NCBI GenBank assembly: GCA_037576195.1
Contig: CM075104.1
Coordinates: forward strand, 6,454,775 to 6,518,774
Reading direction: 5' to 3'
Source: Phytoseiulus persimilis
Lineage: Eukaryota; Arthropoda; Arachnida; Mesostigmata; Phytoseiidae
Length of the DNA: 64,000 nucleotides
Every line of letters starts with the position of its first letter. Position 1 is the first letter of the stretch. A program made the translations under genes and the position numbers. Below, piece after piece: positions 1-64,000 of this stretch. The notes beneath the pieces were generated by a model. That model had not been told where the DNA came from. It saw only the letters and a program-made list of their open reading frames with translations, and ran no database searches.

Positions 1-3000
1 AAAGGAGGGAGTGTTTGAACTCAATGATGGGGAGAGGGGCGTACACATAGACTGCCGGGAACAATCGACTTCCAGTGAATCGCGAGGTCGCCCAGATCCT
101 TTCTCGCAAAATCGAAATTTTCAGAGGCTGTTGTCAACGTGAGAAGCTCATCATCTGAGGTGAATATTCAGTGTTCGATTGCGATGAGCTCAGTAAGCGG
201 TGGTCGGAGTGCGCGGAGCAGTGGGTTCATGTCCCCACTCCCCAGACTTGTCTTGGTTGAAAAACTCCGCTCATGCCTTTCGGCAGCTCAGACTAATATC
301 ACAGAGCTTCTCCGGCCGGGGTTTCTTCAGTATGCGAGCCTCTGTGTGGGATAGACCCAGCCAACGACTGTGGTTCGAACTTTGGAATATCGAGCCGAGA
401 AAGAGCAAACGCTCCGGCATCGGACCCTCCCGCTCTCCTCTCCAGGCGGGAAACGTCACACAATGCTTCTGACCTTCGACATCGAAATTTTCTACGCTTC
501 GTGCCATCTGACGAAGAAGAATCGTAGGGCAGCTGAGCGCGCTCAGTGTCACCAGATTTGAGCTCGAATCGCAACCGATCGTTACCCTCCTGGACAGGGG
601 CGTAACCAGCTTTTTTTTTTGGGGGGGGGGGGGGGGGGGGCAGGGATGTGATGATGATGCCGATGATGATGATGATCATCGTCTCGAGATTTTCATGACG
701 CAATCAACATGGTTTCCAAACCTGTGAGAACTTTCCTGATAAGACTGAATCTTTGTGGAACTTTTTCGTCCATCAAAGTAGAATATAATCCCCCCCCCCC
801 TGGGTACGCCACGGCTCCTGGAACCTCTCAGAAATCGATACAGGACAGGCTGAACATCCTGAGCTGAAGGACGAGAATTGCTTGAATCTATTCCATGAGA
901 GTCCAGTTCTCTCGAATCCAACCAGCTACGAAACTTTGCGTCAGCGAGGATTCTGAGCGCAAAGGAAAAACACCCAATACAGAGTTTTGTCAGTTCAGAC
1001 CGGATTTGTTGAAATGCTCCGAACTCAGAGACAGCAGAAGCGGGCTTAGTTTGAATTTCACTGCCCGAAGGCTTTTGCTAAAGTCGACAATGACGGATGG
1101 TCCAAGCGAGTGCGTTCGTTCCATCGCTTGTTCATGTCGGGGGCGCCGGTGGTGGTCGTCGTCGTCACCACTCGTTACCGAGTGCGACTCCAACAGCTTG
1201 GGGCTGTATGAGCCGAATCCTGCTGGTGACCCGGTTCTTTGGCTCCCTGGTTGGCTCGGGTAGTTTCCAGAGCTGCCGAGCAGCTTGCCCCGTCCGTCTG
1301 TTCGCTCAGGTATCGAAACGATCCCGCGAACTTTCCCGAGCGACCGACCGGATTCGTACAACGACCAGAGCTTATCGGACAAAGTGGGTAACTGAATTTG
1401 CCCATGAGCTCGCCAATCCAACGGGATTCGCAGCAGGCCACGCTCGGCCGCCCACGACCATCGAATTGTTTGCTGGTCCGGGAAAGTTGAGTCGGCTTCG
1501 GGGAACTGACGGAAAGGATGACCAACCCACTGACAGATTTGTTCTCGAACGTTTCGCAACTTGCAGCGTCGTCCGGGGCCCACCATCGGGCACGTGAGAG
1601 ACCGGCGGCAATTCTCATCGTTAATTAGGACTTGGGACCGAGTGCAGGAAGGGTCAGCCGATACAGCGGTTGTCTTTTGCGAATTTTTGAGTTCGAGGGA
1701 TCTGCCCACGGCAATCATCGTCGGAGGGCTGGATTAACTTTTAATTTCAGTGCAATACCACGCCGAGAGAGTCCCTTGGTCGCTGTTCCGGGAGCACCGC
1801 GCACTGAAATCATTTCGAATCAGTGGGTTTGTCCGAACGATCATATTTTTCCAAAGGGTTGCCGCCGAGGAGAGAATCCCTCCGGCTGAAGGCTCGGCGA
1901 ACCGAGGGAAGGAGGGGGGAGAGCGGGGTTCTGGGAGTTCGGTTGCGTTTAGGATGGGTCTTCCGATCCGTCAGACGGGGCTAATTCCGACCGCAGAGCG
2001 AGACAGGCGAAGATTGAGACAACGATGTCAGAAGAACGAGCTTTCACTCCATAGGGACGAGATGGAAGAGGAGCAGCAAGCACTTCCTCCGCCGGGAAGG
2101 GTGGGGGCGCGATTGATGGCCTCGGAACCGGTGGGGTGTTTTAGGCTTGGGATCGATGAGATGCGCGGGACCCACAGCTATTTGCGGGATCCTCGTCATC
2201 GAGCGAGCGCATATTCTTTGTCGAAAGGCTTCAGATCCCCCATTGTGCTCGTCTGCAGCATCTCCCACTCCCTCGCTGTTCTCTTTTCCCCCGAACAGAG
2301 AAAAAAACTCGCCTTAAGGGAGTGATTGCGTGTTCCTCGAAGCATCAGGGAGGGAGTCTCGAGTCAGGAATAACGCCTTGTCCGACAACCGACCGAGCTC
2401 TATGGGAGCCAGAGCGAGTCTCGACGCGGCGCAGGATGCACTGGAAGTCCTGAATCGCCTTGGAGACAATCCGAGAAAGCGGGAGCAACTCGCGGTACTC
2501 GATGACGTTCCCCGGGACTCTCCAGGTTGAATTTTTTCGAAGATTCCCTGTTGCGAGAACAGCAGCTGCCCCCCCCCCCCTTCCTCGCTCCTATTCTGCC
2601 CCCCAGATAGTATGCCTCATCCGTATGCAAGAGAGCACGAGGTACGACGGAAGACCTAGGAGGGATCTATTGGGTGGTTTCCAAAACTTCTGACCACGAT
2701 ATCGAAACGGCGAAGCGGACCCGGGACCGGGACATGGAGCGCACGCCGCTATCATGGGAATGCCGAGCGACAGCATACGGATTACTTTGGCAAGCTGCAT
2801 GGTGTGCGAGGCAAGTTTCATTGTTGGCTGCGGCCGACGGTTGTTGGCATCGCTTAACCCTGAACGTCTGATCAAATCCGGCCCAATCGTCGGTTGCGGT
2901 AGCCACAGCGTCGCCAGTCGTCGCTCGCTGGCCTGGCCGGCATTGGCTTCGGCTGATTTGAATCCAATACGGTGGCGGCTTCGTCCTGAAGGACATGTCG

Positions 3001-4155
3001 TCCTGCTGGCGGGCTGTCCGCCACCACGGCCGCCAGAAGCCTGGTCGCAGCGAGAGGACCAACCAAGGGAATACTGAGAAACAGGCGGGGAACGACGGGG
3101 GAACGCCATCTCATCCGAGACAAGATATAGATTTCCCCAGTGGTCTCTCGGATAGTGGTCAGATAGCCGCCACCCGATCGCATTTGTCACGGCGTTGCTT
3201 TAGATATGCTACAACGAAGGCCGAGCGCGCCCAATATGGCGGCGGCGGCGTTTGTATGTCCGCTTGTTATCCCTCCTTCTTTTTCTTTCCTTAGTGACGC
3301 CCCTTTAACTGCAACCGAGTGTAGCTGATCGGCATTGTTTCAGTCCTCGGGTCACACTAAAAGAGGTCAAATGTCCTCGAAATCGATAACTTTAAAAGCG
3401 TCCCCGCGCGCTCCCATGAAACGTCGTCAAGACGGCGAACTACGGCTCTTTGGGCCCAGGCAGCCCACCCCAAACTTCTCGAATCAGGGCGCACAAAAGA
3501 GAGGAAGCCGTAACATTAATTGAAGGAGACGGCGAAGGTATCCCTCTTTTCCAGCGAACGTCACTTGCTCGAAACGAAAAAGGAGCTTCAGCGCGATCTG
3601 TGCGAAAACCTGTGGATGTGTAACAGTCAAGGGCCGCCATCGAAGCCAGGCCCGAGCCCCACTTTCTCAAACTGTCATGTCGTGTCTTGGAGAACCCTCG
3701 TTCAAGGCTGTTTGAAATTGGCTTCTCCCGATAAATCGAAGCCTTGACTCGAAACGGTTGGTGAACCCTAGTTGTCGCGAGTCGTTTCTCGCGAGATCCA
3801 TTTCTGGGAGCTTCGCTCTTTATCGACGACTTCGGATGTCATCAGCGGATGTCGTGGGTCGTCGTGCTTACCTCGCTGGGGGTCGGTGGTGGATCTCCGA
3901 AGTGAGAACGTCCAGCTTCCTCTTTGAGGACCTTGTACGGCGCTCAACCACAATGCACCAGCAACCACCGAGATATATCTTCTCGATACAAGACTGGATG
4001 TTCGAAAATTCTTATTTTCTTCGAGCTGAGCAGGCGTGTAGCGCACGTGGAGCTATCATGGATTACAACGGTACTCGTGACGTGCCTCTGTGGCCAGAGC
4101 GCACTTGTATTGATCTGACCACACATTGAATCTTTCCGTGACGTCGGTCGAGAGG
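1..4155. other. Unassigned sequence with no recognisable gene (contains a hAT MITE)
   Basis: Both strands were read through this stretch. Open frames up to about 240 codons exist (for example minus 990-1718), but they overlap others on both strands, are rich in Ser and Arg, and show no recognisable motif. That is what a roughly 50 percent GC, TCGA-rich background produces. The only supported feature is the small hAT-type element at 595-814. A C-rich run lies near 2,571-2,580, and a GCC-rich stretch with a YY1-like ATGGCGGC core sits near 3,234-3,246. No conserved exon was found. Confidence 0.5.
595..814. mobile_element. hAT-type MITE (220 bp) with 8-bp target duplication
   Basis: The left end reads CAGGGGCGTAACCAG (595-609). 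The right end, read on the minus strand, is CCGTGGCGTACCCAG (814-800), so 12 of 15 positions agree. The flanks carry the identical 8-mer CTCCTGGA at 587-594 and 815-822. An 8-bp target-site duplication with termini starting near CAG is diagnostic of the hAT superfamily. The interior has no coding capacity and starts and ends with long homopolymers: T then G after the left end, and C before the right end. It must therefore be moved by a transposase encoded elsewhere. Related termini occur at 47,500, 51,860 and 52,752. Confidence 0.8.
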
Positions 4156-5410
4156 GTTCCCTGGATGCCGAAAAATCGAGCCAGTTGTGCATGAAGCCGA
4201 AAAATCGAGCCCGAAAAGCATGAAGCCGGAAGGCATGAAGTTGAAGAGCGTGAAGCCGAAAACCTCCTCTCCCAACAGCGGAGCGGTCGGGACTGGCTTA
4301 GCGGGGAGGAATTGCACCTTCGTTATGCTCAGCCTACCTACTTCCTCTGCCTCGCTTACGTCCTCGCTCTTCCGCATCTACGGTCCCTAGTTCGAACTGA
4401 GCAAAGGTGTAGCTGCTACAGGAAGCAGTCTGCTGAACGCGAATCTTGAAGTTTCCGAGGTCACCTCGCTAGAACTGAAGAGGAATCTTCACCTCCAGCT
4501 CCAGTACTATTCGCAGAATACGCTGTTACAACTCCTTGTTCTTTCCCACCGAAGAGGGAAAACCGGCATCGAAACACTGATTCTTCGCAGCAGGTGCGTG
4601 TCATCCAAATGAGTCTCACAAAGGTACAGATCGACGAAACGATACAGAAATCCCATCCCGCCAAACCAGTCCCGAACACTCCGCCGTTGGGAGAGGAGGT
4701 TTCCGGCTTCATGCTTTGGTGTGCACCCATTACCGCGAAAACCCATTGCCGCGAAAACCCATTATCGCGAAAACCCATACCCGCGGAAACCCATAACCGC
4801 GAAAACCCGTTACCGCGACAGAATCTGGAGCTCGCTCTCATCTAGAGAAGCTTCTATGCGAGGCGTCGAGAATATATGATTCATGTCTACCTGACGAACG
4901 GCCCGGGGTGCAACCAAGAATAGTTTCTCAGAGAGGGATCCTTATTCCAAGTCAGCTACTCGATACGAAATCACGGAACCGGAACCTCGGCAACCGTTCT
5001 CTGTCGCCTCGTGGTGACGCGGATCGTAGATGAATGAAAGATAGGCAGCGGAGCTATGAGGGAACACGAGAGATTCTACCCAGACATGATTCTGAGGGCT
5101 ACCGATGAATCTCTTACCTGATGCGAAGCTTTGATAAGTTTCCTCGCGGGCCGGGCAATTCCTGGGAATACACATGAAACATCGTCGAGAAGGAAAGAGT
5201 ACGGGAAAGATTTCGACGCCTCGCATAGAAGCTTCCCTAGCTTGGAGCGAGCTCCAGATTCTGTCGCGATGATGGGTTTTCACGGTGATGGGTTTTCGCG
5301 GTAACGGGTTTTCGCGAAGATGGGCTGTAGCCCATGCTTTTCGGGCTCGATTTTCGGCTTCATGCGTTTCGGGTTCGAATTTTCGGCTTGTCGGACCCTA
5401 ACCGATGGGA
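4156..5410. mobile_element. Foldback-type element with 16-bp tandem repeats in inverted arms
   Basis: A 16-bp unit, close to CGCGAAAACCCATTAC, repeats in exact register at 4734, 4750, 4766, 4782, 4798 and 4814. Its reverse complement repeats about three times at 5272-5320. The adjoining sequence 4,815-4,880 returns inverted at 5,205-5,270 (shared CGCCTCGCATAGAAGCTT). The outer part, with the motif CATGAAGCCGAAAAATCGAG near 4,190, returns inverted at 5,325-5,396, and 4,250-4,310 is inverted at 4,655-4,715. Nested inverted arms with internal short tandem repeats and no coding sequence are typical of foldback elements. The outer limits are approximate, and I could not identify a target duplication. 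Confidence 0.7.
4734..4819 (+). repeat. 16-bp minisatellite array inside foldback arm
   Basis: Five full units and the start of a sixth, spaced exactly 16 bases apart, have the consensus CGCGAAAACCCATTAC. Variation is concentrated in the last four bases of the unit. A matching inverted array of about three units lies at 5272-5320. Confidence 0.9.
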
Positions 5411-8400
5411 TGAGGCTTGGAATGGCTTTCCCGCAAAACTCCGGAGTATCCGCGTTGTTCATCGGATAGATGAGTTCCTGGCTGGGTCCGGGGATTCCGT
5501 CGATTTCTGAGGAGGTCGTCTCATACAAATACGCTCGCTCCAATTCACCCGCGACCTGCCTCGGACCCTGAATTTTTCAACGGGCAGCTCCCTCCCTGGC
5601 AAGCGTTCCGAGAATAATAGCTATATTCACAGGATCGTTGGGCGTATCCCCGAAAGGTGATCGGGAAGGTCATAGGACCAGTAACCGGAGGCTCGCATTT
5701 GCTATCACGCGATGATGTCAACAGAGCTCCTTGACGATCATTGTCGTATCGTTCTACACTCGACATGCTCTTGCAATGGTTGTAAAGTGGATGAGGAACA
5801 TAATCACGACGAAGCTCGAGATCTATGGGGGCGCTGAAATCTGACCCTGGAGGACTCCTCCCGAACGCATGCGTTCCCAGAATTGACTGAACTCACTCTC
5901 AGCGAATTCGCATCGACATGGGACGATGAACCGTCATCGCTCAGAAGTTCTGGTGTTTGACGCGCCTCGAAGCGATCTGCTCAGCTGGATCAAGAACTGA
6001 TCTGAACACGAATTATTCCGGATTTCCCCGCTAAGGGTCACAGCGAGCAGCAACTCATCAGGCTGATTTCGTTGGAAAAATACGACGAACAAGGATTCTC
6101 CGACTGACCGGACAAATGAAAGAGCAATGAGAGTTCACCTCGAGCTGTGCTGATTCGAGGGCTTTTGAGGTTTGTCCAACTAACCAAGTGTCCTTTGACC
6201 GAGGACCTTCGACCGAGAGGGGCTCCTTCGCTCGAGCAGACAGATGGAAGGACGAGACTTTTCAACAAAGAATCGGCAAACGAACCGATGGTCGGTCGGT
6301 CGGTCGGACGGACGGACGTTCGGGCTGAGAGACTCACCGCAAGATGTAGAGGTGCGTCGCAAAACTTCATCCGGTGATGATAATGTTGTTTATCCTTTCA
6401 TCAAGATGATGGCCGCTCGCTCGCCCTCCAACCACGGGCAGGCTCCTCGATCCCTGACCAGACGAGCAGTCAACCTGTCGCCGTGCGCTGCTGAGCACAA
6501 GTCACCATCAACAACAGCGGCTGGAGCCCCGCTAGTGAGAGGAGCAGCAAATCGATTAACGTTTTTGACATCACCGATCCACCGAGGACTCACTGTTGGT
6601 TTCTTGTTTGGTTCGTTTCTTTCTTCCTCGGTTCGTTTTCAATCCATCGGCAATCTTTTCGACCCGCTGTACTACAGGTTGGTTGGCAGGCAGGCGGTCG
6701 GGCGGGCGGGTATCGACACACTCATATCTTTAATGGACGAAAGAAAGACGAAACAGCGGCCCAGCTAACGGAACAACCGACAACACTATAGATATGAGGC
6801 TCGATGAATCACCGACAGCCGGGAATCCCAGGCGAGAATGGAGACCACAGCCGTGAGCAGGGTAAAATCGTACGCACGAGGAAGTCATCGAGAAGCATCC
6901 ATTCAACGGAACGGAGCACACAGCTTTCACTTTTTTTCTTCTTTTCACTCAGCCGATGGCTTCAGGCGAACTAAGACGACTCCCGGAACCAGCCGTTTCT
7001 TATTCCACACCGGATTCTGACGAGAGAAGTCAGACGATGTGGGAATGCTCTTTGAGGAGAGGTTTCCCGGCAGTTTCGAGGAGTCCACATCTTCGGGCAC
7101 GATCTGGTAGCTTCTGTTTCAGTGGTGCAGCTTTGCCCCAGGTGGCGGAATTTCAGCCCGTTTTAACGTTCTCGATTTCCCTCAATCGATCGAAGTTCTC
7201 CAGTTGCCGGTGAATCCTGTTCTCCTTAACGGACCCCCTTCTCTGTCAGAGCTCGTCCTTCATCAAGCATTGCGAAATCAAAGATCTCCCATCTGGTGCA
7301 ACTCACCTTGCTCGAGAATAATGGTTCAATATCAGCGCACCCACTTCCATGCTCAAATAATGGGAATGCCTTGTAGTTCGAAACGAGTCGAAATGATTGT
7401 TAAGACCGATAAAGCTGAGCAACACCATCCCTATGGGCTCCAGATGGGTCGAGGATGTCTCGTGTACCCGCACTTCAAGGGAGAGAATGAACGCGAGCGG
7501 TTCACTCAAGATTGCCTCCGTGGAACGCTGCTCGACACGCAAGCCCGACCAGTGCGCCCCCGCCTCCCGTGATTCATCATAGTGATCAACATCCAAATGA
7601 TGAATTGATCGATGACCGGAACTCGAAGTGCGTTTGAAACTTGAGCAAGGGATGAAGTTCTCCCGCTCGTAGAATCACTGATTCTTGACCGTTGATCCCT
7701 GTCATTGTTTGTTGAGTTTCCTCATACACCGATGGATCTAATAACATAACCGGAGAGGCAATTTCAAGCACCGCTGTGATTTCTAACATCCTGAGACTGA
7801 GGCGATCGAATATAGGTGGGTTCAAAGAGGCATCTAATTTGATTGACATGCTATTTCAGGAATGATTCGGCTCGTTTCGGTTGCGGGGGTTTTGAGATCA
7901 CTATCATGCATCTGGCATCCTCAACAAATTCCAAGTCCGATGAAGTCGCGGTAAACTGAGACAATCCTGCCCGAGACAGGTCGCCTGTGGTGCCATGCGC
8001 GAATCCGCATGCGTCACGAAGACCGCGCTCGTCCACCTCGCCGATGTACGGTACAGCCTCGAATATTTCAACCTGTCGAGCTTCAACCTCGAATGTTCCA
8101 ACTTGAAATACAGTGCAGCTTCAATCGTTTCAACCTCGAATATTTCAGCTCCCGATTATTTGAACCGTTTCTGCATCGATTGGTTGAAATAATCGAGGTT
8201 GTACTGCATTTGCTGAACGGACAGCTGAGACTTTTGAATGCAGCGCATGGTCGAGGCCGTTGACTATGTTGAATCATGGACCAGGAAATAAATCATAGAA
8301 GAATGATGAACGAGATATGAGTTTGAATCAGGTGAAAGAAAATCCAGGGAGTGGACTCGCGTTCGCTTCCGCAAAAGTTGGGAGCGGCGAATTTTCCTCG

Positions 8401-9960
8401 CCGGTTCGGGGTAACAAGCAGAAGATGATCCGGGGTGCACGCAGCGGAAGGAGAGCCCGAACGCTGACGATACGGGAGAGGGTTAGCAGACTGTGACTGA
8501 CACCAGCATCACAGTATTCAACGGGCGTTGGATTCATCGTAGCTTCTGCTAGACGCACTCAATGCTGCCCTCCGATGTCGTCGATACGCGTCTTTATCGA
8601 GCGTGTGTATCGATGACCGCTAGGGAGGCTCCGCTTCAACCCGGTGTTTCCCTCCGCCAACAAACCAGACTGGGCGGGCAATCGAGCTGGACGGCGGGGC
8701 GACAACGCACCTAACACACGGGGAAATCTTTCGGGTCTTGATGGGGGCCGTCAACAGCAAACGCACGCCATTCAACGACACCCTCTGAAAGCGTCACTTC
8801 CTCTCTGTTTTCCCCCTCTCCGAGGCTTTCTGTCTGTTTCCCGGTGCTGCTCCCTGTTTTTCAACCTCCTCTCGCAGACATTCGGCGGATCGGTGCCGCA
8901 GGTCCCTCCCGATGGTTGGCGAATTGACTTACGGCTGGCAAACATACCTGCGGCGCCAGTGGCGGCCCGACATCGGGGCGCCACAGCGGAGATTAATGCA
9001 ATTGTTGTTGTTGTTGTTGGTGTCGGCGGCGGCGACATCACCGTCATTGCTTTGCACAAGCTGCCAACGAACCGGCCGACGGATCGATCGACCGACGGAC
9101 GGGCGGACGCTCGGTCGAAACTACAGACGGACCACCCACCTACTCATCCAAGTCCTCCGTTCGGGACCTTTATGTGGATCCTCACCATGAGCAGCCAACC
9201 GCCGACGGAACCGATAGCCCCGTCCCCGAATCACCGTGCACTTCGATCGATCCTAGTTGTTTCGTTTGCTAATACGATGACGGGGACAACAATGACGACA
9301 GCGATGACAACAACGTAGGAGGAGGAACTACGACAGGATCCCGCGAAGAAGGAAGCACGCAACATCGTGCAGGTGAGCGCCCGGTGGGCTGGAGGAGACA
9401 TTCGATGAAGGATGAACGCGCTCCGTAGTCGTTCATTCCGTAGCTGAAGCGACGACACAACTCCATCACCTGCAACTGCACACGAGGCCTATTCGGCCAG
9501 TCAGACAGGGCAACGGCGGCCACTTCGTCACTCCTCCAAAGACGAGAAAGGACGCGGCGACGATGAGGTGAGTCGCAAAGGACGTCGGCGACGACATACA
9601 GGCAGCTCTTGAGGTGACCTGGTTCGTCTCGTGCCGCCAGGGTTGGCATCAATCGCTCTTCCCGACCAGCCACTTCTCTCTCGGAATTCGTTCAGTGTTC
9701 CGTCTTATTCTTTTTACGTCTTCCGTGTTCCACTCTGTTGGCATGCGCACTCGTTCGCCTGAGCTATGCCGGGGGGACTCCCACAATTCTTCGCTCACTC
9801 GCGTTCGAGGAATGATTTTGTTCCCTCACTCACCGAGTGTACGGGAAAAGCCGAGTAGCACATCTGCTTGATAACTTCCCAGGAAAGACTATGGAGGAAA
9901 ATCGGCTTGGTCGATACATGTGATACAGTGCGCCTGCTCCATTATTGGGGCTCTCTCGAC
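5411..9960. other. Unassigned sequence with several simple repeats
   Basis: No exon is supported. Visible structure includes a GGTC/GGAC tetranucleotide run at about 6,290-6,318, a GTT/TTG run at about 9,002-9,020, and a short cluster of degenerate TTCAACCTCGAAT-like repeats between 8,044 and 8,160. Open frames such as plus 8,644-9,318 are low-complexity and unconvincing. From 9,961 onward the sequence is repeated at 24,618. Confidence 0.5.
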
Positions 9961-12900
9961 TCCGAAGGATCTGATTTGCTCCCGGCCCGGATGAACCATC
10001 AAGACGATGTTCTGACATTTTGGATCTCGATTCCTGAGACCGTCCATACTTCATCGAGGAATGCGACGATATTAACAAGTATTATTTTTCATCATAACTT
10101 GACTCTGAACACAGCCAAGAGACAGAAATCTCTCTGATCCAGCGAAAAACCCTATCGAGTGGGGAAGACTTGCCTAGCAATTTACACGATTCGGACTGTG
10201 AGATGCTGCGATTAGGACTTTCTTCCTGGAATATGCTCTGACATCGCTCGGTGAGACGAGGGGGCACACGGACACAATCGTTGAATGCGAGGCATTCTGG
10301 AATGATGCGGCGGTGAGTCTGAAATCTTTCGATTTCATTCCGATCGTCTGGTTCAATGTCTCAAAACCGACTAGGATTTCGACTCTCTGTGAACACCGGG
10401 CGGTCATTTCCACATTTTGTCGAGTATGCTCCGGCATCATCGATGAGCGATCCATCATCGAACTTGTTTCGCAACGGACAAAGACCGCTCCAGCCTTCCA
10501 CAACCGATTTCTACGTCATCCAACGTGGCGAAAAATGTCCATATCGAGTTTCGATGCAACTCGCATCCCGAACTCAGGCTGGAACCCGGAACGACCTCAG
10601 AGGTTCAAGAAGCGTCAGCGATAATTGGACCGAACCGCGCGAAAAGGAGAGGGAGCGAAGTCCGTCAAATCGACACCGCCTATTGCCAAACATGTCGAAG
10701 GAGGAGATGACGGGAGCGAAGAAGCCGCCTGGAATTCGCAAGGAGAATCTGCAATTCAAATCACCGTGAATCAGAATCCAACTCAGGAGAATTTATCGGA
10801 ACCATTTTTCAACGACACGCGGTCACAGCTTTGACGTTTCATCTCTGTACTCAGCCACAAAAGTTGTTGCGTAAACCCGTCATCCTGATTCTTCTCCTCT
10901 CCCTTCAGTTCCGTTTCCGCCACGTACCGCCTAATCCCTCGCTCAGTCTTCGGAGAGGTACAGCGACAGACGGACGGACGTACAGACAGACAGACAGCCC
11001 CTCCGACCGGCAGAGAGAAGTCTGCGCTCCTCCGAAAACTGACCCCGTTCGGAACGCTCCTTCGGAACTCATCCGCGACAGTTCCCGTCGGGAGCCCGTG
11101 GAATATTTCAGCGTTGTTCCGCTGGGGTGGAGTGAGGACATGGCGACACGTAGATTGATCGGGAACGCTGCTCGCCGTACGAAGAGATGCCGAAGGAGAT
11201 GAGCCCTGTGAAGTGTGTGTTGGGCCTGGGAGGCGGGGGAGGGAAGCTGAATTCTCGTACGAGCCCGGGAGTGAAGGCTTGAGTGGCCTGGGAGCTAATC
11301 GCTAGCTGGCCGACTTGGTCCACCGAGCCGTTCGCGGTTGCGGGAAGACGAACGTGTGTACGTGTTCCAACTCTACACGATGCACTCAAAGGAATTGGGA
11401 ACGGTGGCACCTCAACAGAAAGCTCGAGAGAGCCAACGGCGCCGCTGGTCGCGGCTGTAGCGGCGTCGTATGTTTCAGAGCGTTTCAACCAAATGGCAAT
11501 TTCATTGTAGCGCTTCTTAAACAAAACTTAGGTCTCCCGACTTGCTGCAAGGGCTTGATGTTCCTTCGATGACGGTGAGCCGGGCAGCCGCCGTTCTCAC
11601 CCTGGAAAGAAGATGCGAAACTCGAAGCGCAGGGGAAACTTTCATATCACCTGAAGTCTCTCCGGATCGTCGACAGGCGAAGCAACGACTCAAAAAAGAT
11701 TCCTCGAAGTCTCAGCGCTGAGCCCCGGGCGGATGAGTTGCGAATATCTCTGGAGAGAATAATCCTCCCCGGAAGGTCTCGGACCTCGAACAAAAGTTTT
11801 AGGTGAAATCCGATAGCACCGATGCGCATTGATATGATTCGGGTCTTCTAAGCTCGTCTCTTCTCCGTATCGTGTTTCCCATGATCTCAGAGGGTTCACG
11901 CAGAAGGGAAATTCCGAAACTCTCAACTCATCGTGGAGAGTTCGGACTCATGTCGAAAGATGGCCGCGCAAACCGCCGCTTTTCGGAGTTTCATCGAATC
12001 GAACTCGGGAGTCCGCATTTCAGAAAGTTGCGGTCTTGAAGTGCTCTGTTGGGGAACATAGTTGCCTTTTGCATAGGCCTCGATCGAACGAGGACTGCTA
12101 TTTGGAAGCCGCTGGAATAGACTCCGCTGAAAGCGGAGCCAACAAAGAGAACACCGAGAGAGGAGAGTTTTCCCGCGAAAAGTTCAAAGGCAGCATTGCA
12201 TCAAAAAACGGGGGTTTCTTGGGAGCGGGTCGAGGCAGGACAGGCAATGTTTGTCCTTCCGTAGTCAGCTTTGGATGCTCGATAGGGGCACGCGGAGGGC
12301 GAGAATATGGGCGCAGGCAGGCGCAGTGGAATAAGGGTGGAGGGATCGCAGTATCTCAGACGCAAGGGAAAAATCAACACTTGCGGTGTTTACTCATCCA
12401 ACAGAAGAAGCTCTGGGATCCCGAAAAGACAGAGAATGGCCGGGGAGAACGAGAGGAACCAAGAAGGACGTCCTGTTTATTTTGCTAACAGACAAATCTA
12501 CTCACCGAAAAAGGCGAACGTCAGAAGGCGCGGCTGGGACGCGGGGAGGATGGAAAAATAGAAGCGTCCCAGCGACAACAGTTCGGTGGCAAGAGAACGA
12601 ATAAACTACAATGAAAACAAGTCGCCCAGCTTAGGAGGCCTGGACAGTTCCCCCTATTATGTCGGAGCATTCGTTCATTTTGGATAGATTCACCTGCATA
12701 GGGAGAGATCGACGACGAGTCTCAGAAACATTATCTCTCCGCTCCGGGATCGTGCTTGTAAGAACTCGTTCAGTCGTTCGAGCTGAACCCTTCACAATGA
12801 TTCCAATCAGATTGATTCGTTTTCCACTGACCCACTTCAGTCACCCCCTCCCCACCCCCGAAAAGCCTCTCCAGCTTCCGCGACGGAGGTCGAGTGCTGC

Positions 12901-15900
12901 AGGCTGGTCGATCACGACCACGAGAAGCTCGAGGGATCCGTTCCGGGTTGTGCCTTCGATCCGAGATCGGATCCTAGGCCAGCGGTCCACCCCGGGAATA
13001 TCACGAGGCTTGATCATCGAGGAGGCGTGACGTCGGCTACGCCAGAACATCGGCATTCGAAGGTGTCTGTATGCAGACCAGGCTCAGCACGCAACGTTCC
13101 CGCTGCCGCCGAGTAGCAGGCTGTTCGAAGAATTTATCGAGCCTCCACTAGTTTCTCCGAAGAGCTTCCAACGATATGAAGAGTCAGCTTCGCGAAGAGA
13201 GTTATGCACCGCTCGATTTTTCGTCCCGTTCCAGCCCGCCCATGGAAATTCTCGCTAAACCAGGTGGAAGTATGCGTCCCAGTGAAACACTTGTGGGAGC
13301 TAGTCAGTTCGTGGTTTGGTTACCCCCCGTCGACGCCGTCAGTATCGGGGCGACTAGCTTCCAACGACTCGTCTCCTTACCACCAATTCGTTCTTTGACC
13401 AGCTTGTGTGCTTTCACGCACACTCCGACCGAGGCGCTCCCAGCCGATATAAACGGATCGTTTCTGGTGTTCGTGTTTGGTGTTGTTGGCCGGCTCACGA
13501 ACAGCGATAAACCGTCGGGCTGAAGCCGCTCGTAACGAACTTGTGCTGCGATCGATTTGGAAATGGAGATTCATTCATAGGCGTGTTGAGACTTGCTTCT
13601 CGCCCGGTTCCGTTTGTTTTCTCTCGGTGGCGGACGGATACATACAAAAGAAGAGACGGCACGAAAGCGGGAAGGGCGAACGGGCGTGCAAACAAACGCA
13701 GATGAGGACTACGCTGAACTACCGACGTCTCACGAATGGAAGCCAGGGCAGATAGACGCACGAACGGACCGGACGGATGGGAAGACTAAGAAGCGCAGCC
13801 GTCGCGGCTGCAGCAAAGAAAAGCAGCAAGTCATAAAAAGGTGTATTTTATTCACGCATCCGAAGCGGCCGTCTTGGCAAGAGAGCTCTCGCAGACAGCA
13901 CAGCTAGCGGAAGAGAAAGAAAGCAAAAAAAAGAGAGGAGACTTAGCTCTCAGAAGTGGCCGCCACGAGAAAGGAAAGTCTAATAGAGAAGCGAGGTGAT
14001 GCAACCAACTTTTTGTGGCGCTTCTTCCAAGCCAACCAAAGCGGAGCAGCCAGAGAAGAAGCTTTTCCAACTTTTGTCTTAGCTACCGCCCTTGCGTCCC
14101 CCCTCTTCGCCCCCGAACGCGAGCACCGATCCCTCTCCGGGGCCCCAACCCTCGCTGCGAGCCCTCGATGCTCTTCCATTATTAATTTTTTCTGCCCATA
14201 TTCTTCTCCGAGCGCCCGCTCCAGTGACTATCTCGGTTTCCGAACTTCACTCCCGCCGCGCTAGGCCCGGCCGTTCCCCCGGGGAAGCTCGTTCTGGTCT
14301 TCCCGCACCGCCCCTTCTCCTGCTCCCTAGCTCGAACTCTCCCTCTCCAGCTCCTCTCGTCCTCAACCGATCCTCTTTCCTTAATTCTCCATCCTACGGA
14401 GCTTAACACCAGGACCTTCATCTTCCCTCGTAGGTCATCTTGGACGGGGCACGAGAAAAAGAGGGACAGTCTGGGCAGCGAAAGTGGGACCAGAGAGCGA
14501 GAGATGGGGGAAACAAAAGAGTCGTGAAAAGGCTCCTCTTCGCTGCCCCTGCTCGTCAGAGTGTGTGGGTAGCTGGACGAGCCGCGATCGTAAGTCAACG
14601 GCACTTGCGTCGGAATACATAGGCGGAATGAAAAGGCGACACCGGGCCCGGGGAAAAACTTCCTTCCACCACCACGAATGAAACACTACCCGAGCAGGAT
14701 GGGGATGATCGCTTTTTGCATAAATTTCACGATTGCGCTGCAATGAGCTCTTCAAAGTTAATTTCGCGATGGACGCTCCAGCTCGAGCCCCGAATTCGTT
14801 CGAAATACGCAGCGGTCCTCCTTTCCCGGGGTCTTCCGCGAGGAAATGTAACAGACGATCAGTGACTTTGGAAAAAGTTCCCCTGGAAAATCCGGGATCC
14901 TTGGTGTCCAGTGGCGGCCTTGATTAGAGCAATGATTCACTAACGCCGACTCAGTTCGCCGATCCTGCCACGACCTACATTCAGAGGCATCAGAAAAACT
15001 AATTCACTCATGCACGATTCCCGTTCATCCTCGGCGCGACTCCAGCCATTGCCGACTCTCGAGGGACATTGTGGAGCTGAGCTCCATTAATGAGGTTAAA
15101 CACACGGAACTTCCTGCTCTTCCGCTCCCTGGCATTCCCTAAGGAGAGCTCGCCGCGATTGTGGATAGGGTGCTTGGTGCCGAAGGTGAACACTTCAAAA
15201 TTCGACTCCATAGATGCCACCTCAAAATATCGAAGAGGCTCGAACTCCGAGTTGCGACTTCAGTTTGGACACACACTTGGACTGAGCCTAGATTTTCACG
15301 GGACTCTCCCCAACTGGAGAACGATTCCTCATTCCTGGCTCGCAAAGCCTTCCGCGTCCACGCATGGGCCCCCTGGCGGGAAACCGAGGGTTCGAGCGCT
15401 CAGATACGCTGTGACCTCTCACTCGAAACAGCTTCATGAAAATTCCGTAACAGTTAGGATTCACTCGCATGATATTCGGACCGATATTGGAGCGAGTCCA
15501 ACAGAAAGCGGGAGCGGGTCGCGATGCCAACGTCATGGGAGGAATCAGCAGTGCGATGACGCAGCAGCAGGACAACTAATTCGTTATGTTGTGAGTCGAT
15601 GTTGTGTCATCACGCTTCCCGCTGCCGATCTCCTGGAACACTTACCCGAGGGCAATTCGGCTTCCACAACCGCCACTCCCAGATACCCGACTTCCACCTG
15701 CTCGAGTTCTCTCCGTGATTCAGGTGATTGAGGACAAAACTTGGGCTGAATGACTCTGAGGTGTTCAAGGTGAAAGGCTTCAAGGTGAACTACTGCATCA
15801 AATATTTCTGATAGATTAGATAGCCGGTACCAAATGACAGCGACAGAATAGTTTCAGTTGGAGCTACCCAAAGTTAGCGATGAATGCGCATCACGTAAGT

Positions 15901-18900
15901 TGTGAGATAATCAAGATTGGATATGATTTTAGTTCCTCTCGACAGAGGGTATCGTGCAGGATAGAGGAAATCGAGCGAATAAGTTCGAGAAATGACAAAA
16001 CTGTCAAGAAGACAGCCCAGAACGGAAAACGGAAGCGAAGATTCGAAAAGATGTGCGGAGTATTCTCAGCGCTTGAAGGGTTGAGTGTTCATATCTCGGG
16101 AGCGCATGGATAGATTCTCCCTCCAGATAACCTCCAGCGGAGCGGAGAAACGTCCGACGGCGAGGAGCGACGACGACCACCACGGATCCAGCAGAAAAAG
16201 AACGGCAAAAGAACGTAAGGAGAGCCCGAAGCACGATGCAAGCAGCAGGAAATGAAACTGTCACCGGGTTTGAACGTAACATAATTAAGGAAGTCTGTCG
16301 GCGGCTGTGTCTTGAAAGAGATAAAAAGAGCTTTCCCTTTGCCTTCCTCCTCTTTCCGACCGCGTGCCCTTCTTGCCGAACCCAGCCCCACTTTCGTATG
16401 GCCCCCACGCCGTTCTTCTCTCAGTTCTCTCTTAGAACCCCTTTGCAGCCTCCAGCGCCTAGGATCGCTACAATTGCTGAAGCCCCCGCAAATCCCGGGC
16501 CCTTCAGTCCCTGGGAAATCCCGCGATTCAATGTCCGCCAGCCCAGCGGCAGTCAACCCGCCAGGACAGACTTTCGAGGCCGAATCCATGCTAGCCAGCG
16601 AACGAAATTCAGGAAACGGCCGCATAAAAGCGCTGGGGATTACGGAGCGGAAGTCGACAGATTCCGGCTCCTCTCCTCCTCCGTTTCCAGCCAGCGTCTC
16701 AGCCAGTCGCCCGAACCCCGCGCTTGAACTCGATGTCGAGGACCACGACGAGTCCGACGAGAGTCTGGGTTGTGCCGACGAGACGCGGAACAACCCGGAA
16801 AAACAAGCTGACGCGGCAAGTGGACACCTGCTCTTCAGTCACCCGAGCTCTGAGGTGCCCAGCAGCAGGGAATCCACCTGCCCACCCATTCAGCCGTCCG
16901 ACCCCCACGGTTCCTGGAGTTGCCAGCGATAGTGAAGGTGGTGGTTCGCGGCTGCTGTTACCCCGAAAGCTCGGCATGTGCGTTATAGCTCAAAACTCCT
17001 CTCCAGCAGGCACAACATGGGGTCCCAGGTGGCGGCTACCGCTGGACGTACATTGTAATGCGCATAATACTTGCCAGATGGCTCCCGATTCAAGTGCGCT
17101 TAGTACGTTTTAACTCGAGCAAACACACTTGGAACGGACTCTTGCAGTTGGATCAACAGTGGGAGCAGCGAAGCTCTACGTCGCCATAACTTCGACCGTA
17201 CCTCCCGGTGGAACTTCCCTCGACTGGGAACGGTTCCCCATTCATTCTGAAACTTGCAGAGTCTACGGACGATTCGGGAGGGAGCTCTCCTCCTGACAGA
17301 AAATTTCAAAGGACTCTCGCCAGGAGAATAACAGGCACGATTATTCAACAAGGAGCAGGAACACGCGGAGATGAAATATGAATACAACTTTTTTCCTCGC
17401 TTCTGAGCCCTTCGTCACGTAAGCGGCTGTCAAAGAAGCCCCGCACGTCGACCCTGTCCGTGACCACTGCACCACTAAATGGAAGGCGAAGAGGAAATTG
17501 ATGCCATCTGTGAAAGTTGGTCAGCTCATCATCATCTTCCTCATCACCGCCTCAACGCGACGTCAAAAAGCGTCGCTTACCTCGTTCCTCCCATTCGTCA
17601 ACGGATAACGTCCTCGTCGGAAGTCTGCTCTCGCCCACAAAGCAGTACCGTAGTCCTGTGTAGGCGCCGCAGTCATTAAGGAGCCGGCGGCATCGGTTGT
17701 CAGAGAGGAACCGAAGGAGAAGAATGAGGCAAGCATCCACGCAGGCAAAAATCTGGTCGGTGGCTAACGTGAAGGGCAACGGAGGAACGGCGGCATCGAT
17801 CCCGTAGTTCGGTGATGGCGGCGGTGTAATAAGGGCTCGCATAGTGCATCTTTTTAGCAGCGCCCAGCACCCTATGAGACGGACGAACGAACGGGGTTAT
17901 GCTAATATCGTATTTAGCAGATCACGAGGAATGAACCGCCAGCACCGCTCTCTTTCCGCCGCTCCTCCGCTAATCTAGCGGCAATTTGGCTCCCGATGCT
18001 CTCGTTGATGCTCCCGCAGTTCCTCGCGCACATTGTTCTTCCCGTATCCACACTTTTATAGTGCACGCGCTTGTGTTGGTGGGTGCTCGCGTCCATGCAT
18101 GCAAGTTCGCAGCTTTGATTCGGGAGGAAATTACAGAAAAACTGCCTCAGCCGCAGATCGATAACCAAATACATAACAACACGGAGCTAACTGCTTGCCG
18201 ATGACCTCGCTCACATACCGACAGGAAGAGCGAACGGCAACAGTCTTCGACATCGGAGCCTCAGAGTTGTGACCTGCGCCTTATGCTCGCCGGATAATTC
18301 GAGCGGTCGTTCATGTAATCTATCGTGCCCCGATGAATCACCGTAAAAAGCAACGTCAGGAAAGGAGATCAGCTCGAGAAATATTTTGGCTCCTCACTGA
18401 CTCGTTTGTTTGGAGCGGAGTATCTTCCCGCCGTACGATGATGGGTTCGATAGGACGACCCAGACCGTGGACGACCAGGTTGTTCTCTCGTCGACACTCG
18501 TGTTCGCCGTGGCTGTAGCCGCCGCGATGGTGCTTGTTGCTGCTGCCGCCGTCGTTGTTGAAGTATGCTTGTCGTTGTTGTTGTGTAGCGGCAGTTGGGG
18601 CAAGCCATCAAGCCGTGACATCGTCTTCCACTAGCCTTCCTTATGGAAGATCCTTGTCGATAATTTGTCGAACGCGGTCAAGCCTTGCTTTCATGATGAA
18701 CAGAGGCCATCAGCTCCCCTCATTTGTTCCCAGCCGCTTCCCCACTTCACTTCGCGATTGCTTAGGTCCCATCCGATGTTCTTCCCCGTTCTTATCGATG
18801 CCAAATAATAAGAGCACCATAACCCCGTTTTCCCGACCGAATAATGCAACGCCGAGATTGCGCTCATCCAGTTTTCTTACTCATGGAGTTTTCGAGCGGT

Positions 18901-21900
18901 GCTCCTCAACTGGAAGAAATGGATGCCGCGGGGAATGCTTCGATGGAGAGATTTTTCGATTTTCTCCACTAAAATCGGATGAGAAAAACATGAGAATCAT
19001 GAAGACGAAAATGAATGGATGAATTCCCTGGTTCAACATGTCGTGTTTATCCTTATCAGCGTGGAGACGCTCCGGCTTTTGTAGGGGCGAGCCAGGGGAG
19101 TGGAGGCCATCGGGCGGTAAATACAGGGTTGTTGGATGGAGTCGAGTATTTTTTTTACCCTTTGTCCTCCTGCTCATTAGTTCGTGGAAAATGATAAAGT
19201 TAGATTCTTCCCTACGATCGATTGTTTGGAGGATAGCGCGTGTTTTCATTTACTCCGCGGCGATCGGTAGAGGATTGCGTTTCCTGAAGCGGCTCAAAAC
19301 TTCCCCTCCCTTTAATTGGATCGTTGACTGAACTAACCCGGTATAGCCGGTACGATTCAACGCGAAGAACAGCCCCACCATCTCTCCATCTAAAGCAGCG
19401 AGAATCGCTCCAGAGCTCGAGGGAGGGTAGGCGGTGGTATCATCTCGAAAGCCGCTGATTTCTCGACAAAATCTCGCCACCGTTGCCGTTCTTCGTCTTT
19501 TTCTTGGAATGGCGAATGCCGAAGAATTCACACTGTTGACGAGTTCGCGAATCGATCGAAACGACCCGGTTCCGCATCGAATCACGCCCGTACGAGCTCG
19601 ATCGGTTGACTTTTGACGTTTCCCGTTCAATGGAACGATACATTGTCGAGAAAGCGCTATGAGATGCGTTCTTCCACCTGAGAGCGCGAACATTAAACAA
19701 CAGCACGCGCTACCCTTCCGGCTTTCTATCCTGAAGGAGAAATCCCGAATCCGATGTTCCACAAAGTAATGAGCGAAACAAGATAAATTAGAAGGTTGCC
19801 GACTCAATCTGACCACCCTGTGGGTAGATTTTTTCGACGACGAATACGACCTTGAGTTGGAGGAAGAGCAAATGGCGCTCTCTCGGGAGATTTCCGAGCC
19901 AGCGGCCTTCCGGACGTCGTGGCGCTGCCAGTCGGTACTTAACCGCCCAAACACCCGCAATTCCGAGGAGTTTGCACATATTCGAGGCCCGCGAGAAACT
20001 AAGCGGTTTCGCGAGTTTTTCGACGGGTCTCCGGTCGGCCTTAGAGCAACGTGCGGAGGAGAAACTAGCGCCAACTCCCCGGAGCGAATTGAACAGCCAA
20101 GTTTCAAAACGTCACATCTACACTTTTTCGGTTTTTGAGTCTCCAACGATGAATCGTGGTCATGTACACAGCTGACGAAATTCTATTGTCGCCACTTCAG
20201 GGTTACACAGCCGCGGAGCGCCATCGATTTCTCTGGATAGCAGTCGAAATTCACGCGCGAAAACGGTCAAAAAAAATATCGGTCAGATGGAGATGTGACG
20301 TTCTGAATCTGGAGGCCTGGAATCTCTACAACTGAGACGCGACAGAGAATCGAGACGCGAAGCACAGAAGATGGATTGCGCTCTCGAGCACATGACTGGG
20401 ATTCGACGACATTGATCGTATGAGCGGGAGGATAACATTTTTGGCCTGTGCAGCGCAAGAATTTCTCCGACTGATGCTCGGTCCACGTATGCCGAGGACA
20501 ATCATCAACTCGCTACACTGCACCGCACATATTGTACCGATCGGGACGTCTCCTGATTCGAAATACGAGGAGTCATGTTCAGCGGAGAACCGCGTTGCAT
20601 TGGTTGATTTCAACGGAAGATTGAGGTTTCGGAAATTGCCACCTATAGATGGGTGTGACAATTTGGATCTCGACCCGATTTTTCATCGTGAGAATCCACC
20701 AAAAAGTCCGAAAGTCGTTCATTGCGGCTAGTACCCGAGGCCGAAACTTTTACTTATCAATCAGAGCTATTATTATACACCGACAATCGGGAACTCTCCG
20801 CTCCGGCCACTGAGAACGACGCTCTCGAATTCAATGGCAGTATAATGGATATTTCTCGTCCCATGAGCGACTCGATGAACTCGGATGAGCCGTTCGAATA
20901 GTAATCAAACCAGACGAGGGTTGATGGCGTCGGGATCTCCTCCTTTCTGACCGAATCTGATTCATGTCTGCGAACGGGCTTCAGCGGCGCCTGAGAGTTT
21001 TGCGGGTCTGACCCGCGGCCGAAACCCGCGGGGGAACCCATCGGTGGTAGGGCAACCCAGACTTCATGCGAAGCGTGCCTACTTTGCGGGCATGGAAAGT
21101 CGACTGAAGAAGCTCGTCCCGAAGGAGGTACACTTTCCTCGAGGCTCGAATTCCCCCTAGAATGGATCTTGCTGCCTCCTACTCGTCAAGTGTTTTGCAT
21201 GGGTAGAATTTCCTCCAGCGGAAACACCGAATCGCTCACCCACCGCTCCTCTCTTACCATTCGGGGGTCTTTCCGGGACCGTTCCGTTCATTCTACTGGC
21301 GCTTGCCGTCAGCCTGTCCGAAGATTCCCGTTTGCGTCCATTTTGTGGCTTCTAGTCGTTCTTGATGAGAGAAGTCCCTAATGACATGCAGGAGCCGGAG
21401 TGGGTAGAGCTCGACTGCAAGTTTGCGGTCTGCAGCCGCATCCGAGATGCTTCTCGTGAGTTTCCGCGCAACCTCCAAGTCGGAGCGGTGTAGCGCCGCT
21501 TGACGAGGAGGTGAACATGGACGAGTTTTTCGAAACGCGCTCTTCGGTGGTGATGGTTGCTCGGAATTTTCCGGCAGACGCCGGAGACAGATGGTAAATG
21601 GCAAGATGGATGGCCTTTCTCGGCCGAAAAGCAAGTAAAAGAAAAACAGCAGGAATTGCTCAAGTTTGCGTTCCAACTGCGGGGAGAGTTCGCTTCCGTG
21701 GGGACCTGCGAGAGGGCCATGAAGGAGAACAAAGCTGGTTAATCTTCACCGGGGAAAAAAGGTGGAGAAATTCTCCCAAAGATCCGTGACGAAACAGCGA
21801 ACGCGAACTGTGCATTTCCGCCATCCACGCTCGCGCGATTTCGCTCGTCCGAGTTCCCAGAATCGACGCCGAAACGCTCGCCTCGATAGAAAACTGTCTC

Positions 21901-24616
21901 TCCTTCAGACACCGGGCCTCAGGCTGGAAAAATCTTCGTCGGAAAGGAGATTCTCGAGGAAACCACAGAGGAGGCACGCTGTTCGCGAGTCACGAAACTC
22001 GCAAGGTGGAGGAGGCCAAAACCGCTCACCGGCGAGCTTGGCCGCGCCCCTCTGCCTGGATTCTGCCTTTCCGTCCTCTAGTTACTTACTCACTCAGTTC
22101 ACTGACGCCTTGGACAAAGTCTACAATGAAAAATGACCGTCCATCGTCACGGCTCGCCTGGTTGGCCGGCCGTACGCCCATGCCATCAGCCGAGCTACAA
22201 GGAGGACGAGGGGGCCACCAGCTCGACGACAACGCTGACGACGACGACGACGACCCGCCTCTACGAGGACGACAACATCCACTAAAAGCGTTTAGCACGC
22301 TCAACTGACCGCTAGTGTCATCTGCGACACGAGAAGTAACTGTGCCGCTCATGAAGCGTCTCCTGAGCCAAGTGGCGGCTCGCCCGACCCGGTGCCCGCA
22401 GCCCGCCTTCCTAGTTGGTTGGATCCTTTACTTCTCGGCTGGTCTGCCATCAGACCCACAACGGGTGGAGGGCCCCCACCCCGGAAATCTCACAGGCTTC
22501 CATAGCCCCATATTCGCCCTATCCCAGTCGTCAAACTGAGCGTCTAGCAAATCGTCACAAAAAGTTGTTGGCAAAGTTTTTCCCATCGGCTTGTTTCTCG
22601 CGCACTGCTTGTTTAAGTGCTGGACAAAAAAGATGCCGCTTTGACTGACCTCGAAGGAGCAACGTCGAGCGTCACTCGCCGCCGAAACGAGTAAGTAAGC
22701 GAGCAACAACTCGAATCAAAATTCTCCACGCAGACAGAACAACGACTGACCGCTCCAGTGAATCGCTCGCCTTGTGGTCGAGTGGCACCCTCGGTGTCCC
22801 AAGAATGGGGAAAGAACACGAGCATCTCGGGAGCTGGCGCCCCGGCGAGGTATCGGGACGGCGGTCGCTCACTCTTCCTCACACCGACCGACCAGTCAAC
22901 CAGGCCACAAAGCGGGGACAACAGCGCAGTGGAGCAACTTTGGCAACTTTTCACGCACTTCACCCCCAAAACAACCGGCAGCATGGCGGCTGCGGCCGAA
23001 TCATCCGAGTTCGGCTGCAAAGTGCTTCGCCCCCTTCGGTCTTTCTGAAGTGCTTGCTTGCGCACTCACTCATCCGACTGCTCACTCACTTGTCCGTGTG
23101 TCCGCCTGCCCGCGCGCCTCGACACCCCCAAGTTCTCGAGAAATATCTCTCGGAACGGACGAGTGAGCTCGATGCAGCCATTCAGGCTGGCAGTCGGCAA
23201 GACTAGACACGACAGGGCTCAATCCCAGCGGCTCTGATTCAGAACGAATTTAATTTCCATCAGCTTTCTAGGGAGCTTCGGGACCGAATAAACAGGATGG
23301 GACAAAAATATCGCTCTGAGTCGGACAGCTGCGCGCTCTTTTGATAAACCCCCTTAGCATCCGAACTCAGTTCAATGTCGTCAGCGATTTGGAAACTTGC
23401 TCACTCTTCTCGAGACTCGAACACGACCGAAGCTATTATCTTGAACATCAGGAGTGCGTTATGAACCTGGAGATCGACATATTCCCGGTTTTGACTCTTC
23501 GAGCTACATATTAACCCCGGAAGCATCGTTCCGGTTTTTTTTTCCTGATTCTCAGATGTGAACATCGTGAATCCGCCCTATCGTCACTTGGTTGATTCGG
23601 TTTGCTGATTCTGATCAAAGTTTCCATGAATTTTTTCTCGAAACGGAGGCTCTCTATGAGCATGAATCATGGGTCGAGTTTTATGGAAATCCGTCGAAGT
23701 CATTTCGGCCACAGTTATCTCCGAAAAATGACGCGTCAAACGGAAACTTCCCTCTAAATATGAGAATCTTTCGGTTATCCTTCTCTGACGGATACTGCCG
23801 TCCGTGGAGAGCTCCGCGTACAAATCCCTGGTCGACGGAAATTCAGCGCACCTTCAGCGATGGAGTCGGAATGGGAAACGTTCGCCTGGACTTTCATTTG
23901 GCGAAAATCGATGATCGAAAGTGCGCGAGTGTTTCGAAGCACCCACGGCTCATTGCAATATTAGACCAGACGACGTTTTATATGAGAGCCCAAATTCTCA
24001 GGAGCACCGGTAAACGGAACATGCCGACGTTTTTTTTCCATCGGGCACCGTGGAGGACGGGGCGAAGCAAATATCCTGACCGCATGCACTTTTCCGAACC
24101 ACGAAAGTCGAACGGAGTCGTAGTATGGGGAACGGAGCACCGACGGAAGCTGATGGAAAGGACTCCTGTTGTGATCGGGTCACAACGAATCGAGCAATCA
24201 GAAGAAATGTGAAGACATGGAACTCGTTCTGACAGAAAAGCGTCACTGAGCCACTCTCCCCCAGCGGTGAGTCGGCCCACTTTCGATCGATGGATCGCAA
24301 AAGCCGCTGAGCTTCAAGCGGCAACGAAGGACGATCTCATCTAAGACGAGATCGCCGTTCCGAGGGATTCCTCTCAATATAATCACGAAGTGACTTCCTT
24401 CCGTAGCGAGGGCAAACGTACGGAGGCCGCGCGATCCTCCTCGCCTGTTCCGGAGATAAGTTCGTGGCGCTTGATGATGAGGCCAAACCTCACGACCAAC
24501 GCATACACAAGACTCACATCAGAACTTGCAGACGTCCGGTAGCGTTGCGATCATGTGCGGAACAGAGATGGACACCGTTTCGAACCAATTTGACCAGTGA
24601 CAAAATGAAAACATGT
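9961..24616. repeat. 14.66 kb direct duplication, copy A (probable contig overlap)
   Basis: The segment matches 24,618-39,270 head to tail at an offset of 14,657. The offset changes only through nine single-base indels, at about 21,508, 22,254, 22,487, 22,560, 23,535, 23,600, 24,008, 24,101 and 24,243, for a net of three bases. No substitution was noticed, and the first 11.5 kb look identical. Copy A stops at a lone N. Content: no recognisable gene. There are microsatellites (CAGA near 10,980; CGA near 22,235), a CpG-rich character, and only long low-quality open frames such as minus 19,250-20,146. The pattern fits the unmerged end of one contig. Confidence 0.97.
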
Positions 24617-24617
24617 N
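24617..24617. other. Single-N join between contigs
   Basis: One ambiguous base sits exactly between the end of copy A (...ACATGT) and the start of copy B (TCCGAAGGATC...). Some scaffolders place a single n where the estimated gap between two contigs is zero or negative. The position coincides to the base with the breakpoints of the duplication. Confidence 0.95.
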
Positions 24618-27600
24618 TCCGAAGGATCTGATTTGCTCCCGGCCCGGATGAACCATCAAGACGATGTTCTGACATTTTGGATCTCGATTCCTGAGACCGT
24701 CCATACTTCATCGAGGAATGCGACGATATTAACAAGTATTATTTTTCATCATAACTTGACTCTGAACACAGCCAAGAGACAGAAATCTCTCTGATCCAGC
24801 GAAAAACCCTATCGAGTGGGGAAGACTTGCCTAGCAATTTACACGATTCGGACTGTGAGATGCTGCGATTAGGACTTTCTTCCTGGAATATGCTCTGACA
24901 TCGCTCGGTGAGACGAGGGGGCACACGGACACAATCGTTGAATGCGAGGCATTCTGGAATGATGCGGCGGTGAGTCTGAAATCTTTCGATTTCATTCCGA
25001 TCGTCTGGTTCAATGTCTCAAAACCGACTAGGATTTCGACTCTCTGTGAACACCGGGCGGTCATTTCCACATTTTGTCGAGTATGCTCCGGCATCATCGA
25101 TGAGCGATCCATCATCGAACTTGTTTCGCAACGGACAAAGACCGCTCCAGCCTTCCACAACCGATTTCTACGTCATCCAACGTGGCGAAAAATGTCCATA
25201 TCGAGTTTCGATGCAACTCGCATCCCGAACTCAGGCTGGAACCCGGAACGACCTCAGAGGTTCAAGAAGCGTCAGCGATAATTGGACCGAACCGCGCGAA
25301 AAGGAGAGGGAGCGAAGTCCGTCAAATCGACACCGCCTATTGCCAAACATGTCGAAGGAGGAGATGACGGGAGCGAAGAAGCCGCCTGGAATTCGCAAGG
25401 AGAATCTGCAATTCAAATCACCGTGAATCAGAATCCAACTCAGGAGAATTTATCGGAACCATTTTTCAACGACACGCGGTCACAGCTTTGACGTTTCATC
25501 TCTGTACTCAGCCACAAAAGTTGTTGCGTAAACCCGTCATCCTGATTCTTCTCCTCTCCCTTCAGTTCCGTTTCCGCCACGTACCGCCTAATCCCTCGCT
25601 CAGTCTTCGGAGAGGTACAGCGACAGACGGACGGACGTACAGACAGACAGACAGCCCCTCCGACCGGCAGAGAGAAGTCTGCGCTCCTCCGAAAACTGAC
25701 CCCGTTCGGAACGCTCCTTCGGAACTCATCCGCGACAGTTCCCGTCGGGAGCCCGTGGAATATTTCAGCGTTGTTCCGCTGGGGTGGAGTGAGGACATGG
25801 CGACACGTAGATTGATCGGGAACGCTGCTCGCCGTACGAAGAGATGCCGAAGGAGATGAGCCCTGTGAAGTGTGTGTTGGGCCTGGGAGGCGGGGGAGGG
25901 AAGCTGAATTCTCGTACGAGCCCGGGAGTGAAGGCTTGAGTGGCCTGGGAGCTAATCGCTAGCTGGCCGACTTGGTCCACCGAGCCGTTCGCGGTTGCGG
26001 GAAGACGAACGTGTGTACGTGTTCCAACTCTACACGATGCACTCAAAGGAATTGGGAACGGTGGCACCTCAACAGAAAGCTCGAGAGAGCCAACGGCGCC
26101 GCTGGTCGCGGCTGTAGCGGCGTCGTATGTTTCAGAGCGTTTCAACCAAATGGCAATTTCATTGTAGCGCTTCTTAAACAAAACTTAGGTCTCCCGACTT
26201 GCTGCAAGGGCTTGATGTTCCTTCGATGACGGTGAGCCGGGCAGCCGCCGTTCTCACCCTGGAAAGAAGATGCGAAACTCGAAGCGCAGGGGAAACTTTC
26301 ATATCACCTGAAGTCTCTCCGGATCGTCGACAGGCGAAGCAACGACTCAAAAAAGATTCCTCGAAGTCTCAGCGCTGAGCCCCGGGCGGATGAGTTGCGA
26401 ATATCTCTGGAGAGAATAATCCTCCCCGGAAGGTCTCGGACCTCGAACAAAAGTTTTAGGTGAAATCCGATAGCACCGATGCGCATTGATATGATTCGGG
26501 TCTTCTAAGCTCGTCTCTTCTCCGTATCGTGTTTCCCATGATCTCAGAGGGTTCACGCAGAAGGGAAATTCCGAAACTCTCAACTCATCGTGGAGAGTTC
26601 GGACTCATGTCGAAAGATGGCCGCGCAAACCGCCGCTTTTCGGAGTTTCATCGAATCGAACTCGGGAGTCCGCATTTCAGAAAGTTGCGGTCTTGAAGTG
26701 CTCTGTTGGGGAACATAGTTGCCTTTTGCATAGGCCTCGATCGAACGAGGACTGCTATTTGGAAGCCGCTGGAATAGACTCCGCTGAAAGCGGAGCCAAC
26801 AAAGAGAACACCGAGAGAGGAGAGTTTTCCCGCGAAAAGTTCAAAGGCAGCATTGCATCAAAAAACGGGGGTTTCTTGGGAGCGGGTCGAGGCAGGACAG
26901 GCAATGTTTGTCCTTCCGTAGTCAGCTTTGGATGCTCGATAGGGGCACGCGGAGGGCGAGAATATGGGCGCAGGCAGGCGCAGTGGAATAAGGGTGGAGG
27001 GATCGCAGTATCTCAGACGCAAGGGAAAAATCAACACTTGCGGTGTTTACTCATCCAACAGAAGAAGCTCTGGGATCCCGAAAAGACAGAGAATGGCCGG
27101 GGAGAACGAGAGGAACCAAGAAGGACGTCCTGTTTATTTTGCTAACAGACAAATCTACTCACCGAAAAAGGCGAACGTCAGAAGGCGCGGCTGGGACGCG
27201 GGGAGGATGGAAAAATAGAAGCGTCCCAGCGACAACAGTTCGGTGGCAAGAGAACGAATAAACTACAATGAAAACAAGTCGCCCAGCTTAGGAGGCCTGG
27301 ACAGTTCCCCCTATTATGTCGGAGCATTCGTTCATTTTGGATAGATTCACCTGCATAGGGAGAGATCGACGACGAGTCTCAGAAACATTATCTCTCCGCT
27401 CCGGGATCGTGCTTGTAAGAACTCGTTCAGTCGTTCGAGCTGAACCCTTCACAATGATTCCAATCAGATTGATTCGTTTTCCACTGACCCACTTCAGTCA
27501 CCCCCTCCCCACCCCCGAAAAGCCTCTCCAGCTTCCGCGACGGAGGTCGAGTGCTGCAGGCTGGTCGATCACGACCACGAGAAGCTCGAGGGATCCGTTC

Positions 27601-30600
27601 CGGGTTGTGCCTTCGATCCGAGATCGGATCCTAGGCCAGCGGTCCACCCCGGGAATATCACGAGGCTTGATCATCGAGGAGGCGTGACGTCGGCTACGCC
27701 AGAACATCGGCATTCGAAGGTGTCTGTATGCAGACCAGGCTCAGCACGCAACGTTCCCGCTGCCGCCGAGTAGCAGGCTGTTCGAAGAATTTATCGAGCC
27801 TCCACTAGTTTCTCCGAAGAGCTTCCAACGATATGAAGAGTCAGCTTCGCGAAGAGAGTTATGCACCGCTCGATTTTTCGTCCCGTTCCAGCCCGCCCAT
27901 GGAAATTCTCGCTAAACCAGGTGGAAGTATGCGTCCCAGTGAAACACTTGTGGGAGCTAGTCAGTTCGTGGTTTGGTTACCCCCCGTCGACGCCGTCAGT
28001 ATCGGGGCGACTAGCTTCCAACGACTCGTCTCCTTACCACCAATTCGTTCTTTGACCAGCTTGTGTGCTTTCACGCACACTCCGACCGAGGCGCTCCCAG
28101 CCGATATAAACGGATCGTTTCTGGTGTTCGTGTTTGGTGTTGTTGGCCGGCTCACGAACAGCGATAAACCGTCGGGCTGAAGCCGCTCGTAACGAACTTG
28201 TGCTGCGATCGATTTGGAAATGGAGATTCATTCATAGGCGTGTTGAGACTTGCTTCTCGCCCGGTTCCGTTTGTTTTCTCTCGGTGGCGGACGGATACAT
28301 ACAAAAGAAGAGACGGCACGAAAGCGGGAAGGGCGAACGGGCGTGCAAACAAACGCAGATGAGGACTACGCTGAACTACCGACGTCTCACGAATGGAAGC
28401 CAGGGCAGATAGACGCACGAACGGACCGGACGGATGGGAAGACTAAGAAGCGCAGCCGTCGCGGCTGCAGCAAAGAAAAGCAGCAAGTCATAAAAAGGTG
28501 TATTTTATTCACGCATCCGAAGCGGCCGTCTTGGCAAGAGAGCTCTCGCAGACAGCACAGCTAGCGGAAGAGAAAGAAAGCAAAAAAAAGAGAGGAGACT
28601 TAGCTCTCAGAAGTGGCCGCCACGAGAAAGGAAAGTCTAATAGAGAAGCGAGGTGATGCAACCAACTTTTTGTGGCGCTTCTTCCAAGCCAACCAAAGCG
28701 GAGCAGCCAGAGAAGAAGCTTTTCCAACTTTTGTCTTAGCTACCGCCCTTGCGTCCCCCCTCTTCGCCCCCGAACGCGAGCACCGATCCCTCTCCGGGGC
28801 CCCAACCCTCGCTGCGAGCCCTCGATGCTCTTCCATTATTAATTTTTTCTGCCCATATTCTTCTCCGAGCGCCCGCTCCAGTGACTATCTCGGTTTCCGA
28901 ACTTCACTCCCGCCGCGCTAGGCCCGGCCGTTCCCCCGGGGAAGCTCGTTCTGGTCTTCCCGCACCGCCCCTTCTCCTGCTCCCTAGCTCGAACTCTCCC
29001 TCTCCAGCTCCTCTCGTCCTCAACCGATCCTCTTTCCTTAATTCTCCATCCTACGGAGCTTAACACCAGGACCTTCATCTTCCCTCGTAGGTCATCTTGG
29101 ACGGGGCACGAGAAAAAGAGGGACAGTCTGGGCAGCGAAAGTGGGACCAGAGAGCGAGAGATGGGGGAAACAAAAGAGTCGTGAAAAGGCTCCTCTTCGC
29201 TGCCCCTGCTCGTCAGAGTGTGTGGGTAGCTGGACGAGCCGCGATCGTAAGTCAACGGCACTTGCGTCGGAATACATAGGCGGAATGAAAAGGCGACACC
29301 GGGCCCGGGGAAAAACTTCCTTCCACCACCACGAATGAAACACTACCCGAGCAGGATGGGGATGATCGCTTTTTGCATAAATTTCACGATTGCGCTGCAA
29401 TGAGCTCTTCAAAGTTAATTTCGCGATGGACGCTCCAGCTCGAGCCCCGAATTCGTTCGAAATACGCAGCGGTCCTCCTTTCCCGGGGTCTTCCGCGAGG
29501 AAATGTAACAGACGATCAGTGACTTTGGAAAAAGTTCCCCTGGAAAATCCGGGATCCTTGGTGTCCAGTGGCGGCCTTGATTAGAGCAATGATTCACTAA
29601 CGCCGACTCAGTTCGCCGATCCTGCCACGACCTACATTCAGAGGCATCAGAAAAACTAATTCACTCATGCACGATTCCCGTTCATCCTCGGCGCGACTCC
29701 AGCCATTGCCGACTCTCGAGGGACATTGTGGAGCTGAGCTCCATTAATGAGGTTAAACACACGGAACTTCCTGCTCTTCCGCTCCCTGGCATTCCCTAAG
29801 GAGAGCTCGCCGCGATTGTGGATAGGGTGCTTGGTGCCGAAGGTGAACACTTCAAAATTCGACTCCATAGATGCCACCTCAAAATATCGAAGAGGCTCGA
29901 ACTCCGAGTTGCGACTTCAGTTTGGACACACACTTGGACTGAGCCTAGATTTTCACGGGACTCTCCCCAACTGGAGAACGATTCCTCATTCCTGGCTCGC
30001 AAAGCCTTCCGCGTCCACGCATGGGCCCCCTGGCGGGAAACCGAGGGTTCGAGCGCTCAGATACGCTGTGACCTCTCACTCGAAACAGCTTCATGAAAAT
30101 TCCGTAACAGTTAGGATTCACTCGCATGATATTCGGACCGATATTGGAGCGAGTCCAACAGAAAGCGGGAGCGGGTCGCGATGCCAACGTCATGGGAGGA
30201 ATCAGCAGTGCGATGACGCAGCAGCAGGACAACTAATTCGTTATGTTGTGAGTCGATGTTGTGTCATCACGCTTCCCGCTGCCGATCTCCTGGAACACTT
30301 ACCCGAGGGCAATTCGGCTTCCACAACCGCCACTCCCAGATACCCGACTTCCACCTGCTCGAGTTCTCTCCGTGATTCAGGTGATTGAGGACAAAACTTG
30401 GGCTGAATGACTCTGAGGTGTTCAAGGTGAAAGGCTTCAAGGTGAACTACTGCATCAAATATTTCTGATAGATTAGATAGCCGGTACCAAATGACAGCGA
30501 CAGAATAGTTTCAGTTGGAGCTACCCAAAGTTAGCGATGAATGCGCATCACGTAAGTTGTGAGATAATCAAGATTGGATATGATTTTAGTTCCTCTCGAC

Positions 30601-33600
30601 AGAGGGTATCGTGCAGGATAGAGGAAATCGAGCGAATAAGTTCGAGAAATGACAAAACTGTCAAGAAGACAGCCCAGAACGGAAAACGGAAGCGAAGATT
30701 CGAAAAGATGTGCGGAGTATTCTCAGCGCTTGAAGGGTTGAGTGTTCATATCTCGGGAGCGCATGGATAGATTCTCCCTCCAGATAACCTCCAGCGGAGC
30801 GGAGAAACGTCCGACGGCGAGGAGCGACGACGACCACCACGGATCCAGCAGAAAAAGAACGGCAAAAGAACGTAAGGAGAGCCCGAAGCACGATGCAAGC
30901 AGCAGGAAATGAAACTGTCACCGGGTTTGAACGTAACATAATTAAGGAAGTCTGTCGGCGGCTGTGTCTTGAAAGAGATAAAAAGAGCTTTCCCTTTGCC
31001 TTCCTCCTCTTTCCGACCGCGTGCCCTTCTTGCCGAACCCAGCCCCACTTTCGTATGGCCCCCACGCCGTTCTTCTCTCAGTTCTCTCTTAGAACCCCTT
31101 TGCAGCCTCCAGCGCCTAGGATCGCTACAATTGCTGAAGCCCCCGCAAATCCCGGGCCCTTCAGTCCCTGGGAAATCCCGCGATTCAATGTCCGCCAGCC
31201 CAGCGGCAGTCAACCCGCCAGGACAGACTTTCGAGGCCGAATCCATGCTAGCCAGCGAACGAAATTCAGGAAACGGCCGCATAAAAGCGCTGGGGATTAC
31301 GGAGCGGAAGTCGACAGATTCCGGCTCCTCTCCTCCTCCGTTTCCAGCCAGCGTCTCAGCCAGTCGCCCGAACCCCGCGCTTGAACTCGATGTCGAGGAC
31401 CACGACGAGTCCGACGAGAGTCTGGGTTGTGCCGACGAGACGCGGAACAACCCGGAAAAACAAGCTGACGCGGCAAGTGGACACCTGCTCTTCAGTCACC
31501 CGAGCTCTGAGGTGCCCAGCAGCAGGGAATCCACCTGCCCACCCATTCAGCCGTCCGACCCCCACGGTTCCTGGAGTTGCCAGCGATAGTGAAGGTGGTG
31601 GTTCGCGGCTGCTGTTACCCCGAAAGCTCGGCATGTGCGTTATAGCTCAAAACTCCTCTCCAGCAGGCACAACATGGGGTCCCAGGTGGCGGCTACCGCT
31701 GGACGTACATTGTAATGCGCATAATACTTGCCAGATGGCTCCCGATTCAAGTGCGCTTAGTACGTTTTAACTCGAGCAAACACACTTGGAACGGACTCTT
31801 GCAGTTGGATCAACAGTGGGAGCAGCGAAGCTCTACGTCGCCATAACTTCGACCGTACCTCCCGGTGGAACTTCCCTCGACTGGGAACGGTTCCCCATTC
31901 ATTCTGAAACTTGCAGAGTCTACGGACGATTCGGGAGGGAGCTCTCCTCCTGACAGAAAATTTCAAAGGACTCTCGCCAGGAGAATAACAGGCACGATTA
32001 TTCAACAAGGAGCAGGAACACGCGGAGATGAAATATGAATACAACTTTTTTCCTCGCTTCTGAGCCCTTCGTCACGTAAGCGGCTGTCAAAGAAGCCCCG
32101 CACGTCGACCCTGTCCGTGACCACTGCACCACTAAATGGAAGGCGAAGAGGAAATTGATGCCATCTGTGAAAGTTGGTCAGCTCATCATCATCTTCCTCA
32201 TCACCGCCTCAACGCGACGTCAAAAAGCGTCGCTTACCTCGTTCCTCCCATTCGTCAACGGATAACGTCCTCGTCGGAAGTCTGCTCTCGCCCACAAAGC
32301 AGTACCGTAGTCCTGTGTAGGCGCCGCAGTCATTAAGGAGCCGGCGGCATCGGTTGTCAGAGAGGAACCGAAGGAGAAGAATGAGGCAAGCATCCACGCA
32401 GGCAAAAATCTGGTCGGTGGCTAACGTGAAGGGCAACGGAGGAACGGCGGCATCGATCCCGTAGTTCGGTGATGGCGGCGGTGTAATAAGGGCTCGCATA
32501 GTGCATCTTTTTAGCAGCGCCCAGCACCCTATGAGACGGACGAACGAACGGGGTTATGCTAATATCGTATTTAGCAGATCACGAGGAATGAACCGCCAGC
32601 ACCGCTCTCTTTCCGCCGCTCCTCCGCTAATCTAGCGGCAATTTGGCTCCCGATGCTCTCGTTGATGCTCCCGCAGTTCCTCGCGCACATTGTTCTTCCC
32701 GTATCCACACTTTTATAGTGCACGCGCTTGTGTTGGTGGGTGCTCGCGTCCATGCATGCAAGTTCGCAGCTTTGATTCGGGAGGAAATTACAGAAAAACT
32801 GCCTCAGCCGCAGATCGATAACCAAATACATAACAACACGGAGCTAACTGCTTGCCGATGACCTCGCTCACATACCGACAGGAAGAGCGAACGGCAACAG
32901 TCTTCGACATCGGAGCCTCAGAGTTGTGACCTGCGCCTTATGCTCGCCGGATAATTCGAGCGGTCGTTCATGTAATCTATCGTGCCCCGATGAATCACCG
33001 TAAAAAGCAACGTCAGGAAAGGAGATCAGCTCGAGAAATATTTTGGCTCCTCACTGACTCGTTTGTTTGGAGCGGAGTATCTTCCCGCCGTACGATGATG
33101 GGTTCGATAGGACGACCCAGACCGTGGACGACCAGGTTGTTCTCTCGTCGACACTCGTGTTCGCCGTGGCTGTAGCCGCCGCGATGGTGCTTGTTGCTGC
33201 TGCCGCCGTCGTTGTTGAAGTATGCTTGTCGTTGTTGTTGTGTAGCGGCAGTTGGGGCAAGCCATCAAGCCGTGACATCGTCTTCCACTAGCCTTCCTTA
33301 TGGAAGATCCTTGTCGATAATTTGTCGAACGCGGTCAAGCCTTGCTTTCATGATGAACAGAGGCCATCAGCTCCCCTCATTTGTTCCCAGCCGCTTCCCC
33401 ACTTCACTTCGCGATTGCTTAGGTCCCATCCGATGTTCTTCCCCGTTCTTATCGATGCCAAATAATAAGAGCACCATAACCCCGTTTTCCCGACCGAATA
33501 ATGCAACGCCGAGATTGCGCTCATCCAGTTTTCTTACTCATGGAGTTTTCGAGCGGTGCTCCTCAACTGGAAGAAATGGATGCCGCGGGGAATGCTTCGA

Positions 33601-36600
33601 TGGAGAGATTTTTCGATTTTCTCCACTAAAATCGGATGAGAAAAACATGAGAATCATGAAGACGAAAATGAATGGATGAATTCCCTGGTTCAACATGTCG
33701 TGTTTATCCTTATCAGCGTGGAGACGCTCCGGCTTTTGTAGGGGCGAGCCAGGGGAGTGGAGGCCATCGGGCGGTAAATACAGGGTTGTTGGATGGAGTC
33801 GAGTATTTTTTTTACCCTTTGTCCTCCTGCTCATTAGTTCGTGGAAAATGATAAAGTTAGATTCTTCCCTACGATCGATTGTTTGGAGGATAGCGCGTGT
33901 TTTCATTTACTCCGCGGCGATCGGTAGAGGATTGCGTTTCCTGAAGCGGCTCAAAACTTCCCCTCCCTTTAATTGGATCGTTGACTGAACTAACCCGGTA
34001 TAGCCGGTACGATTCAACGCGAAGAACAGCCCCACCATCTCTCCATCTAAAGCAGCGAGAATCGCTCCAGAGCTCGAGGGAGGGTAGGCGGTGGTATCAT
34101 CTCGAAAGCCGCTGATTTCTCGACAAAATCTCGCCACCGTTGCCGTTCTTCGTCTTTTTCTTGGAATGGCGAATGCCGAAGAATTCACACTGTTGACGAG
34201 TTCGCGAATCGATCGAAACGACCCGGTTCCGCATCGAATCACGCCCGTACGAGCTCGATCGGTTGACTTTTGACGTTTCCCGTTCAATGGAACGATACAT
34301 TGTCGAGAAAGCGCTATGAGATGCGTTCTTCCACCTGAGAGCGCGAACATTAAACAACAGCACGCGCTACCCTTCCGGCTTTCTATCCTGAAGGAGAAAT
34401 CCCGAATCCGATGTTCCACAAAGTAATGAGCGAAACAAGATAAATTAGAAGGTTGCCGACTCAATCTGACCACCCTGTGGGTAGATTTTTTCGACGACGA
34501 ATACGACCTTGAGTTGGAGGAAGAGCAAATGGCGCTCTCTCGGGAGATTTCCGAGCCAGCGGCCTTCCGGACGTCGTGGCGCTGCCAGTCGGTACTTAAC
34601 CGCCCAAACACCCGCAATTCCGAGGAGTTTGCACATATTCGAGGCCCGCGAGAAACTAAGCGGTTTCGCGAGTTTTTCGACGGGTCTCCGGTCGGCCTTA
34701 GAGCAACGTGCGGAGGAGAAACTAGCGCCAACTCCCCGGAGCGAATTGAACAGCCAAGTTTCAAAACGTCACATCTACACTTTTTCGGTTTTTGAGTCTC
34801 CAACGATGAATCGTGGTCATGTACACAGCTGACGAAATTCTATTGTCGCCACTTCAGGGTTACACAGCCGCGGAGCGCCATCGATTTCTCTGGATAGCAG
34901 TCGAAATTCACGCGCGAAAACGGTCAAAAAAAATATCGGTCAGATGGAGATGTGACGTTCTGAATCTGGAGGCCTGGAATCTCTACAACTGAGACGCGAC
35001 AGAGAATCGAGACGCGAAGCACAGAAGATGGATTGCGCTCTCGAGCACATGACTGGGATTCGACGACATTGATCGTATGAGCGGGAGGATAACATTTTTG
35101 GCCTGTGCAGCGCAAGAATTTCTCCGACTGATGCTCGGTCCACGTATGCCGAGGACAATCATCAACTCGCTACACTGCACCGCACATATTGTACCGATCG
35201 GGACGTCTCCTGATTCGAAATACGAGGAGTCATGTTCAGCGGAGAACCGCGTTGCATTGGTTGATTTCAACGGAAGATTGAGGTTTCGGAAATTGCCACC
35301 TATAGATGGGTGTGACAATTTGGATCTCGACCCGATTTTTCATCGTGAGAATCCACCAAAAAGTCCGAAAGTCGTTCATTGCGGCTAGTACCCGAGGCCG
35401 AAACTTTTACTTATCAATCAGAGCTATTATTATACACCGACAATCGGGAACTCTCCGCTCCGGCCACTGAGAACGACGCTCTCGAATTCAATGGCAGTAT
35501 AATGGATATTTCTCGTCCCATGAGCGACTCGATGAACTCGGATGAGCCGTTCGAATAGTAATCAAACCAGACGAGGGTTGATGGCGTCGGGATCTCCTCC
35601 TTTCTGACCGAATCTGATTCATGTCTGCGAACGGGCTTCAGCGGCGCCTGAGAGTTTTGCGGGTCTGACCCGCGGCCGAAACCCGCGGGGGAACCCATCG
35701 GTGGTAGGGCAACCCAGACTTCATGCGAAGCGTGCCTACTTTGCGGGCATGGAAAGTCGACTGAAGAAGCTCGTCCCGAAGGAGGTACACTTTCCTCGAG
35801 GCTCGAATTCCCCCTAGAATGGATCTTGCTGCCTCCTACTCGTCAAGTGTTTTGCATGGGTAGAATTTCCTCCAGCGGAAACACCGAATCGCTCACCCAC
35901 CGCTCCTCTCTTACCATTCGGGGGTCTTTCCGGGACCGTTCCGTTCATTCTACTGGCGCTTGCCGTCAGCCTGTCCGAAGATTCCCGTTTGCGTCCATTT
36001 TGTGGCTTCTAGTCGTTCTTGATGAGAGAAGTCCCTAATGACATGCAGGAGCCGGAGTGGGTAGAGCTCGACTGCAAGTTTGCGGTCTGCAGCCGCATCC
36101 GAGATGCTTCTCGTGAGTTTCCGCGCAACCTCCAAGTCGGAGCGGTGTAGCGCCGCTTGACGAGGAGTGAACATGGACGAGTTTTTCGAAACGCGCTCTT
36201 CGGTGGTGATGGTTGCTCGGAATTTTCCGGCAGACGCCGGAGACAGATGGTAAATGGCAAGATGGATGGCCTTTCTCGGCCGAAAAGCAAGTAAAAGAAA
36301 AACAGCAGGAATTGCTCAAGTTTGCGTTCCAACTGCGGGGAGAGTTCGCTTCCGTGGGGACCTGCGAGAGGGCCATGAAGGAGAACAAAGCTGGTTAATC
36401 TTCACCGGGGAAAAAAGGTGGAGAAATTCTCCCAAAGATCCGTGACGAAACAGCGAACGCGAACTGTGCATTTCCGCCATCCACGCTCGCGCGATTTCGC
36501 TCGTCCGAGTTCCCAGAATCGACGCCGAAACGCTCGCCTCGATAGAAAACTGTCTCTCCTTCAGACACCGGGCCTCAGGCTGGAAAAATCTTCGTCGGAA

Positions 36601-39270
36601 AGGAGATTCTCGAGGAAACCACAGAGGAGGCACGCTGTTCGCGAGTCACGAAACTCGCAAGGTGGAGGAGGCCAAAACCGCTCACCGGCGAGCTTGGCCG
36701 CGCCCCTCTGCCTGGATTCTGCCTTTCCGTCCTCTAGTTACTTACTCACTCAGTTCACTGACGCCTTGGACAAAGTCTACAATGAAAAATGACCGTCCAT
36801 CGTCACGGCTCGCCTGGTTGGCCGGCCGTACGCCCATGCCATCAGCCGAGCTACAAGGAGGACGAGGGGGCCACCAGCTCGACGACAACGCTGACGACGA
36901 CGACGACGACCGCCTCTACGAGGACGACAACATCCACTAAAAGCGTTTAGCACGCTCAACTGACCGCTAGTGTCATCTGCGACACGAGAAGTAACTGTGC
37001 CGCTCATGAAGCGTCTCCTGAGCCAAGTGGCGGCTCGCCCGACCCGGTGCCCGCAGCCCGCCTTCCTAGTTGGTTGGATCCTTTACTTCTCGGCTGGTCT
37101 GCCATCAGACCCACAACGGGTGGAGGGCCCCCACCCCCGGAAATCTCACAGGCTTCCATAGCCCCATATTCGCCCTATCCCAGTCGTCAAACTGAGCGTC
37201 TAGCAAATCGTCACAAAAGTTGTTGGCAAAGTTTTTCCCATCGGCTTGTTTCTCGCGCACTGCTTGTTTAAGTGCTGGACAAAAAAGATGCCGCTTTGAC
37301 TGACCTCGAAGGAGCAACGTCGAGCGTCACTCGCCGCCGAAACGAGTAAGTAAGCGAGCAACAACTCGAATCAAAATTCTCCACGCAGACAGAACAACGA
37401 CTGACCGCTCCAGTGAATCGCTCGCCTTGTGGTCGAGTGGCACCCTCGGTGTCCCAAGAATGGGGAAAGAACACGAGCATCTCGGGAGCTGGCGCCCCGG
37501 CGAGGTATCGGGACGGCGGTCGCTCACTCTTCCTCACACCGACCGACCAGTCAACCAGGCCACAAAGCGGGGACAACAGCGCAGTGGAGCAACTTTGGCA
37601 ACTTTTCACGCACTTCACCCCCAAAACAACCGGCAGCATGGCGGCTGCGGCCGAATCATCCGAGTTCGGCTGCAAAGTGCTTCGCCCCCTTCGGTCTTTC
37701 TGAAGTGCTTGCTTGCGCACTCACTCATCCGACTGCTCACTCACTTGTCCGTGTGTCCGCCTGCCCGCGCGCCTCGACACCCCCAAGTTCTCGAGAAATA
37801 TCTCTCGGAACGGACGAGTGAGCTCGATGCAGCCATTCAGGCTGGCAGTCGGCAAGACTAGACACGACAGGGCTCAATCCCAGCGGCTCTGATTCAGAAC
37901 GAATTTAATTTCCATCAGCTTTCTAGGGAGCTTCGGGACCGAATAAACAGGATGGGACAAAAATATCGCTCTGAGTCGGACAGCTGCGCGCTCTTTTGAT
38001 AAACCCCCTTAGCATCCGAACTCAGTTCAATGTCGTCAGCGATTTGGAAACTTGCTCACTCTTCTCGAGACTCGAACACGACCGAAGCTATTATCTTGAA
38101 CATCAGGAGTGCGTTATGAACCTGGAGATCGACATATTCCCGGTTTTGACTCTTCGAGCTACATATTAACCCCGGAAGCATCGTTCCGGTTTTTTTTTTC
38201 CTGATTCTCAGATGTGAACATCGTGAATCCGCCCTATCGTCACTTGGTTGATTCGGTTGCTGATTCTGATCAAAGTTTCCATGAATTTTTTCTCGAAACG
38301 GAGGCTCTCTATGAGCATGAATCATGGGTCGAGTTTTATGGAAATCCGTCGAAGTCATTTCGGCCACAGTTATCTCCGAAAAATGACGCGTCAAACGGAA
38401 ACTTCCCTCTAAATATGAGAATCTTTCGGTTATCCTTCTCTGACGGATACTGCCGTCCGTGGAGAGCTCCGCGTACAAATCCCTGGTCGACGGAAATTCA
38501 GCGCACCTTCAGCGATGGAGTCGGAATGGGAAACGTTCGCCTGGACTTTCATTTGGCGAAAATCGATGATCGAAAGTGCGCGAGTGTTTCGAAGCACCCA
38601 CGGCTCATTGCAATATTAGACCAGACGACGTTTTATATGAGAGCCCAAATTCTCAGGAGCACCGTAAACGGAACATGCCGACGTTTTTTTTCCATCGGGC
38701 ACCGTGGAGGACGGGGCGAAGCAAATATCCTGACCGCATGCACTTTTCCGAACCACGGAAAGTCGAACGGAGTCGTAGTATGGGGAACGGAGCACCGACG
38801 GAAGCTGATGGAAAGGACTCCTGTTGTGATCGGGTCACAACGAATCGAGCAATCAGAAGAAATGTGAAGACATGGAACTCGTTCTGACAGAAAAGCGTAC
38901 TGAGCCACTCTCCCCCAGCGGTGAGTCGGCCCACTTTCGATCGATGGATCGCAAAAGCCGCTGAGCTTCAAGCGGCAACGAAGGACGATCTCATCTAAGA
39001 CGAGATCGCCGTTCCGAGGGATTCCTCTCAATATAATCACGAAGTGACTTCCTTCCGTAGCGAGGGCAAACGTACGGAGGCCGCGCGATCCTCCTCGCCT
39101 GTTCCGGAGATAAGTTCGTGGCGCTTGATGATGAGGCCAAACCTCACGACCAACGCATACACAAGACTCACATCAGAACTTGCAGACGTCCGGTAGCGTT
39201 GCGATCATGTGCGGAACAGAGATGGACACCGTTTCGAACCAATTTGACCAGTGACAAAATGAAAACATGT
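24618..39270. repeat. 14.65 kb direct duplication, copy B
   Basis: This is the second occurrence of 9,961-24,616. It ends with the same ACATGT (39,265-39,270) and then continues into unique sequence. Because its noisy counterpart lies at the tip of copy A, this copy probably gives the better base calls for its last 3 kb. No gene is recognised. A 213-codon open frame (38,229-38,867 plus) differs between the copies by a compensating pair of indels and has no recognisable motif, so it is not annotated as a gene. Confidence 0.97.
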
Positions 39271-41980
39271 CGCCTGAGAACGTTCCCCACATGTGATGAC
39301 AGCCCTCGCCAAAGCTAAGGCCTTCGGTACCCAACAAAATAACTCGTGATTACCCTATTTTCTCGATGGTGGTAACTGGTTTTCTGTGATGAGAATTTCT
39401 CACTTTGGGCTTCGATAATTCTCCGATTCGAGTGAATCAACCATGTAGTCTTGGAGCGAACATTGGAGCTCATTGCAATGGCTGCTTGACAGCCCGCGCA
39501 AAGTCGTTGGTAATCATTTGCCACCGTCGGAACGAGTTGCATGAGCAGTCGAAGATATGTTCAGCTGATGATACTCACCGTTTTTGACGTGAAAACGTCG
39601 TTCCCTGTGGCTTTGGTGCCCTCTGTTAGTACTTCATCATCTATGTAACGAATTTCGAGACTCTGGTTTGTCCTCAAACTTTGCTCGTGACGAACCGAAA
39701 ATGCTCTCATTGTTCCACGAGGGGCACGAATTCACGAGGGAAGCCCTCATACAATTTCGGCATCCACTCGAGCAATTTCAGATTGAGTCCTGGATAAATG
39801 TGTGCACCTATTCGGAAAGCTCGGAAATCAGCATGAATAACCGTTCTTCGCGGTTGCCGAGAGTCGCAGTGGAATCAATTGTGCAGGGGGATGCACGGCC
39901 ATATGAGCTTCTCCCAGACCGCCCTTCATATCTCCTCCAGTTCATTCCAATCTATCATTTGTACCCCGAATATTGGCCGAATTTCAGGATTTGATAGGAT
40001 GAAATGGGTACGCTCGGCGTGTCAAACGCTGGGCTCTGATTTTTCTACCAAGTCTCAATGTCTTAGGACCTGAATTCATATAGGACAAAATGGAAGCGAA
40101 TGGATGAATCGGGAAAAATTGATTCTCGAGGCCATCCGGATCACGAAGCTTGGCTGCCTGAGCATGAGATCGATGATCAACCAACGAGATTTCTGGTCGA
40201 ACGATGGGGAGCTATGATCTCGTTCCAGAGATTCGAGGGTTTCGGTCAGTTCCACACTCCCTGCCCACATTTGAATGGCGCGCCCGGAAACCTCAGGTAG
40301 TGCTCAGCCAAAGCGCAGAGCTGGAAGTTTCGGGGCCGCCAAAGTACCCGAAGAAGGTTTCGAAGAATAGGTCCTGGAATCGCTCTCTCGAGACTGAGAG
40401 GGATATCATCACTTGTTCGCAATTCACCTCACCGACGACTACACAGCGAATATTACACGTTTTCACGCGAAACAAGCGGTAGTATGGAATACAACCATTC
40501 CATATTTTATTTTTCCATCCTATATTATATCAAGCCCAAGCGGTAGACCTTTTCTAGGGCACAGCACCACTGGCTGAGTTTGTTGGATAACGTCTATGTT
40601 TCGTAAAGGCTTGCTGATTCCTCCACTCAATGAACCGTTTCAAGTTCCGGAGGGTTGGGACTTAACCGAAGGCTACAATTCCAAGTCCGTTTAAAGGACC
40701 ATGCCGCCATCTTTGAGGCCTCGAGAAGGCTCGCAGCGCGACGCTGTCTCCGGACTCCGGAGGCACGTCCCGATGCCCGGGCCGAACGAGACGCTGCCAC
40801 GGGCCCAAGGGCGTTCCGCGCTGGACCGCTCCTCTGCCCCGCACTCGCTACGCTACTGCAGACGTCAGGGAGCTATCGATGATCCAATGGGGAGAAGTCT
40901 CTCCACTGGTTTCACAGCAGGGAGCGCCGATTGCAACGAGCCTCGATTTGGCTACTTTTTCCATTCCGACCATGCGCAAGGGTTAGCTGAAAGCTTGGCT
41001 TCGTCGCCGGGGTCGGCTTACAAAACTATGTCATGCGACCAATTTCATAAGCGTAAATCCCAAAGCTCCCTCCGTTCTTCCCTCACCCCAGGACTCCGAC
41101 AGTCGAAGTCCCGATCGAAATTGCTCCGGGACATTTGAGGTGTCTGCTCATGCATTTCTCTCAGATACATTCGCTGCGAACGATAAGCTCGATATTCCAA
41201 AGCTTCATCTTCCGTCCGTCGCGAAACTTTAGCGGGGCTTCTTCCACAACTTGCTCCCGGATAAGAAATCAATCTCGTGGAATCGATATTCGAGGATGAT
41301 TCGATAGAAGCACCCAGCCGCTTCGAATTTGAAACTTCCGTTGAAAATCACGATATTTATTCAAGCTTTCAGCGGCTTAACTGTGTCGCGACTGGTCTTT
41401 GGAGAATTGCATAACTCGCTCTTTCCCTTGCGATGATTCAAATCTTTCCTAGGCGCTGCGTGTACGGTCTGTACAGAGTCATAGAGTTCAGAGACGGAGT
41501 AAATTATGGCTTGCTCTGAATTTTCATCCCGTTGTGCCCGACTCAATCCGAAACATGTTTTGCTTCGAGTTCAGGAGCGTTTTTGTTTGCAGCTCGAACC
41601 GTTTCTCCGAATTCGAGTCGATATTACGAGAGAGCCTTTGCGGAGCTGGAAGTACTTCCCCCGGATTCAAGGGCAGAGAAATTCGGAGGCGATGACGGTC
41701 GACAACCAGGGACCACTCCTCTTGAAGTGGATTTGTCCTTCTAGGGCCAACAAGTGTTGCAATAGACTATTCTGGCTGGTGGCCGTTGAATGTCACCGCG
41801 GCCACCGGACCTTTGAGCCCGCCATGAGGTGATCATTTGTGCATGAGCCTGATGTCTACATGGCTCTTCTCCATGGCTTTCAGGATGGCATCCGTTCACC
41901 ACCATGCACCGCATGTGATATCGGGAGGCCAAAATGACTCTGCTGAGATTGGCCTTAAACTTTCCAGCTAGGATGCGGAC
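39271..41980. other. Unassigned unique sequence left of the mariner
   Basis: No recognisable gene was found. Two open frames have a moderately protein-like composition but no known motif, splice support or homologue I can name: plus 39,668-39,994 and minus 41,045-41,272. The second is rich in charged residues. Confidence 0.4.
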
Positions 41981-41982
41981 TA

Positions 41983-42006
41983 TTAGGTAAGTCAAAAAGT
42001 TCGTCG
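41983..42006 (+). repeat. Mariner terminal inverted repeat, left
   Basis: This 24-bp terminus begins TTAGGTAAGTC directly after a TA dinucleotide and is identical to the reverse complement of 43,241-43,264. Similarity continues a few bases inward (CTTTT) after a one-base offset. Confidence 0.97.
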
Positions 42007-42063
42007 CTTTTCTACCCGATTTTGAGGAGCCAAATCTCTGCAGACAACAATATTTTTATTCAA

Positions 42064-43083
42064 TTATATATTGACCGTTTTGTTCGATGACCTTCGCCCA
42101 TCGCTCTGGTAATCCATGATTCCATTCTCCCAGAACTTTTTCTCTTTATTATCAAAATATCGATGGAGGTGATTTTTAATATCCTCCAAAGATTCAAATG
42201 TGGCGCCGTCAAGAGAGTTCTGCAGAGACCTGAACAAGTGATAATCTGATGGTGCGAGGTCGGGACTATAGGCTGGGTGCGGTAGCACATCCCAATCAAA
42301 CTCCGCCAATTTCTGCCGGGAAGCCAAACTTTTGTGTGGTCTCGCATTATCATGTTGAAAAACCACGCCCCACCTGTTTGCCAAACCTGGGCGCTTGGAT
42401 GCAACTGCGGTCTTCAAATCTTCAAGTTGTCTGCAGTAGACTTCGGAGTTGATAGTCTGATCCATCGGGAGCAGCTCAAAAAACACTACGCCTTTGCAGT
42501 CCCACCAGCAGCTCAGCATGACCTTTTTTTGATGAAGTTCTGGTCTGGGGATAGCTGCTGCCTGAGAACCTTTGCGGACCCAGCTTCTTCTCTGTGTTGC
42601 GTTTCTGTAGAGTATCCATTTTTCATCGCCGGTTATCAATCTCCTCAGAAACGATTCCTTGTGGTTCTTCCGGAGTAGTAGGTGACAGGTATCAACGCGT
42701 CGTTCAAGCTGCATATCAGTGAGGTCGTGAGGTAGCCAGATATTCCGCTTGCTTGAGAAACCTGCTTGATGCAGGCGGTTCCAAACGGTTCCGTGAGAGA
42801 CTCCCGTCACATCTTCAATTTCTTTCATGGTCAAGGCTGGATTCGAAGTAACCAAGCTAATGATTTCGTCCGTCTCCACAACTTGAGGTCGTCCTGATCT
42901 CGGCTCATCCTCAAGATTGAAGTTTCCAGCTTCGAAACGGGCGAATCGCTTTTCGACCGTGGATTTGTGTAGTGCGTTTTCGCCGTAAACTGCGCATATC
43001 TTCCGCGTTGTCTGCGCTGCACTTAAGCCTTCGCGGTAGGAGAACAACATGATGTGTCGAAAATGCTCTTTTTTTTCCTCCAT
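42064..43083 (-). CDS. Mariner transposase (DD34D), 339 residues
   Basis: This enzyme catalyses cut-and-paste transposition into TA. Counting from the ATG at 43,083, the N-terminal third carries the paired helix-turn-helix DNA-binding region, with RSGRP near residue 62. WLPHDLT near residue 116 corresponds to the mariner WVPHEL signature. The catalytic triad is D153 (in TGDEKW), D245 (in QHDNARPH) and D280 (in YSPDLAPSD). Exactly 34 residues separate the last two, as in mariner proper. The length is close to the usual 345. The frame stays open eight codons upstream, but the first ATG is the one used here. There is no frameshift or stop. The gene ends about 80 bases inside the left terminus. 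Confidence 0.97.
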   Translation of the reverse strand: MEEKKEHFRHIMLFSYREGLSAAQTTRKICAVYGENALHKSTVEKRFARFEAGNFNLEDEPRSGRPQVVETDEIISLVTSNPALTMKEIEDVTGVSHGTVWNRLHQAGFSSKRNIWLPHDLTDMQLERRVDTCHLLLRKNHKESFLRRLITGDEKWILYRNATQRRSWVRKGSQAAAIPRPELHQKKVMLSCWWDCKGVVFFELLPMDQTINSEVYCRQLEDLKTAVASKRPGLANRWGVVFQHDNARPHKSLASRQKLAEFDWDVLPHPAYSPDLAPSDYHLFRSLQNSLDGATFESLEDIKNHLHRYFDNKEKKFWENGIMDYQSDGRRSSNKTVNI

Positions 43084-43240
43084 TTCAAATAGCTGCTGAT
43101 TCCACAAAGTATACGATAAAGTTGGGAGCGGTGTATCCGCGCGCAGCCGAGAGTCTAATCTTCAGTGTAAACACCCAGCCGCACTCCCAGGCGGCACTGC
43201 TGTAGAGCGCGGGAATTTCAAAAATGCGGCTTCAAAAAGC

Positions 43241-43264
43241 CGACGAACTTTTTGACTTACCTAA
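43241..43264 (-). repeat. Mariner terminal inverted repeat, right
   Basis: This 24-bp terminus is followed by TA at 43,265-43,266 and is an exact reverse complement of the left terminus. It lies about 160 bases upstream of the transposase start. Confidence 0.97.
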
Positions 43265-44221
43265 TACATAACTCTGGCAGTGGTTTAGCTAGGAATCGTG
43301 CTCAGTCTGATTCTTTGTCAAGCTGTTCGAGGAATTGAGAGCTTCCAACGAGAACATTCTTCAGAATACAGAGGCTCATAAATGAGACGAGGAGTTGTCT
43401 TGAGAACGGTGACTAGAGCTTGAATTCTTTGCACAATGACGGAGCTCCCTTGGTCAAGCGACGTGTGGGGTGTAGAAGACAGTGCCCGGGAAACCAGGTT
43501 GTGTTGTCATTCCGCTGGAAACTGAGCCGAACCTGAGGACCTGTGACATCTGAGTCTCGGATTCGACAGCGAACGACCGCGGGTAAAATGGAGTCCGCAG
43601 ACGCTTCATCCGGTCTCAGTTCCCGGAGGATGAAAGGGTCTCGGGCACTTTTGGCCTTGGGTCGGGGATTCGAATGAGATATATTGTGGGGGATACCCCA
43701 TCCCAAGAGAACACTTTCTGTCCAGTCAGGCGGGCTCCTAGCTGCCTTGGTTTTTTTTTTTCAACATGAAACATCTTCTGGACCAATGAAAAACCGAGCG
43801 AGAGTCGCAAACCTAAATGCTCCTATCTCCGTTTTCTGAAGGAGTTCAGAGCTCATAAAGTGGGTTTTGGAAAGCTCTCGAATCCACCCTTTCCGAAGCT
43901 CCCTTCAGAGTTTTTCAACGATCAATTCGAATACCTTCAAAATGACCATCTTCAAAGTGAATGTTTCTAACCCACTTCCTGGTTCCACCACTTTCCAGTT
44001 TGTGTCATATTATGCCCCCCCCCTTCAGTGCGAGCACAATGCGATAAACAGATCGAAAAAATATTTGGGGGACCAAGTTTAAAAAACTGTCCCTTGGTCA
44101 CCCTGAATTCATCGAATTTCATGCTTAAACTCCAGAATATTGATGGTGGAAGGCTCTGAGCCAGGGAAATCATATTCTGAGCCGTGGAACACACGGAATC
44201 AGCCGCCCAGACACCCAAAAG

Positions 44222-44456
44222 TTTGGTCAGATCGATCCCGGAATCACCCGCCCAGACCCCCGAAAGTATGATCAGACTGGCCCGGGAATCACCCCTCCAG
44301 CTTTTAAAAAGTATGGTCAGATTGTTCCCGGAACCACCCGTCTAGACTTGGAAAGTGATGGTCAGTTCGGTCCCGGAATAACCCCTCCAGGTTTTAAGAA
44401 GTATGGTCAGATATGTCCCGGAATCACCCCTCCAGACTTTTAAAAAGTATGGTCAG
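44222..44456 (+). repeat. 45-bp tandem repeat, left arm
   Basis: About six units start at TATGGTCAG-like positions 44,222, 44,267, 44,312, 44,357, 44,402 and 44,448, so the period is 45 bases. The core reads GGTCAGAT..TCCCGGAATCACCCC. Units diverge by 10 to 25 percent. Confidence 0.9.
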
Positions 44457-44861
44457 ATTGTCGATCCCGTACAAACTGCAAAATGATCTGACCGAGTCAG
44501 GCGCAAAGCAAGAAAGAATCATGTTTTGAGCCGAGACACTCTCGGAGAAATCGACCTCGAGCAAAAAAAGAGAACACGTTCGATGGTCTCGAGTGGTTTC
44601 GTTCATTCTCGCTCCTCAAGTGTTGGTTCCATCGTCCTTCTGACTCTGAATCGTCTCCAGATGGCATGAAGAGGTCCGTTAGCTCTAGTGCCGGAGGCCG
44701 AATTCGTGGCTCATGCCTGGCGAAAGACAGGTAGAAGATGCACGCGGCCACATGCAAACAGCAGCCCACTATCCGTGCCCCATTAAGACAGTCACACCAA
44801 TGCTGCAGTCCACGGGACATGCGCGCATAAAAATAGAGCATCATGAAAATCCGGGCATCAT

Positions 44862-45230
44862 CGTCCGGGACCAATCTGACATACTTTTCGAGACCTGGAG
44901 GGAGATTCCGGGACCAATCTGTCATACTTTTCGAAACCTGGAGGGGTGATTCCGGGACCCATCTGACCATACTCTCCAGAACCTGGAGGGGTGATTCCGG
45001 GACCATCTGACCATAACTTCTCAAACCTGGAGGGGTCATTCCGGAACCGATCTGACATCACTTTCCAAGTCTATGAGGGGTGGTTCCGGGAACAATCTGA
45101 CCATACTTTTTGAAAGCTGGAGGGGTGATTCTGGGGCCAGTCTGATCATACTTTTGGGGGTCTTGGCGGGTGATTCCGGGATCGATCTGACCAAACTTGC
45201 TGTGTCTGGGCGGCCTGATCCGTGTGTTCC
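44862..45230 (-). repeat. 45-bp tandem repeat, right arm
   Basis: About eight units of the same 45-bp sequence lie in the opposite orientation (plus-strand core GGTGATTCCGGGACC..TCTGACC). The two arrays face each other across the spacer and would form the stem of a hairpin. Confidence 0.9.
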
Positions 45231-45793
45231 ACGGCTCAGAATAATGATTTTCCCTGGCTCGGGGCCTTCCATCATCAAATATTCTGGAGTTTAAGCATGA
45301 AATTCGATGAATTCAGGGTGACCAACGACAGTTTTTTAGTTTTCAAACCTTGGTCCCCCAAATATTCTTTCGATCTGTTTATCGAATTGTGCTCGCACTG
45401 AAGGGGGCATAATTTGACACAAGCTAGAAAGTGGTCAACCTCCAGGAAGTGGGTCAGAAACAATCTCTTTGAAGATGGTCCTTCTGAAGGTATTCGAATT
45501 GATCGTTGAAAAACTCTGTAGGAAGCACGGAAAGCGGGATTCACGAGCTCCCAAAACCCACTTTATGAGCTCTGAACTCTCTCAGATAACGGAGATATGA
45601 GCATTTTAAGTTTCCGAATCTCGCTCGGTTTCCATCGGTCCAGAATATGTTTCATGCTATAAAAAAAAACCAAGGCAGTAGGAGCCGCCGACTTGGCAGA
45701 AAGTGCTCTCTTGGGATGGGGTAACCGCCACAATAAATCTCATTCGAATCTCCGACCCTAGGCCAAAAGTGCCGAGGAAGTGCCGAGACCCTT

Positions 45794-48700
45794 ATCGAGA
45801 TAGAATATCTGCGTTCTCGGGAGTAGGAGACTGTCTTCGATCGAAGGGAGCAACTTGAACCGGGAGGAAGATCCCCCAAAATCTAGGTTCACAATGGGAA
45901 CATGGCTGGATGTAGCGATTTCTGCGATTGACAAAGGAGAAGAACTAACACCGAGCTTCTCGCTCTGGAGACATTCTGCTGCAGAACTCTCCCAAGCTTT
46001 GGTTTCATCGGTGCAGCTATGATCCTGTCGCTGAGTTCATGCATCTGCAAACGCCTTCCAAGATTTCCCTGATGAAACCGTGGGAGTGAGTCGTGCCCTC
46101 AAGCTTCCTTTTGTATTCCGGAAGGTTTGAAAAATTGCTTGCGATGAATGCCAAACTCGATTTTAGCCCAGAATCGCGCCTGAGGGTCTGCATCCTATCC
46201 ATGGCGGCCTGCCTCGGCGGGTGTCAAGCTGTTGGAGCACGCCCTCCTTCGATGTGTTCCGGATTATACAGAGCGGCTGGAGCCTGAGTGCTTCAGCGAA
46301 TCACAACTGGCTCTGAAGGGGAAGCCCGATTCAACGCGAACCAACCGGTTGGTATTGACAGTGCAGAACAGGACGCTAAGGAGTCTGTCGAGGCAGGAAA
46401 CCACTGTTTCTTGGTGCTGTGCTGGCCGATTCTGTCTCGAGGGAGATCTGAAAGCCACACCTCCGATTAGCATTGCACGTCGACCAGCGACCTCTCGGGG
46501 AATTTTCCCGACGAAAGCTCAAATCCCGATGACTTCGCAAGGCGAAAGAGTCAGCATCATCGCGTAATTCTCTGAAAATTTTCGATCAACAGCAATCCCG
46601 ACTTCCGAATCCGAGAAGGTGTTCTACAGAATACTTTGTTCCCACCAAATCTATGAGGATTCCGCATTACAGATATTTCAGGGAAGAGCACTCTCGGAGC
46701 TTCGGTGTCTTCTATCAAACACGAAGCGGCGGCGCTGATGAAGAGAAGGACACGGCTCGCGGTGTACACCCCGGGACAAAGTTCAGGGAGGGCATCAGCG
46801 GAAGCCTGCTACGATGGTTGACCGACTAGTCTCTCCTACTATTCCTGAGTTCCATAGGAATGGGTTCGCTAATTTCTGCGCTGCTGGACTTCCAACTGCC
46901 GCATCCACTACGAATGGGTCCGTTGACGTCTGTCATCGATTCAGATCCAGATCAGATGATCAGTGATCATTGATCACTAGGACTGGAAGCCTGGCGCGGC
47001 GCTAACGGTCGTGCCATGCCCCGTGAGTTCCGCAACTTCTCCGCGGAATGCCCAGATTTTTGAATATACCCCGCAGTCAGAATGATCCTGAGGTACACTC
47101 CCGCAGTCGGGACGCTCCTTGAGCTCTTCGCAGCCAGCTATCACAGTTCCTCTATATCTCACAGTATCAGTCTTTCGATGCGAGTGTAAGAAATGAATAT
47201 CGGAGAATTTCGGAGAAGCTCGTTTTCTATTCAATCTCGAATATCATAGTGGCCGGTTCCGCCACCCCGGCAGCCGGATATATCAGAATCTCGGCTCCTC
47301 TTCTAGTTCCCGTAGGTCGGGACACGGAAGCCCCGAGGCCGTGCAGGACCCACGGACGCCGTGAATGAATCACGGAGGTCGTGTATCTCGGCCGTGAATT
47401 TCCCCGCGTCAAACTCCCAGCTCAAGTTGATCACTGATATACGCTGAAAATTCCAGGATGGTCTCCTCGTGGAGCTTCTCCAGGTTCGGTGTCCATAAGC
47501 AGTGGCGTATCCAGGGGGGGGGGGCAAGGGGGCATCGGATATCCGCAGCATTTCTGTATAGCGCCCCTGAGAGCTGAATGATTGGATTTGGCGCAACGTA
47601 ACGTTCGAACTCACTGAAATTCTTCACGAACTCAGCCTGGAGTCATTCACTCTTGGTGCGAGTCGAACAAGACTGCGGTGACCAACAGACTAGACGATGC
47701 CTGCGTTACGTGGGACCTCTTCGAAACCTTCCACAGTCTCGTTGCACACTTTGCACGTGGAACTTATCCCTCGGCACTGGAAACATCCGATCCCAGTTCT
47801 GCAGGGTGAAGCTTGAGCCAGAGACTGCGCAGAGGCGCGAAGCTCCGAGGGAAGGTGATTATTATCAAGCCCTTGGTGATGACGAGCACCTATGAACCGA
47901 TCACAGGGCTCGGAGTTCCTAGCAACTACACAGCTTCGCCCGTTCAATCCGTACTTGACCCATCATCGCGTGAGTTACCTTGGTTCGACATTTCGGAACG
48001 GGAGCATTATATGCTGTCGTCCGAGGAAACTCTTCGGGTACAACCAGCAGCTGACGATAATCACAGAGGAAACGTGAATCTGACTGCATGTAATGTCTAG
48101 GAGCGAAAACTTCCGCGCTCAACAGTGCATCGATGATACATTCGGTGGCTTTCATGTTCTGGTTTCCCATGTTAGCCAAATCAGCTGTTTCAGGTGAATG
48201 AGCGTTTCGGGCTCCTTCCGAGCTTGGAATATGGATACGGATTCACTTGACATCCCCGAACTGGAATTCAGTCGGTTGGATATTTCATCAGGAATCGATG
48301 GAGAAATCTCTCTACGGGTTCGAGCGAATGTTCGAGTTCGAATCATTCATTATACAAGAGAGAAAGAGGAAGCAATTTTCAGCCCAATCGAACAGTCAGA
48401 CGGAGGTTGTGGTCATCTGGGCATTGTGAAATCTACCCATCTCGGGTGAAACTCGGCTGATGTGTGGGCGAGCCAGATGAAGATCTTGCGTCTCAGGTGA
48501 AACTCAGTGGCCTAGCAGTTAGGTGGTGCCCAGGTTCCGCAGAAGTCCTCCGCCCCCATCTCTGCTCTGGGAAAAGGTCATGGGGGATTGTGTCGGGAGG
48601 ACAAAAGATTTCGACAAGAACTACGGGGAACGTCAGAAGCACGCACAAATATCGGGGAAATCGTGGGGTACAAATGTCTTGGCCTCATCATGCCTTAGGC

Positions 48701-49339
48701 CAGAACGTCTACATGAGCGGCAAGCTGTGCCCTTCGCGCTTCGCCGCGAAAACGACTTCGAGCGGAGGAAACTACGCTGTTTCAGGCAGATCCCAAGCTG
48801 TTTACCCCGCTCAGGGTAGTTCCCACAGTTCGAGACCTGCTGCTACGCCAGCCCTCCTGGTTCGAGCCAGTTATACGTGGTCCGCTGACGAGGCAGGATA
48901 CCCCTGGGGCCTGCCGGAATTCTCGGAAGCATAGATCTGGCCCCAGTGTTCTATGTTGGCCATCGAGTCTTCAGAACCCGTGCTGGGTAGCTTTGTCATG
49001 GTGTAACGAGTGCACCATGATGCGCCACCGACAATAATCATTTGGCCATTTTGGAGCAACATTTTTCGATCCTTGAGCTGTGAGTCGCATAGAACGTCTC
49101 AACAGGGCTCAGGAGTCGTCAGCGGACTGTATTTTGGCCTCGGATCGATATCCCGTCGTTACTGAGAAAATTCAAAAGTTTCCGCTCAGTCTAACCGCTG
49201 AGCGGTTTCCGAGGCAATGTCCGCTCGGCTGACAGAGCTCACAATCAACAACACGATCCGGGCCGAGGTTGTGTTGCGGAACCTTCTCATTTCCGAACAG
49301 CATACTTTTGTGGAGTGTTTTTGATCATAGAGAAGCAGC
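45794..49339. other. Unassigned sequence with a solitary hAT-like end
   Basis: No gene is recognised. At 47,500-47,514 the sequence CAGTGGCGTATCCAG, followed by a long G run, matches the hAT termini found elsewhere in the window. No partner end with matching 8-base flanks was found, so it is a truncated or diverged copy. A nearby GCGCCCCTGA module (about 47,563) is shared with the interior of the 51,860 element. The right part of this stretch should hold the UBL5 promoter, but no TATA element stands out. Confidence 0.5.
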
Positions 49340-49718
49340 ATGATCGAGATTACGTGTAACGACCGATTGGGGAAGAAAGTACGCATCAAGTGCAAGTAGG
49401 TTCGATAACAAACCGTTGTGGAAAGGGAGGCATGGAGGAAGTTCGGCGATCCACACTCCTCGGACCCGAAATATGTTATTTCACCTGATTCATGAAAAAC
49501 TTATTCGTTGATGAATATTCGCAATGGGACTCCAGAGGATTTCCTTTTCCAGCTCTGAGGACACGATCGGAGACCTGAAGAAACTCATAGCCGCTCAGAC
49601 AGGAACAAGGTACGACAAGATCGTGCTCAAAAAGTGGTATACGATCTTCAAAGATAACATCACGCTAGCGGATTATGAAATCCACGACGGAATGAACCTC
49701 GAGCTCTATTATCAATGA
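49340..49718 (+). CDS. UBL5: Ubiquitin-like protein 5 (Hub1), two exons, complete
   Basis: UBL5/Hub1 is a small ubiquitin-fold protein that binds spliceosome components (Snu66/SART1-type HIND motifs) non-covalently and influences splice-site choice. Exon 1 is 49,340-49,395 (ATG, reading [18 protein letters not shown]). Exon 2 is 49,553-49,718 (ending [10 protein letters not shown] then TGA). The 157-bp intron has GT at 49,396 and a TTTTCCAG acceptor, and splits an Asn codon (phase 2). The spliced protein is 73 residues, exactly the family length. It keeps [17 protein letters not shown] and the Hub1-specific terminal tyrosine pair instead of a Gly-Gly tail, so it cannot be conjugated like ubiquitin. 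There are no frame errors. The start is fixed by family alignment. Confidence 0.97.
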
Positions 49719-50222
49719 ATCGGAGGCGGTTATTCTTTGTAAAATTCTCTGTATAAATGGAAAGTCATGTGGGATGAACCAATTCTTGAGTTTTGACTTG
49801 CTTATGGTTCTCAAGCGGTTGCAAATGCTCTCGGCCCGCTCCCTCATATAGGACCGCCTCGTGGAATGAATACTCGAATAACGAAGCGTGGAGACAGACG
49901 ACAGCGCTTCCTTCGAGCACCCTGGCACTCTCGTCGAATAAAGTTTCTCTCTGAGGAAAGATTCTCTCCGAGTTTTCTCCGTCACGTTATCGGTGTAAGG
50001 ACATCGAATGAGCCGACTGCGGATATGAGCATTGAGCTCATCCAATGAATGAACTGTAGGAATGAAGCCTAGAATGAAAGTAACTATCTCGATGTATTTC
50101 GGAGAGAATATGTTGCCGCTCAAGGGCCTCTGATGTATTTGTTCAATAACCCAGCTAATTACTGGTAAAAAAATTGACGGCTTTCGGGTACACGTCACGG
50201 AGATCGGCTGCCTGGCAAACAC

Positions 50223-50657
50223 CTCGGAGTCTATTGCCATTTCTTCCCCCTTGATGAGTAATTCTTTGCTTCGCAATTCTTCCGGCGTCGGAATGTATTC
50301 TGGATCGAATGGTTCCTAGAAAGTGAGATCGGATAGGGTTGAGTGCAACGAATTATCTCTGAAACGGGGAGCGAAGCCCTCGGGGAATTGCTTGCTCCTT
50401 TATTAGACCAGACTCATGCCTGTACATCCATAACCTTTTGAGGGAAATTAAGCTGGATTCTCCCGACCCGCAGCTGTTCTGCCAGACAGGGTGTCTCGTG
50501 CTTGCTGTGCCTCGTGAATCTGTTGACGGAATTCATCGTTTTTTAAATCTGCGCTCCAAAGGATCCACCGTTCGAATATGATGCGGTCCCAGTGACCGCC
50601 GAGGCCGCGGGACCCACGAATCTCTGTGGAGTGTCTCGGAGTGCGGCTGAAACTCAT
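50223..50657 (-). CDS. Possible exons of an unrecognised minus-strand gene
   Basis: Two segments look coding, but I cannot name a family. One is an exon-like stretch from 50,315 (acceptor TTTCTAG) to 50,223 (GAG before GTGTTT), 31 codons containing EPFDPEYIPTPEELRSKE. The other lies upstream, at 50,657-50,448, and contains GGHWDRIIFERWILWSADLK. The second begins after an in-frame stop at about 50,670. The joining intron is not resolved, since a stop precedes any clear donor. Given the indel errors seen just to the right, the frames here may also be broken. The gene would converge on UBL5. Confidence is low, and the pieces may be unrelated. Confidence 0.3.
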
Positions 50658-51859
50658 TTGACCGACGGCTTTTCACGCTCCGTGGATCCTGACGTTGAAT
50701 AGACACGGGTCCGAGTCTCTGTGGCTCATCGGTCTTTGAGCTCACGAGGTTCACGAGCCACATTGCTCGTGATGCTGCTCCCAACGAGGCGAAGAGGACC
50801 CAAAGAAGAACCTCCTCTTGTGACCGACTTGACCCCCTTCTGATGGTTGATGTCCGTTCAAAACGTGTCCAGAGCTAATGGAGGGGAGATTCGAGCTGCA
50901 GTCATGGAAGTCTCAGGTCAAATGAGCTCGTAAAAGAAGAAGTGCGGAGCTTGGGGTAGTTGCAATCAATCTTATATATGTACTCCTTGAGCCGCGGTGT
51001 GCCTTAACCGGTGCCAACATTGTCTCAGGATTGTTAGGAAGGCGGTATCTGCGAACGGCCATCAGCCATCACCCGTCCAAATCAACGGCTTGCAGAACAT
51101 CCTCGAGCATGCAGCGAATCCAGTGGATACGGGATCTCCAATTGATAGATGATTCAAGCGGTGGGCGGCAACTTGGAAGGATGTAACATTCACCGAGGAG
51201 CAGGCGCACATACTCCGATATGCGGGTCTGTCGAAGTTCTCTAAAACTGAAATCAGTCACTCCCTGGATAGATGAAGTCTCTGATGGCTGAGCTCATCAG
51301 TTTTCATGGCCGAGCAGTGGCGGACCACGAGCTCTGAAGGGCTCAAGAAGATTGGAGTCGTTGGCCCTCGCGCTCCCAAGTCCAGCGTTCTTCTCAGAAA
51401 ATCGCAGGTCAAGGGAATCCCAATGTGACAGTGAGTCTACAATGCTATCGACTCGGACATACATTCAGGCAGGGGCCTCTCAACTACCTCTCCTGAGAGG
51501 ATGGCAGGGGTATGTGATGAGGATAATGGTAACCACAGCCGCGAGCTTCTCATGACTGAATCAACGTCCGGACTGCTCTGATTCATAAAGTAGGAATAAA
51601 CACCCTTCCCAGTTGGAGGAGGGGATTTCCCTTGGTACGCCACTGGCTCCATGGAGTCTGATCAAGTGTCTGGCATTCCGAAGAGTCTCGAACTGCGATC
51701 GTCCACCGACTTCCAAGGAATGTCGGGTTGGGACTTTCATCGAGGACAACTGAAGATCCGGAGCAGTTGACTGTCCTATCAGTAACGAAGTACGGAATCT
51801 GGCAATTCAACGGTGATTCCTCCGTCAGCCGTATAATCGACCCCCAGGAGTCTCGGGAG
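50658..51859. other. Unassigned sequence with two hAT-like ends
   Basis: CAGTGGCGGACCACGAG at about 51,315 and the reverse of CAGTGGCGTACCAAG at about 51,645 are oriented like the two ends of a 330-bp element. Their flanking 8-mers do not match, so no insertion is claimed. A minus open frame at 51,260-51,069 has protein-like composition and an upstream TTTCAG, but no recognisable motif. Confidence 0.4.
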
Positions 51860-52752
51860 CAGTAGCGTATCTAGCTCAAGCAGCGCTCGGGGCAAACCGG
51901 CAAAAATCCGCCCCCCTCCCCGAGCCCGCGCGAGAAATTTGGTGAGCCATCGCAAGAGATTCTTCTCGTTGAAACCAAGGCCATGTTCACTCAATGTTAC
52001 CACGATAGTGTGATGACCTGAATCGCGCACGATAAGCCTTGACTGCGGCGAGACTTCCCATCATTCAACAGTTTTTTTTTTTCGTTTCGTCTCTCAATGC
52101 ACAAAAATGTTAATGCGTCCAGCTTCTCTTGAACCATAATGATCCCTGGCACGTTTCACCAACGTTTCACAGTCGTAAGCTCATCGCAAGTTTCTCCGAT
52201 AGATCGAAGTGGAAGTCCGATTCTGCGCCCCTCAGCTCCATGGGTCGCGACTTTGTTTCTTGATTCCGATTGAATTTCTGCTTCAGTGGAGGAGATTGAC
52301 AGAACTTCGAATCCGCTAGTCTTCAGCTTGCGCCCTCGAGAGATGGAGATGCAAGCCCTCTGGTGCATGCTCCTGTGCCTGAGATGAGGCGAGTTTCTAT
52401 TGGAGTCCAAGACATTTAAAGTACTTCATCTCTTCCGCTGGCCCTCAGCTCTGCGCCCCTGACTTCTCTGAGGCGGGATTCCGTTGCCGAGACAAATCGA
52501 ATCTCTAATGCAGACACGGATATGGACAAACTTCAACACCCGATTCGGCGCCCCTCAGATCTCTGTGGCGTTCATGCGCTCGGAGAAGAATTGAGTTAAT
52601 TTGCGGTTAGGGCTACGGAAAAAAAATCATTACGGTTTTCGATGCGTAACTGAGCGCTCCATCAGCTTTGCGCCCTCTAACTGCGCACCCCAGCAGCTTC
52701 GCGCCCGGGGCACGAGCCGCCCTCTGCCCCCCTCCCCTAGATACGCCCACTG
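51860..52752. mobile_element. Non-autonomous hAT element (893 bp) with 8-bp target duplication
   Basis: The ends are CAGTAGCGTATCTAG (51,860-51,874) and, on the minus strand, CAGTGGGCGTATCTAG (52,752-52,737). They are flanked by the exact 8-mer CTCGGGAG at 51,852-51,859 and 52,753-52,760. That combination defines a hAT insertion. The interior has no transposase frame. It repeats GCGCCCCTCAGCTC-like modules (about 52,226, 52,454, 52,549), which suggests internal amplification. It lies on the 3' side of AGK. On the minus strand the two flanks would join into a continuous open frame across one copy of the duplication. Confidence 0.82.
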
Positions 52753-53034
52753 CTCGGGAGGGCTCGAGCAGCCGGTTTGGACCCCTTCATTCCCGAGTGT
52801 CTTGGGGCTGTCCGCGATTTCCACGATATAATTGGTTTCGAGAGCGTCCGTGAGAATTCTCCCGTATCTAGCGCCCAATCCGAAAGGCTGCGCAAGCCTG
52901 TCCATAAGGAAGCTACCCGTTGGAGAGAACAGTGGTAGCACAAGAGTGGGCTTGGGGAGGCTTTCAGTACGAGGCTCCCATCTTCGGGCACGAGTTCGAG
53001 GTTCGTGTGCAGATTGCGGTATCCGTCACACTAC

Positions 53035-54672
53035 CGCAGTGTTCGTTGATCACGTTCGCGAATTTTTCATACGGGTCCACAGGGGTTGCTGCAAAGTGAA
53101 GCTCATTGAGCTCTCCCTCAAACGCTGGTAGGTCTGAGGTGGCGGCTTTTTTGGACAACTCTGTCGCATGAAACATAGTTCTATTCAGAGGTTTGGACTC
53201 ACTTGGTGCTTGCTCCTTCCTTACAAAACTACCCCACCATCTCTGAGGCTTCTTTCCTCCATCGGCGACCTTCTCCTCGACTTTCGCTGGCATCACCATG
53301 CATTTGTTGCAACCTGGGCACACATCGCTATAACGTATTTCAGTTTCCTCGGGTTCTGGGCTTCGACGGCAAGCTTCCAAAGAAGTAGGCGGCTTTAGCT
53401 CGCCATCCACCGAAGTACCAGTAGCTGAGAGGGAACAAGTTCATGTTCATATTGAGCAAGATGAACATAGGATGGAGCGAGAACGCTTTCCTGAGAACGC
53501 TCTGTCAGGAATCATCCGACATCGCTCACCGGTCGATTCCAGCATCCAAGTCGCGGAAGATCCCGCACTCCAACTTTGCAACACCGATACAGGATCCACT
53601 TTCTCAAGGTATGGTTTCCGATCCGAGCTCTCCGGTGTATCAGCGATCGTTTCGGAGTTTCCGTTCCCTTCAGCGTCTTGCAGAACAATACCTTGGGGCC
53701 TGCGCCGAACGGAGGATTTGGCTGACTGTCTCTCTCTCTCTCTATCATGCGTAAGGCATAGTCTCACCGAGCTGTTACGACTCGGCTGAATCACTCTACG
53801 GAAGATTCCATAATTCGAACGATCTTCTCAGAACAGCTTCGAGATTCTCGGAGGTTTACCTTGGAAATCTTCATCTTGAATAGCCTTCAATCGGGTTTTT
53901 CCGCTTGCATCCTCAGTTCCTCTCCCAGAGTTTGTCCTCGTGAAAATCCACTCGGAAAGCATCGATTGGTCTTTTGACATTCTTGATGAGAGCCATCGCA
54001 GGCCTTAGCAGCTAGATGCTGGCGTCTCATTTTCTCATTAGAGTACAGCCTGTGAGCCACGGTATTCGTTCTCCCTGTTGGAATGACTCCCAAGGGGAAG
54101 CGGTGACAGGCCCCATCTGTGGAGATCATGACGAATGACTTCAATCACGGGCATCCAATAACTGTTCGGTGGGTTCTCGTTCGATCACATGGAAGGGTTC
54201 CCTCACCCTGTCGTCTCTGCTGAGGAGACCAGTCACGGCCTCCATGAGAGTCCCGTCCCCTCCGACGACGAGTACCGCGTCGTTGTTGTCATGATTGCAT
54301 CAGATCCTTGGCCTGACCTGAGTGCTTCCGTTTTGAAAAGAGAAACCTTCAAAACCTGCCAGGTGAAGCAGCGGTGCTGCGTATTCTTCATACAGGGATT
54401 TGCTGCGGAGAATATCCGATTGAGTGTGTCAGCCTTCATTTCGTGATTTGATCATTCTCATTCGCTCGAAGAGTTGTCCTTCACGTCCATTGTATATCGA
54501 GAAACAATAGAACGGCATCCAAACCCATTGTATGATTGCCGAGGATACAGACCTTCCTTTGGCGTTGAGTATCATGATGACAGTGACCTTGGCGAGGTTT
54601 GGCACCTAGAGGGCAGCAGCTGGTCTCCGAACGTCATGGCCTCATGACAGTAGCGCGCATTATCAACGGAGC
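53035..54672 (-). CDS. AGK: Acylglycerol kinase, exons 2-6, frame-disrupted
   Basis: AGK phosphorylates mono- and diacylglycerol in mitochondria and in animals is also part of the TIM22 import machinery. Exons inferred from splice signals and family alignment are 54,672-54,553 (YCHEAMTFGDQLLP), 54,402-54,207 (ends with the kinase loop VVGGDGTLMEAVTG), 54,116-53,860 (FPLGVIPTGRTNTVAHRL), 53,699-53,530 (AG.FRDLDAGIDR) and 53,424 to about 53,035 (YWYFGGWRAKAAYFF, then CPGCNKCM and RWWGSF). Splice sites are canonical GT-AG. The reading frame must change by single bases several times inside exons, for instance after GFE, before GQAKDLMQ and before MALIKNVKRP. Conserved residues persist across each break. 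The C-terminal end is not resolved. I infer uncorrected base-call indels. A very recent pseudogene is the alternative. Confidence 0.87.
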
Positions 54673-55795
54673 CTGAACGGAAATCGGAAATTAGTCCATC
54701 CCCGTCACTTGTGGAGATTGGCTGATTCTATCGAGTTGCACCTGGTCGCTTGAAATTTATTGCTGAACTACGCTGGCCGCACTTCGGAACGGAGCTAAAT
54801 CTGTTTATACAGCTCGGGCGGGACGACGGCTCCTCGAGGAGCCCATAATCAAACACAGCAGTGTTGCGAGACGCCTTGGGTTTAAGGGCGGCGGGAGAAT
54901 GCCGAATATCAATGAGAGAGAATGTTTCTATAGAGGAGGGGTTCCTAAAGTGGTGCTATATATGCTCCCGGGGGTCGATATAATTTCCGAGGGGCTTTTA
55001 AACGGAATCCGCGGGAAAAATGGCAGTCGATGAGCCGACGGAAAGGGTCCACGGCCATACGCACTTTGAAAAATGTCCGCCGTCTCATTCTGTTTTCCAC
55101 ATTTCGTTGGAGCCATGCTTCTGGCTATAATCTTCTGAATAACCAGTTCCTGTTTGAAAACTCGGCATGTCGGTCGGAAAGCAGCAACCTCACCTGAATT
55201 GGTTCGAGCGCCAACAACCGCTAGGAAAAAGGAGAAGCTCAATTCCTGGATTCCGTTCCCATCCATCAAACATGGGCGGTAGCGAGAAGGGGCCTCATGG
55301 CTTTCCCATCCTCATTTATGGCAGAGAGGGGGCCTCGGTGCAGTTGTCAAAATTGTAACCAAGACTAGAAACAGAATGGCCACGCTGAACGCGATGATCC
55401 GCGGCTTCTGATTACCAGTTTAGAAACAAACTCGGAGGATTAGGTTACGTCACATCAGTACATCAATCTCACTGAGATACGTACCACCAAATCGAAATCA
55501 CGCTCAATAGAGAAAACCTTTATTCGAATCCTTGTACATCCCGATTTATTTGATGGACGCATACACTAGTTGGGGGCCCACGGCGAGCCGAGAAAATTGC
55601 TCTGGGGTCGATACGGTGAAAAATTTCGCGAGCCATGCTTATAGAAAAACTTATCTCGGAGACAGATTTTATTGTGTCCACTGGGAATCCATGATAACAT
55701 TGTCGTAAACCCGACCATGAGTATGTGATGTGGATTACCGGTTGGCCTTCACAGATGTCATATCTAACACAGCCACTCTTCCGTCTCGCCGATTT
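54673..55795. other. Probable intron-1 part of AGK, no exon seen
   Basis: If the first exon at 58,903 is correct, this stretch lies in AGK intron 1 downstream of ECI2. It contains no recognisable exon. The start of AGK exon 2 is set by a TTCCGTTCAG acceptor ending at 54,673. Confidence 0.4.
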
Positions 55796-57454
55796 TCACA
55801 TCTTCGATCCTTTCGATTTGAAGAAATTTGTCACCGCTCGCATGGCTCGTCTGATGTGAACCTCTCCTCGAGTCGTTTGCACTCGTCCTTGATTGGCTTG
55901 ATCAATGCGTCTCGATGCGCGTTCCGAATGAGGATCTTCGAGTACATCAATGATTTTGGTGGCTGCCTACTGATGTCCTCGACTCTTTTTCTGCGTTCGG
56001 CTTCAAATTCATCCGCTGGGAAGACGTCGGTGACGAACCTGGCCTGAGAGCTTCTTCACAGTGATCTTCCTGTTCATGAGAAGTACCTCCCCTGCCAGGG
56101 ACCTCCAAAGAGCTGCGGAAAGTGTAGGAGTGAGCATCCCTCGGGATTCAGGCCGAGTTGGGAGAAAAGGGAGTTTGGAAATACGCCTTATCGGACCGTA
56201 GACCAAATCGAAAAGTCCCAGAATCGTGCAGCCGATCCCGATCGAATGACCATTCACCAAAGCGTATCAGCGGCTTCGGAAGTCGATGAATGCGTTGACA
56301 TATTCCAAAAACGAGATGTGCGGAATCGGTGGCCATCTCTTGGTAGGTCCGGCAGCCTGTCTTGAGCTTCTCGATGAAATTCCGAGTCGTTAACCTACTC
56401 GAGAAAAAATCCCCGGTTCGGTGAATACGAAGAATTCACGCGTCGTCTGTAGCATTTCGTTGATTGTTTTCGTGAGATGGCGATACATGTCCAGTTTATC
56501 GCATTTTTCTTCTCCACTCTGTCCAACCGCACCGTCAGAACTCCTTTTTCAGTGTTTTCACGATGCCAGGAACTGTAAGTATGGGACAGCTTTCGTAAGC
56601 TCCGAAACAGTATCAGCGACGGTTCACTGACCCCGAGATGCGGTCTCTCAGATCATTCCGTTGAGTGATCGAGGCTCAAGAACAACGTGTAACTCGAGAT
56701 TCATCTGAAGAGTGAGACGGCACAGAAGAGAACCGCGATCGGGGGGGGGGGGGAGGCAACAAGGCATTGTATCGACTTTTCGAGTGAAGCAACCGTCGAA
56801 CTCGACATACCTGTGTCCATCGCTGCAGGAGACTCCTCGGCTTTCTGTTCGCTTTGCAGGAGCGAGTCGACGAGACCGACGTACTGATCTTCAGCTTTCT
56901 CTTGGGAGTTTCCTTCGATTTTTTTTCCACGCAACCACTTGACTTTCCCGACGAAATCAAAAGAGCCCGGTTTGGAATATTGACGTCTCCCACCGTCGCC
57001 TAGACAGTGGAAACACAAGTCTATCAGCAAATGGACTTTGAGCGGTAAGTGCTCGCAGATCACTAGGTGGAGAGCGCGCTCGTCATACCCGAGTTGAGCA
57101 GTGGGATGAACAAAACTCTGCTCAACAAAGAGAGGAAGGATCAGCTGGTTCTGAGTCGTTGCATATCATGCATCACCTGTCGGACTTCAGAACCTAAGAC
57201 GGCGGGGAAGAAGGCGGATTCATCCCCACAAGAATCGAGGCTGAGTTCGTTTCGATTCCACACTCAAGGCTCAAGATGAGAAAAGTGGCGCACTGCCTTA
57301 GGGAGCATGAGTCAAGCTGACTCTCAATTCACGCTGGCAGACACCTCGCTTACCGTGCTTGTAGAGAGCGTAATCTGGAGTTTTCACATCGTTCTCAGGC
57401 TCTTCTTTCAGTGTTTTCAGGCGCTTAGCAGCGTCAATCGAGACGCGACGACAT
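55796..57454 (-). CDS. ECI2: Enoyl-CoA delta isomerase 2 (ACBP domain plus isomerase), frame-disrupted
   Basis: ECI2 shifts 3-enoyl-CoA double bonds to the 2-trans position so that unsaturated fatty acids can enter beta-oxidation. Exon 1 is 57,454-57,354, exon 2 is 56,999-56,811 and exon 3 is 56,572-55,796, with GT-AG introns. Exons 1-2 encode an acyl-CoA-binding domain (AAKRLKTLKEEPEN, YALYK, ATVGDVNIP, KPGSFDFVGKVKW). Exon 3 encodes the crotonase fold: KKNAIN, SSGND-like oxyanion region, FPKPL, VNGHSIGIGCTILGLFD, and NPEG with the expected catalytic Glu. It ends in S-K-M, a PTS1-like peroxisomal tail. No transit peptide precedes the ACBP domain. About ten or more single-base indels, many in homopolymers (8 A near 56,923), break the frame, yet correct frame changes restore family residues each time. 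Confidence 0.9.
56741..56753 (+). repeat. Poly-G tract in ECI2 intron 2
   Basis: A run of 13 G lies within the 238-bp intron between ECI2 exons 2 and 3. Similar G or C runs of ten or more occur at about 621-640, 790-800, 2,571, 44,017 and 47,514. Several of them sit beside hAT-like ends. Their lengths should be regarded as uncertain. Confidence 0.85.
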
Positions 57455-58793
57455 GGACCTGACTGCCAGAAACTCGATTCCATTCCTCCTCACCGCAGCA
57501 GAAAATTGTCGCAACATTCTTCGTGGCGACCTTCAGAGGTTCTCTCCTGATCGCGGAAGGTGAGTCCGAAATTCTATCAGTTTCTACTGCGAGTTGACAA
57601 GTTTGACCTCTGGCTGAAGAGACCAATGTTGGAAGTCCTGAGATAGATGACTGCCGGTAGGTCTCTAGCGGCTTCTCTGTGAGAGACCTCCCTTGGTCGC
57701 CGTCGCAGACGGTCTTCGTTCGCTCTGTTTATAGAATGGATGAGTTTCCAGAGGTGAGAAAGCGATGCTAGGTCCGCGAATATGCTCCGCAGACTGCTTA
57801 GGGAGTTCTTTCAATCCAAATCCATACAATCATGCTCACTGAAGCATCTCGACAGATGGGTCTTCTTCTGCAAGGGCTCATCGACTACCTCAGGCTCATG
57901 GTTTCTATGACCATGCAGTTATCTGTCATCTTTTGGAATATCGAGAGCTGACGGAAAACTTTACGGGGATATTGAGCAAATGAAACGTATCGCTCTTTCA
58001 TTGACCCAAAAACTCCGACCACCATGTCGCGCTCGCACCTCCACGTATTCTTTGAAGACGACCCGAAAATGAAAACTGCACTCAACAATATCTGGTCATC
58101 TTGAGCTCAGATCTCAGAGTTTTCCGATGCGACTGGCAGGCAGTGACACCAATCACGAGAGCTCATGCAATTATTGCGTGCTGCAATTTCGAGTTTTTTG
58201 GTTTTCTTTCACGACATCACTCGCTGCTATCCGGAAAATTCTCGTATTGCGATCGTGATGACAGGCAGTGACACCTTCATGGATAATTTGGTTGCCGCAA
58301 GAAAGTCTTGAAAGCTTCTCCCTCCGCCGAGCATCCTGACACAACACCCCAGATGCCGTCAGGGTTGAACACATAGTTTGCGGTTCCGGGCGAAAGCGGC
58401 AAAACAGGTTCCTTCAGAGATAATCGAGCGGGGGATCAATCTGCTCGGGTAGCGGTGGTTTCCACCAAAATGCATTCATCCGATGAGCTTCATCATGGAA
58501 TGCTCGAGTCCCGACGAAACGAGTGAGAGAACATCTCTCATTGCATGGACCGCATAGATTCGGTGGCTCTGTTTCGCGCAGGCATGAGATTCTCGGCCAC
58601 TCACATGGGCTCAGACCGAGATCGGCCTCTGACGGAAGAGAGTCAGAGTAAAATTCCAGAGCGCTCCTGAGTTCACTTCTTAAACTTCAATATTCGGACA
58701 GAGCTTCTGTTCGCGTGGCGAGGATTCATCCTCTGCGTTGTTCATGGACAGGTGCAACTACGAAAATAATCACGGAAACGCTCAGATACCCAC
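57455..58793. other. ECI2 upstream region, probable AGK intron 1
   Basis: No exon is recognised between the ECI2 start codon and the proposed AGK first exon. The ECI2 promoter must lie here if that gene is transcribed independently. No TATA box or other clear core element was identified. Confidence 0.4.
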
Positions 58794-58903
58794 CTTCTTT
58801 TCTCGAGAGTGTAGTTGCAAGTGAATCCGGTTGCACCACCGAAGAATATACTTTTCTTCGGGTTCTTCCGAATCCAGTTCACTGTCCGTGATATCCTAGA
58901 CAT
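58794..58903 (-). CDS. AGK: Probable first exon of acylglycerol kinase
   Basis: An ATG at 58,903-58,901 opens 36 codons plus two bases and ends before GTGGGT (phase 2). The peptide contains NWIRKNPKKSIFFGGATG: a basic, Trp-containing start followed by a short hydrophobic stretch. This resembles the N-terminal membrane-proximal segment of AGK, where a basic N-W-x-K motif precedes the hydrophobic part. It lies on the same strand as AGK exon 2 (54,672), 4.1 kb upstream, with ECI2 in between. The phase does not join perfectly with exon 2 as written, but exon 2 contains indels. If correct, ECI2 is nested in AGK intron 1. Otherwise this is the first exon of an unrelated gene. Confidence 0.5.
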
Positions 58904-61513
58904 GGTGATACTCTGGCGAATCGCGACAACTGTCTACTTCCAGAGCACTGAACAGAGCGGGAAGCAGGGTTCGCGCACGCTTGAAATCGAATCATACAAC
59001 GTCTGCACTCACCCTCTGATGTGCCCGCATGCAATATTGTTGACAAGCTGATCGAGGCGCCAAATTCAAAAGTGGGACCCGCCACGAGCAAGCTGGGAAC
59101 ACTTGATGAGTTCACCTGTTCTTAACATTCACCCTCAACCCGAAAGCAACTTATGATGGAATTCCCCTCCTCAAGGAGTCACATCACCAAGAAGACATGA
59201 TCCTCGGAGCTCTAACTCGATATTCGGTCAGAAGATTCGATCGACTACAGCAATCGAGGTTTCTGATAGAGACGATCATCATGAACGTGATTGCTGATAC
59301 ATTTTCTCCCGAGAACTCCCATCGCGGGAGCCTCCTCTCTTATCAGAGTTTCCAACTTTAATGGGCTCCTCCGAACGTCGTTTGGTTCCGAGGGTCAATG
59401 CCAGCCGATGAGGAACTCGAGAAATTCCAGAAAGGATCGGCCCTTTCAGCCCCGCCTTGAAGACACAACACGAGATTTCAACGATCCCCAGCGGATCGCA
59501 GCTCCTCCGAGACGCCACTTATCGCAGGGCATGTGGGACTGAATTCGTTGCCATGAAGCTCCTCTTGGGATTCTAGTCTAGTCATCCTGGGAATCATTGA
59601 ATCCATCAGAACTCATCGGATGGATCTGAACATGGGCGAGCGGAAAAATCGAGCACATCATTGAATGAGGAGCGGCAAGTTAACAGTGTTCGGTTACCGC
59701 CTTCCTCCACTCTAAGCTAGGAATTCAGTATTATGCTCGTTCAGTACACCGAATGTAAACCCCCTCAACTCAACCATCAAAAAGGCGAGGAATTGCTCCA
59801 CATACTAAGACAGAAATGCTCTCCCAAGTGCCTTCCTGGTATTTCCGAGAATGGGAGTCGCGAATCATTACCGGGTTCCATGTGATTTGTTGATCTCAAA
59901 TCCTCCTCATGACCAGAACCACCAGAGAAAGTTGGCACCCAACCATTCCCAGCAATGATGAATGACGACGCAGGATGATGTCATTTGTTAGGGACACCAG
60001 AAGATTCGATCGGCTTAAAACTCCATCATCAGAGTTATTGGATTCGACATGTTGAGGGGCAGAAGCTAGCACTCGACCCAAACACGAATCACCTAGTATT
60101 TGCAAGAATGATCCATGCACGTCAGAATTCAGAACTCGCCGGGACAACTCGACCCATCCTCGAAGTGAACGCATTGAGTTGGATGCCAGCGCACAGATTC
60201 CAACCGTGAATTAATCTGGGTCAGTGACTGGCGATGAGATCTATTTCTAGGCCATGATCAATACTTGTTCAGGCATGCCCAAGTACTTGAAAATGAGCGG
60301 CATCGAATGATCGAGCGGAATACCTCTGGGATCTTGGCCGTGTTTTTTCGCGTTCCCAACAGATTCGAAGCCAGAGATCCCTACGATCAGGATAAACTGA
60401 GAAATGAGTTGATACGGCGAGATTTATTAGTTGACAATCTTTGAATCTCTCAATGCGGCAAGCTTTGTGTACATTCGGAAGAAAAATCGTTGCTCACTGC
60501 TCGAGTCTCGGTGAAGTCCTTGCAGAAGCTTTCCTGGTTTATCTCATACCGCTTCTACTATCGGTTTCCATCGATGAATTTTAGAAGCCTCCGTGGAATT
60601 TGCCAACATGGGCGCCACCCGAAGGACTTAACGCAGACAGGCAGCCATTTACTTTGCCGAACCTACGAATCAAAATTTTCGGAGCTACGACCTCCTAGCC
60701 TTGACGTAATCATAATATTAAAATCAATATACACATCCATAGATACCGTTTGGATTATCTCTCCTCTATTTTCATAAATATCCTATCTAGTTCCAGTATA
60801 CATACACATGCAATCCTTCCACGATCGACAGCGGAATACCCAACAAATTCATCTTTTAATTTAACGATGATCAACGGTTTTTAGGTTCTCATTTTGCGAC
60901 TTTACGTTTGCTCGTTGCTTTCTCCGTACAGGACCGAAATATTTCTCCCATGATAAAGGCTCGGTGTTCTCTCGGTTAAGGCTCTGTTTGTTTGATTCAT
61001 CTTTTCGTTCAAGAAGTTTCTAATCCAATTCGTCTTCATGCGTTGCCGAATTTGCGGTGATTTCTGATTCTCTCTTCTTGAGGTCTCTCGATTGGTCACT
61101 TGGTCTTTTCTTATATTGGATATGGAGTAAGTGAACTGGAACCCAACCCTATGGTCAGGCCGGAAGTTCATCACATTCAGAGCGACTACGTGAAAGTGTA
61201 CCGCGCAGGCTCAAGCGGTTTGATAGATTATCTACAGCGCCCCCGACAGGTCAATTCTCTCAATCGTCTTGGATCCGTTCCGTTTCCGCGCGTTCCGATG
61301 ACGGCACACCTCATCGACATCGTTCACGGATTAATGTCACCGACTTTTAATTGTTGTTGTACCGAGTAAGAAAGCTCTAAGGATGATTCGGAAGCTTTCC
61401 AGGACCTGGATGCGCCTCCCCCGCAGAGTGCTCATACGAATACATACAAAATGTTCCGAGGAAGTCGCACGTACCGCATGGAAACTATTTGATTAGATCT
61501 AGTCTGTGTGGTT
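58904..61513. other. Unassigned sequence between AGK exon 1 and UBL3
   Basis: No recognisable exon was found. The right part should contain the UBL3 3' untranslated region on the minus strand. Open frames such as plus 61,100-61,369 show no known motif. Confidence 0.4.
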
Positions 61514-61973
61514 TTAGAGGATGCTGCAAGACGCAGTCGAAAAACAACAGGAACTGGAGGTTTCCTTGATGCGCTCGTTCTGATTCGGCTCAGGAAGGTT
61601 TTCCCGGGGGAGAAGATGCATCACCTGGAGAAACGGGTATCGATTATACGCCTGTACGGCGAGTACGCAGCGGAATTGTCACGGATCGGTATTCCATCGG
61701 GAAGCAAAAATATGGGCTAACTGGCAAGTCTCGAAACCTGGAACATACCGTTGTTTTACCGGTTGGCAACGCCAGCGCGCTGAGGGTGACATCCGCGTGG
61801 AGGAAGCGTCCTTGATATATGAGACGCAGGATTTCGGCACGTTCTACCTTCTCCTGCGACCACTCAGGAGGCCAGTTCTCATAGACCGAGTGAGCGATAT
61901 CTCCAGCCGAAGCTGCAGGACTGAACAGGAAGTCTTTCGTCTTGCCAGATACCAAGATCAGTCGGAGGTTTAT
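61514..61973 (-). CDS. UBL3: Ubiquitin-like protein 3 (membrane-anchored), exons 2 and 3
   Basis: UBL3/MUB is a ubiquitin-fold protein tethered to the plasma membrane by prenylation of a C-terminal CAAX box; it guides protein sorting and recruits certain E2 enzymes. Exon 2 (61,973-61,749, 75 codons, acceptor TTGGTTGCAG, donor GTATGT) reads INLRLILVSGKTKDFLFSP and later LRLIYQGRFLHADVTL, ending at GKTT. Exon 3 (61,624-61,514, acceptor TTTCTCCAG, 36 codons plus TAA) begins VMHLLPRENLPEPNQNER and ends with ...SCSIL. The C-S-I-L box predicts geranylgeranylation, and upstream Cys pairs could be palmitoylated. Both junctions are phase 0, and intron 2 is 124 bp. The first exon (about 8-10 codons before INLRL) is upstream and not identified. 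There is no frame error. Confidence 0.93.
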
Positions 61974-62614
61974 CTGCAACCAAGGGGCACGCAACGTTAG
62001 GTATTCCGTATACGATGCAGAAAGAGTCGCAACCTACTTTCGACGTGTAATCTAATTTCCTTTCCAAGCCTCTGGGCACCGACTGACCAGTGGGCCGGCC
62101 GGGCTTCTGAGCAACAACGGTCGACTGCTTCCCTCAGACTTTCTCTTCAGTTCGCCAAACTAGCTTCTGCAAGCAATCCTGGAACCGACGCGGAGTGCAA
62201 ATTCTCCCGCTACGGCCGCAAAGCCTTCGATCTCGCAACTATCTCCGTCGTTCTTTGTTGTTTCTCACGGAGGAAAGTTGAGAATACCTAAGAATACCTC
62301 GGGTCGATTGCCAGAAGAATCCATTCGGCTGGTTTGGCAAAGGGTTGCTCAAGAATGACAGCTGGAACGCGATGGGATTGAGGGAGGCGAACGAATAGCA
62401 ACAAAAAAGCTCAAGAAGGAAGACGATCAGACAATGTGAGGCTGCCGCGGAGCTTGACCCACGAACAACATAGTGCTCGTCTTCGTCTGACAATGAATTC
62501 TGATATCCATCGATAGGGATCGGAGCATCTAAGCTCGAAACGTCGGAGGAACCTTCTCCTTCCATCAGAGCATTCGCGGAACTAGTCTCACGATAGCAGT
62601 TGCTGTATCCGTCG
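61974..62614. other. UBL3 intron 1 or upstream region
   Basis: This stretch follows the acceptor of UBL3 exon 2 on the minus strand. No exon is identified. A minus open frame 62,811-62,239 is Ser-rich with a hydrophobic segment but matches nothing I recognise. Confidence 0.35.
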
Positions 62615-63268
62615 ATGGACACACCGCCAGGGGCCGTTGATGGTTGGCGCTCTGTTTTAATGTCCGAATCCGAAGAAATCCGAGATTCAAGGCTGGGGAA
62701 AGGACGGAAAGCGGAACGAAGTTTCACGTCGTGGGAGCTGGGACATCGTCGCAGCCAGCGAATTTCCCAGCTAATTGAGAATGATGAATCAAAAAAGAGA
62801 AAGCTCCACAACAGCAGACGAGGTAATTGATGGAACGAGATGGAATAACAGAAATGTGGGACAATATGTTCTCACTGCAACGTCCAAGCAACGAGCACGG
62901 CATTTCAAACTGAGAGAAAAGTTTTGGAAGGCCCGAATCTAAATGGATTTAGGGTCCTGATCAAAATCCGAAGGATGAACCTTGGGTTCAAGCTTGACTG
63001 CTCGATGTGTGATCGAAGGGTACACGGAGAAATCCCAAACCTGGTATCGACAAGCTTTGTTTCGCTCTGCTTGGCATCGCCGATTTAACTTCTTTCGGTC
63101 CGATTCCCAATGATGAGAATAAAAACGAGAATCAGGGCGGGAACATTTTCCAAACCAATGTTGAATAAATCCGTCAGAAACGCACAGCAGCCTCTCAACG
63201 ATCCCTCTAGAGCGCCGCGGAGCAGAAAACAAAGCGGTCAGAAAAATCTCCCTGAGGTGGTACTCGAG
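62615..63268 (+). CDS. Possible two-exon gene of unknown function
   Basis: There are two exon-like segments. The first starts with ATG at 62,615 and ends at 62,822 before GTAATT; it is rich in charged residues, with RRSQRIS and a nuclear-signal-like SKKRKLH. The second ends at 63,268 before GTAAGC and reads SGQKNLPEVVLE at its end, in a frame open from about 63,110. The phases do not match with the acceptors I can see, so an intermediate exon or an indel would be needed. No family is recognised. If real, it would run divergently from UBL3. Confidence 0.25.
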
Positions 63269-64000
63269 GTAAGCTGCTCAAAGATGGGCGCTAGCTGGGG
63301 ATCTCAAATCGGTAGCTGGATCCTCCCCAGAGCGAGAGGATTCGATGATTGCCCTGCAAAAATTCTTCTCCACAGCCTCTGTTTGTGTTCCGTTCTTGTC
63401 TTCCCACCCCACTCTCTGAGATTTGATTCCCCCGCTGTTTCAAATCGGGGGTCTCTGTCTTACTCCGGAAACTTTCCAATGTTTGAGCGCCATTGGCCTG
63501 CGCCAAAATCACAGCCGCTTCTCACGAATAAAAATTGTAGTTGTTCTCGATATCTGTTTGGATTATCAGAGACTACTCCTGCAATGACCTCGAGAAGGGG
63601 CGCACTGATAGAGTCAGAGCTGCGTGAAACGGCTGAAGAGGGTCGGCGATGAATCCTTTGTGCCCGTAACGTGTTAGCCGTCAACGTGACGCAACACTCC
63701 CCAACTTTCATTCAGGCGGTTCACCGAGGCGCTTCGCGTTATATTTCTCAGATTTTTTCCTCGGGTCTTTTTCGTTAGCTCCAACGAACCGCCGATCGGT
63801 CGGACGGGTGGATGGAAGCCAACGGCAGGGAAACCGCTTTTGTGGTCGTCCTCGCCGATGAACGTTTGTCTGTCTGTCTCCCTGTTTTCAGCGGAGAGCT
63901 CCACACCTCAGGCCTGATAACGTCCGCGAGCCGAGAGCGCAGTCTCTCTTCTAATTCAGGGGCTCCTGTCATATCAGAACCCGCTTCTGAACGACGCCGC
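63269..64000. other. Unassigned right edge of the window
   Basis: No supported exon was found. Short GTCT runs lie near 63,868-63,882. A minus-strand ATG at 63,493 followed by GTAAGA 30 bases later could be a tiny first exon for UBL3, but the decoded residues do not resemble the family, so it is not called. Confidence 0.35.

Follow-up and report, generated by a model that had tools for sequence, protein, structure and literature searches.

Two copies of a unit of about 14.66 kb lie head to tail in a 64,000-nucleotide stretch of the Phytoseiulus persimilis assembly (180,977,233 bases, 127 contigs), hereafter the window (C4:6,454,775-6,518,774), and are separated by a single N (Table 1). The G+C content of the window is 52%, with 0.531 in each copy, 0.536 on the left side and 0.499 on the right side.

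Table 1. Features of the duplicated region, in window coordinates
Feature	Position	Strand	Role	Basis
Copy A	9961..24616	+	right-hand end of the presumed left contig	no substitution and nine one-base indels relative to copy B
Copy B	24618..39270	+	left-hand end of the presumed right contig	alignment to copy A
Single N	24617	.	inner join, presumed overlap placeholder	sole non-ACGT letter of the window; LINKS n convention
Copy A tip	21511..24616	+	presumed low-quality end of the left contig	contains all nine indels
Left flank	9900..9960	+		unbroken into copy A; without microhomology to the unit end
Right flank	39271..39330	+		unbroken from copy B; without microhomology to the unit start

Within the unit, a dispersed element, about 600 bases in length, occupies positions 20,079-20,683 and is found again in the second copy at 34,736-35,340, with at least 40 further genome rows at 66-78% identity, and shorter dispersed matches lie just ahead of it at about 19,150-19,830. 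A Pfam search at E 0.01 returned no match for any of 11 open reading frames of the copy (nine from copy A and two from copy B, a small part of the copy's reading frames); the window also yielded neither an Rfam match at gathering score nor a tRNA call. An earlier sequence-only reading of this DNA had warned that gene counts over the region would be doubled, and the small part of the reading frames that was scanned provided no example. Since none of the 11 had a Pfam match, reading frames do not indicate which copy is correct where the two differ.

The sequence to the right of copy B contains several further features. A repeat no shorter than 120 bases (39581-39700) is dispersed over more than 30 other sites among the matches listed, mostly at 85-91% identity; it may represent a SINE-like family, truncated here by the end of the query. 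On the reverse strand, an open frame of 365 aa (42067-43161) matches Transposase_1 (E 5.3e-30) and the Mos1 HTH domain (E 5.2e-20), which identifies a mariner-type transposase. It is followed by an imperfect inverted repeat (43640-45776), noted alongside L030:3815-8308, with arms of about 820 bases at 88% identity and 45-base tandem arrays near the centre in both arms. By eye, its 45-base unit looks similar to the repeat unit, also of 45 bases, of an array of 100 copies located about 24 kb to the right of the window, and the inverted repeat could be an element seeding satellite arrays. In addition, three exon-like frames were found: a ubiquitin-like frame on the forward strand (49515-49715, E 1e-4, under the curated cut-off), which we take to resemble UBL5, and two on the reverse strand that match the diacylglycerol kinase catalytic domain (54144-54299, E 1.7e-5, over the curated cut-off) and acyl-CoA binding protein (56704-57165, E 6.8e-6, just under the curated cut-off).

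Differences between the two copies

When the window up to the N (1-24,616) was compared by BLASTN with the remainder (24,618-64,000), the only match returned was that between copy A and copy B, which extends over 14,659 columns at 99.939% identity with no mismatch, nine gap openings and nine gap bases. Chance similarity is ruled out by a match of 14.66 kb at 99.94%, and the 23-base start of the unit occurs twice in the window, compared to 0.00 expected occurrences. The alignment thus bears out the count of nine one-base indels and no substitutions given in the sequence-only reading, and the lone N that it had placed at the copy boundary is indeed the only one in the window, located exactly between the copies.

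A letter-by-letter walk placed the indels at copy A positions 21,511, 22,256, 22,483, 22,563, 23,544, 23,603, 24,010, 24,104 and 24,244, with the extra base in copy A at six of them and in copy B at three. The first 11,550 bases of the unit are identical between the copies, all nine indels fall within the last 3,106 of the 14,656 bases of copy A, adjoining the N, and the final 372 bases of copy A are identical to copy B again. For nine independent, uniformly distributed positions, such clustering has a probability of 8.6e-7, or 1.7e-6 when either end is counted. Eight of the nine indels alter the length of a single-base run (for example T9 versus T10, with the doubling of a single base also scored as a run-length change), and the remaining one removes a lone C. 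The excess of run-length changes is only mild, because 46% of the bases of the copy already stand in runs of at least two. Stronger signals are that substitutions are lacking and that the indels are clustered: zero substitutions in nine differences has a probability of 0.002 if substitutions make up half of the true differences, and of 5e-7 if they make up 80%. On these sequence patterns, the differences between the copies look like errors, not alleles.

This distinction bears on heterotype false duplication, in which two alleles of one diploid locus are placed in series. In the accessible text of a study of false duplications, heterotype duplication is the main source in three vertebrate species (PMC9516828), and the available passages of the BiSCoT paper likewise state that overlaps left unfused are usually allelic duplications (PMC7649008). 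Alleles should carry substitutions, however, and none was found in 14,659 columns; the differences consist of one-base indels only, which are all confined to one end of the unit and of which eight of nine lie in single-base runs. An inbred or haploid sample could still yield identical alleles, and overall an allelic origin is most improbable.

A genuine tandem duplication of 14.66 kb that arose very recently fares little better against the same observations. It would have to be too young to have acquired one substitution in 14.65 kb, and it offers no cause for nine indels that all lie at the tip next to the N; divergence that is spread along the unit and includes substitutions, which is expected of a real duplication unless it is very young, was not found in the alignment. 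It is this combination of a one-sided indel cluster and no substitutions that disfavours it.

If instead the two copies are the same sequence carried by two overlapping contigs, the simplest cause of the nine indels would be consensus errors made where long-read depth drops towards the end of the left contig. Copy B begins at what would likewise be a contig end under the overlap model, yet its start shows no differences from copy A, and the error pattern is therefore one-sided. The excerpted text of the BiSCoT paper also reports that short reads tend to polish just one of the duplicated copies (PMC7649008). Polishing of one copy alone would not account for the indels here, as it would scatter differences along the whole unit, unlike the cluster at the tip.

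Joins, copy number and neighbouring N runs

Two genome sites carry the unit start at full identity, one after the left flank and one after the N, and two carry the unit end, one before the N and one running into the right flank. Both outer joins are continuous, and the junction of unit end and unit start is present in the assembly solely across the N. The outer joins are those that one copy would give, and the third join, the only one specific to a duplication, is seen across the N alone; continuous sequence through this inner junction, as a real tandem duplication would provide, was not found in the assembly. The outer joins are nevertheless identical under both models. Furthermore, a diverged match (C4:26,729,517-26,729,892, 70% identity) spans the outer right join (window 39,209-39,572), which fits ordinary genomic sequence at this point and is predicted by both models.

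Repeat-graph assemblers can terminate contigs at repeat edges. The collapsed repeat of a real duplication could accordingly have left two contigs, one consisting of flank and unit and the other of unit and flank, that were then joined by one N, and a boundary gap alone is compatible with a real duplication. The sequence-only reading thus overstated its case in arguing that the breakpoint of a real duplication would not coincide with an assembly gap. Breakpoint microhomology amounts to 0 bases on either side, which speaks against a real duplication, though inserted bases could be concealed under the N. The 80 bases before the N showed nothing unusual when folded (z = 1.63, with 193 of 200 shuffles folding at least as well). 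On balance, a real tandem duplication is highly unlikely.

Searches of the organism's own genome with window segments 9,661-10,660, 10,661-13,660, 13,661-16,660 and 16,661-19,100 each matched two copies only. Segment 19,961-24,616 gave two full-length copies and at least 40 partial rows of 66-78% identity, which derive from the dispersed element within it. No third full-length copy was found among the matches listed for 9,661-19,100 and 19,961-24,616. A transposon or satellite was rejected as the cause of the duplication, as the dispersed elements miss the ends of the copies and are too short and too diverged to account for a repeat of 14.66 kb.

As a regional control, the window was extended by 100 kb on each side to 264 kb, and the 20 kb flanks of every N run were compared with each other. 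Besides the single N, this region contains three longer N runs with lengths of 73-76, which makes four in all. Overlapping flanks were found at the single N only (14,659 columns) and at none of the three longer runs, which may represent gaps of estimated size. A second single-N join was not found in the 264 kb, so that no pattern can be demonstrated there. Self-comparison of the same region (matches of at least 200 bases and at least 85% identity) returned 98 rows, of which one is the present duplication, one an inverted repeat in the window, two a short tandem repeat, and 94 a single 45-base array. The first-listed row of this array has 265 substitutions versus three gap openings, which shows that repeats here do accumulate substitutions, a satellite being an imperfect control for a segmental duplication.

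Scaffolding conventions and the origin of the duplication

A join of this form has a printed precedent. According to the accessible part of the LINKS description, the FASTA output of this scaffolder pads gaps with Ns and marks contig overlaps with a single n (PMC4524009), and by analogy the contigs here would stand in order with the overlap duplicated and one N between them; one N is indeed what is found at the point where the flanking sequences overlap. As this is the only printed convention found, and in it a single n denotes overlap, it also argues against a real duplication. The length of the overlap sets the present case apart. In the same passages, contig pairs outside the allowed distance are ignored, and overlaps of at least 400 bases drop out at a distance of 4 kb (PMC4524009). 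An overlap of 14.66 kb is beyond the tolerance at this short-distance setting, and LINKS at short distances would not have made the join because the distance tolerance would have been exceeded. Since links outside the allowed distance are rejected, a join by LINKS would require long-distance settings, or else another tool was used.

Comparable artefacts have been described for other methods. Bionano scaffolding yields a similar false duplication, which is marked with 13 Ns and is corrected by BiSCoT, as stated in the available text of PMC7649008. It resembles the present case in that shared contig ends of several kb are placed in series, and differs in writing 13 Ns where a single N stands here. 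In the excerpts of PMC9516828, a gap between duplicates on the same scaffold is taken as a mark of false duplication; homotype false duplications of this kind share with the present locus the location on one scaffold, the gap between the copies (here the N at 24,617) and differences that resemble sequencing errors. Further marks of this class are lowered read depth on the copies, discordant read pairs and a lack of allele-specific k-mers (PMC9516828). A table of the same paper, as far as it is available, gives an older hummingbird assembly in which homotype exceeds heterotype duplication, unlike the overall trend (PMC9516828). The accessible passages of PMC8389630 refer to negative gaps as artefactual tandem duplications. 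In the passages available from PMC7736779, PMC8233370, PMC5368935 and PMC8110574, two of the four papers mention the closing of negative gaps with BiSCoT, and none mentions a single N.

Taken together, the duplication is most likely an assembly artefact, an unmerged overlap of the same sequence in two contigs, to which we assign a probability of about 0.88 on the basis of sequence comparisons. The sequence-only reading had proposed overlapping contigs with a negative gap written as one n, and the sequence-level tests support it: the N lies at the inner join, the outer joins are unbroken, no third copy was found in the segments searched, substitutions are absent and the indels are clustered. 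The proposed course of events is that one genomic stretch of about 14.66 kb, presumably single-copy in the genome, was contained in two contigs, which the scaffolder would have ordered adjacently, writing the negative gap as one N. The tool behind the join was probably a scaffolder that denotes an overlap by a single n; the shared stretch, left unmerged, would then appear as two copies in series. An artefact of this kind is ordinary.

To conclude, were the duplication real after all, an improbable outcome, it would be extremely young, its unit would have been collapsed in the assembly, and its copy number may vary in the population. As an unmerged overlap, if left uncorrected, it would lengthen a 28 Mb scaffold by about 14.65 kb of false tandem sequence, and surveys of repeats or copy number would mistake it for a segmental duplication of recent date. 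Since no gene was detected in the small part of the unit that was scanned, surveys of duplication and copy number would be harmed most. The combination of one N, overlapping flanks and indels confined to the tip could be used across the whole assembly as a signature for spotting other unmerged overlaps.
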